Made by a program: the position numbers and the translations under genes. Under the pieces are notes generated by a model. The model saw nothing but the letters and a program-made list of their open reading frames with translations. It was not told where the DNA came from and searched no databases. Below are positions 1-64,000 of a stretch of DNA of 64,000 nucleotides, piece by piece. Positions within the stretch are counted from its first letter, which is position 1, and the number at the start of each line of letters is the position of its first letter. The stretch comes from Fragilariopsis cylindrus CCMP1102 (taxonomy: Eukaryota > Bacillariophyta > Bacillariophyceae > Bacillariales > Bacillariaceae): assembly GCA_900095095.1 (NCBI GenBank), contig FMBT01000322.1, forward strand, positions 124,001-188,000. The letters run 5' to 3'.

Positions 1-131
1 TTGCTGCTTTAATAAATCGAGATGATTTTAGTGAGTGGTTGGTTGATGACGATATGCGTTGCTGCGATGCGATCGTCCTTTAACTTAGTTGTTGCTGTAT
101 AATAAACGGTAGAATACGCGACGAGGAGGCA

Positions 132-644
132 TCAATCATTGCGATTCGTGGTAGCAGCAACGGTGATACTACTATTTTTATTGTTTTGTTGTTGTCGTTG
201 TGGTGATTCGGGTGCTACATTATTGCTGCAAATAGTAATGTCTTGACTACCATCGGTGTTATTGACATTGATAGCATCGTCGTCATCGTCATCCCCAAAG
301 AATAACCGTCTTGGTTGGATATTCCCCTCTCTACTCGATTCTTCATTCATAAATTCACGTCCTCTTGCTGATTTTTTACGTCGTTTTGTTGGTGCACCAG
401 GACAACAAATCAATGATGATGATCTATTACTACCATGATCACCATGTGATCGTCGTGATGCTAACGGCGATAATGACAGGTACGATAATAATGGTGACGA
501 GGAGAATAACGACGACGACGACGACGAAGCTGATGACGACGAAATTATTGAAACCGGCGATGATGGTGCAATTATTGATGATGACGATGATACATTATTA
601 TTATTCGAGGACGTCGAGGCAGTTGTAGAATAATGATCGTGCAT
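132..644 (-). CDS. Hypothetical Ser-rich protein with NLS-like and RxLF motifs
   Basis: This 170-residue single-exon frame begins at an ATG (CAT at 642-644) and ends in TGA. Residues 1-70 are almost all Ser/Asn. A basic stretch (PTKRRKKSARGR, near residue 85) looks like a nuclear localisation signal. It is followed by RRLFFG and a run of six Asp. RRLF matches the RxL(F) cyclin-docking motif known from animal p21/p27 CDK inhibitors, and an SPQR further on fits a minimal CDK phosphorylation site. No folded domain is visible, so the cell-cycle reading rests on short motifs only. The opposite-strand frames here are shadows of the low-complexity codons. Its integrity (a further exon to the left) cannot be checked at the window edge. 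Confidence 0.45.
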   Translation of the reverse strand: MHDHYSTTASTSSNNNNVSSSSSIIAPSSPVSIISSSSASSSSSSLFSSSPLLSYLSLSPLASRRSHGDHGSNRSSSLICCPGAPTKRRKKSARGREFMNEESSREGNIQPRRLFFGDDDDDDAINVNNTDGSQDITICSNNVAPESPQRQQQNNKNSSITVAATTNRND

Positions 645-2426
645 TATCTGATCTAATAAGATATGATATGATATGTCAGTAGTAGTATAGTGGTATAGTG
701 GCAGTGGTAAAGATACCAGAATTAGTGTTACTGTATTATGACGAGCGAATATGGTTCAATAATAAGGGGTAGTTTATTGCGGTGTGAAGCTTTCGTTCGA
801 ATACAAAACTAGTAGTAATCTATATCCTACTTCCAGTAATACTGTACTGTAGAACGAACAAAAAGTAAGCAAGAGAATTAAACGCTCTTGCTTTTGATTT
901 GTTTTCGATAACGTTACACGCTACGACAAACATTGTTGTATTTTGTATGCTTTGCTTTTCCGCGTTTCGCGTGTCTCTTATTTTTGTGTATGCATATCTA
1001 TGCATCCAACAATAAGAATGGGCGATATTTGAATTATGAATTTTCCACGATCGAAATATGTTATGTGTACGGTAACGTTATGTGTATGGCTCAACGCCTC
1101 GCCCAAAACAAAAGAAACAAAACCTTGTCCGACTCGACTCACTCGACTCAGATCAGTCGACTAACTACCAAACTTATTTTTCAAAAAATTATTTCTTTCT
1201 ACTAACTACTGGACAACAACAAAAAATCGTCGTCCAACAGGAAACACAGAATCAAAGTCAAAAACAGAAACATATACAGAAGACTGGTACAAAACAACAA
1301 AAGAAAAGTAGCAAAACGAAGCGGAAGAAGGAGAGAACACCAATGATGATTTCAGTGCCTGTATAATGATGGATGGATGATAATCATCGATTAGAAGAAT
1401 GAATGGTTAGCCTAGCTATCATTACTGGATCATGAAATTACGTTATGTTGGTGATTTGGTATTTGTTGATGTATGAATTTTTAAGAATTGAAAATTAAAA
1501 ATCACATGCAACTACGGACACACTGGCCACACCACATGCAAGTACGGACACAGTATCTGTAAGAAATTCAATAAACCAACTATAGATGAATGAGTTATGG
1601 TCAATACTAGGACCTAGGACTAACTTGAGAGGTAAAAAGTGATGAATATTGAATGAGGAGATGGATTATGTCTTTGAATCGGGGTCTAAGACCTATTTAT
1701 GGATGACTTTTGGTTGACTTTTAAGATGGTCGTACTAGTACTAATTATCTAATTTTTTGTAAAATTCTGTGCGGAAGAAAAAATCGTCGAAAAATCAAAT
1801 CTTATCTCTTAATGGGTGTGTATTCGATCGATAGCAGCTTTTTCCCTGATGAATTGATTATCAAAAGCGTTTGCAGGGTGCTTTCTTTTCGTATAAAAAG
1901 GAGAGTAAGAGAATAAGGGTGCCTTTCCGATACAGTTAAGACGTCCAATGGTATTGATTCCATGCATGCGATTGAATCGGCTTGAAGGTGCGCCTCTATC
2001 GTAATCACAGTTTGCTAAGTGAAGAATGCCTCATATCTTTGGATTCAAGTTAGCTAGGAGGATTTGGTAAAGTCTTTTAGGGGATAGATTTTTTTTAAGG
2101 AATAAGATGGAGCTATCTGGTTGGTTTAGAGAAGGAGTGAAAGATATTCGACTGTAGCCCAAAACCCCGTTTGAAGGCGCGAATATGCATACGCGTGTAC
2201 AGTACTCCTATTAAGGGATACGTTATGACTATGTAATGCTTGAAGATACTATGGTAAGTAGATCTGTATACTAGTCCTACTGTTAGCTTATTAACTTGTT
2301 TAATATTATTTACTTATTGGATACATTCAATAGTAAATAAGGAGAAACATGGTAATGCGTCAATAGAGGTATATTATCTCACATTCTATATAGTGCGCTA
2401 TCAACCACACTTTAATTCGTTGTAGA
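645..2426. other. Intergenic, no supported gene
   Basis: About 1.8 kb without a convincing gene. It holds a cluster of GACTC/GAGTC pentamers near 1130-1160 and two close copies of a CCACATGCAAGTACGGACAC-like stretch near 1505-1552. Open frames here are short, low in complexity and without recognisable domains. The right part lies downstream of the beta-roll gene and probably includes its 3' untranslated region. Confidence 0.4.
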
Positions 2427-3518
2427 CTAGGCAAAGAAATTGTTCATCAACTCGTCGATCTGTTTCTGCTGTTTCTCAATCTGTTTGTGCAATTCTTCAA
2501 TGATAACCTGCTGTTCCTTGACCTGTTTGTTGATTTCATGCTGGTTGGGGATCTCCTCGAGGCGACGGTTTCCTCTCTTCAATAGTTTCTTGAATTTGTT
2601 GATATTCTTTTTGTTAATAGTTACTTTCTTTTTACCAATTTGGAGAGTAAACGAGTCCGAATTTACAAGGAATTCACCATCCTTTTTAGATGATACCTCA
2701 TTGTTTCCTAGATTGATCACAAGAGAACGATCCTTCTCGGCATTTGCATTCTTCCCCATAGCAATTGAATTCTCTCCTGTAGCTTGGTTGTTGTCACCGC
2801 CTCCAATGAACGAGTATGCACCGGTTGCATTGTTGTTGACTCCACCAGATACGGTTGAACCTGCACCGGCTGCCATGTTAAAAAATCCACCAGATACGGT
2901 TGAATCAAAACTGGCTGCCACGTTACGACCCCCTCCTCCTATAGTTGATCTTTCACTACCTGCTTCGTTATCAAATCCACCAGATACGGTTGAATCTAAA
3001 CCGGCTGCCACGTTATCTTCCCCTCCTCCTATAGTTGATGTTGATCCACTTGCTTCGTTGTTTTCACCGCCTCCGATGTACGAGTATACACCTGTTGCCG
3101 TGTTGTTGGATCCTGCTCCCACGAACGACCCAGTTCCTATTGCATTGTTACTAACACCTGCTCCCACGAATGACCCACCTCCTATTGCATTGTTACTAAC
3201 ACCTGCTCCCACGAACGACCCAATTCCTTGTGCTCGATTAAACCCTCCTGCTCCTATAAATGTACCGAAGGCACGTGCCTCGTTTTCAAATCCACCAGAT
3301 ATAGACGAATAATTTCCAGATGCTATATGGTTGGATCCACTTGATACTGCAGAGTTGAATCCTGTTGCTGAACAGTTGAATCCATATAATACTATGCCGG
3401 CGTGAACTGTAGATACATTTCCAGAGAATAGTAGGAATGCTACTACTACCATAGCGCCTGTCATGATAGTTCCCGTGATCGAGTTGTTGATACGAAATAA
3501 TGTATTGAACGGTGCCAT
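2427..3518 (-). CDS. YadA/Hia-head-like beta-roll surface protein with coiled-coil tail
   Basis: This is a 363-residue single-exon protein starting at ATG (3516-3518). Residues 14-40 form a hydrophobic signal or anchor segment. From residue 71 to 255 there are 13 repeats with an exact 15-residue spacing, S(F/T)(I/V)(G/S)GG..N.A.G, the first residues falling at 71, 86, 101 and so on to 251. This pattern is that of the left-handed parallel beta-roll of bacterial trimeric autotransporter heads, whose repeat is usually about 14 residues. A connector (LVINLGNN, then VNSDSFTLQIGKKKVTINKK) leads to a basic stretch and a C-terminal Gln/Lys/Glu coiled coil (about 322-358). No bacterial membrane-anchor barrel follows, so this is not a complete autotransporter. 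The fold implies trimerisation outside the cell or in the secretory pathway; the ligand is unknown. It shares its promoter region with the divergent secreted protein at 4408. Confidence 0.8.
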   Translation of the reverse strand: MAPFNTLFRINNSITGTIMTGAMVVVAFLLFSGNVSTVHAGIVLYGFNCSATGFNSAVSSGSNHIASGNYSSISGGFENEARAFGTFIGAGGFNRAQGIGSFVGAGVSNNAIGGGSFVGAGVSNNAIGTGSFVGAGSNNTATGVYSYIGGGENNEASGSTSTIGGGEDNVAAGLDSTVSGGFDNEAGSERSTIGGGGRNVAASFDSTVSGGFFNMAAGAGSTVSGGVNNNATGAYSFIGGGDNNQATGENSIAMGKNANAEKDRSLVINLGNNEVSSKKDGEFLVNSDSFTLQIGKKKVTINKKNINKFKKLLKRGNRRLEEIPNQHEINKQVKEQQVIIEELHKQIEKQQKQIDELMNNFFA

Positions 3519-4407
3519 GATTTTTTGATATGTGTTGTACTGCTAGTAAATCTTGTTTTGAATGTTTCCGATTTAGATTTTTTATGTGAGCATACTGTTT
3601 GGTTCACTATTTACTCGTAACTCGTAATATTGGACATGATGTTGTTTGTGAAACACTCCATCTACCAGGTTGTGCGAGAAGAGCTGTAGGAAACAGAAAA
3701 TACATCGTGAAATCCAAAGATATACTGTATTTAGTTCAACATGTCACTTCTATCAATTCGTGCATGCGTAGACCAGTATCGTTATGACAACCTATTTCTA
3801 TAGAATGTATGTCTCCGTTTAACTTTGTTTGTGATTGTTCTTTGCCGGCAGCTGTTTGTTTGCTGCCGTCTGCTATTGGTCTGAAATGGTTTCCTATTCG
3901 TCCAACATTGTTTCCTACCGATTGCTATTGTTCTTCACATAGAACAATAATTTTCATCTCAATATAATTTGTTACACTTCTCGAGAAGTGTAACATATTA
4001 TTGAAATGATCATTTCAGTGTCATCATTAAATGTGTTCTCATTAGATCGTCGACATCAAGTTCTCAGACGCGCATTATTTCATTCGTGCCAACATGTATT
4101 GTTTTCGTAAAAGAAGAAACGGTACCACTGACACTTATTACTTAGTCAGTTATATTTGCTATTTAAGTAAAAGAGGAAAGAACAATTCGAACAACACTTA
4201 CTATCATCATCATCATCATCATCATCGTCGTCGTCGTCCCGACAAAATACTGAACTCTTTTCGTAAGAGTGCCAACAACAACTACTCACAACCTCTTTCC
4301 CAAAATACGATTTAATTCAGAATTCAGCAAATATTCACAAGTTGTTGATTGCTACAATTAAACCTACCTCCGTGTTTCCACATTACTAGTGCACACGCTC
4401 AGATATT
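3519..4407. promoter_or_regulatory. Divergent promoter region with clustered inverted repeats
   Basis: This 0.9-kb stretch separates the starts of two divergent secreted-protein genes. It contains four perfect inverted repeats within 175 bp: CGGCAGC/GCTGCCG (3846-3868, 9-nt loop), TATTGTTCT/AGAACAATA (3926-3949, 6-nt loop), a 26-bp loopless palindrome centred on CTCGAG (3970-3995), and TGAAATGATCATTTCA (4002-4017). Their density suggests dimeric transcription-factor sites or a remnant of an insertion. The small frame around 4094-4315, with His and Arg runs, is more likely 5' untranslated microsatellite than a gene. Confidence 0.5.
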
Positions 4408-5499
4408 ATGAATTCCTCAAACTATGCACTCATTGCCATTTTTGCACTTGTGTTGAGTAACTTACCAATTATTGTTTGTGCTCAACCTCCTGTGCCTCCA
4501 TGTCCTCCCGATCCCAGCTTGGCGACCATCGTTGACACCCCTGAAAAATATAACTGCTTCTATGCCCTTGCATTTTCTGGTTTCGATTCAGCGGATGCTT
4601 CGACATACAGTACAGTGTTCTCCGATGACTCCGTGCAGAATGTGGCGCAAACTGGTCAGTATGTAGGATCTGAAGGTATTGCCGAGTACTTCTCCTGGGT
4701 CAAAGGAGGTATATCAATGGACTTTATCCAAGTAGGACCGCAACTAATCTTGGACATGACAGGAACAACACAGCAGCAATGTGTTATAATTACTGCAGAG
4801 AGGCGCCATTTACCCTTAAACCCTTTGTATACAAATGACAATCAAGACGTGTGTGTAGAAGTTACGATAGGAGCATCACTTTTATACACAATTAATCCAA
4901 CCCCAGGCCCCGGCCAGCGTCCAATTACCGTGTCAACAACGAATACTTGGATTCCAGACGGGCTCTCGTCGTCGACTGTTCTGAGACAGAACCCAGAAGC
5001 CCTCGCCGAATATGTGTGTGACACAATTGTCAACTCATGTGGCTATGATGGTAAAAAGCCTGAAGGAGAAAGGAAACTAAAGGCACCAAAAAAGACAAAA
5101 TCGCCGAACAAGAATACAAAGGCTCCCAAGAAAACCAAGGCTCTCAAGAAAACCAAGGCTCCAAATGCAAGTGCCATGGACACGTGTTTGGCCAATTATT
5201 ACGCCCTGCCAGATAATGGTGTAGACGACCCTGACTTTCCTCTCGCTTATATTGATGGCAACAGTCAAGGGTGCAGAGTCCTTCACTCAGTGTTTGCCAG
5301 AACAAACCCCGATCACTGTCCACATATTTCGTTTGAGGCAGACGAAGACGTCAATGGTTTAGTAAAATGTCGCAAGAGCAAGAAAACTCTCCCGAGTGAT
5401 CTTTTCACTCAGCAGCAGCTTGGTATGTTCATTGCCGCAAGCAACATGTTGGGATTGGGTGATACTGCCATTAATGTAAATGTGGGAATTTCATGTTGA
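4408..5499 (+). CDS. Secreted protein with lysine-cluster linker, NTF2/SnoaL-like N-domain
   Basis: A 363-residue single-exon protein with a clear signal peptide (residues 1-25, cut after VCA). Residues about 48-180 (FYALAFSGFDSADASTYSTV...YVGSEGIAEYF) resemble an NTF2/SnoaL-like alpha+beta fold; this is my reading of the pattern and is unverified. Residues about 220-250 are a run of KAPKKTK-type units, giving lysines in KxxK and KKxK spacing. Closely spaced lysines of this sort occur in silaffins and related silica-associated diatom proteins. A Cys-containing C-terminal domain follows (DTCLANYY, GCRVLHSVFA, DHCPHISF, KCRKS). A role in the cell wall or silica deposition vesicle is inference. 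Codon use is more GC-rich and even than in most neighbours, as in a well expressed gene. Confidence 0.8.
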   Translation: MNSSNYALIAIFALVLSNLPIIVCAQPPVPPCPPDPSLATIVDTPEKYNCFYALAFSGFDSADASTYSTVFSDDSVQNVAQTGQYVGSEGIAEYFSWVKGGISMDFIQVGPQLILDMTGTTQQQCVIITAERRHLPLNPLYTNDNQDVCVEVTIGASLLYTINPTPGPGQRPITVSTTNTWIPDGLSSSTVLRQNPEALAEYVCDTIVNSCGYDGKKPEGERKLKAPKKTKSPNKNTKAPKKTKALKKTKAPNASAMDTCLANYYALPDNGVDDPDFPLAYIDGNSQGCRVLHSVFARTNPDHCPHISFEADEDVNGLVKCRKSKKTLPSDLFTQQQLGMFIAASNMLGLGDTAINVNVGISC

Positions 5500-6567
5500 T
5501 TCAGGCGTAATAGAGCACACGAATTCATTCCTGTTATCGCCGTGAGTGAATTTAGGTCATCTCTTCTAAAGCTTCTAAAGAAGTTAGATAGATGGAAAGG
5601 TTACGTAAAATATTCGTTAAGTACAAGCATCAAAGCAGTTTAATAAAACAAATGAAATCGTACATAGTTTGACAAAATATGCACTTGTATCACCATGATG
5701 GAAGGCACTATCCGTAGTTAGTTTAATCGTCCCTTTATAGAGAAGCGTATCATATTCATTTCCTCCTTCTTGAGATCGTACTTTTATGGAGAAGAATTAA
5801 GACTCGCGGTGAAGAGATACCGCTCGCATTTTCAGCGTCTTGTAGTTTCTGAAGTACCGGTATCTTCAATTTCAAAGATAGCAAATTGAAAATTATGAGA
5901 CGATGATGTGTGATGGTTCGAACACATCCTTTTTGTCTTAAAGAAATGAATATGCCTTTTTTACGATTGAATTCCTATGATGACACGTGATGTCAAAATC
6001 AGCATCGTTAGCAGCAGCAGCAACGATAACATAATATAAAATAATGATGGCACTTGGATACGGTAGAATTATTACTGTACTGTACTGTACTGTACTGTAC
6101 TGTAATAAGACGTGTTTTATAAAGTTACTTTTCCTATATATATATATATATATGCATCTTTTCAATTGTTAAAACAGCTACGACTGCATGTACTGTGCCG
6201 TACAGTACAGACACTCTATACTAGCTACTACTAAAGCAGGTAGCTACACGTACTAGAAACAAGCTAGCTACATACGTACAGTAGCTAGTATTATATAGAG
6301 AACGTCTCTTACCCATAGTGTTCTTCCTGTATCAATTTTAGGTGTATGTGTTTCTCTTTTAGATCGAATGCACGAGACTACAGTACAGTACTTATAGCTA
6401 GACACTTTTTTTTTAATTACTATATATAGATATAAGAGACAGTTTTACGCATAGATTTTGTGCATAGATTTTGTATTTACTTCACTTCGCTTATTAATTA
6501 TCTTATACAACAATTTATATGTACTTTTAAATCCTATATCACAATATATTTATATATATATTTATAG
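5500..6567. other. Convergent intergenic region with TACTG and TA microsatellites
   Basis: About 1 kb between the 3' ends of the lysine-cluster gene and the GNAT gene. It holds an (ACTGT)n array at about 6074-6105, a (TA)n run near 6134-6152, and several GTAC/AGCTA-rich palindromic patches (6190-6290). No coding frame is convincing. Confidence 0.5.
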
Positions 6568-7539
6568 TTATATTGGTATTGTTTTTGTTAAGGTAATAAA
6601 TAAATTGGTATTCAAAAGTTGACTTAATTTATACACACCCTCATTGATTGGTCCATCGGGTTTATAACCTAATTTAAAATATAATTGTAAGGCTGGTGTA
6701 TTTTGTGTATACACCTCTAATGTTAATGTAATACCCTTGGACTGAGCCTCTGCGATCGCTGTGGGATCTTCGAGTCGATTGTTATATAATTCTGGTACTA
6801 ATATCTGTTCAATACCATTGATCATTAATTGTTGACCAAATTTTTTTCCACGTTCGTCCGGACGAACAAAGACATTGGAGATAATACCTTTGGGTATAAA
6901 TTGTTTTTGTTTATTTATATAATTATATTGAGGTTGTAAATCAGCTGTACCTACAATTTTTGGATTGGAATCATTATTGTTTTCATCATTATCAAATATG
7001 ATCACACATATTTTTTTTTTCGATAGTACATTTTTTGCGGCAATAAAATCACGTTCGGCATCCATAAAATTCTTTTTTTCAATTGGAAAGGAGGTACGAC
7101 GACATTCTTGTATTGCAATTAATAATTGATCATTTTCGATAGTATTGATATCGGGATTGAAATATTCAATTCGATTCTTATTTGTTGTTGCTGTTGTTGC
7201 TGCTGTTGCTGTTGTCGTTGTCGTGGTCGTGCTTGTAGATGATAACGCATTAGCGAAGAGCAACATATTATTATTATTGCTATTATTATTACAGCAAAAT
7301 ACGAATAATGAAACTAGTAGCACCAACAAAGACGATGACGATGACGACGACGACAATCGATTCATCGTAGCCATTCTTTTTCTTCTTCCTTGTCCTACTT
7401 TTCTATTACAAGAAGAGCTATTATTACGTGTAGCAGATGTAGATGCAAATGGATATGCAGATGCAGATGGATATGACGACGACGGCAACAACGACGATGA
7501 TGACATTGATGACATTGATGACATTGATGATGATGGCAT
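6568..7539 (-). CDS. GNAT-family N-acetyltransferase with N-terminal targeting region
   Basis: The frame is 323 residues from its first ATG. Residues 165-305 form a GNAT acetyltransferase domain: the central strand and acetyl-CoA loop IISNVFVRPDERGKKFGQ (219-236) carry the R/Q-x-x-G-x-G/A type pyrophosphate loop, and LEVYTQNTPALQLYFKLGYK (274-293) is the typical C-terminal strand-helix with the N-x-x-A-x-x-x-Y-x-x-x-G-F/Y pattern. The first 58 residues are Ser-rich. A hydrophobic signal (LLVLLVSLFVF, 71-81) ending in LFANALSS suggests that initiation may really be at Met56 (7374) or Met59 (7365), giving a signal peptide. The ANALSS junction lacks the aromatic residue of a standard diatom plastid ASAFAP motif, so plastid import is uncertain. 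The substrate is unknown. The neighbour at 8463 is on the same strand but has its own spacer. Confidence 0.8.
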   Translation of the reverse strand: MPSSSMSSMSSMSSSSLLPSSSYPSASAYPFASTSATRNNSSSCNRKVGQGRRKRMATMNRLSSSSSSSSLLVLLVSLFVFCCNNNSNNNNMLLFANALSSTSTTTTTTTATAATTATTNKNRIEYFNPDINTIENDQLLIAIQECRRTSFPIEKKNFMDAERDFIAAKNVLSKKKICVIIFDNDENNNDSNPKIVGTADLQPQYNYINKQKQFIPKGIISNVFVRPDERGKKFGQQLMINGIEQILVPELYNNRLEDPTAIAEAQSKGITLTLEVYTQNTPALQLYFKLGYKPDGPINEGVYKLSQLLNTNLFITLTKTIPI

Positions 7540-8462
7540 TGTCTATTCGCTTCCTCTGTTTGTTGTTAAACTACTCGTTTTTTTTTGGATCTAACGCTCT
7601 TCCCATGCATCTTTATTGTGAACATCTCTGTTGTCGTACGGTAGTCTTCAAAATCTAATGAAAAGATATATCTTTTTTTTAAATCAGTTCAAGGTATGTA
7701 CTGTACATATGTACGGTACTAGTAGTTCGTGTAAGACTTGCGGCACTACGAATATACACTGTGTTCCTTCAGCGAGCGCTAACTTAGTGCGCGCTATCGC
7801 TTGGAATTATTATGAGATAAAAAGCGTGTTGAACCCTTAAAATCTTTGTAAAATCTTCGCTTATTTCTATTTTTTTCGTACATTTCGCATTTTGTGGCTA
7901 GATTTTTAGGGTTCAAGACTCTTTATAGTGTAATAATTCCAAGCGATAGCGGGCAGTAAGTTAGCGCTCGCTGGAGGAGGTATCTATGAAGCACAAACGA
8001 ACAATAAAGCAATCAAAAGATCGATAGCGATAAAAAAGAATTAGAGGGAAAGAAAAAGTCCTCGGCATCGATTTATAAATAAAAAGGAATATACTAGATA
8101 AGGGAGAGAGAAAACTATGCAAACGGTACAATATATTACTATATAGTTTTGCTACAGTAGGATAGAGTGATTCAGTGATTCAATTCATGTTTTTTATTAA
8201 TGTGTTAACTATGTACGTTCGGTAGTAGCTACCGTATTCATGTTTATTTATGTAAGTAGTATATATTATATTATATTATATATTATCATTATCTCTTTCT
8301 TTTTCTTCTGTTTAATTTTTCGTTCCGTTTTTTCTTCTTTTTCGTTTCCTTTCCCAAACATACAGTAAAAGTTAACTCGAATCGTTTTTCTTGTTCTTTG
8401 TTCTTTGTTCTGTGTTCTTGTTCTGTGTTCTTTGCTCTAACTATTATTTAAACTAAATAACT
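7540..8462. other. Spacer containing a MITE and C/T-rich tracts
   Basis: The upstream region of the GNAT gene contains the inverted-repeat element described at 7764-7982. The stretch 8270-8450 has T/C-rich simple sequence, including TTCTTTGTTCTGTG-like repeats, and is likely the 3' untranslated region of the 8463 gene. No further gene is seen. Confidence 0.5.
7764..7982. mobile_element. MITE copy 1 (CAGCGAGCGCTAAC family)
   Basis: A noncoding element of about 220 bp with long imperfect terminal inverted repeats: the left end carries CAGCGAGCGCTAACTTA and CGCTATCGCTTGGAATTATTA, and the right end carries their reverse complements. The centre has a CTTCGCTTATTT and a TTTTTTCGTACATTTCG block shared with the copy at 51640. 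It encodes nothing and is consistent with a non-autonomous DNA transposon. Confidence 0.7.
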
Positions 8463-9698
8463 TTAATATAACTTTACTAGGTACTTGTCGTTGTTGGTGT
8501 TGTTAATGAGTTCCTTTGCCTTGGGACGGTAATACAATTGAATTTCTTCTTCCATGTTGTCATCCTGTTCTTGTCTTGGTGATGAGGATGATGATGATGG
8601 AGTAATTGGAACTGGAACAGCTGCTGATGCGGATGCTGATGTTTCTTTAGAAGAAGTGGAAATAATCTCAGATGGAATCATCCTCATCATTGAATTCTCA
8701 TTAATAGTAGTAGAATCATTATTATTATTACTACTAGAAGACGAAGAAGAAGAAGATTCACTGACTGCACTAATCTTCTTTTTAGAAAGTTTTTTTCCAG
8801 AAGGACCACCCACACCACCGAACAACCAACTACGTTGTTTATTGATCTTATTTTGTTTTTCCTGTTGTTTTTCTTCTTCTTCCTCCTCCTCCGTATTCAT
8901 GGCATTTAATTGTGTTTCAATGGCAGCTTTCGCTCTTCTTTTTTGTTTTCTTGTTTGTTTTTGTTTTTTCTTATTATTACGTCCGCCACTACCAGCAGCT
9001 TCCTCATCACCACCACTACTACCTGCCAGTGCTACTTGGTCGGATGTTGCTGTTGCTGTTGCTGTTGCTACTAATTGATCTAATGCTACTAATGGTGACA
9101 TCGGACTCTCACTTAATACTAATGCTTCATTCCCTTCTGTACAGACTAGTGATTCCACATGTTCAAAACAATAATCTAGTAAATCAGATCCTGATACACC
9201 TGCAACTGCTACACCTGCAACTGCAACGTTCTGTTGTTGTTGTTGTTGGTGTTGTTGTGTCGGTTCTCCATTTGCATTTGGACCTACTACCGGTACTTCA
9301 ATTAAACTATTACATAAACTATTATCACGTTGTAACGCTGGTGGTGGTTCGAATACCAATAATTGTGGGGCACTACTAGCATCAAAAGGAAGATCCTCCG
9401 CACAAGTAAATGATTCCACATTTTCAAATAAATAATCAAGAACATCTGGCTCATCATCATCAGTATCCATAGTACTGTCCATTTTATTATTCTCCTTTAG
9501 ACCATGAATGTTAGGTGAACAACAATTTGTTTCACCCCATTGAAAGAATCGTTCAATGACATCATCTTTTGATCTTGATTGGACACGACGACTACTATTA
9601 CTAGTACGTCCATTATTATGCGAAAACGATCGATGTTGTGATGTGGATGTAGATGAAGATGCCACCATTGTTCCTGCTCCTGTAGTTCCTGCTGTCAT
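8463..9698 (-). CDS. Conserved-type unknown protein with LDYxFExVESxxC repeats
   Basis: A 411-residue single-exon protein starting at ATG (9696-9698). I do not recognise a named domain. Two copies of a short motif are clear: DVLDYLFENVESFTCAEDL (85-103) and DLLDYCFEHVESLVCTEGN (172-190). A possibly related segment, DDVIERFFQWGETNCC, lies at 45-60. Between and after these are Gln, Ser and Glu homopolymers. A strongly basic stretch (NNKKKQKQTRKQKRRAK, near 240) looks like a nuclear or nucleolar signal. Repeated amphipathic motifs within a disordered, charged chain suggest a nuclear or cytosolic scaffold or regulator, but no activity can be assigned. Confidence 0.65.
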   Translation of the reverse strand: MTAGTTGAGTMVASSSTSTSQHRSFSHNNGRTSNSSRRVQSRSKDDVIERFFQWGETNCCSPNIHGLKENNKMDSTMDTDDDEPDVLDYLFENVESFTCAEDLPFDASSAPQLLVFEPPPALQRDNSLCNSLIEVPVVGPNANGEPTQQHQQQQQQNVAVAGVAVAGVSGSDLLDYCFEHVESLVCTEGNEALVLSESPMSPLVALDQLVATATATATSDQVALAGSSGGDEEAAGSGGRNNKKKQKQTRKQKRRAKAAIETQLNAMNTEEEEEEEKQQEKQNKINKQRSWLFGGVGGPSGKKLSKKKISAVSESSSSSSSSSNNNNDSTTINENSMMRMIPSEIISTSSKETSASASAAVPVPITPSSSSSSPRQEQDDNMEEEIQLYYRPKAKELINNTNNDKYLVKLY

Positions 9699-10692
9699 TT
9701 TGTTGAAGTTTGATTTGAGTACGAATGTAATGTATCAGAGAGATAATAAATGGTGGTGTTTGTTTGTTATCGTAGTAGTAATTATTGTTGGGTTGTTTTG
9801 TGTTTAATGTCGAGAGACAATTTTTTTGGTAACGTTATCCCGCCTTTTCACATAATTCCATTATTTACAGTGGTACGCGCTGCCCACTTGTATCAAGCAT
9901 TCCTAAATGCTAAATGCATAAACAATGGCATAATGTACTAAAATGTACAACGTATAATTTATTTAAATGTTGTGTTTCTGTTTCAATCGTGCATGTGACA
10001 TCAAATCACCGAGCATAACAAGCTCATGGAATCCACACATAATATCAATGTATGTTTAACAATAATAAAAATTATCGAATTTAAGAGGGGATTAATTTCC
10101 TCCCCCTTTTTATTCAAGCAAGAAATCGAGCAAGACGAAACAAGAACAAGAAAAATATCTACGATGCGATACAAGCGACAAATACAATAACATACACACA
10201 CTTCAAGTATCAAAACGTTACCGTACATCCTTTGGAATATATTTTACTAAAAATTGTATTTTTTTGTTTGCTTCGCGACGTCACGGCCAGAAAGGATCAA
10301 CTGGAAAACTATTATAGCTACCATACAACTAGTATTATGATAGTCCGTCCGTCCTACTAGCTAGTCGTCATTTTATCGTATATTGGGTATTTTTATAATT
10401 TATTTAGAATATTCATTCACATTTACATAAAATGGCACCAGCATGCCGTATAGTAGTGCCGTAACGCATAGAAAAAAAAACGGTAGTAAATTACATCCTA
10501 TTTATACTCCCGTTATGTAGACGTCTTCTTTTGTTCTGGGTTGACTAGAACAAGAGAAAAAAAAAACCTCTCTATCGCTCACGAAAACACATACCGTGTG
10601 GAACTTACTTCATTTTTCATTTCCATTTTTCTTTACCTATGATTCCTTTATTTATGATTCGTTGATTCATTTTCATTCTTTGTTTTCTTTTA
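9699..10692. other. Intergenic, no supported gene
   Basis: This lies between the start of the LDYxFExVES gene and the 3' end of FAS1-a. The first 150 bases are T/G-rich and likely promoter or 5' leader of the 8463 gene. The rest is AT-rich with short GT/GTAC-rich patches. Open frames are short and without recognisable domains. Confidence 0.4.
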
Positions 10693-12452
10693 TTATGGTA
10701 AAATAACTTCTGACACGACATGAATAATACCATTACATGCAATACTATTATAATCGATAATTTCAGGACGTTGAGTATCATCATTCCCACGTCCATTTTG
10801 ATATGTTTTACCAGATGTAGTACCACTACCACAAACAGTACGTGTATATTTACCATTTGTCATTTCAATCTTTTGTGTACATACTAAATCCTCATACATA
10901 ATGATTTCATTACTAATAGTATGTCCAAGTAATACATTTGTCAAATCATCCGGAATTGGTGGTGCTTTATTAAATGCCTCATTGGTTGGTGCAAATACTG
11001 TCCACAATCCATCATCTAAATCATCCAACAGTGCCGTTTCTTCTAATAAACTACATAACATTGAAAATGATCGTAAGGAACAAACAATTTCTGATATTGA
11101 TGAACAATCTTCTTCTTCAGTAGTTGAATCATCAGACGAATCATCGAATGATGGATTGATAATTGTAGGTTCTTCAGTTGGACTTCCATCTATCTCAGTA
11201 GTTGAATCATCAGTAGTTGAATCATCAGTAGTAGTAGTATTAGTATCAATAGATGATAATCCAGTAGTTGAATCATCAGTTACTGTTGAAACTGGCGCAT
11301 CAGTTGCTGTTACTGGTGCATCAGTTGCTGTTAAAACTAGTGCATCAGTTGTTACTACACTAGTATCAAAAGATGATAATCCAATACTTGGTGCATCAGT
11401 TGCTGTTAACACTGGTGCATCAGTTGCTGTTACTACTGGTACTGGTTCTTCAGTTGTTACTACTGGTACTGGTTCATCGTCAGTAGCACGATCTGTATCG
11501 TCTTCATTAGTATCAGTACCAGTATCAGTATCAGAAGAATCAGGAATAGGATAAGGAAGTTCAATAGAATCAGGAATAGGATAAGGAAGTTCAAAATCAA
11601 GCATAACTTGATCAAGGATATGAACCTTATTATAATGATTGTGTGATTTTGCGATTGGTAATGTTAATGAGAGATAGAAACGAAACGAAAGACAAAAATG
11701 TGAGTTGCAGTTTGTAGTTTTTCCGTATATAGTACGGTATGTAAAAGATAAAAGATTTTGATCTGGCATTCGATTCGTGGACAAACAAACAAACAAACAG
11801 AGCATTCGAAACAGAGCATTCGAAACAGAGCATTCGAAACAGAGCATTCGAAACAGAGCATTCGAAACAGAGCATTCACAAAATAGCCGTGATAACTAAT
11901 ATTTTTTTAACTTACAACACCATTACATGCTTGTATATTAGCATTAATAATTGTTGGCAATGCATCATCAGTATTGTATCTTCCTTTTTGTGCATACGGT
12001 ATAACTTTCTTTTTACATAATGTACGTGAATCTTCACCATTTGCCATTTCAATTAAATTCGATCCAGCGACACATGGTAATTCAGTTGTGGATAAGACAA
12101 TACCAGGTATGACATGAAATAGTAATAGATCTACTAATGGTACAGTATCACTTGTATTAAAGACTAAATAATCTAAATTTTGACGTCCTAATTTTTCAAA
12201 TGCCTTATCATTTGGGGCAAAAATTGTCCATGATTCTTCATTTAAATCATCATCCAATTCACTAATTTTAGTTGCTTCACATATAGCTTTTGTATTTAAA
12301 TTATTATCTTCATCACATAAAATATCTGTAATTGGTGTACAAGGTGTTGTAGCAACTACTTCTTGTCCATTAACAACAATAACAACAGCAGGCATACCAC
12401 ATAGAGCAATGATGACAGCGAAGGTTGTGGTTAATATTGAATACATTGTCAT
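10693..12452 (-). CDS. FAS1-a: secreted two-domain fasciclin protein (2 exons)
   Basis: Exons are complement 11916-12452 and 10693-11625, giving 489 residues. The donor GTAAGT and acceptor AATAAG join ACNGV to VHILDQVML in phase 0, which completes the first FAS1 domain. A signal peptide is followed by FAS1-1 (about 35-190; WTIFAPNDKAF, then NGVVHILDQVML), an acidic Thr/Ser/Asp linker with repeated ATDAPV and TTDDSTT units, and FAS1-2 (about 352-489; WTVFAPTNEAF, NGIIHVVSEVILP). Both domains carry six cysteines at matching places. FAS1 domains generally mediate adhesion in extracellular matrices; this protein is probably secreted and wall- or matrix-associated. The 290-bp intron contains a 14-bp minisatellite. 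A frame that runs unspliced through part of the intron lacks the signal peptide and is not the native product. Confidence 0.85.
11798..11880. repeat. 14-bp intronic minisatellite
   Basis: About six near-perfect head-to-tail copies of AGCATTCGAAACAG lie inside the intron of FAS1-a. Each unit contains the palindrome TTCGAA. No spacer-repeat architecture exists, so this is a tandem repeat and not a CRISPR array. Confidence 0.9.
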
Positions 12453-13020
12453 TGTGTTATTCTATTCGTCGTGTTTTGGTTGTTTTTGTTACTACCGTTC
12501 AACTGTGAGATAGGAAGTAGGGAAAGTGAATGAATGAATATATCGAAGAATCGAATCTAGACTAGAATCGATGCGTGATCGAAGCTTTGTTGTGTTGTGA
12601 TGATGTTATAATATGTGGAGTATACCGTGTATAATTGTACTTCGTAAAGAACCGGTATGTACAGTAAGTACAGTAAAAAGTTTAAAAATATGTGAAGATA
12701 GTAAATTCCAATAGATAGTAAACTTTTTTTTTTGAAAATTGCTCAGCTCGCCTGCTACTAGGCAGTTAAAATTATCGCAAACGCGAGACATACCGGTATG
12801 ATATCATTATTTTGAATTTTAATTATGATGATTATTATTTTGAATTTTTATTATGAGGCAGCATGTCAAAATCTCATACACGCGCATGTCATCCATATAA
12901 CGGTATTTACTGTCAACCTAGCACTACCTACCGTATTACAGTGTACAGTATTTTTGATACTGTAAGCAATCATCCATATATAACGGTATTTACTGACAAC
13001 ATACCTACCTGTCGAAAGCA
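12453..13020. promoter_or_regulatory. FAS1-a upstream region with short direct repeats
   Basis: This region upstream of FAS1-a contains two copies of a CCATATA(TA)ACGGTATTTACTG stretch (near 12893 and 12971) and two copies of a TATTTTGAATTTT(A/T)ATTATGA stretch (near 12828). The duplicated blocks could be tandem regulatory sites or simple local duplications. No coding frame is convincing. Confidence 0.35.
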
Positions 13021-14705
13021 TTGAATAAATCTCCGCGTGGAAACAGTAATATTAATATAAGAACTAAATCATGCCCAAATTTTACTAGTATTTGTTAGTC
13101 TAGTATAATATAATAACAACTTTAGCATCAAATATATACACCTAAAAAGTCATTTTTTTAGAAAAATAAACCATAAAGTTTACAATTGACCTATTGGATG
13201 GAGGACTGTTCTATTCCTTAGTCTCCTAAGCCTACTGGTACCTCATAATGTAGGCGCACACACGGCAGACATCAAATAACCCCCAAAAATGGTGTGCCTT
13301 CCACAACAGCAAAATGAATTTCATTCCACAACCACAACAGCAGAAAAGTTGGTCAGAGGCAGACACAATATTCTAATACACTATGTGGATGCTAGTACAC
13401 CCAACCCATCTAGTGTTGTCCACTGTAAACCTTTTATATGAGATAATTTGTGGCTCATTTTTTCTAATCAAAAATCATGTTGTTGTTTTTGTGCCTTCCA
13501 CACCAGCAAAATGAATTACATTCCGCAACCACGCAACCACAACAGCAAAAATGTTTTTGGAGGCAATCACAATGTTCTAGTACTCTATGTGGATGCTAGT
13601 GCACCCAATCCATCTAGTGTTTTCCTCTGCAAACCTTTCAAATCTTGTTATTTTTGTTTGTGCAACAACAGCAAAATGAATTTCATTCCGCAACCACAAC
13701 AACAGAAAGTGGTCAGAGGCAAACACAATGTTCTAATACACTATGTGGATGCTAGTGCACCCAATTCATCTGTTTTTGTTCTCTGCAACCCTTCCAAATG
13801 AGATATTTTGCTGTTCATTTTGATCTTGTTATTTGTGTGCCTTCAACACCAGCAAAATGAATTACATTCCGCAACCACAGGAACAGAAATGTTGTAGGAG
13901 GCAAACATAATGTTCTAGTACTCTATGTGGATGCTAGTGCACCCAACCCATCTGGTGTTGTCCTGTGCAACCTTTTCATTTGAGATATTTTGTGGCTCAT
14001 TTTTTTCTGATCAAAAATCTTATGGTCCAAGATATATTACATACATTTCATTATTTAAACATACCACCAGGTAAAGTAGAACACAAAATTGATGCACTGT
14101 CTTCACTAGGACATATTACTTGTGAATGGGAAGCATCATCATCCCAACCCATCATTATTTTGGATGTAATTGCAGTTTACCCCTGTTTTCCAACATTACT
14201 GATAAAAACCAATCAAGGACAGTACTTAAAATAGTCACTGTTGGTTGGAAAATGATCCAAGCAAAAATCTACAATAACAGCACATTAGATTCTCACAAGA
14301 AGAACACAACAGTACAGTTGTTGCTGTTGCTGTTGTTGTTATTTCAATACTATTGTTTAGTTAGTTTACTACAGGAATAGTAGATATTTAAACTAGCAGC
14401 ATGCGATTTTTGATCAGAAATGAGAACAACACCAGATTAGATTGGTCAGGTGCACAAGCATCCACATAGTGTACTAGAACATTTGCAACATCGTATTCGC
14501 TTCAAACAACTTTTCTTTATTCCTGTGGTTGCGGAATGAAATTCATTTTGTTGGTGTGGAAGGCACAAAAACAACAACATGATTTTTGATCAGAAATGAA
14601 CAACAAAATATCTCATATGAAAGGGTTGTACAGGACAACACCAGATGGGTCAGGTGCACAAGCATCCACGTAGTGTACTAGAACATTGTGTTTTCCTATT
14701 CCCTG
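13021..14705. mobile_element. Fold-back repeat element, copy 1
   Basis: The left boundary TTGAATAAATCTCCGC is shared with a second copy at 43918. After about 250 bp of shared leader come four tandem units of about 170-200 bp (near 13290, 13490, 13660, 13838), each with AGCAAAATGAATT(T/A)CATTCC and CTATGTGGATGCTAGTGCACCCAA. A core (about 14010-14165) is also shared with copy 2. From about 14404 to 14700 the same unit reappears in reverse orientation, so the element ends as an inverted repeat of its own array. It encodes no evident protein. The layout resembles fold-back-type non-autonomous DNA elements; the family is not established. Confidence 0.6.
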
Positions 14706-16874
14706 CCTGTATCGGTAGAAGCTAGCAATAAAAGTGTGCAGTAAATTCACACAGTTCTTCTTGTTTTGATTCATACTACTACCGTTTGGTTAACAGTGTA
14801 TTAGATACGATATTTTTGTGTAACAAATAAAGTTTAGAAGAAGTAGACAACAAATGCTCATACATTTCCAACAATATGAAGATTTGATTGTACCACCTTT
14901 ACATGCAGAAGGTTACAAGAAATACACAAAAGATTCCCACACTGCAACTTACAGGCAAAAACCACAAGAAGTGGACAACAAATAATGACAACAATAGATA
15001 GGACCAGCATGTGTCATGCAATGAGTATGTGGTTCCATCAGTATGATATACCAATATTGTATTTATCTCCTTTTACCTCAATGCAAACTTAGTATAGTAA
15101 AATAAGTGTGCATCAAATTCTCCCACAGCAGCAGTTTTTTAGTTGCTGATTTGATATCTTTGTTTGGTTGACAGATCCAACAGGTAAGTGATACACACCC
15201 AATACTGATGTCCTTTACCTCAATACAACCTTTATACATGCAACTGTATACAGGAAGTAGAAACCAAATTCTAGCAAATGTTGGTTGGTTGATAGAATTA
15301 TAACCCACATTATGAGCACGCACGGCATCAGCCAGGAGCTGGTTAACCAGTGATGATGGCATACCAACAATTGTATTGTACCATCTTTACATTTGCAGAA
15401 TTTTGAAGGAAGTGCAAGACAAATTCACACACACACACATCAGCAGTTCTTGTTGTTGTTTCATAATGCAGTTGGGTTAATAGGAATATAATAATCAACA
15501 TACACCAAGAGTGGTTGCACCAGTGATTTACCCATCATTATTGCTGTCCTAAAAGCAAAACAAATAATACTTACACACATCAGCAGTTCCTGCTGCTGTT
15601 TCATACTGCTACATGCAGTTTGGTTGATAGGAATATAGTCAGCAGGCACCAGTCAAGGATATTGCTGTGCTGCACATTAGAATTGATGACTGCAGTTTCA
15701 GTTCATAATGTACAACAAGATTATTATAAAGGATATACCTCATTGATGGAGGTGTGTGTGATTCACCCGCTGTTATGACCCATCCCTTCTGTGTTCAATT
15801 ATGAGCAAAGGTTGTTCAAGGTATGGGGGAGGTAGGTATGGAGAAAGTTTGATATGCAAACTGGTATTCAAATATGCATGTTCCATTTCCTTCTGCATTT
15901 TGGCACACAACTAACTAGAAAATGACTTATGGCAATTTTGCTAACAATTAAATTTTGCCAAATACTTGCTTTTTTCATACAAATACACATCTACCCAGGT
16001 TGTTCAGAACAAACTGGTGCGAACACCCTACCTAGCTACACACCATCATATGGAAGACTTTCAAATGAATACAGTGTGGATTTACATGCCATGTCCACAT
16101 ACATTGGTGGTGGTTTATCATTATATTGCTTACCAATTTCTTACTAATGCTCTTGATAAGCACCATCTCCATCGTATTTGTAGGTGTTTCTCTGCAAGGG
16201 ACACCACATGTCTATGTATATACCCCTCACTTTACCATTTGTACTACCATGGTTGTATCCAGGAGTGGTATAATGCCCAACATGTTTACTGTAACCAGTG
16301 AGTGGCATCATACGCATGTGTAAGGTGTAGGTCATGGCATTACTTTGTGGTGAATTAAAACTGAGCAAGAGAAACAAATCAGTGGATCTGCCTTTTTTTC
16401 ACAATATTGCACAATGAAAATTGGGGCATAGAAGACTGAGTTTTGTAAAAAACAGTTCCCGACTACAGCAGGGAATATAATATTTCTAGCTACTAGCTAC
16501 TAGCTACTAGCTACTCAATTTCCAATTGTGCTCCATAAAATCTGTTCTAATGGAATGTACTTGATTTACTAAATACTAGTTACATATAGCGGGTGGGTAT
16601 GTTTTAAACTGATTTATAAACTATATGTTTTACTTTTCCCTCTATTAGAAAATACTTAGCACGGCTTTTCTGATTGACTTGCTCTGAGAAGAGGAGGGTT
16701 ACCCGTATATTTGTTTATGCTAATTTTAGCATTAATTTAATCTGAACGTAATACGTAATGGGATTTGTTATGAATAAATGAAGATACTGGTAATCGAGAT
16801 GACCATTGGCTCGTTAAGGAAAAGAAGCGGGGACAAGTTGATCGTCTCTCTTCCAAACCTAACACGAAGTTGTT
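14706..16874. repeat. Degenerate repeat-derived region, no supported gene
   Basis: Several loosely repeated blocks pair a CAGCAGTT(C/T)(C/T)TGTTG-like run with TTGGTTGATAGGAATATA-like text (near 14750, 15130, 15440, 15590), suggesting an old tandem array. A (CTAGCTA)n patch lies at about 16487-16515. Frames here are short and repeat-derived. The last 400 bases probably include the 3' untranslated region of FAS1-b. Confidence 0.45.
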
Positions 16875-19413
16875 CTAGGGCAGTAATGTCTCGAACGATT
16901 TCATTGTCGACTTCTCCTCTGCTGCATTGTCAATGGTTCGACCCATTACGACAGGACGGAATAACATCACAGCATCCAATTCGTGTATGACGCCGTTACA
17001 CGCATTCACGTCGAAATAAACGATTTCTGGCGGGTTATCTGCGTTGTTGAAATTTCCTTTTTGATATACAGGAACTGGGTTACCAGGCGAGGTATCTATA
17101 CACAACGTACGGCTATCCTTGCCGTTGGTCATCGAGATTAAATTCAGACCGGCGTCACAGGGTAAATCTCTTTTGTACAATGCCTGTTCGGCAACGGTAT
17201 GAAATAGTAATAGTCGTGACAATATTCCCGGATTTTTCGTCAAGGTTTGGACGTACGAAGGAGGAAGTTGCAAAAATGCACTGTTTGTAGGAGCAAACAG
17301 CGTCCATGTACCGGTGCTTAGGGCTCCGTCAAGTCCGGTCGATTTAAGACTTCCGCAAAGAATAGAGCTGCGTTTGTACGTGCGTGTGTAGATTGATCGA
17401 CGACGACAGAAAGTAGAGGAAAAAAGACACGGTAAGAGAAGTGGACTAATTGCTGGGAAATTAACATACCCGATTCATTCACAATTTGATTCCTTCTCTA
17501 AGCCTTACTTACAAATCGGAGTCACTGCATACAACTTCAACAATTGTTTTACAATTTTTTGTTGATGGACTCGGTGGCCACGTTGTTACAGGAGCAGGTG
17601 ACGATTGAGATGGTGCATTAGGAGCGGATGTCGGGGGGAAGGTAGCATCTTTGGCAGGAATACCAAGTTCGGTTACAGAACTATACAACATAATTCCATC
17701 AACAACGTGGATGATTCCACTACAACTTTCGATATCGGTTTCGATGATTTCTGGTTTATCAAACACGGAGTTTCCGTTTCCTTTTTGATACATACCTTGC
17801 CGTCTGCATACGGTACGACTTTCCCAACCGTTCGACATCTCAACCGTATCCATACATTTCAGATCTTGACTATACATAACTTTATCACCAACAGTATGGA
17901 AGGCCAAAATGTTTGCCAATAAATTAACATTCGCTGGATCGAACAAATATGCAACTGCAGCCTCACCAAGATCTTCGAATGCCTTATCGGTGGGTGCGAA
18001 TACAGTGTATTTTACATTATAGTCGTCAAAGAGTTCATCGAGTCCTGTCGCTTTGATAGCAGCACAAAGATGAGTAAATTCATCTGATCCACATACAATT
18101 TCAGTAATCGAACAGGCTTCCGGCCTCACCGTAGTTGGTACCGATGTTGGTGCTACTGTTAGTTCTGCAGATGTTGATGGTGCGAAACTTTCAGTCGCAT
18201 TTGTCGTTAGCGCTGACGATGGGTATGTAGTAGATGAGGGAAATGATGATGACGAATCGGATGTTGCAGGTGCTGTTGAACCGGAACTAATTGGAGACGG
18301 GTACCAAAAACTAACTGGAGAAGGTGTCGGAGAACTAGTCGGAGAAGGTGTCGTTAGTTGATCTACGTTTGTAGGACCTAAAGTAACGACAGAACCACGA
18401 TCTACGTTTGTAGGACCTAAAGTAACGGCAGAACCACTACCCATCGGAGTTGGACTATTGGACGGTGATATCGATACCGTCGAAATAGTTGTGACAGATT
18501 TATAACTGTTAGCGTATCATTTTTATTTACCATAATAAAATTTAGGATATCGATTAATATAACAATAACGAAGACAAAATTTGTGAGAAAACATTCAACG
18601 GCATAATCGTTCGTAAATAAGACGTTTGAATGAATATTGTACTTACAGCATCACTTCACTAGATTGTGTTGAGGATATGGTATTAATAAAAGAAGACGAA
18701 TAGAAGAAAGAGTATGTCATATGTTAGAGCATATGTGTGCACAACGAAATATAACAATTATATAGTATAGTCAACTCCTATCAAATCTAAATCTGTCATC
18801 GCACGACGAAAACGGTACACGAGATAGATGAGATAACATACCTAATAACATGGACCATTCCATTACATGCCTCGATGTCTGTTATGATTAGTTCTGGCCA
18901 TTTTGCTGCTAGATTATTACCCACACCATTTGTTGCTAGATTACCCACACCGACTTGGAATGTACGATCACCTAAACATACCGTTATACTTGCTTCATCA
19001 TTCGTCATGAATAGTCTTCCATCACATGATAAATCGGTACCATTCAATGCCTCACCTGGAAATGCATGAAATGCTAGCAGGTCTACTATTGCTCCCATAT
19101 CATCAGTGTTATCTCCACTAGAACCACCATCACCAATTGTTAATCCTAATAATGAATTCTTATACTCTTCTGGAAGTGTATCGAATGCCTTATCGGTAGG
19201 CGCAAAAAAAGTCCAGTCTTCTTCGCTTAAATCATCTTCTAATCCAGCTAATTTAATAGCATCACATAATGTATCGGTTGCTACCAGTGGATTATCGTAT
19301 TCATTTTCACAAACAATTTGTGCGATTGTGGAACAATTTTGATCAGAGTATATACCTTGTCCATTGACAGATAGTACTGTAAACGCTACTAAAGATAAAG
19401 ATAGTGACTTCAT
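16875..19413 (-). CDS. FAS1-b: secreted three-domain fasciclin protein (4 exons, 12-nt microexon)
   Basis: Exons on the complement are 18842-19413, 18647-18658, 17513-18505 and 16875-17367, giving 689 residues with all phases matching. FAS1-1 (about 26-195) is split at its last strand: HVI is joined to SEVML by the microexon. A linker with two TLGPTNVD units and Pro/Ser/Thr stretches follows. FAS1-2 spans about 326-472 (YTVFAPTDKAF, GIIHVVDGIML). FAS1-3 (about 509-660) is split between VCSDSD and FSILC. Each domain has six cysteines at equivalent places. The signal peptide is residues 1-19. A short charged tail ends the protein. It is expected to be extracellular with an adhesive or matrix role from family knowledge. 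Without splicing the region looks like three unrelated fragments. Confidence 0.85.
18647..18658 (-). other. 12-nt microexon of FAS1-b
   Basis: The sequence TGAAGTGATGCT is bounded upstream by ..CACAATCTAG and downstream by GTAAGTACAA on the coding strand. It restores S-E-V-M-L between exon 1 (ending HVI plus AG) and exon 3 (T, then YKSV). SEV(M/I)L is the expected end of a FAS1 domain, as in the second domain of FAS1-a. The flanking introns are 183 and 141 bp. Confidence 0.75.
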
Positions 19414-20309
19414 TGTTGCACTTAATTATCCGGTAGAAGACTGCTAGTGGTAGGTAGAGGGAATGATGTTATATTGGGAAATTCGAAGGATGGGCGATTA
19501 AGATCAACTCCTTTGTTTCTGGTATAGAATTCTTTTATAATGAGGGCGGTACGCAAAAGATGTTTCGGTAGGAAAATGAGAGAGATAGACTGATTTGTGA
19601 CAACATAAATGAGATATGCGATACCGAGATGCGCTTTCAAAGTGTGTCGTTTTCGAATATTGTGATGCATTATTTTAGATACCGGTACTTCTTGAAGAAA
19701 ATTATTGTTGTCCATTTTAAATTAATTAGGTATCACGCCCTCGCGCAACGGTCTAACGGACTGTATATAAAACAAAAACGAAGTGCGCGATTATACTACG
19801 TACTGTAGTACTCAATACTTTTAGAAGAAAATTCTTGGTGTTTAGGTATCACACGCCCTCGCGCAACGGTCGAACGTACTGCACAAGTAAATAAAACAAA
19901 AACGAAGTGCGCGATTCTTGACAAGGACAGATTTAGCCCTTTAAGCAAAATTCAAAGGCGGGTCCTGGAGATGAGATCGCAAAAAGCTCGAATGAATGTG
20001 TCAAGAAGAAGAAGGGAATGATCTCTATTTTTGTTCTTTAAATTAAAAATAATTTCTTCACAAACATCAACACAATAACAGCATCAATCAACATCTTCAT
20101 TCTCTGCTTATTACCGTATCTCTTCTACTCTACTGTACTTAGGGATCATATGTTCCATAATGCATACGTAAGCACCACCGCACCACACTAAAAATACACA
20201 CACGAGAATTAATAGAGACTTAACATTCAGTAACTTACCGTACTTGAGGTGTGTGCGTGTGTGTGTGTATTTTCTGTTTGATAAAAACTTTGGTGGTATA
20301 TATACGACG
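19414..20309. other. Divergent spacer with a duplicated ~100-bp block
   Basis: This separates the starts of FAS1-b and the DOMON-like gene. Two direct copies of a roughly 100-bp block (about 19691-19795 and 19820-19922) share GAAGAAAATT, CGCCCTCGCGCAACGGTC and AACGAAGTGCGCGATT. A GTGTGTGT run lies near 20260, shortly before the start codon. The small frame over the first copy is not convincing. Confidence 0.45.
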
Positions 20310-23300
20310 ATGATGACAACAAAGACAATGACGAAGACGATGGTAATATTATTATTCGTTGTCTTCTGTTCCAACTGCTCATTATTACAAGTAGTAGCAA
20401 TAGAAACGGCAACACCAGACGATGTAGCCGGAATAATATCGACGACGACTACAGGATCAGGATCAGCAACAGCAACATCAACAACAGCGTCGTCGTCGTT
20501 CAATGAAGAAGCAGAACAAGAGATTCGAAATGCCGCCTCGTCGTCGTCGTTGAAGAAGAGGAAGAAACAATGGATGAATATTGGTGGACCATCTTATAGT
20601 TCAGCTAACACTAACATCGACACAGAATCTAATGACAATTTAGAATGGATATTAACAGATCCTTCTGTCAATTCATTTGATGTATATTCAAAAGTGATAA
20701 GTACAAAGTATTCATAAGTACATTGGACGAATCATGGTACGATACCACTTCCATCAGATGTGATTGAACGATATTCTACGAGTTATTCTAGTGGTAATTC
20801 TACTATTAATAAATCGTCTAATACTATGGCTATAGTTGGATATGAAGTCGATCAAGTTATGATGATTGTTGATAAAGGTGGTCAAGAAAAGGAAGTTTCT
20901 GTTCCAATTACATGGGCATATAATCATCATTATATGGCATATTTAATGGGGGAAGACGATGAAAGTGGAAGTGAAAGTGAAGATGTAGTAGCTGCTCAAG
21001 CTCAACGCATGATTGAATATCATCATCCAGATCATTCATTAGAATATCTTAATATATCAGAAGGGAATGGTGGTGAAATGAGAAAATCATATCATTGTTA
21101 TCCAAATGGTTATGCACAATTAATAAAACGTCCTACATCATTTTCTATAACACCAATGCAAATTGATACATGGAATAGAAATCTTATGATGAATCATACA
21201 GGTGTATTTGTACCACCATCAAATATAGAAGTTGATAAGTATATGTTACCAAAAAGTAGTCAAATACGTGATTTACATAAATCAAACTATAATCCAATAA
21301 TGGAATGTCCATGTAGTGATCGTTTAAAGAAAAGATTAGAGATGACATACATATTGCGTGATTATCTACAACACCAAGGAGATGGTGTTGTAGAAGACAA
21401 GGACAATGACAATGGCAATGACAATGACAAGCAGTTATTATTAGATAATTCAACAGAATGTTTGAATGTTGCAGTACAATTAATTCCATCAACGAATGTA
21501 ACAAAGCGTATCATCATCAACAACGACACTAACAACGATGAGGTCGTCGAAGGACATTGTATAGCAACAGTACACGATGATGGTAGTTTAGATGTTGTTT
21601 GGAATACATCTGCAGCAGCATCAGCAACATCATCATCAACAACGATATCGACAGCGTCAGTTGTAGTAACGAAAGCAAATAAAAATGAAGACAGAATTGG
21701 CAACAGCAACAGCAATAGCAATATCAACAGCAACGCATATTCTAATAATGACAATAACAATTACAATAACAATACCAATGAGGATACAATCATAATGGTC
21801 GGAACAACACCATTAGGTAGTATAATAAATGTTACTATTGTTTTAAATATAACATCACAAATGGTTGATATAACAATGAAGGGACCATACATTATTGACA
21901 AGAAGGATGAGGATGAAGAAGAAACTGACAACGAGAATTTGAATGAGAATGTTGCCAATTATTCGACTGATGAAGTATGGTTTGGTATTGGTTTAGGTGC
22001 GGATACAATGTGTATACATATGGATGCAGATGAATGTACAACGGGTGGTCCATATACGATTATTGTTCTGCCCGCGCACCCGCCATCAAAAAATACTGGT
22101 ATTCCTAATAATACAAGAAGAGGTGGTAATAAAAGTAAAGTTGTGGAACGTAAATTAGATTTTCATGGTCCTGGTAAACTTCTAATACACGATGGCAATG
22201 ACGATAATTATGGTCTTATAGTCCTTTCGAATCATATTGTATATGAAGACGAAGAAGAAGTAGGTACTACTGCTGGTCACGAAGCGATAGGTACACTTCG
22301 TTCTAGTTACGGTCGTCGTCACCGTGAAGAAAGAAGTGAAGAAGAAATACCGCAACCTAAACGTCGTCGTCGTCGTCGTCGAGTCGTGAACCTTCAACGT
22401 CCATTTCAAGGTCCAACAAATGATTATTATTCTTTTCACAATGATCACAAACCATTAAGAATCATTGTAGCAACTGGTTGTAATAGTAATTTTGGACAAC
22501 ATTGTGGTCATCAATCACCAACACCAATTGTCTTTGCAGAAGTGAATAAAAAACAAGAAATCGTCAGAAATGGTATCAAAGGTTATATTGACAGTAAGCC
22601 ATTTGATAAACAATGTTTGGAGGAACCGTACAGTGATTTAATTAAACAAAATAATCCTACTTGCAATGTAAAAACATACCAAGGTGGATTGAGTTGTTGC
22701 GTCCATGATAAATTTTTATTAGATACAAATCAAACAATTCCATGGTCCAATCAACCATTAGAGTATCGTATGAAATTTCGTTTTTATTATCAAGATTATT
22801 TTCCATCATCTGCTGCTTATGCTACTACTTCTATAAATGATGATGACGAAGATGATCACGATGGTAATAAGGAAACGATGAATGACAGAAATTCCAACGC
22901 TGTAGATGCTGCTACAAGTGCTGCTATTACTGATACGAGCACTGATATCCGTCGTCGACGTCGTTCTAATGACAATCGTCCAGCATCTCATCAAGATTTG
23001 ATACGATTTTATTGGACAACAGAAGCTGGTTCGGGGGAATATGACGTGCCACAATGTGAAAGTGGTACACCTGTATCCCAATGTGTACATGTGATAACAT
23101 CACATTGGAAAGTAAAAGATTTTGTGGATGATCATGATCAAAATGGAAATGCAATAAATGGTATAAAATTAATTTATGCAGGACCGCATTGTCATGCACA
23201 AGCATGTTTATCAATGGAATTATATAATGCTGATACAGGTAAATTAATATGTCATGTGGAACCAATACGTGGTGGTGGAAGGAATACTAATAATAATAAT

Positions 23301-23531
23301 GAAGGGATAGAAGAACAACAAAACTATAATGAAGAAGGATTTATTGCTATCCCACCTTGTTTATGGAGCGAACACAACAATAATAACTCATCATCATCAT
23401 CATCATCATTGTCACAACCTGATTTTTTATCTCTCAATACGACCCTTATGAGTCTCAAACGAGCAAATAGTACATTCCCACATACAGGAGAAATGGCATC
23501 CTGGCAGATGCGTGGTATTGTTGTTGTTTGA
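20310..23531 (+). CDS. Large secreted DOMON-like / His-Cys protein with one in-frame stop
   Basis: The reading frame is continuous from ATG 20310 to TGA 23531 (about 1073 codons) apart from a single TAA at 20715-20717 (codon 136). A frame start further upstream is not at an ATG. Residues 1-32 are a signal peptide. Recognisable parts are PITWAYNHHYMAYL (about 198-211, a His pair), a DOMON-like stretch (WFGIGLGADTMCIHMDA, YTIIVLP), a second related stretch (RPFQG...LRIIVATGCNSNFGQHCGH), and a C-terminal module with IYAGPHCHAQACLSMELYNADTG, a Cys-Leu-Trp and HTGEMASWQMRG. The HxH/Cys cluster and DOMON segments suggest a metal- or heme-linked extracellular redox role, related in flavour to SURNod19/copper-monooxygenase proteins; this is unverified. 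The stop may be a nonsense allele, an assembly error or a start of decay; no normal-length intron removes it. Confidence 0.6.
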
Positions 23532-24474
23532 TACAAGATTAAATAAATATAATCCGTTATTTTTATTGTATTTAATGTAATTGATACAATTTATACTTAT
23601 GGTAATTGGTACATTCTTGTCGTTGTTATTGTTTCATGGAATCACGATCTCGGTACCGCGAAAATACGTCATATTTTTCATTTTTCATGGAATTTCACAT
23701 TGGTACAATTTATCATACTTATGGTAATTGGTACAGCAAAAGTAAGGACGCGGACGATCCTCTGTGTCAGCCAATCTTTGCTCCAAGTTCTCTTTAATCG
23801 GTACCACAAAATGCGTCATTCGTGTTATTTTTACGTGGAATTTCAATTCCAACACAACGACAGCAATAACTACAAAATTAACAGCACATATTTCTACTTA
23901 TCCAACCCTGACCAATAGCCAAAAGACACGGTAGATAATGCTGGCACGGTAGATAATGAATCTTATCTACAGTGTCAGATGTGAAATTACGATGTCTCGG
24001 AACCTTCGGGTTTTTAAACACTCTAGCAGAAAAGATCATCAAAATGCTTAGAGTACTGTAAAATCAAAGAATCGCCGTTCCATTAGTTAGTACATTGAAT
24101 AACTAAAACGATTATAGTATATAATTTTTATATGTCAAGTAGTGCAGTACCAAGGCAAGTGTTACCGTATATTTATGGACAAACTTTTTGAATAATGCCA
24201 TATATTAAAATGTAAGTTTGTTTGTTTATTACGACTAGTTGTACAAAAAAAACTACCCGCAACCACAACATTCTTTCTAAATTACTCATACCACTTTCAA
24301 TCTATTTTGTACGATCTTCTTTTCGTCAAATCTTTTTTTGTTTGTGTGTGCTCAATCAATTGCCTGATATTACTGTGCCGCCGTCAAACCAATCTTCAGG
24401 GTATAATATCTCATAATTTCTTACTCTGAATCCAGATTTACTACTACTACCACACGTATCAATCATTATCAAGC
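23532..24474. other. Intergenic, no supported gene
   Basis: Two copies of an ACAATTTAT..ACTTATGGTAATTGGTACA stretch lie near 23586 and 23702. A duplicated ACGGTAGATAATG lies near 23929-23958. The rest is AT-rich and noncoding as far as can be seen. The last 100 bases are the likely 5' leader of FAS1-c. Confidence 0.4.
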
Positions 24475-25747
24475 ATGAAGTTGAATACCTTCGCTCTCTA
24501 CTCCATTGCCATGGGTGCAATGCTGCAATTTGATTCGTCTTATGCTGCTGGTATCCGTAACAATCGTCGTCGTCTTCAAAGTGACGACAGTTGTCTTTCA
24601 ATCAGTAAGTAGCTTCGTATACATAATACTCGTAGAACCAACTGTACTCAACTGTTTGATACCACAAAGTATTCAAAACAATTTCAATACATATCCATCA
24701 TTATTTCTTTCTCATCGGCAGTCTATATCATTCTAACGTTCTTGCTGTTTCTTTTTATATACAACAGCGGATTACGTCTGTTCCAATAAGGAATACTCCA
24801 CCCTTTGTGGTGCACTCAAGAAGTACGAGCTAGCTGACACATTACAGGATGGTGCATGGACACTCTTTGCACCAAACAACGAGGCGTTTGAGGGACTTTC
24901 GTCATCTTACGCTGATGATTACTTGGAAATTTTGAAGTTCCACGTTCTCAAGGAAACTGTGATGTATGATGATTTGATCTGTATGAACAAGGTTGAAACA
25001 GTTCTAGGTCAAAACTCGAGAACTAAGTGTTCCGCGAAAGGCAAAGTCCAAACGGGAGCCGGTAATCTTGTCGTTGGAACCATACCTATGATCACGGACC
25101 CTGATATCAAGGGGTGTAATGGAATCATTCAGGGTATCGACGAGGTGATGCTACCAAAACTCAAGAGTACCATGGTCGAAGATGATGGATCAGAGGACAC
25201 TCCAATCGGTGGCCCGCCCACAAATATGTGTTCATTGGTACAGAACGACTTATTTTTTAACGTTACCACAGTGAACGAGTATGGTAGCGATAATATTTAT
25301 CAGATCTTTCCAGGACCGGAACCGATCGGATCCAATAAAATTTGCGAATCTAAACTTTGGACACCACCGGACGATGGGCCTCCCCCATATAAGCATTGTA
25401 TTGGTGACGTTGTGAATACGAAAACTTCTTTGTATTCCGATAGATCCTTGACGAACAAAGTTGCTTTTGTTACGTCGACGAACGCGGTAACCGCTATCAA
25501 CGACTTGGGCGCCGCCATCTTTATTGCTCACGGCACGCTTAGTTCGTTGGTAGAAACAAGCAGCGAACTAGTTTATCTAGGAAATTTCGAACACGCAGAA
25601 TACGGTCCTGTTTTTGACGGTGGTGCGGAGGATCTTGCGGTCGTAGGCGGAACCGGGAACTGCGATTATAACGTTGGTACTATTAATTTCGATGTCATTC
25701 CAGACGAAGAATTTGGAATCGTACATGCGGTTGTGAAGACTGTATAA
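24475..25747 (+). CDS. FAS1-c: secreted FAS1 plus dirigent-like barrel protein (2 exons)
   Basis: Exons are 24475-24604 and 24768-25747, giving 369 residues. The donor ATCA|GTAAGT and acceptor ACAACAG|CG join SI to TDYVC in phase 1. Residues 1-24 are a signal peptide. A FAS1 domain spans about 39-175 (WTLFAPNNEAF, CNGIIQGIDEVMLP) with the six-cysteine pattern. After a short acidic linker, residues about 196-369 have a beta-strand-rich pattern with TSLYSDRSLTNKVAFVTSTN and EDLAVVGGTGNCDYNVGTINFDVI. The GGTG turn and its flanks resemble dirigent/allene-oxide-cyclase barrels. The fusion is inferred from pattern, not from a search. GC content and codon use in the second exon are higher than in most neighbours. 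It is the only FAS1 gene of the window on the plus strand. Confidence 0.8.
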
Positions 25748-25980
25748 TGCTCTACTATTAATTAAAAGATAAGGTTTGGTGTTAGATTTACAGGGGGTTC
25801 CGTCATCGCTGCGTGCTTTCACGATCATCCAGATATACCGATATACAATAGTATGCACAAACAATACAAACTACAGGAAATAAATAATAATAGTTATAAA
25901 ATTATGATATTCCATCACCGATGCTTCTTAGGGAAAAAGAAAGGATTACTGCTACCAATATTATAACGGCTAGTCTCTTT

Positions 25981-26367
25981 CTATCTTGTTGGCCGTATTC
26001 CAATTTTATTTTTTAATGAACTTAAAGGGAAACCATCAGTAGTAAGATCATGTCTACCACTATAGTCAAAGTATAAGCTAATGCCATCAGTACCAAAATC
26101 ATTACCACATCGTTCACCATTTTTGAATGATTCTTCATAATGAACAGGTGTACCATTCTTACCTGTAATCTGTACAAGTGATCGTTCATTTTCAGATTCT
26201 AGTCTAGATTCTGTTAGTCTATATTGTAATACACCAATTTCATCTTGTAATACACCAATTTCATCTTGTAATACACCAATTTCATCTATTAACCTGTCTG
26301 TAAGGATAGCACCAACGAACGGTGCTAAATTATTTACTTCTCCTGTACCGTTGTATTTGAATTTGTA
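25981..26367 (-). CDS. Possible terminal exon with three DEIGVLQ heptads
   Basis: The complement frame is open for 128 codons before a TAG at 25981-25983 but has no plausible ATG start. It reads ...YNGTGEVNNLAPFVGAILTD, RLI, then DEIGVLQ three times in a row (a perfect 21-bp tandem repeat), RLTESRLESENERS, and a folded-looking tail with NGTPVHYEESFKNGERCGND, and FDYSGRHDLTTDGFPLSSL. ACAG before GAGAAG at about 26343-26344 could be a splice acceptor. The heptads predict a coiled coil. Upstream exons would lie in 26370-27000 on the complement but were not identified. It may be a real 3' exon or a gene remnant; the family is not recognised. Confidence 0.4.
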   Translation of the reverse strand, partial: YKFKYNGTGEVNNLAPFVGAILTDRLIDEIGVLQDEIGVLQDEIGVLQYRLTESRLESENERSLVQITGKNGTPVHYEESFKNGERCGNDFGTDGISLYFDYSGRHDLTTDGFPLSSLKNKIGIRPTR

Positions 26368-27297
26368 TTAGAATCTTCCTGATCGAATGGGAGGGGTAAT
26401 CGATGTACGGTCGGTGTAGCAGGACTGCCTTCTTGATTTGATACGTTCGTGTGCTGATGAGGGATGATGGACCTAATGAGGATGAGGACCCGTTCTGCTG
26501 ATGAGGGCCTTATAGGAACCGCATCGCATTGGTAACAATCCTTGTCACAAAACTAACAAACAACAATAATCGAATCAATCGAAGAGAATCGAATGAATCG
26601 AATGAAGGAATGAATCGAATGAATCGAAGTTCATCGAATGAAGAAGATTCATCAATCCTTTTGTCAGCAATTGAGTCACGGGATTCGTTGACACTTACTT
26701 TAGCTACTGTATTAGCGTGCTTTTACGTTTCAAACATGATATCATTTTTTTGACAATTTGAGTGTAGTCGAGTGAGTCGAATGAAAAATAGATGTATGAA
26801 ATTCATCGAATGCGTTAAAAGCACGTGCACGTAACGGAAGTTATTGTTAAGCCCTCAATCACACAGTCACATTTCGGATACAATATCATGCCGAACCTCC
26901 TTTTTATGTGCCAAAGACAAGCAAAGACAGCAGAGGTAGTAGATGCTAACGCGCATCTCTTCCGTCGCTGAACACAAAAATCAGAGGAAATGAAAGCAAG
27001 AAATTAAATAAATAATTTTCATAGGCAACGCCCATATCTGATCTGATTTCTTAAGGTATATCTTATCTGCTACAGCAGCTTTTAAAACATACATTCGTCT
27101 TATTCTGAGTGTTATCCTATTTATTTCTGCAATAGTCTGATAGAGATAGACAGTCAGTCAGTCGCGAGTGTGTGTGGACGAAAAGAGAGGAAAGAGACAG
27201 AAGAAAAAGCAAGTGCATCGAATCGAATCGAATCGACGTAGCTAAAACGAAACCTAGATTTTTCATCCAGCCAACAACAAACAATTGATTCTATATC
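26368..27297. other. Spacer with (GAATC/GAATGAATC)n repeats, symporter leader
   Basis: Short GAATC/GAATG tandem repeats fill about 26565-26640, and a second (GAATC)n run is at 27218-27236 just upstream of the symporter start. A GTCGAGTGAGTCGAATGA motif lies near 26766. The frame across the repeat is repeat-derived. Nothing else is supported, although missing exons of the 25981 gene could be here. Confidence 0.4.
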
Positions 27298-30191
27298 ATG
27301 TCAGCAGTAACACCAGCAGTAGTAGTAGTAGATCCATTGATGTCGCTGTCACCTTCGCCGTCGCCACCGACGACATCGATATCGACATCGACATCGACTT
27401 CCAATAGTAATAATAATCGATCGTCATCATCATCATTTTTACTACTAGCCAGTGCAGTTGGAAGTGCTATTGGATTTGGGAATATATGGAGATTCCCATC
27501 ACTTATCTATAAATATGGTATTAATAGTGGTAGTGGTATTGTATTTATGATACCCTATTTTTTAGGACTACTATTCATTGGTATACCTTTGATTGTCAAT
27601 GAATTAGTATTATCATCACACTTACAGACTGGTAATGAAATCAACATTCATCATTATTTGAATAAACATACCAAAGGGATTGGTATTGGTTGTGTATTCA
27701 GTGGATTAATTGTATCCACGTATTATATAACACTTATTAGTTGGTGCATACATGTACTTATGATAACTCTTGGAGTCCGCATTGGTGGTGTACTGCAGAA
27801 TGCTGTATATTTAGCATTGACATGGATACTAGTCGGTTTTGGTCTACTATGGAATGTCTATAAACATAATAAAAATCATAAGAATAGGAATGTTATCTGG
27901 TACTACATGACAATGACAACTACAGCAATACCCATCATTATGTTACTGATTCTAATGATACGTTCATTAACATTACCAGGTGCCTATTCAAATGATTATG
28001 GTATAAAAAAATATTTTAGTTTGGCGGATATTCAATGGAATGATTTATCATCCGTATTGATAAATCAACCTGATATATGGTCTATAGCTATAGCACAAAT
28101 CTTTTTTTCAATTGGTATTACTGTAAGTATTTTATATTATCGGATGCTGCTATTGCTTGTTGTCGTGATTGCGATTAAGTCGAGTCGCGATATACTGTAT
28201 GCGCTTTCTAGGTAGGGGGATTGATGGTCGTTGTTGTTGTCTAACTTGAAATCTCGCTCTCGTTCTCGATCTCGGTGTCTCTTTCTCTCTCTTTCTTTCA
28301 TTCTCGGTGTCAATACCATCCGCTGCACTACACTGCACTGTACTGCACTGTACTGTATCGGACTGACTGTGTTGTTGTTATTTATCTACAGTTTGGTGTT
28401 CTGACAGTATTCGGTTCACGTATGCAGCAGAACAATTTAAGCTCAACATCAACATCAACATCACCAGCTGTTATTATAAACGGCGGTATAGTAGAAAATT
28501 CATTTTTGATTGTATTCATTAATACAGTCTTTTCATTATTAAGTGGTATTTCAACAATGGCTGTTATTGGTTATACTACACAAGAAATTGATAATAATTT
28601 TAGACCAGATACTACTGGTCCAGCATTATTGGTACGTATTGTCGTTGTCGTTGTCGTAGCCGTTGTTATATGTTATGGGTCGGTCTCCGTACCACTCCTG
28701 GATACCTAACTCACGATGAGGCATGCCTTCATCTAAGGTAGAGCCAGGCTATGGTACTAGACTCCTGGGCGCGATTCGACCATTTTGCAAGGACCGGGGG
28801 AACCCGTGACCACACAGCATGAGCTTCTCTGCTCAAACGTCTGGTATGACGATGGCCTCCTTTGCCAACAGAGGGAACGTGTTCTCGTTGTCGTCGTTGT
28901 CGTCGTGCCAAAAAATCGAAACAAACGTTATCTTACATATTATACTTGCCTTCATCTTTTTTCCTTCTGTTTCCTACCTGGTAATTAATTTATACAAATA
29001 AAATAGTTGGATGTATTCCCAACAGCATTAGCAACACTTCCTGGTGGAATATATTGGAGTCAATTCTTTTATCTAACTTTGATTTTAGTAGGTTTAAATT
29101 CATCATTTGCTTTATTAGAAGGTATAACAACAATGGCAATGCCGCTAACAACAGCAGATTCATCAGCATCATCAGCATCATCGTTCACAACAAAACAAGT
29201 GACTGTCATTATTGGTATTTGTACGATAGGATTTTTAAGTGGAATGATATTTACATCATATAAGATGATTGATACCATTGATTTTTATATGAATTATATT
29301 GTGTTATTTTTAGGATTTTGTAAGTCAATTACTACCGGATGGATCTATAATATGAAAAAACAAGTCACGAATTTAAATGGTAAATGGAATATAGTCTATA
29401 TGTACTTTGGTACCACCTTCTGTTCCTTTTTATTTGCATCATTAGTATGGTTTGGTGTGAAAGGGAATACATTCTTGTTAGGATTCTTTTCATTAATTGT
29501 TATTTATGGTAGTGGTATCTGTTATTGTTTATACAATTTACAGAATTTAATCAATGAAGATAATAGTATTAGTATGAAATTTTTACGGAATGAATTATTG
29601 ATGGGTAACATATTAGAATTACGTGATGAATTGTCATCGTCTGGTGTTGTTGATGGTACTAATAATGAATATAATTTACCATGGATATGGGCATTGTTAA
29701 TGAAACATTTTATACCACAAGCACTATTAGTATTATTTATTAATTTATTCTTTGAACAAACTGAATATGGTAATATTGAATTTGGTAATTACAATCAGTA
29801 TCAAACTTGGCCGTTCCAAGTCGTAGGTGTATCCACAGTATTATGTGTTATGGGTATGGTCTTTATTGGTGTACTTAATTCTAAAATTTATGATTTTCTT
29901 ATAACTGATCCATCATTATTAAAGAAGATCAGAACTGGAACTGGACTAATAGACGAAGAAGTAGGAGACGATGATGATTACGACAACGACGTTGAAATGA
30001 AAGATAGAACTAATTATAATCAAGGAGTTGGCGAGTCCAATTTTAATTATTTATATATGGAAAATTTAGAGAAACAATCACCATCGGAAAAGAAAATGAA
30101 TACAACTAGTGCAACACCAACAACAACAGCTACGGGTGATGGTTATGGTGAAGATACTACACATAAGGCTACGGATGGTGTATTGGCATAA
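27298..30191 (+). CDS. SLC6/NSS-family sodium-coupled symporter (3 exons)
   Basis: Exons are 27298-28122, 28392-28631 and 29007-30191, all phase 0, giving 749 residues. The N-terminus is Ser/Thr-rich and cytosolic. TM1 has the family signature GSAIGFGNIWRFPSL, with the unwound Na+-binding segment and the essential Arg, followed by IPYFLGLLFIGIPLIVNELVL (TM2). LTLPGA, then IWSIAIAQIFFSIGIT joined to FGVLTVFGSRMQQNN, matches the TM6-TM7 region. Exon 3 begins at the expected VFP.AL..LP block and carries the remaining membrane helices and an acidic C-tail. Family members move amino acids or related osmolytes with Na+; the substrate is not readable here. Intron 2 (28632-29006) contains a GC-rich stretch unlike the surrounding sequence. 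Confidence 0.85.
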
Positions 30192-30663
30192 AATCAATTA
30201 GTAAATGAAAGGAAAAGGAAAAGAAAAACATACGGTACGGTACAGTAATGCAAAGCAATTCCATACAAAGAAGCTCGAGTGCTTGTATCAATTAATGTGA
30301 AAAGTTGAGTACTGCAGCAAGCCTAGCTAGATATCATTTGATTTAAAAATAAATGTTCATATATAATGTACATAACATGCATACTGTACAGTCGTAGGCT
30401 AATTTCTATTCAGTCCTCTATCTACTGCAATGCCCCCCTAACATATGATCTCGTTCGTACAAATATATGAATGATGGTTTTTATCTTTATTATCTTCAGT
30501 TTTCTATATTTAGTTTTCAGTTGTTTTGTGTTGTTATTCCATTTATAATTATTTGTTTCCCTTTTTTCTTTCTTTTACTGTTGTTACTGTTTGCATTCTT
30601 TTCGTTTTCCATTTTACGTTCTTCGTAGGTTATTATACATCATTGATTCTATGACGACCAGTT

Positions 30664-30715
<52 letters not shown>

Positions 30716-30792
30716 AACTCAATAGCAACGTATACTTTTGTGACTTTATAGCAGTCGTCAAATACCATTGTTATTGTCCTTTTTCCATTTTA
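30192..30792. other. Convergent 3' spacer with (AAC)n tract
   Basis: A 3'-3' spacer between the symporter and the HMG/histone-fold gene. It includes an (ACA)n run of about 55 bp near 30663-30716 and a T/C-rich stretch near 30540-30620. No gene is seen. Confidence 0.5.
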
Positions 30793-32096
30793 TTATTTTG
30801 ATGTAAAATACGTTGTTAATGGTTTACTTCCAGCTGCAGCTGCTGCTGCCTTACCTGTCAAAACAGCAGCAGTAACGGCACCATTATCACCACCATCTTC
30901 TCCTTCACCACCTTCACCACCTTCTTCGTTGACGCCTGCTTTTAATGCATTAGCATTAGCTATTTTTAATAATTTTTGATTTTCTTTTTGGAGTAATAAT
31001 TCTTTGGTGATATCTTTAATATCCTCTTTTAAAAATAAAAATTCCTGTTTTTGACCAGACGAACAGATCTGTTTAATATCTGTACTATATATGGTACGTC
31101 GATTCGATTGAGATGCCACTTTCATGGAGTCAGTTCCAAGTTTCGATAAAAATAATTCTGTGGATTTCACAATTAAATTAATTCCTTCTTTGGATATCGC
31201 ATTGATATCCGGATCTAATTTGGCAATTTTTGATATTCTTGCAATAGGAAATATCAACGAATTTGGATGATCAGATGATAATGATGACGAAGACTGGTTT
31301 ATGTTTTCTACATAATCATCTCCCATTTGTTTTTTATATGCCTCTAATTGTTCTTTATATATCTCTTTTTCTTTGGATGCAATTAATTGAAATTTTTCTT
31401 TTTCCTCTATCGAAATTTCTTTCCATTTATGTCCAATACGTTTTGCCATTGTTGCAACACCTTTCTCATCTGGGAACTATAAGAACAGTAGTAGATATGG
31501 AATAGAAATAGAGGGAGAGAGAGAGAGAGAGAGAGAGAGAAAGGGGGAGTGAGTGAGCAGTCGAATGAGCGAGTGAGTGAATGAGTGTTTGTGAGTGAGT
31601 GAGTGAATGCGTGAGATTGTTATCCAGTACAGACCCAAAAAAAGGATGCTACATATCAGGTACATTTACATACCTCTTTACGAATAGAAGGACGCATATG
31701 ATCCGCAAAGATAAAATAGGCTGTCCTTGAACGTTTCATTGGACGTTCCACTAGAGGATTAGGAGGACTAGAATTTTTCTTTTCCTTTCCTTCAATTTCA
31801 TCAGCACTCTCCTTTTTTGTTTGATTGCTACTGTCATTATTGTCATTGTTATTGTCGTTGTCTTCTCCCTCATCCTCGTCCACGTCATCATCATCTTGAC
31901 CGTCATCAGGAGAATTTTCGGATCCTTCATTTTCCTCGACTTCTTCTTCAGCTGCTGCAGCAGCGGCAGTATCAGCAGCGGCAGTATTATTAGAATCATC
32001 ACTTTCCTTATTCACGATGGCATCATGCTCAGCAGCAGCAGCAGTTGCAACTACTGCTACTTCGTCTGTTTTTGTAGTATCCTCCACCGTCGACAT
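30793..32096 (-). CDS. HMG-box plus CBF/NF-Y histone-fold fusion protein (2 exons)
   Basis: Exons are complement 31674-32096 and 30793-31476, giving 368 residues. GAG|GTATGT and TTATAG|TTC join RPSIRKE to FPDEKGVATMAKRIGHKW, restoring an HMG box (about 117-193: RPMKRSRTAYFIF, then KWKEISIEEKEKF and YKEQLEAYKKQMG). An acidic Ala/Asp/Glu/Asn N-terminus precedes it. Residues about 210-300 read FPIARISKIAKLDPD...ISKEGINLIVKSTELFLSKL...RRTIYSTDIKQI, the signature of CBF/NF-Y archaeal-type histone folds as in NF-YC, CHRAC15 and DPB4/POLE4. The C-terminus ends KPLTTYFTSK, a degenerate PCNA-interaction-like motif. It is probably a nuclear chromatin or replication protein needing a histone-fold partner. 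The intron carries (GA)n and GAGT repeats. Confidence 0.85.
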
Positions 32097-32906
32097 GACT
32101 ACAGTATATTATGTTTTGTTTTGTTTAATTATGTTGTGTTGTGTTATGTTATGTTGTGTTGTGTTGTGTTGTGTTTGTGTTGTCTCTTTGTAACGTTACT
32201 GCAAGCAGTGTACTTCTGTAGCATTGTTTTATATATTAGCGCGCGTTTACCGCTGAAAAAAAATTGTTAACAGTTCACATCGTTTAGCGTCTGTTTCGCG
32301 CATGACGAGCGCCACACCCCCTAATATAAATAAAAAGGGGACAATAATTAGTTTTTAAGTAATATTAATACACATCTACTAGTACCCCTTGCTTTCTTAC
32401 TTGTACTTCCTCCAGCGAGCGCTAACTGCAAGCATGCTATTTTTAGCGTGTGTTAAAACCTAAGATCTACTCACAAAATAGAGGGTTAAAGTCACAAGTT
32501 TCCCTCATCCTCCTTGCAAATTTCATCGTTAAACGTATTAATTAGAACCTAAATTTTCAAACGATAGCGTGTGTGCAGTTAGCGCTCGCTGGAGGAAGTA
32601 CGAAAATCCTAGTTCAGTAGCGGTAATCGTACTAAGAGGCGGGAAAACAAAAAAAAAGACAAAAAATCATATGGGTCTTATTTTAATTTATTCTATATTT
32701 ATATAGGGACCGTAAGTACAGAACCTAACTTAAAAGACAGTATCGTCGTATAGTAATCCGTCGCCTGTTTGAATTACATAGTACGCGTGTACTGGATTCG
32801 TGGTTTGCAGTAAGCATTTAAACATTTATTAATAGTTTAAACTTATTGTATTGCAGTGTACGTGTATCATACCTCGTGTTATTTGCTTCTTCTTTTTTAA
32901 CTGCTA
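32097..32906. other. Spacer with MITE, promoter of HMG/histone-fold gene
   Basis: A GTT(G/A)T-rich repeat run (32108-32180) lies just upstream of the HMG/histone-fold start and is probably its leader. The MITE at 32403-32601 follows. The remaining 300 bases are AT-rich, and the last part is likely the 3' untranslated region of the glycosyltransferase. Confidence 0.5.
32403..32601. mobile_element. MITE copy 2, with perfect terminal inverted repeats
   Basis: A 199-bp element whose first 28 bases are the exact reverse complement of its last 28. The end begins GTACTTCCTCCAGCGAGCGC, with CTAACTGC following it. The outermost GTAC on both sides could be part of the element or a palindromic target-site duplication. 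It encodes nothing. The perfect ends suggest a recent insertion compared with copies 1 and 3. Confidence 0.8.
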
Positions 32907-33220
32907 CTATCTTTTCTGTTCACACAATTCAACGATACCATTACCGGTAGTATTAGTATGAGTATGAGAACTGTACATTTTATATAATTCTTTCATGAAT
33001 ATTGTATTATATAATGTATCCATTGTTTTATGCAATGATGAATGTTGTATATCATTCCATCTATATTTTGTTTTTGATTCAACATGTGGATTATGGATTA
33101 TATATCCTTTTGGTAATATATGAAATTCATAACTCATAAAACGTAAATGACTTATTAATTCAATTTTATTTTTACCATAACCTAATAATAATGGAAGAAT
33201 GTATATGGAAAGTAGAGAGG

Positions 33221-33255
<35 letters not shown>

Positions 33256-36147
33256 TGAACGGACGGTAGGTATGCGAAAAAATAAATCTGCAGAATATCA
33301 ATGGCACGATATAAAAAACATCAGGAGCAGCAAGAGATCGGATGGGTGGCATAGTAGTACAGTACACACACCACCACCATCAACAATTAACCAACTGTAT
33401 TGGCACGCTACGCAAACCAACACGGAAAACACCATCCATCCATATGTCATGGTAAACCATTTAGTAAGATACGTACCATAGAATCGTTCGTCGTAATATG
33501 GTGATAATGGTGCAATTCCTATTCCTATATTATTATTATTATTATTGTCGTTACCATTTACATCAACGACACCACCACCTTCTGTTGTTGTTGATAATTT
33601 TGTTGATGGACACCATTGCAATACAACGTACGGTTCATATCGAGCTGTATCAAAACATGGAATTTTACGAAATGATATGTCGCTGTCGTTATCTTTACTA
33701 TTATTATTGTTGTTATCATAAAATTGTTCATTTATCCATTGTTTCGATCGTGTTGTGGAATGACCATCCCAATTATATTCACTTTGAAACACAATGCAAT
33801 CTGATTTTGTATTATTGATAGATGATTTCGTACTGTAACATTTTTGTAATTCTTCAAATGTATGTGGAAGAAAGTTGTTGCTATCACTACCTTTTAGATG
33901 TTTGGAACAACTTACTTCATCTAAACAATCAATTGGTTTCCGACGTTCAAATGCTGGTACAACTAATGCGATATTGGTAGTAGCATTATTCGTTTTCCTT
34001 TGTTGTTGCTGTTGTTGAGTAGCATTTTTTATAGTTGTATCTAAATCCTGTGATGGTATAAAATCAATATCAATCATTAATACATGATTGGTTGTAACAT
34101 AATCTAATCCAACATTACGCATTCTATTTACAGGATATCGACCTTCTATACTTTCTATTGGATCAGCAATATATCGTATTATATATAAATTTGAACATCC
34201 TACAGCAGGACTATTAATTTCATTATTTTCGCCGCTGCCACCACTACCACTACCACTGCCACCACTGCCACCACCACCAAGTAATTCTTGTTCGGTACGT
34301 TCTAATATATTTAACAAAGTTTTACGTTCATTAGTACCTTCAGTATCACCAATAAAGGATTCGGAATGTGGCACAAAAACAACAGCAATAATTGGATCAA
34401 TATTCCATCTTTGACATGTTTCTTTTAATATCCACATTCTATCAATACTTGTTTGTACCACTAATGTTGTCGTTGTTGTTACAGTTGTATTATTATTAGC
34501 AGCAGCAGCAGTAGGAGTATCATCTGCAGTAGTGGTAGTAGTAGTACCACATGAGGAATACAATGCTGCTAATTTTTGTTGATTATGTATAGTACGTATT
34601 GGAAGTAACAAACTACCACTATCACTACCATTACCGTTATCATTTTCTGGTATTTCTTCAGCGATCCCACCCGATACTTCCAAAATCCGGTTATTGTTAT
34701 GACTATTACCACCAGCTACTGTATGGTATCGTTTCTTTTTCATCTGTTGTTGTTGTTTGTTGTTATTATTATTACCAGCATTGCTATCACTAACAACACC
34801 ATCTGTATTATCATCATCGCCACCATCATCATCTCCACCATCATCCCCATCACTACCACCATTGCCATCATCATCCCCACCATCATCTACATTTACATCG
34901 TTCTTCTCTTCGTCAGCGTTAGTGTCACCACCAGCAACAGTGTCACCACCAGCGGAGGATGCAACTGCAACGACAGCATTATTATCTTTGTTGTTGGTCT
35001 TCTTCTTCTTCTTTTCCGGCAGCTGCCGTTGTGCCTTCTTTTGTTTTGTTTCTTCTATTTCTTCTTTTTCCTTACCTTTCATTTTCTTTTTCTTCCCGTC
35101 GTCGTCGTGAGCAGCAGCATTAGCATTACCATTAGAATTAGCAGTGTTATTCCTCTCCTTCTCTTTCTTTTGATTATTTTCATTGATAATATCTTCGGCT
35201 GCGGTAGTAGTGGTGGCAATAATAATATCATTCCGATGAAACCATTTTGGTACAATTTCTTCTAATATTGTTGCTCTTTTTGTAGTTTCGGAATGATGTT
35301 TATTATGTTCTAACCTGGATCGTTTTATATCAATAGTATGTACACTGATCTTTTCTTCCTTAATTGATGGTAATAATGCAGTATCAAATCTTAGATCATG
35401 ATTCAGCCTTGCTAAAATTTCCTCTCCCGTTATACCATTATGGTCAACATGATGTAGAGTTATACCAAATAAAAGATAGGATGCCAATGGTACCAGTAAA
35501 TGAAATATAAATAAATACAGTACTAGAAAACCAACTAATAATCGTCGTGGTACACTGGACCAAAATAGACGATACATTATAGTATGTTTCTTTCTTCGAT
35601 ATCGTCTTTTATTATCAATCGTACCTAATAAAAACGAATTATTGATATTCATACAGGCTCTTGTGGTGGGACTTATAATCGTATTAGTTTTCGATTTCGT
35701 TGTGGAAGATGATTTATTAGTCATAGATAGTCTATCATTATTATTATTGTTATTATTATTAGGAGATGATGATAATGGAGATGGTGGTTGTGACTGTGAC
35801 ATCGTTGACTTTGACTTTGTTGATGACGTCGACTTTGGTTTGTATGTTTTTGGTAGTAGAGTATCACCAATACCACTAGAGATACTACTATTATTAATCG
35901 TGTTATCGCTACTTCTTTTTTCGTAAGCATGTCCTTTTCCTTCTCCTCGTCCTCCGTTGTTTGCTACTTGACGTATTCTATTAAAATAGGACCAGAATCC
36001 TCCTCTGGATGTTTTACTACTATCAGGTGATGCGTCATTATAATAATGCTGTTGCTGCTGCTGCTGTTGCTGTTGTTGAGGAGGTCTATCACCTTTTGCA
36101 CTACTACTTTTACGACGATGCCGTCGTCCAATGGATGAGGAATTCAT
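32907..36147 (-). CDS. LARGE-like (GT49-type) type II membrane glycosyltransferase (2 exons)
   Basis: Exons are complement 33477-36147 and 32907-33181, giving 981 residues from the first ATG (an upstream in-frame GTG is preceded by a stop). CTATG|GTACGT and TTATTAG|GTTATG join DERFYG to YGKNKIELISHLRF. A cytosolic Ser/Gln/Asn-rich tail precedes one hydrophobic anchor (LLVGFLVLYLFIFHLLVPLASYLL), giving Golgi-type type II topology. A long Asp/Asn/Lys-rich stem leads to the catalytic part: VQTSIDRMWILKETCQRW, NRMRNVGLDYVTTNHVLMID, then the metal-binding DxD in MIDIDFIPS, later FERRKP, PCFDTARYEPYVVL and, after the intron, FHILPKGYIIHNPH. This order matches LARGE/B4GAT1-type enzymes that build glucuronosyl/xylosyl polymers in animals. 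The acceptor in this alga is unknown. Confidence 0.8.
33182..33476 (-). other. Glycosyltransferase intron with (TG)n(AG)n tract
   Basis: This 295-bp intron of the glycosyltransferase includes a (GTGT)n tract that changes to (GA)n (33219-33256). Read through without splicing, it would end the protein shortly after DERFYG and lose the conserved C-terminal segment, which supports its removal. Confidence 0.7.
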
Positions 36148-37075
36148 AATAAAACTGTTGTCTAATATTCCACCAACTACTACCACCGTCGCCGTCACCA
36201 CCGCTGACAGCTACTATAATTATAGCAAGCAAAGAACAGAGATAGGAAGGAGAGAGATTCTAGGATAGAGAGCTTGCTTGCTTGTCGCTTTTTCTTACTG
36301 TACAATATATAAGGAGGATCAGAGAGAGTTAAAGAAGGACTCGACTCGACTCGTCAGTGTTGCGTTTCAATTTGTCTATTTGTATTTGTATTGTTTACTG
36401 TGTCTCTGTGATAAATGAATGAATGAATGCCGTTTTGATGTCACTGTTACTGTTGTTGCAGTTGTTGCAGTTGTTGTTGTTGCTGTTGTTGTTGTTGTGA
36501 CTTTATGCGAAAGCTAAGTTGTTGTTTTATTGCTTGTCTGTTTTACGATTAAAAATAAAATGAAAGGTTTTGGATCGACTCACTCGACTCAGTCGATTAG
36601 ACCAAACTCTTCGAATTCTCAATCAATTAACGTCAGTGATAGTAACACGGGATGTAGTAGGCATGTAAGTAAGAAGGGAAGAGGGGGAAGGAGGAAAAGG
36701 AAGCATTTCTTTTAAATTCTATTATTGAAATTAGTCGATTTGGTACAAAAAATTAGTGGTTTTGACCCCCCCACCAACACGACAGAGAGAGAATACGGTG
36801 TATGAATTCGAAGACAAGAAAGAATATATTTCGAAAAAAAAAAATTGCCAACACTAAGAACATTAAAGTTATACAATATATATAATTAGAAACAGGTCTA
36901 AAATAATGATAGGCAAAATTGGCAGTAAAGGCAGTAAAGGTGCTTTTGTTTTGTGTGGTGTGGCATCTACTGTACTGTACAGTACAGTACAGTAAGTTTA
37001 GATGGTGGTTCTAGTTTTCTTGAGAAAAATGGAAGCAAAAAATAGTAACAATTGTAATTGTTGGTTACGTTAGGT
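36148..37075. promoter_or_regulatory. Glycosyltransferase upstream region
   Basis: Contains GACTCGACTCGACTC (about 36339) and CGACTCACTCGACTCAGTCG (about 36573), a GTTGTTGCAGTTGTTG repeat (36450-36500), and a 22-bp perfect palindrome made of TACTGTACTGT and its complement (36968-36989). The small basic frame at 36530-36715 has no domain and is not called. Confidence 0.4.
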
Positions 37076-38905
37076 CTAGTTTCTATTTTTGTTGTTGTTA
37101 TTGTAGGGTGGTAACGTGCTCCAATTGTTATTGTTATTGCTATTGCTGTTGCTGTTGCTGTTGCTGTTGGTGTTGGTGTTGGTGTTGCTATTGTTGCCAT
37201 TGTTGCCATTGCCATTGCCATTGCCATTGCCATTGCCATTGCCATTGCTATTGCTATTGCCATTGCCATTGACATTGACATTGACATTGACATTGCCATT
37301 GCCATTGCCATTGACATTGACATTGACATTGACATTGCCATTGCCATTGCCGTTGCCATTATTATTATTATTATTGCTATTATTATAACAAAGACAATTT
37401 ACAAGTGTCGCTGCTACTGGTCTCGCTGTACAATAGGATTGTATACAGGGTGTTGATTTTTCGATTGATACTGGTCTATCCACTACGTTTACGTTTACGC
37501 TTCCAATACTACTACTACTACTACTACTATTTCTATTATTGTTCTTATAATAGTATTGATCAATGATACTTGGTTTATAGCCTTCACCTGTCATCGAAAT
37601 AATTGTGGATGCTACAACATATTTAACATCAACATCATTACTAATAGTAATATCAATATTGCTACTATTACTACTGTCACTATTAGTAGTAGTAACGGTG
37701 TTTGTTGTTGTTGTTAAACTAACATTTAATTTTAAGACATCCCCAAAACGTTGATCCGACCAACATCGAAAACATAATTGATGATCAGTACAACCAAATC
37801 CATTCACAATTAATGTTGGTAAGGAACAATGATCCCAGGATACTAATATAATATTACTATTATTATTCTCATTACCTCGGCCATGTCCATGTCCATTATT
37901 TGCAAAATGATGAGGAACGATAGTAGTGGCGGTAGTAGCTGATTTTGTTATATCGAATGCCACTTGATGTATCTCACTTTTGGTATAGTTGGTATTAATA
38001 GATCTATTTAAATACTTGGAGACTGGTAGTAATGTTTGATATTCTCGTTTTACTAATGATTGACCACCAGTATCACGAACAAATTGAGGATAGACTTTTC
38101 GAATCTGTGTATTAGAGGATGGTGGACGTGAAGCATACAAGCCATGGAATTTTGGCCATTGATTTACAGCAACTAAATCTTTTAAATGATCGGCACGATC
38201 CCATCCTTTCTGATTTAATTCATACATTGTTTTTATAATCCTTCTTTTTCTATTCCTACTGTCATTACTAGTAGTGGAAGAAGTGGAAGAAGAAGTATTA
38301 GAAGTGTTGGTATAATTCTGTTGTACTTTTAACAAAGGAATGTGGTAGTCATCTTTTTCACCATGACGAATCAACCAAACTTCACCATACTTTGTGGTAC
38401 TTGTTGTTCTTGTTGTGGTTGTTCCATTATTATTGTTGTCTTTCGATTCAGAAATTATTGATGAAGTAGCCATACTACTAATAGTCATAGCGGCAGTATT
38501 ATTAATAGTAGCAGTAGTAGACGACGAGAATAAAGGATGGAAGAAGAAGAATGGTACTAATGAAGAATAAAAATAAACAACAATTATTATTAACACGAAT
38601 AATAAAGCAATAATAATGAATAGTAGGATTATTATTCTTGTTGTGATTACTACTGTTGGTGGATACGATAATGATAATGATGATATCTGTGTTATTTGGA
38701 GATTATTACTATTACCATTATTATTATTTGATAACAACAACAAATAAGATTCTTCGTTAGTATTATTATTATTGTCGTTATTATTGTTACTATCACTGTC
38801 GTTATTATCGCGCACGACGACGACGTCGTTGTCAATAATCGGCGACAACGACGTAGTTGATGATCGACGACGACGATCGGACGAGGAAGAAGAAGCTAAC
38901 ACCAT
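37076..38905 (-). CDS. Membrane-anchored histidine-phosphatase superfamily protein
   Basis: A 609-residue single-exon protein starting at ATG (38903-38905). An Asn/Asp/Ser-rich cytosolic tail is followed by one strongly hydrophobic segment (about 84-122), giving a type II anchor. The phosphatase core begins EVWLIRHGEKDD with the catalytic RHG at 180-182. GLYASRPPSSNTQIRKVYP matches the second-arginine region, and NIILVSWDHCSLPTLIVNGFG contains the likely second catalytic His. NxS/T sites are frequent, fitting a lumenal location. The last 120 residues are an Asn/Gly/Val/Ser dipeptide repeat (NGNG, NVNV, NSNS) encoded by a hexanucleotide array, and probably vary in length among alleles. The substrate (phosphosugar, phosphoprotein or other phosphate ester) cannot be told. 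Confidence 0.75.
   Translation of the reverse strand: MVLASSSSSDRRRRSSTTSLSPIIDNDVVVVRDNNDSDSNNNNDNNNNTNEESYLLLLSNNNNGNSNNLQITQISSLSLSYPPTVVITTRIIILLFIIIALLFVLIIIVVYFYSSLVPFFFFHPLFSSSTTATINNTAAMTISSMATSSIISESKDNNNNGTTTTRTTSTTKYGEVWLIRHGEKDDYHIPLLKVQQNYTNTSNTSSSTSSTTSNDSRNRKRRIIKTMYELNQKGWDRADHLKDLVAVNQWPKFHGLYASRPPSSNTQIRKVYPQFVRDTGGQSLVKREYQTLLPVSKYLNRSINTNYTKSEIHQVAFDITKSATTATTIVPHHFANNGHGHGRGNENNNSNIILVSWDHCSLPTLIVNGFGCTDHQLCFRCWSDQRFGDVLKLNVSLTTTTNTVTTTNSDSSNSSNIDITISNDVDVKYVVASTIISMTGEGYKPSIIDQYYYKNNNRNSSSSSSSIGSVNVNVVDRPVSIEKSTPCIQSYCTARPVAATLVNCLCYNNSNNNNNNGNGNGNGNVNVNVNVNGNGNGNVNVNVNVNGNGNSNSNGNGNGNGNGNGNGNNGNNSNTNTNTNSNSNSNSNSNNNNNWSTLPPYNNNNKNRN
37120..37375. repeat. Coding hexanucleotide array (CATTGC / CATTGA)
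   Basis: About 40 tandem hexamers of the types CATTGC, CATTGA and TGTTGC/TGTTGG, all in phase with the histidine-phosphatase gene, produce alternating Asn-Gly and Asn-Val dipeptides. Blocks of CATTGA (Asn-Val) alternate with CATTGC (Asn-Gly), showing higher-order duplication. Confidence 0.9.
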
Positions 38906-39960
38906 AGTGTACTAATACTGAACTGTAATAATAGACGACTCGTCACTCCTTAAAATTATTGAACTGTAGTAGTGCTAATACAGCTGTAGTAGAACAAATA
39001 GTATGTAGCCTATGCTGCGACAGTACAGTACAGTACAGTAGTGCTTCTATATATTATTGCTGAGATGAATACGGAAACAGGAAGCTCTATTTCTTTAAGT
39101 TACAGTGTATTATAGAACAAGATCGTAGTAATAAGTTACTGCATGTACGGCCATTTATTTTATTGATGTCATAATGTTCTCAATTTATATGTGTTACTAC
39201 TAATAGTACTGCTAAGTACAGTCTCGTGTTGTTTGTTTGTTTGTTGTGGGGATATGTGATGTCAAGATCCAAGATCCACCAAGAGATCCAAAAAACAAAA
39301 AAAAATCCATCTATTTTTCACGCACAATCAATAAATCACGCGATACAGTAGAACTTGAGACGTGCGTGAACAAGGAAAGCAAAAGCTATCACGCACGGTC
39401 GAAGCAAACACACCGTTGACATAATATTATACTAGTATATTTACCGTGTGGAGGAGCATGCCAGAGGAAAGTACAATATCCCTCAAAAGAAACAGTAATG
39501 TTGATGAATTGAAAGGTAAGAACAGTTCAGTTCAACCTCATACCTAAGTTCGGATGCAGGCAAATGATCCATTCATAGTTGAGAGCATTGATTGATGATC
39601 GCTTGCTTGCTTGCTTTGCCTGGATTCGATTCGATTCGACGTGTCAAAATCAGTTTTTTTTGTTGCCTTCTGGAATAGTAATCTCGACTATTGCCGGTAG
39701 AGAACATTGAATGGATTCTGTTTCGATTCGATTCGACGAGGGTTTATTACTATGTCACAACTTTGTTTGCTGTCGTTGCCTGCAAACTACAGAGAATAAT
39801 TTCACGGGTGTATTTATCGCGGACCAAGATTTAATTTATCGAGGCAGAACTTCCTTTTTAAATTACACAAAGACCGTTACTATCGGTGAACGCACGTACG
39901 TACGAACTGCGGCGGTGGCAAGCATACCCCTCGTCGAATTTCTAGCTGTTCATTCATCCG
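38906..39960. other. Upstream region of histidine phosphatase, no supported gene
   Basis: Holds an ACAGTACAGTACAGTA run near 39019-39040, a GATTCGATTCGATTCGA-type repeat near 39626-39642 repeated at about 39722, and a GCTTGCTTGCTTGC run. A 116-codon frame at 39711-40061 has no family resemblance and overlaps the remnant to its right. Confidence 0.35.
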
Positions 39961-39969
39961 CAATTAATA

Positions 39970-40790
39970 AATTAGACTGTCTTGAGAGTATTCCTACAAT
40001 AACTTTCGACTCTACTGTAAAGCTCTGGGAAACGCGCGTCCGGGGTCCGAACTTGGGGTAAAACTGGTTGCGTGTACATACATCTTGAATCAATCAACAC
40101 CAAGTGGAGAGCTAGGCATATGATTCGGTGTAAGAGACTTAATCTGAGAAAAATCAAAGGATTGGGCAGTTTTCGAACTTGGTGCGCCACTATATACAGC
40201 AATTGGATTGAGAGTGGGAATGAATCGAATTTGGTATATTAGTAGTTAGTTGTATTTGCAATGGGCTATGAACTTTGTTTCAAACTTGGCGAACCACTCG
40301 GAGCAAACAAGACTTGGAGCAGAGCTAGGTACAGCAGCACTCGGTGAAAAAAAAATTGGCCTGAGGCTTGGAGACATAGCACTGGGCAATGAACTCGATT
40401 CCAAACTCGAGAGTTTCGAACTTGGTGTACCACTTGAATCAAGACTAGGAACAGAACTAGATACATTAATAGGCAAAATACTTAGCTGGTGACTAAAAAT
40501 GGAACTTGGTACAGGTGCACTGAGTACAGCACTAGGCAATACATTGGATTCCGAACTCGGGACGGTAATTTGATGCGCCACTTGGATCCACACTAGGAAC
40601 AGTGCTAGGTGCACACAGTACTGGGTACAGCGCTTGGTATAGCACTAGCAAATGAATTAGGTTTCGAACTCGGAATTGAGTTTGCTTCGCCGCTAGGGTC
40701 AAGACTAGGAACAGAACTGAGAGCAGCACTCGGCGAATGAACTTGGCTTGAAACTCGGATTCGAAATAGGTACAGTACTACAGACCGGAC
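39970..40790 (-). pseudogene. Decayed Pro/Ser-repeat protein gene
   Basis: On the complement, units such as VPSLDSSGTPSSKLSS, SSLPSAMSPSLRPI and SAAVPSSAPSLVCSE recur roughly every 60-75 bp, but the repeat reading moves among all three frames (40246-40614, 40266-40466 and 40532-40729). No start codon or signal peptide joins them. Pro/Ser repeat chains of this sort are common in secreted diatom proteins. The frame changes indicate a host gene remnant. A tail of similar text with GAPSSK continues to about 40140. Confidence 0.5.
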
Positions 40791-41388
40791 GCGGGACTCT
40801 GGCTCGCTCTCTCTCTCTCTCTTCGTGGATGGTTTGATAGCACTCTATAAATTCATAGGGATTGATTCATTCATCCATTCATCCATTTGCCCGTATTATA
40901 ACAATCCAATTTTGTTTTAAATAATATTAGAACATTCTTCTTCTAACAAAGTCACGGAAAGCGTGCTGCTGTATTGTATTGTTATCAGACACTACTGTAC
41001 ACTTACTATAAGATAAATAATGCATGCATGTACTGTACACATACAACCACAGAATGCTTTCTAAAGGCAGTAGCCAATACTAGCTAGCTATAGTACTGGA
41101 GTAGATTTATTCAATTCTTTTCTCTTATATATAGTTAGGTCTTTATATTATGTTGTTTAGATTCTTCTTTTTATTTTTATACAAATACCCCCCAGGGTCA
41201 GTATTATTTAATTTTATTGTCTTGTTTTTTATTTTGTATTTATTATTGTTGATCATCAGATCAGTCAGTATGCGACGCGACGTTGCTTTGTATTCATTTT
41301 ACCCGTGTAGAATGAAAAAGCATAAGCAAAATATCCTTTCTTGCCTGCATTATTTTTGTTACATTTGTTTGTTTACGCCGTATTATAT
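40791..41388. other. Spacer downstream of FAS1-d
   Basis: A (TCTC)n run near 40805-40822, an ATTCATCCATTCATCCATT patch near 40866-40888, and GTAC-rich text near 41015-41045. The last 250 bases are T-rich and likely the 3' untranslated region of FAS1-d. The frame across 41150-41530 is antisense to that gene. Confidence 0.4.
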
Positions 41389-43411
41389 TTACCACCATAT
41401 TGGTAACATAACAGTATCAATAGAATGTATGATACCATTACATGCTATAATATTTTCCTTTAATATAATTGGACTATCCTTTAATGATATGATAGATTCA
41501 GTTTTTAAACCATTCCCTCTACCGACTTGATATTTATCCAATCCACGACAATGTGTGAAAGTAAAACCCTCATTACTCATTTTCAACCATTTGTTACATA
41601 TTAAATCATTAAATTCTAATACAGAATTTTCCACTAAATGAAAAAATAATAAATTGGACATATTATTCGGATTTAATTTATTAGGATTATCACCTTGTTG
41701 TGTGGATAGAACTAATTTTTCAAATGCTTCATCAGTAGGAGCAAATAAGGTCCAGGAACTTAATTCTAAAAAATCAATTAAACCCACCATCTTTATTGCC
41801 TCACATAATAATTTAAATCCATCGGTATTACAAATAATAGTAGCTATTGAAGCACATTGTTGTTGTGGTGGTGGTGGTTGTTGACGACCATCCACAAAAT
41901 CAACAACAACTGTATTAGGTTGATCATCTTCTACGTAATTTGGATCTTCTTCTGGATAGGCAAATGTTGGTTTTGCGGTTGGTGGTTTTTTTGTTGGTTT
42001 GTTTGTTGGCTTACTAGTTGTAGGATAAGGAGTTGGGTATGGAGTTGGATATAGAGTTGCGATTGGTGGTTTTGTTGGTTTGTTTGTTGGCTTTCGAGTT
42101 GGATGCAGACTTTTATTATCAGGATAATAATCATGATCAGGCTTCTCATGTGGATAATTGATTTCAGGAGTAGTAGGACTGAAGAAATCATCATGATCAT
42201 CATTTGGTTTTTGTGTTGGTTTGTATGCTGGTTCATCATTGTCGTGATGATCCTCATCGTCATCCTCGTGATGATCCTCATCTTCATCATCGTGTTCCTC
42301 ATCGTCGTGATGATCATCCTCATCCTCATGATGAACAGTATTATCAGGTAATTTCTTTGGTAATATAACTTGATTAATAACATGAATAATACCATTACAG
42401 GCAAGAATATCCACTTCTACAATTTCTGGTAACGCATCATCGTCGTTATTTCCACTACCCTTTTGATATACTTTATCACCATTCAAACATGCGGTACGTG
42501 TATCTTTCCCATTCGCCATTGGTACAAGCTCTGTACATTCTAAATCCTCACTGGACAATTCAATATCATCAACCGTATGATATAATAGGACATATTCAGT
42601 ATTTTCATTAGAGGATAATATATCATTGGTCATATTCATCGATAAATTACTAAATGCTTCATTGGTCGGTGCAAATAATGTCCATAATGATGAGTCATCA
42701 TCAAAGATGCTGTCGTATCCAATTTGTTTCATTACTGTACATAAAATAGTAAAATCATCATTGGAACAAATCATATCAGCTGTTATTTGTTTTGTTTTTC
42801 AATTTGTTTTTTCATTCATGTTGCGTTGGGTTGCGTTGTAGAGTAGAGTAGTGAATGGTAGAGTGGAGTGGAGTAGAATACAAAAAGTGATTCTCGTTAG
42901 ATGTATATTGGAAGGGAAAGAAAAAGGAGGATAACGAAACGAATCATATCGAATCGGAAACAACACAACAAAATGCAATTACACCACCACCACCACCAAT
43001 AATAGAATCGTGAAAGGCGAAAGACGAACTTTTATTATTATACGTACAGATTGAACGGCATTTCTCATTATTATGTGTTTCATCATCGTTCCAAACTTCA
43101 TCATCATCATCGTTCCAAACTTCAACATCATCATCGTTCCAAACTTCCTCATCATCGTCCAAAACTTCCCTATCATCGTTCCAAACTTCCTCATCATCAT
43201 CATCTCCATGTCCATCCCCATCATCTTCACTATGATCTCCAAATTCATGAATTTCCCAATCCTCAAGACTAAATCCCATTTCTTTCTCATCACCAGTAAA
43301 TTCAAATACTAAAGATGATACAGGTTGAATATAACTAATATGATGCTGAAATAATGATGCAATCATCATACTCATCATCATAACAACAACATGTCTTCGA
43401 TAATAAATCAT
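41389..43411 (-). CDS. FAS1-d: secreted two-domain fasciclin protein with His/Asp linker (2 exons)
   Basis: Exons are complement 43048-43411 and 41389-42779, giving 584 residues. ATCT|GTACGT and AACAG|CTGATATG join CRSI to SDMIC in phase 1, the same relative position as in FAS1-c. A signal peptide with Met/Val-rich core is followed by acidic repeats EVWNDDD (four to five copies). FAS1-1 covers about 118-265 (WTLFAPTNEAF, CNGIIHVINQVILP). The linker has a His/Asp/Glu stretch (HHEDEDDHHDDEEHDDEDED and similar), then PTRKPTNKPTKPP and YPTPYPTPYPT mucin-like repeats. FAS1-2 covers about 431-584 (WTLFAPTDEAF, CNGIIHSIDTVMLP). Both domains keep the six cysteines. The His/Asp stretch could bind divalent metals; the Pro/Thr stretch could be O-glycosylated. 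These two points are inference. Confidence 0.85.
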
Positions 43412-43917
43412 TGCTGTACAGAATGGAGAGGAAAAAAAGAGATACTAGTAGCTTTGTGTTGTGTGATCGATGATTATGATGAGCGTATAAATGAATGAAT
43501 GAATGATGGAAGCAGTGGCCGTCGTGGATGGTTGTTTTATTGGGATTAGAAAAAGTGGTACAGTAATTGTTGTGTACGTGCCGTAGTCCTACAGTAAGTG
43601 TACTACGTCGTGACTGTACACTCCGTTCTGAGTATGTTGTGTCCTGTTTGAAAAAAAAAAAAATAGTAACACCCCACCTTGCTCGCCGTTAGAAAGAAAA
43701 AGAAAAGTCTTCTAAATCTTCTACTACTGTATTAGAGAGAGAGTAAATACTAACCGTTTATTAAAAAAGCATTCTTTCGATTTAAATACGCACGCGACCA
43801 AAACAAAACATTTGGATTTTCCGCTAACGGTATAATTGGGTCGAGTGAGTCGAGTCGAGTCGTCGCGTGCACTAATGTACAGCAGTACTGTACAGTACAG
43901 AACCACTTTAGACGCGC
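43412..43917. promoter_or_regulatory. FAS1-d upstream region
   Basis: Contains ATGAATGAATGAATG near 43490-43505, a poly-A run (43651-43663), GTCGAGTGAGTCGAGTCGAGTCG (about 43833-43858), and CAGTACTGTACAGTACAG (about 43882-43900). These two motif types also occur upstream of other genes in the window. No gene is seen. Confidence 0.35.
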
Positions 43918-45225
43918 TTGAATAAATCTCCGCTTGGAACTAGTCTTAATATAAAAACTAAATCAAGCCCATATTTTACTAGTATTTGTTAGTGTAGTAT
44001 ATAATAACAACTTTTGCATCAAATATATACACCTAAAAAGTCATTTGTCTGGAAAATTAAACTATGAAGTTTACAATTAACCTATTGGATGGAGAAATAT
44101 TGGTATTTCACAATGTAGGCTCACACACAGCACACATCAAATAACCCCCCAAAATGGCCCATTTGCAGTGTTTTGTGAACATACAGTACACTCAAAGAGG
44201 TGAATCGTCCCAAAATATATTGATGGGGTGCACTATATATATCAAAGGGAGCTTGCTCTTGGTGCTTTGTGTTGATGATCCAGCTTAGGTGTACACAAAA
44301 CTGGAAAACCCTGTTTTGGGGCCTAAATGGCCCATTTTGTGGTTAATACAACCCTATACCTTCAAAACCTCCATAGAAAGCTAAGCATTGTGAGGACCTT
44401 GTAGTTATGGATATGATTGATGCTAGTGCATCCAGCCCATCTAGTTTTGTCCAATGAAACCCTTTCAAATGAGATATTTTGTTGTTGATTTTGATTGAAA
44501 ATCATGTTGTTTGTGTGCCTTCCACAAAAGCAAAATGAATATCATTCTGCAACCACAGGCACAGAAAATTTGTAGGAGGCAAACACAATGTTCTAGTAAT
44601 CTATGTGGATGCTAGTGCATCCTATCCATCTGGTGTTGTCCTCTGCAACCCTTTCAAATGAGATACCTTGTTGTTCATTTTAATTGGAAATCATGTTGTT
44701 TGTGTGCATTCCACAACAGCAAAATGAATAACATTCCTCAACCACAGGAACAGAAAAGTTGTAGCAGGTAAACACAACGTTCTTATACTCTATTTGAATG
44801 CTATTGCACCCAGTTCATCTAGTGTTGTCTTCTGAAACACGTTTAAATGAAATATTTTGTATTCATTAATTTCTGATCAAAAATCGTGTTGTTATTTTTG
44901 TGCATTCCACACCAGCAAAGTGAATTTCATTCCTCAACCACATGGACAGAAAATTTGTAGGAGGCAAACACAATGTTATAGTACACTATGTGGATGTTTT
45001 TGCACCTGACCCATCTGGTGTTGTCCTGTGCAACCCTTCTATTTGAGATATTTTGTGGTGCATTTCTGATCAAAAATTGCATGGGTCCAAAATATGTACA
45101 TTTCATTATTTAAACATACCACCAGGTAAATTAGAACACAGAATTGATTCACCATCCTTACTAGGACATATTACTTGTGGATAGGAAGCATTATTATCCC
45201 AACCCACCATTAATTTGGATGTATG
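43918..45225. mobile_element. Fold-back repeat element, copy 2 (without the inverted arm)
   Basis: Begins at the same TTGAATAAATCTCCGC boundary as the copy at 13021 and shares the leader to the CACATCAAATAACCCCC region. It keeps about 330 bp (44160-44490) missing in copy 1. Three tandem units follow (near 44515, 44695, 44895), then the shared core (about 45075-45222; CATACCACCAGGTAAA, GGACATATTACTTGTG). Beyond this the two copies diverge, and the inverted array seen in copy 1 is absent here. No protein is encoded. Confidence 0.6.
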
Positions 45226-45607
45226 TATGTGCATTGTGTATGATTAGTCATGGATTCAATTAGTTGGTTTGTACTGGAACAGGTACATGATTAGAAAAAT
45301 GCAACAAAACCATTTAGCTTTCATGCTCCTATGTGTCAGGTTAGCTCTGGTCATGGATAGCTTGCTGTGCGCCAGCTTAGTTATGGTGCCACCAACATAT
45401 TCACACACTACCATGTATTACTATACATACATGTATGTGCATTCCATATGTAGAATTAAATTACAATCCTCTTGAATACATGTTGGTGTGTGCATGCATC
45501 ACATGGGATATTGTCCCACCAACAGTAGTGTCATCATCATTATTAATAGTCACATGTTACACTGGGAAAAAGTAGGTACTACACTGCTATTCCATGTAGT
45601 TTGTGTA

Positions 45608-46440
45608 TTGCTATTGTGGGTAGGTGGGACCAATGACAGTAAAAAGAATTACCATGTATAATGTGTGTGAGAGGAAGGATACCATCAGAGATTAGAATGC
45701 AAGAGAGCAGGAAGGATAAGAAAAGAACAGAGATGAGGATTTATCAAGTTGAATGGTATGCAGGCGTACACAGAAATTATTGCTGTTGTGGGTAGGTGGA
45801 ACCAATGACAGTAAAAAGAAATACCATGTAGAATGTGTGTGAGAGGAAGGATACCATCAGAGATTAGAATGCAAGAGAGTAGGAAGGATAAGAAAAGAAC
45901 AGAGATGAGGATCTATCAAGCTGAATGGTATGCAGGCGTACACAGAAATTACTGCTGATGTGGGTAGGTGGAACCAATGACAGTAAAAAGAAATACCATG
46001 TAGAATGTGTGTGAGAGGAAGGATACCATCAGAGATTAGAATGCAAGAGAGTAGGAAGGATAAGAAAAGAACAGAGATGAGGATCTATCAAGCTGAATGG
46101 TATGCAGGCGTACACAGAAATTACTGCTGTTGTGGGTAGGTGGAACCAATGACAGTAAAAAGAAATACCATGTAGAATGTGTGTGAGAGGAAGGATACCA
46201 TCAGAGATTAGAATGCAAGAGAGTAGGAAGGATAAGAAAAGAACAGAGATGAGGATCTATCAAGCTGAATGGTATGGAGGTGTATACAGAAATTTTTGCT
46301 GTTTTGGGTAGTCAGGACCAATACCATTGGAAGGCATAACAATATCCTATGCATGTTATAATGTGTGTGAGCGAGGAAGAATACCATCAGGGACTATGAT
46401 AATGCAATATGAAAGTTGATAACAACAGAGAAGAGGGTCT
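45608..46440. repeat. 172-bp satellite array
   Basis: The anchor GGGTAGGTGG recurs at 45618, 45790, 45962 and 46134, and a variant at 46306: exactly 172 bp each time. Units share CAATGACAGTAAAAAGAA, GAGAGGAAGGATACCATCAG and GAACAGAGATGAGGAT. The middle copies are nearly identical, the first slightly different, and the fifth strongly diverged, the usual pattern for unequal exchange in the centre of an array. Confidence 0.95.
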
Positions 46441-48420
46441 AGTGTCTAGTGCGCATAAGCTATTGTTGTTGTTGTTCAGGTGAAAAGGCATATCACATTG
46501 CTAGCCATTAACTCTTGGTCTATATATATATTATGTACAATTTTCTCTGATTAAAACATCTTATATTTGCTGTTTGAGGAGTAATACTTCACAAAGGATT
46601 AAAACTCTGCGTAAAACAAGGAGTTGTACAATATGGACTGGTTGATCCAAGACCAACCATACAGCAATCCCCAAGTTAGAGGGATTGGAAGCTTCCATAA
46701 TAAAGGAGAAGCAGATGCAGGAACATATTGCCACTTTGGAAGGAAACAATTGGGGAGGCAATTTGCCATGAATGAAGCGCAAAGCTTATGATGATGGAAC
46801 GAGTGGGGACAAGGATTCTACTTGACAAAAGGAAAGAATTTCAACAGTGGTCATTGTCCACACTGCAGCAAATGTCATAGGGGATGCCTCATCATCAACC
46901 AACAACAATAGTCAGGTCAAATTCGACAAACCACAACAACAGTACATCAACCAGCTCGTTGAAGCTGTAGCGGAGAAAACAAAAGGTAAGGCTCACTTGA
47001 TAACATCAGCTGAAGATGATGAATGGTCAAAATGTATGACAGCTGATGAGCACAAGTATGTGCTAAGTGCAGAGACTGACTCGGCATAGGTGGAAATCTA
47101 CAATGACGGCCTCAAACAGTTCAGAAGAAGATACCGAATAGCCAGGAAGAAGATTAAGAATTCACCAGGAAAGTGAGATGGTGGTGACACACATATCGAC
47201 GACCAGTAGCGGAATCGAAGGAAAATCATGATGGAGACTAAGTAGAATATGGCAGTCAAAGTTATCAGTATATAAGTAGAAAGAGGTGAGGGTACATCAC
47301 TAGCTAACTCGCGTTGAAGATGTGAACTAGGAATATTATTTTTATCTCAAGCATCATCTTTTCAGATGTCAATTATTAGATTCTAAAGCATGTTGAATAG
47401 ATTAGCTATTGCTGGGATTAAGGTTACTAAAAGGTTTGTTAAAGGTTGTGAAGAATGATATAATATGCTGTTTGGATTCACTATTTGCAAATAATGCATT
47501 CATCTATCGAATATGATATGTCTCTGTCTTGCCTATTCACCCCTGGCGATGATGCACATGCTGTGTTCTTGTTGCTGTCATATTATTGCAGTCGAATTCG
47601 CTGTTCGATTATATGTAAAAACATTGCTGTGATGTTTGTTACTCTGCTGATGCTGTTGCTATCCCTCGATCTACCAGTCTACTTCTTGCTGACTATTCAG
47701 GAAGGTTCACGATGAAGGATCAATTGAATCAGCTATTTGCAAGCATTGTTAGCTGTTATCGATTCGATTATAGTATCTTTAAAGTTGTTTATCACAATTA
47801 ACGGTCCTCCTAATTGTGGTGGATATTCCGTATATTGTTGTTGTTCTAGGTGTGGATCCTTTCGTTGATGGGTTAATCCATCTGTTGCTTGTTTTGCTTA
47901 TGTAATCGGCAATACGTTACTGCACTACCAATCGTTTCGCTTGATTTATTTTCGCCATTTGCTATCGTAGAATGTGCGAGGCTTATTTGATTTGCTTGAG
48001 AGGTGCGGACCTTGTTGATCTACTGTATCGATGCAATCTGCTTGTCGCGGATTGTAACTTGTTTTGTTTCGCTTGTGCTTGATGTATTGCTTGTTGCTGA
48101 TAGGTGCGAATCCTTCACTGATCATATCTCAATCCATCCTGTGGTGCTATTTTACCTTATTTTTTATCGCTGTTCGCTATGTGTGAGGTTTTAGGTGCGG
48201 ATCCTTCGCTGCTGATGGGTTAACCCGTCTGTTTCTTATTCTGCTTGGTGTGTGGATCTTTCGCCTTGATGGGTTGATCTGTCTGTTTTTGTTCTGCTTG
48301 TTGCTGATAATCCGTTGCTGATAATCCGTTGCTTGCTGCTTTTAAACCATTGCTGATAATCCGTGCTGATAATGCTATTCGCTTTGTTTTGTTTCGCTTG
48401 TTGCTGAAAATTCGATGCTA
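46441..48420. repeat. Repeat-derived region, possible old mobile-element remnant
   Basis: Short coding-like fragments occur near 46680-47090, including one 80-codon frame (46847-47089; VKFDKPQQQYINQLVEAVAE), and could be an old element fossil of unknown family; it looks broken. From about 47840 to 48420 a degenerate repeat recurs: GTG(C/T)GGATC(C/T)TTCG(C/T)TG, GATGGGTTAA(C/T)CC(A/G)TCTG and GCTGATAATCCGTTG. No intact gene is supported. Confidence 0.35.
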
Positions 48421-49603
48421 TTTGTGTGCACGGGCCGATATTCTAATATCACCGTCCGCATTCATTTGCACCTCCATAGAAAATCTACCCCAGGACGAAC
48501 TTGAAACCGCAACTCTTTCTCCCTGTTTTTTCAGTAAAAAGCGCTTTCTTTTGAATCCATTTTTGAATTAAACGGATCTATTGATGGATATCCATCCGAT
48601 CTAATACTACTGTAGATTGACTGATTCAATTCATTCCCATTATCCTCATGTTGCTGTGAATAATTGTCCACGCGTTGTATCGCGCGCCGTAAGTACGTAT
48701 CGTAGATTATCTTATATATTGTGTGGTGTGGAATGCTTCTAGAAGTACTGCAGTGGATTGGAGACGGGTTAAAAATGTATCTGCCATGTAAAATGTTCAC
48801 ACAGAGGAATTTCCAAATGTACAGTACCCTAAAATGTGCAAAAAGTGTAGGTTTTTGAAGATCGAAGAACTAAAGCATAATAAGAACCCGAAGGGCATGA
48901 AGAATACCCAGTCATTATCATTGAATTAGCGTATTCTTATCATAATCTTCGCTATTTTTGATCGAAGAACTAAAGCAGAACCCGAAGGGCATGAAGAATA
49001 AACCAGTTTTTATCACAATCTTCGCTCTTTTTGACTATTTTACGCTACCGTATAAACGAGTCAGTCATTTCATCAGGTCGATTACTTAAGGATATTCTCT
49101 TATTCCTAATAAACTTAAATAAATCCGAAAATGTGTCAGTGTATCACTATTCTTGTGATTAAAAATTACGTCGAAGCTTAAATCCCTTTTAATCAATCGT
49201 TTTACCGTTTTCATAAATCCGAACCCATTGCCTATCGTCTAATACAAATACGTGAATGAAACTAAGATTTCAATATGTTTATATAAGGATGCAAAGTCTT
49301 TTCTTCCTCTTCATTTTTGTATCCATAAGTACAGTATAAAACACCGAACCGTTATATACTACAATCCGTAGGATTTGTACGTCAAACAAGGCAAGTTGTA
49401 AAATGTAAAATTGGAATGAAAAACAAGAATTTACTCACATTATACAGACTAAAGTAGTGTATTATCGTTTGATAGTGTGTACAAATTGTAAGATTTATTT
49501 ACAACAATCTATCATCTCACAATTTACAATTCGATCAACACTCGAACACTCTCAAACAATATTACTATATCAAATCAAGTCAAATCAAATCAAATCATTA
49601 ATC
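48421..49603. other. Spacer with a ~101-bp tandem duplication, surface-protein leader
   Basis: Two direct copies, starting near 48857 and 48958, share GATCGAAGAACTAAAGCA, GAACCCGAAGGGCATGAAGA and ATCACAATCTTCGCT-like text. The final 50 bases (AAATCAAATCAAATC) are the leader of the surface-protein gene. The frame extends upstream of its ATG, but that part is not protein-like. Confidence 0.45.
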
Positions 49604-50653
49604 ATGAAGCTTTCATTAACCTTCCTTGCCCTCGCTGTTGCCACTGTTCAAGCCGATCTAACCACGAAATGGAATCTTGAATTTGGCACAGCTACTCAAG
49701 TGGGAAGTGTATACACTTTCACTTATGATGACATTGGTAGTGAGATGGCATTAAGTAACATGAAATCTTCAGTGACTCTTGGTGACTGTACAGGAGCTGC
49801 CTTTGCCTCGAATGATGCTGGTACTCCTGCTGTCACATCTCCAGTTGACGCTATGACAATGTCTTTTGCAGCTAGTACTGATAATACTGGAGTAGCCACT
49901 GTTGTTGTTGATATGCAAACTAAAATTGCTGCAGCACAAGGTGCTCTGTGGACTGCAGTAGGTCCAGATGGAGGTGGTACACTTGAATACTGTGTCCGTT
50001 ATGGTCTATTTGCTGATGGCGACAATGAAGTTAATTTCTCAGAAACTGTTGTTACATTGACAATTACCATGGAGGGTGGTTTTGAAGTTCCATCCTTTGA
50101 AGTAGCAGAAAAAGCCAAAACAGAAAGTACACAAGCCCAAGAGTACACAGTCAGTGCCGCCCTTTGTAGCACCGGTGATGGTACTGCAGGAGCCTTCCTA
50201 CAGGGTTCATTAATTTGTGTTAAGGTATCACCATCTAGTCCTGATGTTGAAGTTACTTCCATCTCAGCATTCACATGGACTAATGAAAGTTCTGAAAATA
50301 CTGAAGACATTACCACTCAAGCTGCATTACCTATTGCTGGTGGAGATGGTTTATCATCGTATGCTGGAACGGATGAATTTTCCACTATCCTTTATGCTCA
50401 ATTTTATGAATCTGGTATTCCAGTTAAAGGTGCTGGTACTGCGAATTTAGGTTTCACTACTGCCCGTCGTCTTGGTGCTAGTGGCAGTAACGGTCGTGTT
50501 CTTCAAGAAGTTGATGCTGTACAAGAATTTGATATTGTTGCTGATATTGTTAAGTCCGATGATAGTCCAACTGCATTACAAACTGCTGGTGGTGCAACTG
50601 CATCATTTGTTGTTACTGTTGTTGGTCTTGTTGGTGCTGTGCTCCTTGCATAA
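49604..50653 (+). CDS. Secreted surface protein with GPI-type C-terminus
   Basis: A 349-residue single-exon protein starting at ATG 49604, where a signal peptide begins (MKLSLTFLALAVATVQA). An open frame extends further upstream, but that part lacks a signal and is AT-rich leader. The mature part is beta-rich, with Thr/Ser/Val and few charged runs (TFTYDDIGSEMALSNMKSSV, YCVRYGLFADGDNEVNF) and paired cysteines (C near 62, YC near 129, two later). A RRLG.....GRVLQEVD stretch resembles a proprotein processing site. The end, GGATASFVVTVVGLVGAVLLA, is a small-residue site followed by a hydrophobic tail, typical of GPI anchoring. I do not recognise the family. Even codon use suggests strong expression. 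It is likely a cell-surface or wall protein. Confidence 0.75.
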   Translation: MKLSLTFLALAVATVQADLTTKWNLEFGTATQVGSVYTFTYDDIGSEMALSNMKSSVTLGDCTGAAFASNDAGTPAVTSPVDAMTMSFAASTDNTGVATVVVDMQTKIAAAQGALWTAVGPDGGGTLEYCVRYGLFADGDNEVNFSETVVTLTITMEGGFEVPSFEVAEKAKTESTQAQEYTVSAALCSTGDGTAGAFLQGSLICVKVSPSSPDVEVTSISAFTWTNESSENTEDITTQAALPIAGGDGLSSYAGTDEFSTILYAQFYESGIPVKGAGTANLGFTTARRLGASGSNGRVLQEVDAVQEFDIVADIVKSDDSPTALQTAGGATASFVVTVVGLVGAVLLA

Positions 50654-52332
50654 ACAAGATAATATACGATACGCTGTCGAATATCAGTATATCAATATAT
50701 CAATATATCAATACATACATATATATGGAAACGAAGTAGAACTCAAGTCGAACGAAACGAACTAACAAAATTTCTCCTGTAAGTCAGAAGGTCCTCAATA
50801 ACGTATGAACATGAAAAAAACTTTATGTAGTCGTCAAAAATCAGTGAACTTAAAATAACAAAAATTAAAAGAATAGTAACTGTATAAATAATAAATGTTA
50901 AACCAAAATCTGTGGTACTACCATAATTACTATATCGTGCGTTAGATTCGATTCGATTCGATTTTTGGACTGTATGATTCGATGAACTTCATATGCTCAT
51001 ATCTTTTGTCTGTAGTGACTATGATATACTCTGTAGTCTAGCTTCTGTGTACTTTTCATAGACATTTCTAGAGATCGTTGTAAATGGTATCTTTTGAATG
51101 AAGCTTTGCTTGAATGAATTGAATTGAATTGAATTGAATTGAATTGAATTAAATTGAATTAAATTGAATTGAATTGAATCAAATTGAATCAAATTGAATC
51201 AAATTGAATCAAATTGAATTTAATTGAATTTAATTGAATTCGAATCGAATCGAATTGCATCTAGTAACGAATCCCGTACTGTTACAATATCATCACGTAC
51301 GCAGCAAGTCAAGTCAAGCAGAGCATGCAGAGCAGCAAGTCATGTTTTGTTTTTCCCCTTTCTCGTGTCGTTATACTGTACTAAACTGTACGTTTGATTG
51401 ATTCTCGTCAATTCTCGTCAATTCAATTCAATTCAATTCAATTCATTTAAAAATGAGACATGAGACATATTACATGACATGACATCGTCATACCGACCAA
51501 AGCAAGCATCAAATTTTTCGTTACGTTCAGCTAAAACATCGCACAACAATTACATTATATTACAGGGCATCTATGCGTTGTACGACTAGACTGTCACGAC
51601 TGAGAAAAATCCATTTTATGTTTGTTGTGTCGTGTTAAGCTTCTTCCTCCAGCTAACGCTAAATGCATGCGCGCTATTCACTGGAATTATTTCAACATAA
51701 ACGCGTATTAAACTCTTAAAAACTTCGCTTATTTTTATTTTTTTCGTACATTTCGTATTTTGTGAGTATAATTGAGGTTTAGCTTTCTTTAGCGCTGTTT
51801 AATTTTCAAACGATAGTGTGGCTGTATTTAGCGTTAAATGGAGGAAGTAGTATCTTGCTTCTTTCGACGAAAAAACAAAAAATCAAAAATTATAACACAA
51901 CGCATCATATTATTTTGTGTTGTGAGTGTCTGCCGTGACTTTTTCTTAAGGCGACTAAAATCAATCTTGGCTCTTTCCCATCCCTCTCCTATTTTGTGAA
52001 CTATTATCGTTTGTACACTCGTACCGGTACACTACTGTCATATTGAAGTTGTTGTGTATGCGGAAGCAAAAATTAAAGACAAAGAAAGCAACAACCTTAC
52101 CATAGCTAGCTAGCTACTTACTGCATAATCAAACACATACACACTCCACACACACACACAAACACACGTCTCACTCTCTTTAAAAGAACAAAGAAGAAAG
52201 AAGAAAGAATACTTAGTATAACGGTCTATCTAGGATAAACATAATACATACTACCGTACCGCCGACGTGACAGCATAGCACGACTATTATATATTACGAC
52301 TACTTATTACGAGAAGGAAGGAGGGAAGGAGA
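50654..52332. other. Spacer with pentamer arrays and a MITE
   Basis: Includes ATATCAATATATCAAT repeats (50680-50712), a GAATT/TTGAATCAAA array (51116-51243), a TTCAATTCAATTCAA array (51418-51445) that is its reverse complement, and a MITE (51640-51852). The last 200 bases are A/C-rich leader of the Cys-rich gene. No gene is seen. Confidence 0.5.
51640..51852. mobile_element. MITE copy 3 (diverged)
   Basis: Inverted ends CTTCTTCCTCCAGCTAACGC and its diverged complement (GCGTTAAATGGAGGAAGTAG). The interior shares CTTCGCTTATTTTTATTTTT and CGTACATTTCG with the copy at 7764, and CAAACGATAG with the copy at 32403. Mismatches in the arms make it an older copy than the one at 32403. Confidence 0.65.
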
Positions 52333-55300
52333 ATGATGAGAATGATGAGCAGATCCCTTGCTATTATTGCTATTGCTGTTATTGTCGCCTTGGTATTAGT
52401 TTCTGCAACTACCACCGCTGCCACTTCTACTACAAAAGGAATTACTGGATCAAGTATATCATTTCGTCAACAACAACAAAGTCAAGATGAAGGAGCAGCA
52501 GTAGCAAATAAAGGACGTTGGTTAAAAGAAGATTCATTACCATCATTGCATCATAATCGTCATCGTCAATTACAATCACAACAATTACAACAATCACGTA
52601 AATTGCAATCCTCCAATAATCAAAAAACAGCAATGAAGACTTGTGAATTAGCAGCACAAGAGGAAGAAGACAATATCTTTGGTACCTCCAGTATTAATTG
52701 TATCTGTACAGAAATTAAAGTTGATGAACGATATTCCGATTTTTTAGATATTAATGACCAACCACTCCAAGTAGAATTAGAATGTATCGATACACGATGT
52801 TCATATTGTAGTACAGATGGTACCACATGTGATAAATATTCCTATGGTAGTATTTATGAAGAAATACCTAGAACCTCTCAATTTCCAAGTTATGTAGCAC
52901 AAGTATCGTATTATGAAACTAATCAATATATTGAAGGTCGTTCCGAAGCCGTGATCTATACTGAATATTATGATCCAACTGCTTCAGATTCAGATTCAGA
53001 CGAGGGTGGTGTACATAGTTGTTCGATGGATATTGATGGGTTACGTTGTGCAGTTTGTGAATATATTGATTGTATTAGTGATACAGATACAGAACAAGCT
53101 AATAATTTATATTATGGATTACGAGTGGTTTGTTCCAACATCAAGATTGGGGATGGATTAGGTGGGTATGTTACAGCACAAGATTTTGAAACATGTAATC
53201 AAGAACAAATTAATGGTATTGGTTCTACACAAGGTACGTACAAAATAGTAGAATGAGAATGTATAATGTAGAATGTAAAATAAAATAGACTGAGAATGAG
53301 AATGAGATTATTGAGAAGGAACACAAGATGCATGCGATGGGATGGGATGGGATGGGAAATCGAGTCAAGGTCCGACTTGGGTTTGATCTCTGGTCCGCAG
53401 TCCTTTTGTCCGGTTCGATATAAGTAAGAATAGAACCTTCGGTCGGTCGGGGTGCCGGTGAGATAAGATGGCCGCGGAGATTGATTCTACTGCTCGTCTC
53501 ATCTCGTCTTGGGTCCGACCGACCGATGCCACAGGATCGGAGCGAGATAAGATGACATGACACCTCTCCTTGCCTCGTCGCAGTAGGCAGAAGACGGTGG
53601 TTTTGCTTTGCTTCCTTCTTCTATCGACGACATAACTCAAACTCAACTCAACTCAACTCAACTCAACTCAACTCAACTCAACTCAAACAGTTCGATATGA
53701 TATTCCGTTCTCTTTCGTTCCTAATATCTTCATTTCATCATCCTCTTGATTCTAATTCTAATTCCAATTTTGCTCGCTTTCTTCCTTTTTTCTTTCTTTA
53801 TTTTCATTCCTTTCATCATACTACCACTACCACTACCCCTATTACATCACCTTACCAAATACACCAAACACCAAACACAAAAATATAAACAGGTGTCTTT
53901 GAAATGTATGATGATGAATATGGACAGTGCTATACAGCCGAGACAGCATGTGATCGTGATACATTAGAACTTGATAATGATACAGATAATTCCTATTATA
54001 CATGTCAATGTAAAGATAATCAAGAAGCAAATAATAATGCAAATTCACCATTCTTATTAGATGTGAAATTACGATGTGAAAAGAAAACGAATACAGGTTT
54101 AGATGGTATAACAGATTGTTCGAATATTAAAGAAGATTCAATTACAAGAACCTATTCAAGTTATGCAATTGAAACAGGTATGTACACATATTACTGAAGA
54201 AGTCCAACCGATGCAATGCAATGCAATAGAATGCAATGCAATGCGATGCGATGGCGATGCGTTGACCACACCCGGAAGTTTCGTTTTCTTTTGAATGAAT
54301 AAAAAACCAAAAAACGAAATTCTCACCCACCCACCCACCCACATATGCCAAAATCATTTTTTTTTTCGACTTTATATTTTCCACACACAAAAACACAGAA
54401 ACACGTACTATTAAAATGGATGATGACAAGACTGTACGAATTGAACAATTTGATTGTGAAACAACATCAGGTAGTTCATCTAAGGGTTGTGATAGTTGTA
54501 CTGCTACTATTAATGATCAAGAATGTACATCATGTACAATGATTGCATGTAATACAGATCAAGATGGTAATGCTGATTTAGTACCAAGAATTGCATGTGG
54601 TAATGTAATTGATCCATCTGCAACAAGTTTTCCGGCAATTAGTATGTGTTATTCATCCAATGATTCTGTAATTAATACACCATTTGAATATTTTGGACAA
54701 GGTAGTCAATGTGGTGGTTTTTTATCAGTAACACTAGAACCAGTTGTAGACAATGATAGGGACATACAACAACCACAACAAGAAGTTCCATCACCAGTTG
54801 TGTTTGCTGGTCCAGTAAGTCGTATGGCATGTGAAGAGAAGTTACGTGAACTTGGTTCACGTCAAAATTATGTTGATGGTGCATTAATGGTATGTGTTTG
54901 TAATAACATTGGTGACGTTGATGAATTTACACCGGAGATAGATACAGGAAGTTTATTAAGTTGTACAACAAATAATGGTGGTTGCGGTACAACAAATGGT
55001 GGTTCTATTTGTAATGCTGTATATGGTAATTCTGGTGAAGATAAAGATGGTGCTGTTTGTTTTCGTGAAGAATTAGTACAAGGATTCCTACCGGATGGTA
55101 ATAAGACACCATTAACAAGAACAACAACATATACGCATGGTAAAACAGCACTTGAAAATAGTTTAATTGGGCATACATTAACACTTACAGAATATGAAAA
55201 TGATTCAAATTCATGTCAATTATTAATTGATGGTATTGCATGCAATTCATGTCAACTTGATTCTTGTGATGGTATTGGTATTGGTATCCGTCCTATTGCA

Positions 55301-57328
55301 GATTGTAGTAACGTTATTGCTGATGATACAACATTTGAATTAAATTCATGTGATACATTTACTACATACGAAGAAGGATTACTGGTCAGATTAGCATCAG
55401 GTGCATCCGGATCTGATAACGAATTTACTAATTTTAATGTTTGTAGTAATGAATTTACAAGCAGCGCACCTGTTGATCCATCATTATCAACAACGTGTCA
55501 ATTATCACAACCAATTGTATTAGCATCCCAACAGGATGTAACATCATCAGCAGCAATCACAAGAAGTACTGATAGTGCTGTTACAGCTGCATTTGTTTCA
55601 TTGATTTCATCAACGGATGGTCTTCCTGCTTTTGAATCAACAATCCAATCTTGTACGGGGGAAGATAATTCTTCTCCTAGTTTATGGTATAAATTGAATG
55701 GTGATGGACAAGGTGTACATGCATCAGTTTGTCGTGAACCAACGAATTTTGAAGCAAGAATATCAGTGTATTCATCGTCGTCCTTATCAAGTGAAGGATC
55801 ATCGTCATGTAGTGATGGTAACAGTATAAATTGTGTTGCTGGAACGTATTCACCTTCTATTGATGTTGATGCTAATATTGTTATTGAAAGTATTTGTGAC
55901 GTACATTGGACTGCAAAAGAAGATACTACATATTACATTAGAATCCATGGTAGTACAACAGATCAAACTGGTGATTTTAATCTATTCATTCAAACAATAC
56001 CAGATGATCATATCGATACATGCAGTCGTACCGATGAAACTGATAATACAACAACATCATTAAATCAAGCATGTTTAAAATGTGCAAAAGAAAAATCAAA
56101 TATGGTTGATATTGGTGATATGGATTGTCAATGTATAGAAAAAACAAGTAATACAGGTGGATATCATTTAACATGTGTCGACGTTGGTTGCTTGAAATGT
56201 AATAATCCAACTCAGGACTTATGTGGTTTTAATACGTTCGAATTAGATATCCAATCTGCTGGTAAAGTTACAGCACCTAGTTATGAAAGTTTTTATGTTC
56301 TAAATAATAATAGTAATAATCAAGAGGATGCAATTGCAATTGTTGCTGATATACAAAATAATAAATGTATTGATATAAATGATCCATATCAGACCTGTAT
56401 GGTATCACGTGATCAAATTATGATGAGTTCACGTGATGATGATACCAGCAACGAAACGGTATTTTGTGAATGTCGTGGTACATCAGAAGAAGGTAATTTT
56501 ATGTTACTATGTACCTTATATGACTCGTTCGAATATTGCACTGGTGATGATTGTGCCAATGTTTTATTTGGTCAAACGATTAGTCAATACGGATATGTTA
56601 CTACCGAATTTCGAAAGTTTGATTTTGTCAATACAGCTGCTGATCAGGGCAGTGATGGCGATTCGATTGTTGTTGAACGAACAGAGACTGGTTGCTCTGT
56701 TAGCGTGAATGGACAGCAATGTACCAAATGCGAACTAGCACAATGTGATAATAATGTTATTGGAGATACTTTGCTTGGTGATATTAAAGGGGGTATCGGT
56801 ATGTTCACCGATATGTCGTTCGATTGTTCGAATGTAATAGAAAGAGATGATACTAATACTACTTCAACTTCGACCTTTGAATGTGGTATTGTTGGTGGCA
56901 ACGGCGATGGTATGGGCATTCTATCGATACTTGTTGGTGATTTGAAGGAAAATATTGACGCCGACGTTGGAGAAGAAGAACAGCAGCAGCAGACAATCCC
57001 ACCTGATGCGTTTCCACCGACTATGCCTCCTGTGACTCAACCAACTTCTGCACCTGCTGCTTCCCCTGTTGTTGATGGTGACAACACATTAGACGATAAT
57101 GATAACAATTCGACGACGCCTATATCATTGAATCCTACTAGTAACAACACTGATGACAACAGTAATAATAATAAGGATGATTCATCATCGGATGATGAGA
57201 TTCTACCAAAAACTAACGAAGCAATTGATGCGTGGAAAGAAGGAAATGAGTCGTCGGCTCCAGTAGCAACTGCAATCGGTACTTTCGTAGTCTTATCAAT
57301 GATAACATTATCAGCATTCCTGGTCTAA
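52333..57328 (+). CDS. Large Cys-rich secreted surface protein with PPC-like segment (3 exons)
   Basis: Exons are 52333-53233, 53893-54177 and 54399-57328, giving 1371 residues. CAAG|GTACGT / AACAG|GTGTC and ACAG|GTATGT / ACACAG|AAACA keep phase. A signal peptide (MSRSLAIIAIAVIVALVLVS) and a basic Gln-rich propeptide-like stretch come first. Then at least four related Cys modules follow, of the kind C.C.....L.V.C....C..C ... C.M.IDG..C..C....C .......DCSN, which appear in each exon. Between modules, FEARISVYSSS...TYYIRIHGSTTDQTGDFNLFI resembles a bacterial-type PPC (pre-peptidase C-terminal) beta domain. A Pro/Thr/Asn-rich stalk precedes the hydrophobic end VATAIGTFVVLSMITLSAFLV, a membrane or GPI anchor. 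The function is probably cell-surface recognition or adhesion, unproven. Intron 1 (659 bp) carries (ACTCA)n and GC-rich text. Confidence 0.8.
53234..53892 (+). other. Long intron with (ACTCA)n and GC-rich segment
   Basis: Intron 1 of the Cys-rich gene is several times longer than other introns in the window. It includes GGGATGGGATGGGATGGG (about 53338), a GC-richer stretch (53370-53600) with GGTCGGTCGGGG and its partial complement CCGACCGACCGATG, and ten copies of ACTCA (53636-53688). The GC-rich part may be an insertion. Confidence 0.6.
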
Positions 57329-57741
57329 GAAGAAGAAGCCGACATGCAGTCTTCTTGCAGTTTACTTTTTTAGTTACGTTCTTATTCACTTCACGGACGC
57401 ATGCATATACAAGATCAATAATAGCACCCAAAACGTACCGAACACGTAGAAAGAAGATTCTGCTGCCCGTTGTCACAGTGATACTTTCTTGGGGCAGTAG
57501 CAACAGCAATCGCAATCACAATCACAACCATAATTACTATGGAAGATTATTTCGCCCTTGACGAATCATCACATATTTTTCTTTTACATATTCTATTGCA
57601 TTTTCATATTTTTTATATCCTACATTCATAAAAGCTTTCACATCATAATAACTAAATACATAGTTCATTATTGTATACAAAAGCATTTTAATTTAGCAAT
57701 AATCTCGTACGTATTCAGAAAAAAATAGCCATGCTCTGAAG
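57329..57741. other. 3' spacer of the Cys-rich gene
   Basis: Probably the 3' untranslated region and convergent spacer. A CAATCGCAATCACAATCACAA repeat lies near 57506-57530. No gene is seen. Confidence 0.4.
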
Positions 57742-58060
57742 TTATACTACAGGTACAAACATATAGTTTGAGGCTGATGACGCATTACCATTAGTACCAT
57801 CATCGTCATCCGTTACTTGAACCAAGAGATATCGGAACTGGCATGTCCCATCGCTGGGTTCATCCCTGAAGAGTTTGGGGGACAAACTCAGAAAATCGGA
57901 TGGCATACTAGACCGAGCATACTCCATCATTGTTGTTTAACGGGATTCCATCAAACACAAGTCCATTATTATTACAAAATAATGCTGGTGGTAGAGTACT
58001 ATTGCAATCATTTGTTGGCTTAGTAAGATCAATGGTGAGTGAGACTTGAGATTTACGAAA
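57742..58060 (-). pseudogene. Fragment of a small Cys-containing protein, frame broken
   Basis: On the complement, one frame reads KSQVSLTIDLTKPTNDCNST and LPPALFCNNNGLVFDGIPLN down to about 57923, and the overlapping next frame continues PSDFLSLSPKLFRDEPSDGT, CQFRYLLVQVTDDDD and SSASNYMFVPVV to a stop at 57742. Both parts look protein-like, but the change of frame near 57925 and the lack of a start suggest a host gene fragment or an unresolved intron. No family is recognised. Confidence 0.35.
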
Positions 58061-58865
58061 AGATTTCGTTCAGGCCTACTTGCTTTATCGGCACGAGGAA
58101 AGATGGATGAAAAGGTATGTAGTGTCTGAAAGAGAAGATTTGAAAATTTCAGATCTGAAAGAGTAGATTTGAAAAAATTGGAAAAAAAGACATAACAATT
58201 GAAAAGATCCAGCGAATGAAAGCAAGCAACTACGTTACAGGCAACACACATTTTAACCTTTCTATTTTGGAGTTTTCTTGAGAACTACAGTAGTGTTTTT
58301 AATTAACTTTTTTTTAAAACCTTTAAAAGTGCAAATGCGCGAGTAAGGGTGCCGGGGGAATATTCGTAATATTTAATAATTTGTTTAATTCGAAGAGCGA
58401 AAGATGGTCCAATAGACGTAATGTAAAATTTAATTCGCGCAATTGCTAACAAAACAATACAGACGCTTCGGAGTGACTGAAAAAATCCAGTCTTGGATTA
58501 ACAAAATCAATCAATCCGCCAAATCGCTTAATCGCTTCTCTTCGCGATTTGGCTTCCCTTTATAAGCACAAAGGTGGGGGATGTTGGAGGTTCATGGTTC
58601 AGATGGTCAACCCGATACAAAACGAAATCAACCGCAAGATTAAAGGTCGGATAATTGTCGTGCATTTCGTACCACACGAAATAATAGATAACTAGAAAAT
58701 ATTGTATATATTGTGTTTACTAAACTTTTACTTTATTGATATGTTTACTATATGTATTGGTGCCGCCGTTCTTTTCTAAATTTTATTGCCGTTATTGTTG
58801 CCGATGTTGATATTGATGTTGAGGTTGACATTTGGTTGGTTGGTTGGTTGGTTGGTTGGACCACA
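58061..58865. other. Spacer with a 10-bp-stem inverted repeat
   Basis: Includes a perfect hairpin GCCAAATCGC / GCGATTTGGC (58518-58553, 16-nt loop) followed by TTTATAAGC, and a TTGGTTGGTTGGTTGG run (58832-58858) just before the end of bestrophin A. No gene is supported. Confidence 0.4.
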
Positions 58866-60657
58866 TTAGTCATCAAAGGTTGTTTCAGTTAAATTTACAG
58901 CATCAACAATCCCATCTGAATATTGTCTTTGTGGTAATATATTAAATGGTTCTTCTAATTGTATACCAATATCATCAATTGCCATGACACAATAAACAAC
59001 AAACAAGCTACCAACTGGATTAAAATATGGTCCTAAATCTGTTATTAAACCAAATGGTACTGTATATGCCCATATGGTTGTTACACGTGATGCATATCTT
59101 GTAAATCCTGTTGGCATTGGTGTACGTAATATACGCTCAAATGGTCCGCCTGATAATCTTTGAATTTGATGATCCATTTCTCTAATATATACTGGATTAA
59201 TTACATTACAAATTATTTGACTGGTATCATTACTATTTTCATTGTCAATGATACTAATATTGGATGATGCTGATCTTAATGATGACAAATCTGCAAGACA
59301 TTTACCCATCATATTTAAGATTAATAATGGAACATGTTTACCATCTTTGAATGCATCAAAAATAAGTACCAATAATTCGTCGTTGCCATCATCATATTGT
59401 TTCCACATATCAATACATTCAGCATGGAACTCATTAAAGACTTGTTGTCCAAAATCTGGACCTTTCCTACTTAATTTATGATGACTGCCTTTTGTTGTTA
59501 AAAAGAAATGTAATGCAATTGGATATAAACGAATAAGATTCAACATTTGTTGTTTGTTCCGAACCAACAAGTCATTGTTACTGTCACTATTGCTGCTGCT
59601 GCTGCTGCTGCTGCTAGTAGTTCTTCCTTGAAGAGTTGTTCTAGTATCATTGTGACTTATATCAGTAGCTGCAGTTGTAGTCGTAGTTGGAATAAACATA
59701 CATACATTTCTTGCCAAGTCACGTGATGTATTTTCTAGTTCACACCACATTTTACGCGCAGAACAATATCGATCATAGGTGTTATTAACTCTATAACCTA
59801 ATAATAATGCAACTAATGTACCAACTTTTGTTGTTAAACCTTTAACACCATTTTCTATACCTTCTAAATTATTGATAAATTCTGATCCTGTTAATGTTAA
59901 TCCTGGAAAAAAATCAGGCTGGAGTGTTATGGTTGATAAACCAATTGATAGTGCAGCAATAATTGCCAAGTCTGGAAACAATAGACGCTGGAATGATGAA
60001 TCATACCATATCCATGTTGTTGAGTAGAGATGACGCCTAGCGTACATAAATACGGAAAATCGATGACACAAATTAACGTAAATGATTATAGTAGAAGCGA
60101 AACGAAACGAAACGAAACGAGAAATGAGTGGTACAAACATACAAATAAAACTAACAGATAGATATACACGCACTCACTCACCATGGTGATTTATGCTTTG
60201 TCCACATATCTGCTGTATAATTTAAATCACGTGTTGGTGCAGAACGATTTTTTCGTTTTGCTCTGTCATATAAATCAGTTTCTATTCCATTTGTTGGTGT
60301 CATACGCTTTGAACGTACTACATAATGTAATGGTTTGTTATCTATATCATCTGTAATTGGTGATGTACTAGAAAAGAACCTTAATTGCGACTGTGAGCAG
60401 TAGTTGGATGTTTTTGACGAGGAGAAAAATGATGATGATGATGATGATGACGATGCGATGGAATAAGTATAAGGGGTGACGATATACCTAGTACTAGCAG
60501 TATTATTTCTGATACTTTTCGCCATCATCGACGTCGTTGTCTTGGTCGTCATCGTTGATGATAACAATAATGATGTTGACGAAGACATCATTGTCGCTCT
60601 CTTTATTCTTGACGAAGCATTCTTCGTTCCTGTTAAAAGAGAAGAGACAAAACTCAT
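58866..60657 (-). CDS. Bestrophin-like (UPF0187/RFP-TM) anion channel A (2 exons)
   Basis: Exons are complement 60182-60657 and 58866-60036, giving 548 residues. CCATG|GTGAGT and CGCTAG|GCGTC join KSPW to RHLYSTTW. The Ser/Thr-rich, acid-poor N-terminus with QLRFFSSTSP resembles a mitochondrial presequence (Arg near a cut before S-S/T); no ASAFAP-type plastid motif is visible. The bestrophin part includes FQRLLFPDLAIIAALSIGLS, LVALLLGYRVNNTYDRYCSARKMWCELENTSRDLARNV (the family core), later RILRTPMPTGFTRYASRVTT and QLEEPFNILPQRQYSDGIVD. Bestrophin relatives conduct chloride or bicarbonate, and thylakoid members exist in algae. The organelle here is uncertain. It is followed upstream by a tandem paralogue on the same strand. 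Confidence 0.85.
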
Positions 60658-61473
60658 CTTCCATATATTGTATTTGAATTTTTCTTTCGATTCAGAAAAT
60701 AAAGCGTTTTGATATTATTTTAGAGTGAGTTGTCAGGTTCGATTGATGAATTTCACTCACTACGGATATGCATTCATTTGCCGATGTGAAAGGTAAAATC
60801 GTTTTATATACTCCTTACTTTATACTTTATGTTATTCCCTTCACAACATATACTGGTAGGATATAAGAGTTTATGCACTTACAGTCGTCGTCCCTTATTG
60901 ACGTGTTACAGTGTGTGGGTGATTGGTTGATGGCGGGCGATGGGTAAGCGATGATTGTGTTGACATCCATCACCTACAGATTGTTCTTCATATAATGTGC
61001 GATACATTCACACTTCATTTCATTCAGTGTTAAACTTCTCACTTCAGCGCATCACAAAAAAGAACAAATGCTGTAGTTCTTAAGCCAATAAAAGGCCATG
61101 AAACTAGATTTTGGCAGGTCTCAATTCTGCTCACACTTCAACATGAATTCGAATTTCAAAAAAGAACAGCACACTTCCTGCTACAAATGCAGGTCAAAAC
61201 CAAAAAAAATTACCACGTTCAAGTGTACATTGTAGTGATCTGTATAAATAAGAACTGAAATGTTGTGTTCGACAACAACAAATAATGAATGTAACGTAAC
61301 GTGCACGACGCGAATATGGCACGACTGCACGTAACGATCAAACAATCTGTGGAACAACAACAATAATATTAATACTGTATTATGTTTTAATCTAATTTTT
61401 GGTGCAGAATACGTTGCAGTTATTAATCAGCTTAGTTAGTCTTCCTACTGACGATAAGCTAGAAAGTAATGAA
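60658..61473. promoter_or_regulatory. Upstream region of bestrophin A
   Basis: An 0.8-kb spacer between the tandem paralogues. It is AT-rich with no large repeats. The right end includes the 3' untranslated region of bestrophin B. Short frames on both strands lack domains. Confidence 0.4.
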
Positions 61474-63417
61474 TTAGGTATCACTTTCGTTTGTGCGTTC
61501 TGATAAGTACTTTATTGAGATTTGTTCATTGCTGTTGCCTTTTGGGTTGTTCTGTGCAATAAAGGACGTTTCAATTAGATTGACAGCATCAACAATCCCA
61601 TCTGAATATTGTCGTTGTGGCATTATATTGAATGGTTCTTCTAATTGTATTCCAATATCATCAATTGCCATCACGCAATAACATACAAATAAACTACCAA
61701 TAGGATTAAAATATGGTCCAAAATATGTTATCAATCCGAATGGTACAGTATATGCCCATAATGTTGTTACACGAGATGCATATCGTGTAAATGCTGTAGG
61801 CATTGGTGTACGTAATATACGTTCAAATGGTCCAGATGTCATTCGTTGTATTTGACGATCCAATTCTCTAATATAAAATGGATTAATAATACTTTCATTA
61901 CTCTTGTTGTCATTGAGTGATGATGATGATGATGACGATGAAGGTGACGATAATGACGACGATGATGACAATTCTGCAAGACATTCACCCATCATATTTA
62001 GAATTAATAATGGATAATGTTTCTTATCTTGGAAACCATCAAAGATACGAATCAAATCTGGATCGTCGTCGTAATTGCTACCATCATCATCATTGCTGTT
62101 GTTGTTGTTTATAACCACATCACCATCATTGTCGTATATGTTCCATGAATCAAGACATTCTGCACGGAATTCAATAAAGACTTGTTTTCCAAAATCTGAA
62201 TCCTTCCTACTAAGATTATGATGACTTCCTTTTGTTGTTAAAAAGAAATGTAAGGCAATTGGATACATACGAATAAGATTCAATAATCGTTGTTTGTTCC
62301 GAATCATCAAGATCATATCATGATTTTTATTTGTATCATCGTCATCGTCGTCGTCATCATCGTAAGCTATGTTCTTGTTCTTGTTCTTGTTATGAGTAGG
62401 AATATACGTACATACATTCCTTGCTAAATCACGTGATGCATTTGTTAATTCACCCCACATGGTACGTGCATCACAATATCGATCATAGGTGGTATTCACT
62501 CTATAACCTAACAGTAAGGCAATAATTGTCCCCAATGTTGTGGAAAGAGGTTCCATACTTTTTTCCAGTCTTTCTAAATTATTTATAAATTCTAATCCTG
62601 TTAATCCTGTAAAGAAATCACCATGAAGTGCTATAGCTGATAACATAATTGATATACTGGTAATAATGGTGAAATCTGGAAATAGTAATCGTTGGAATGG
62701 TGAATCTTTAAATATTGTGGCTGTTATAATCAGATGACGCCATGGTGATTTATGTTTCCTCCACATTTCGGATGTATAATTCAAATCACGTGTTGGAGAT
62801 AATCGATCTTTCCGTTTCACTCGATCATAGGAATCAGTTTCTATACCATTATTTGTTTTATTCATTCGTATCAATCTGGATTCATAATATTTTGGTGGTG
62901 GTAATGAAGAAATAGCATCATTGATGATGTCGTCGTCATCCTTATCATTATCAGTTCCACTATTAGTTGTCGTAGAAAAGAACTTGAATAGTGGCACCTG
63001 CTGTGATGAGTAGTTGGATGCTGTCGTTTTCAACTTTGGCAGCAGCAACTTATTTGATGATGGATAACAAGGAGGCAAGGATGATAATTGTAACCGACGA
63101 AAATCACTACGAATACTAGTTTGTGATGTTCCCGCTTTTATTGTTCGTCGTTGCACATCATAGAACTGCCGATGACTTGTGGTGGTGTTTCCATAACTAC
63201 GTTCATCGTTACCGCTGTTAATGATACTGCTGCTAGGTCTGACAAGATAAGATAAACTCGGCATCGTAGTCGTCGTCGTTGTCCGTTTCGTCTTATTAGG
63301 AGTACTTCTGATGGTGGAATATAAGGATGATGATGATAGGACGGAGGAGACAACAGCGAAGGAATAAGGGGTGAATCTACTGCTTTTCGCCATCGTCGTT
63401 AGCACCGATGACATCAT
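61474..63417 (-). CDS. Bestrophin-like (UPF0187/RFP-TM) anion channel B, intron-less paralogue
   Basis: The first ATG is at 63417 (647 residues; a longer frame start is GTG). This is a tandem paralogue of bestrophin A, very similar from NGIETDSYDRVKRKDRLSPTRDLNYTSEMW onward: LLGYRVNTTYDRYCDARTMWGELTNASRDLARNV, RILRTPMPTAFTRYASRVTT, EEPFNIMPQRQYSDGIVDAV. KHKSPWRHL is continuous, so the intron present in A is absent. Two Asp/Asn/Ser insertions (near KNIAYDDDD and NNNNSNDDD) lengthen a loop. The N-terminus with PLFKFFSTTTNSG is again mitochondria-like and lacks a clear signal peptide. Gene duplication is supported by order, strand and shared motifs. Confidence 0.85.
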   Translation of the reverse strand: MMSSVLTTMAKSSRFTPYSFAVVSSVLSSSSLYSTIRSTPNKTKRTTTTTTMPSLSYLVRPSSSIINSGNDERSYGNTTTSHRQFYDVQRRTIKAGTSQTSIRSDFRRLQLSSLPPCYPSSNKLLLPKLKTTASNYSSQQVPLFKFFSTTTNSGTDNDKDDDDIINDAISSLPPPKYYESRLIRMNKTNNGIETDSYDRVKRKDRLSPTRDLNYTSEMWRKHKSPWRHLIITATIFKDSPFQRLLFPDFTIITSISIMLSAIALHGDFFTGLTGLEFINNLERLEKSMEPLSTTLGTIIALLLGYRVNTTYDRYCDARTMWGELTNASRDLARNVCTYIPTHNKNKNKNIAYDDDDDDDDDTNKNHDMILMIRNKQRLLNLIRMYPIALHFFLTTKGSHHNLSRKDSDFGKQVFIEFRAECLDSWNIYDNDGDVVINNNNSNDDDGSNYDDDPDLIRIFDGFQDKKHYPLLILNMMGECLAELSSSSSLSSPSSSSSSSSLNDNKSNESIINPFYIRELDRQIQRMTSGPFERILRTPMPTAFTRYASRVTTLWAYTVPFGLITYFGPYFNPIGSLFVCYCVMAIDDIGIQLEEPFNIMPQRQYSDGIVDAVNLIETSFIAQNNPKGNSNEQISIKYLSERTNESDT

Positions 63418-64000
63418 TGTTTTTATTTTCGTGTCTGCCACTTATTTCTGGTACCGCAGTTGGTTTGATTGATGTCTCCTATAACTGCGCTTGGAATGTT
63501 GGGCATTAAAATATGATTAGTACGATGATGATAGTCCTATTGCAGTAGGTTGTTGATTGTTGTTCATGTGTTGTTTGTTGATGTCTTGTGTCGTTCGATG
63601 TAACACTTACTTCTTTGCTAGTGGGTACTATCTCTGCTCTAGCAGGCTCCGGCGGGAAGACTTAGTTGCGCTAAGAAGTGTGGTCCTAACCTCTCTCAAC
63701 AGGATGATCTCTTATGATTTATGATATCATTTCAATGTCCGTTTAGCCGCCATCAATAGAACAAGTAGCAATATCATAAGTAATTATTGGCGTCTACTAG
63801 TACTGTCCGTATGATTTCGCGCCGTACGTACTACCGGTAGTACTGAGTAAAAACAAAGTTCGCTTTATTTGAAAAATTATTATAAGTAGTCGAATGAGTC
63901 TAATCCCTTGGTTTTTCGTTTCACAACAACAACACCACAAAGATATCATGTTTTGAAGCCACGTTCCAAAACTTACTATCAATTTTCGCCCCCAAATATA
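63418..64000. other. Upstream region of bestrophin B, no supported gene
   Basis: The promoter side of bestrophin B. A moderately GC-rich stretch at about 63640-63705 (AGCAGGCTCCGGCGGGAAGA) stands out from AT-rich surroundings but matches no RNA family I recognise. Short frames to the window end are not convincing. Confidence 0.35.

What the first reader, a model, noticed from the sequence alone, without database searches (positions are those of the whole stretch)
10693..43411. Four FAS1 genes with eight domains sharing a six-cysteine pattern
After exon joining, FAS1-a to FAS1-d carry eight FAS1 domains. All eight keep cysteines at the same six places: C before the SI/TI stretch, (I/V)C about seven residues later, LC in the next helix, DLxC (or LPC/LSC), (R)TxC after the NG loop, and (A/S)C(N/S)G before HV(I/V)D. 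Typical FAS1 domains from animals, plants and bacteria do not depend on such a set. This looks like a disulfide-stapled FAS1 subclass expanded locally. The pattern is seen directly; rarity outside diatoms is from memory.
Basis: partly seen in the sequence, partly recalled or inferred. Interest (0 to 1): 0.7.

Follow-up and report, generated by a model that had tools for sequence, protein, structure and literature searches.

The report
Three-disulfide fasciclin domains in a diatom
A diatom-like genome carries a distinct class of probably secreted adhesion (FAS1) domains whose six shared cysteines most likely lock each domain with three internal disulfide bonds; the class is spread over the genome and was not seen in the bacterial and viral FAS1 domains that were read.

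Summary
After exon joining, four genes (window 10693-43411) carry eight FAS1 domains and all 48 cysteine positions are filled. The only other cysteines are one in the signal-peptide region of gene a and four in the tail of gene c. Silicon-transporter genes make a diatom likely. About 52 non-redundant domains of the class were found genome-wide. Of these, 51 form one clade apart from 44 cysteine-poor paralogs and 146 prokaryotic/viral representatives (SH 0.982; 0.968 without the cysteine columns). A second signature, QxGxGN...P, marks 40 of 51 members and 0 of 351 other domains. Cysteines are kept or lost mostly in pairs: C1 with C6 (one exception), C2 with C3, C4 with C5 always kept; six bacterial domains hold only a C1-like plus C6-like pair. 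So C1-C6, C2-C3 and C4-C5, all intradomain, are the likeliest disulfides. 'Expanded locally' is only partly right: by identity six of eight window domains have their best relative outside the window. Distances could not be measured (no coordinates). Other eukaryotes could not be searched, so rarity outside diatoms is untested. Filed as a new variant of FAS1.

The parts
10693..12452 (-). gene FAS1-a, 489 aa: signal-peptide-like start (by eye), domain a1, S/T/D-rich linker, domain a2; intron 11915-11626
   Evidence: 13 Cys = 12 in the domains + 1 in the signal-peptide region
11913..12284 (-). FAS1 domain a1 (genome HMM hit span; its first two Cys lie just upstream in the same exon)
10696..11070 (-). 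FAS1 domain a2
16875..19413 (-). gene FAS1-b, 685 aa: signal-peptide-like start (by eye), domains b1, b2, b3 with P/S/T-rich linkers; introns 18841-18506 (other joins possible) and 17512-17368
   Evidence: 18 Cys = 3 x 6
18832..19275 (-). FAS1 domain b1 (hit span reads a little past the inferred splice donor, whose last exon base is 18842)
17686..18081 (-). FAS1 domain b2 (single exon; AlphaFold2 model m875f5fd1bf59)
16962..17366 (-). FAS1 domain b3, main exon (C1 and C2 in the preceding exon, joined over intron 17512-17368)
24475..25747 (+). gene FAS1-c, 369 aa: signal-peptide-like start (by eye), one domain, C-terminal extension with four further Cys; intron 24605-24767
24791..25156 (+). FAS1 domain c (C1 in the preceding exon)
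41389..43411 (-). gene FAS1-d, 584 aa: acidic N-terminal region, d1, D/H-rich and KPT-repeat linker, d2; intron 43047-42780
   Evidence: 12 Cys = 2 x 6
42358..42756 (-). FAS1 domain d1 (C1 in the preceding exon)
41401..41820 (-). FAS1 domain d2; best relative C411:50052 at 61-62% identity
42780..43047 (-). phase-1 intron between C1 and C2 of d1, at the position inferred in 27 of 52 domains of the class
24605..24767 (+). the same phase-1 intron in c

Best explanation
The eight domains belong to a distinct, genome-wide class of FAS1 domains in a probable diatom. Each domain is locked by three intradomain disulfides: C1-C6 clips the N-terminal end to the turn before the last strand, C2-C3 clips the end of helix 1 to helix 2, and C4-C5 closes the open end of a beta-hairpin. 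Shown: the six positions, the clade, the mostly paired loss and retention of cysteines. Inferred: the splice sites; that the cysteines are oxidised and paired this way; that the proteins are secreted (signal-peptide-like starts judged by eye, P/S/T-rich or D/H-rich linkers) and serve as modules of the extracellular matrix or adhesive mucilage, where the staples would keep a small adhesive domain folded outside the cell.
For: 48 of 48 positions filled in eight domains; proteins b and d have exactly 18 and 12 cysteines, a has 12 plus one in the signal-peptide region, none in linkers. Over 52 non-redundant class members: C4 and C5 in 51 of 51 aligned, and both visible in L089; C2 and C3 both present in 50, both absent in 2 (L035/L020, which keeps C1, C4, C5, C6; L065, which keeps C4, C5); C1 and C6 both present in 42 (5 of them with the nearest N-terminal cysteine 6-15 residues upstream), both absent in 8, C1 without C6 in 1 (L054), one unresolved (L092). 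Fisher p for C1/C6 1.4e-8, or 1.6e-5 if upstream-shifted cysteines are counted as missing; this ignores relatedness. Domains whose only two cysteines are C1-like and C6-like: six bacterial ones (exact columns in L104 and L163/L099; shifted by a few residues in L107, L109, L212, L265). One cysteine-poor diatom domain (L045) has cysteines exactly at C1 and C6, with a third about 34 residues upstream. Model of b2: best mean pLDDT 91.9, FAS1 fold; C10 ends helix 5-10, C19 is in helix 13-25, C89 and C105 flank the base of the hairpin around 92-106, C133 is in the turn between the last strands. 51 members are one clade, SH 0.982, and 0.968 without the six columns.
Against: No coordinates, so no measured distance. 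Parsimony gives only at least 4 changes for C6 and 2 for C1, so the paired losses are few independent events. Five members (L063_1954, L066, L078, L084, L050) keep C6 but lack C1 at its usual place. L054 has lost C6 but has a cysteine six residues before C2, the same spacing as in L079, which I count as having C1. Among 20 bacterial domains with a cysteine exactly at C6, only 5 have a C1-like partner; 14 have a cysteine just before the first strand instead and 1 another, so C6 is not tied to C1 everywhere; L221 has a C1-like cysteine without C6. One of the two C2/C3 losses (L065) may only be a missing N-terminal part. No proteomic or redox data.
Confidence: 0.8

Rival explanations
1. The cysteines form interdomain or intermolecular disulfides that cross-link the extracellular matrix, as in vertebrate TGFBIp.
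For: [quoted passage not shown] the C5 column aligns with a cysteine of TGFBIp FAS1-2 (alignment).
Against: Gene c has one FAS1 domain and the same six cysteines; cysteines are kept and lost mostly as pairs within one domain; the linkers of a, b and d have none.
Confidence: 0.1
2. Some of the cysteines coordinate a metal or a cofactor instead of forming disulfides.
For: C4 and C5 are invariant in 51 of 51 and are followed by an unusual QxGxGN motif.
Against: No known metal-site spacing (recalled, no call); signal-peptide-like starts point to an oxidising secretory route (inference); C1/C6-like pairs occur alone in bacteria.
Confidence: 0.05
3. The chemistry is as proposed, but the class is an ordinary, widespread eukaryotic FAS1 variant, merely not described in the papers that were searched. 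(This rivals the novelty, not the mechanism.)
For: Other eukaryotes could not be searched here; FAS1 is reported from about 140 diatoms (PMC10939406, passages).
Against: 0 of 269 prokaryotic and 0 of 38 viral domains read have C2+C3 or C4+C5; the five PDB sequences shown (TGFBIp variants, periostin) lack the set.
Confidence: 0.35

Closest known systems
Fasciclin / FAS1 domain family (Pfam PF02469)
   Different: Six conserved cysteines and a QxGxGN...P signature.
TGFBIp and periostin FAS1 domains (animals)
   Same: Fold and the FAP and NG-xxH motifs.
   Different: TGFBIp has interdomain disulfides at FAS1-2 (PMC8220419, passages); the six-cysteine set is absent in the five alignments shown.
Bacterial FAS1 domains with one C1/C6-like cysteine pair (L099/L163, L104, L107, L109, L212, L265)
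   Same: Cysteines at or near the C1 and C6 positions.
   Different: No C2+C3 or C4+C5; QxGxGN...P in 0 of 269 prokaryotic domains.
Diatom fasciclins linked to adhesion and raphid species
   Same: FAS1 proteins of diatoms (PMC7335047, PMC10939406; passages seen).
   Different: The word 'cysteine' does not occur in the main text of either paper.
MPT70/MPB70 of mycobacteria
   Different: One disulfide only (recalled); positions were not compared here.

Membership tests
FAS1 (PF02469) | profile score over the curated cut-off | tested here: met
   four proteins, 74.5 to 179.2 bits against a cut-off of 22; each of the eight places over the cut-off
FAS1 (PF02469) | FAS1 fold | tested here: met
six-cysteine FAS1 class (defined here) | all six cysteines in register | tested here: met
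   8 of 8 window domains; 36 of 52 class members have all six with C1-C2 spacing of 6-10 residues
six-cysteine FAS1 class (defined here) | common ancestry apart from other FAS1 domains | tested here: met
   51-member clade, SH 0.982; 0.968 without the cysteine columns; the sampling holds no other eukaryote
six-cysteine FAS1 class (defined here) | disulfides C1-C6, C2-C3, C4-C5 | tested here: inconclusive
   supported by coupled loss and secondary structure, no distances or chemistry
TGFBIp-like interdomain-linked FAS1 | disulfide between neighbouring domains | not testable with these tools
   needs structure or peptide mapping
diatom-restricted class | absence from other eukaryotes | not testable with these tools
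   no eukaryote collection was open; prokaryotes 0 of 269 domains, viral contigs 0 of 38

The most novel reading that the evidence does not exclude
A eukaryotic FAS1 class arose once, perhaps within diatoms or stramenopiles, by adding two disulfides (C2-C3, C4-C5) to the C1-C6 clip that some bacteria use, together with a new QxGxGN loop next to the C4-C5 hairpin. That stapled hairpin would be a binding or self-assembly face of the underwater adhesive, spread through the genome as a module that carries its own phase-1 intron.
Probability: 0.3. Interest if true: 0.65.

Novelty: new variant of a known kind. Interest (0 to 1): 0.5.

Why it matters
FAS1 proteins are reported from diatom adhesion trails (as cited in PMC10939406, passages), but what makes a diatom FAS1 special is little described in the papers searched. 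A likely three-disulfide class with its own motif gives a concrete handle: a small module that could be expressed and tested for underwater adhesion and stability, and a marker that separates this class from the cysteine-poor, bacterial-like fasciclins in the same genome.

Tried and rejected
Local tandem expansion as the whole story: rejected. By identity six of eight window domains match best outside the window, b1 is closest to a1, and a1 is tied. By tree distance a1 is nearest to b3 and a2 to d1, d1 is tied, and the other five are nearest to domains elsewhere (tree with all columns).

Clade caused by the cysteine columns themselves: tested by removing them; the clade stays. All alignments come from one profile built on the window domains, which may still favour it.

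A bacterial source of the set: not found, within limits. The genome-contig scan used only a C6 motif that 19 of 49 own domains with C2-C6 match, so its 20 loci are a limited sample. The profile searches in five phyla (400, 392, 398, 396, 375 genomes) gave many more hits than the at most 30 loci per call that were read.

A model of the FAS1-c tail failed and could not be repeated.

L089 is in the count of 52 but not in the trees. L035's C1 was read from the upstream frame, not from a computed join. In one search a stricter table counted L054 as lacking C1 (p 7e-7); counted as L079 is, it has C1 and the value is 1.6e-5. Of several possible joins I chose by donor consensus and register.

Papers: searches. 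'diatom', 'FAS1 domain', 'cysteine': 4 papers; 'fasciclin', 'diatom', 'disulfide': 6 papers. Judged from titles and abstract starts, none is about a cysteine pattern of FAS1. Passages were seen of PMC7335047, PMC10939406, PMC8329260, PMC8307928, PMC8977783, PMC8220419, PMC6682723; PMC12803021 holds none of the terms sought. Most subscription journals are not held.
Full report
Observation. The window is part of contig C500 of a 67.9 Mb, 818-contig genome. The genome has 27 matches to the silicon-transporter family PF03842, the best at E 1e-226, which points to a diatom; the species was not identified. PF02469 hits eight places in the window. Gene models by GT-AG joins: a 12452-10693, b 19413-16875, c 24475-25747 (+), d 43411-41389. 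Pfam gives 2, 3, 1 and 2 fasciclin stretches. All eight domains have all six cysteines. In b and d these are the only cysteines (18 and 12); a has one more in the signal-peptide region; c has four more in its tail. Splice sites are inferred from sequence; for the first intron of b several joins are possible.

Genome-wide class. I fetched 84 stretches holding 160 FAS1 places, window excluded from fetching, found by three searches. The family search scored 150 of 222 candidates, so counts are lower bounds. A profile of the eight window domains gave 147 domains of at least 95 match columns, 95 after collapsing copies at 88% identity or more; 51 belong to the cysteine class and 44 do not. With the shorter L089 the class has 52 members, of which 36 have all six cysteines with C1 at its usual distance of 6-10 residues before C2 (8 of them in the window). 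Near-identical copies on different contigs, probably alleles, are collapsed.

Which cysteines go together. C4 and C5 are present in 51 of 51. C2 and C3 are both present in 50 of 52 and both absent in 2: L035/L020, which keeps C1, C4, C5 and C6, and L065, which keeps only C4 and C5 and may lack its N-terminal part. C1 and C6: both present in 42 (37 at the usual C1 place; L063_1954, L066, L078, L084 and L050 with the nearest cysteine 6 to 15 residues further upstream), both absent in 8 (L013, L033/L018, L046, L047, L065, L075/L081, L086, L089), C1 without C6 in L054, unresolved in L092. Fisher p is 1.4e-8 with shifted C1 counted, 1.6e-5 with shifted C1 counted as missing, and 8e-4 for C2/C3. These ignore relatedness: parsimony counts at least 4 changes of C6, 2 of C1 and 2 of C2/C3 on 51 tips. 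Further support comes from domains with only a C1/C6-like pair: L104 and L163/L099 exactly, L107, L109, L212 and L265 with small shifts, and L045 of the diatom itself, which has one more cysteine further upstream. Against a fixed C1-C6 partnership: of 20 bacterial domains with a cysteine exactly at C6, 5 have a C1-like partner, 14 a cysteine just before the first strand, 1 another; and L221 has a C1-like cysteine without C6. Within the diatom class the simplest pairing is C1-C6, C2-C3, C4-C5.

A second signature and one clade. Q111, G113, N116 and P123 of the profile occur together in 40 of 51 class members, 0 of 44 other domains of the genome, 0 of 269 prokaryotic and 0 of 38 viral domains. 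A FastTree of 51 + 44 + 146 representatives puts all 51 in one clade, SH 0.982, and 0.968 when the six columns are removed. All alignments come from one profile built on the window domains, which could favour this clade somewhat, and no other eukaryote is in the tree.

Shared intron. A phase-1 intron at C1-x-[ST]-I^x-D-x-x-C2 with a GTAAGT-like donor is inferred in 27 of 52 members, among them members that have lost C1 (L033, L046, L047). This fits an old eukaryotic class better than recent bacterial transfer (inference). The 44 cysteine-poor domains do not form one clade; their largest pure clade holds 20. Some lie in long frames with tandem domains, such as the 928-aa frame of C63. Transfer of FAS1 from bacteria to diatoms is reported in PMC10939406 (passages).

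Local expansion. Best relatives by identity: d2-L057 62%, c-L058 58%, a2-L046 50%, b3-L049 48%, d1-L091 47%, b2-L011 46%, all outside the window; b1 is closest to a1 at 42% and a1 is tied between L032 and b1. By tree distance a1 is nearest to b3 and a2 to d1. The cluster is therefore old, and local duplication explains at most part of it. C411 holds relatives of both c and d2.

Outside the genome. Read were 181 prokaryotic loci (one genome-contig scan; one search of 6 genomes; five phylum searches over 1961 genomes, at most 30 loci each) and 42 viral-contig loci: 269 and 38 distinct domains; none has C2+C3 or C4+C5. tblastn found 190 plasmid records, all under 60% identity, not inspected residue by residue (best listed 35.6%), and no phage record. 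A second viral scan gave 19 loci, not analysed.

Function. Signal-peptide-like starts (judged by eye, no predictor), P/S/T- or D/H-rich linkers and published diatom FAS1 biology (PMC7335047, PMC10939406; passages) make secreted matrix or mucilage adhesives the likeliest role. That step is inference.

Noticed in passing
window 25220-25744 (+): C-terminal 175-aa extension of FAS1-c with four cysteines; no Pfam match and no second copy found in the genome.
   Followed up: partly
window 11795-11878: 14-nt tandem repeat (AAACAGAGCATTCG) inside the FAS1-a intron; one minus-strand frame over it reads as repeated CFECSVSNALFRML.
   Followed up: partly
window 30793-31476 (-): Reading frame with a partial HMG box followed by an NF-Y/CBF-type histone fold.
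   Followed up: no
window 33298-36210 (-): Frame with a glycosyltransferase family 49-like (dystroglycan) stretch, between FAS1-c and FAS1-d.
   Followed up: no
window 27289-30191 (+): Exons of a sodium:neurotransmitter symporter family gene.
   Followed up: no
L029 (G000:C108:20362-29541): About six tandem copies, roughly 1.09 kb apart, of a cysteine-poor FAS1 pair, at least 88% alike.
   Followed up: no
L009 (G000:C40:36958-44477): Two very similar domains of the six-cysteine class in opposite orientation about 5 kb apart.
   Followed up: no
L094-L098, L100-L106, L108, L111 (mostly Actinomycetota by record title): 14 bacterial FAS1 domains with C6 plus a cysteine just before the first strand, a different two-cysteine arrangement.
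   Followed up: partly
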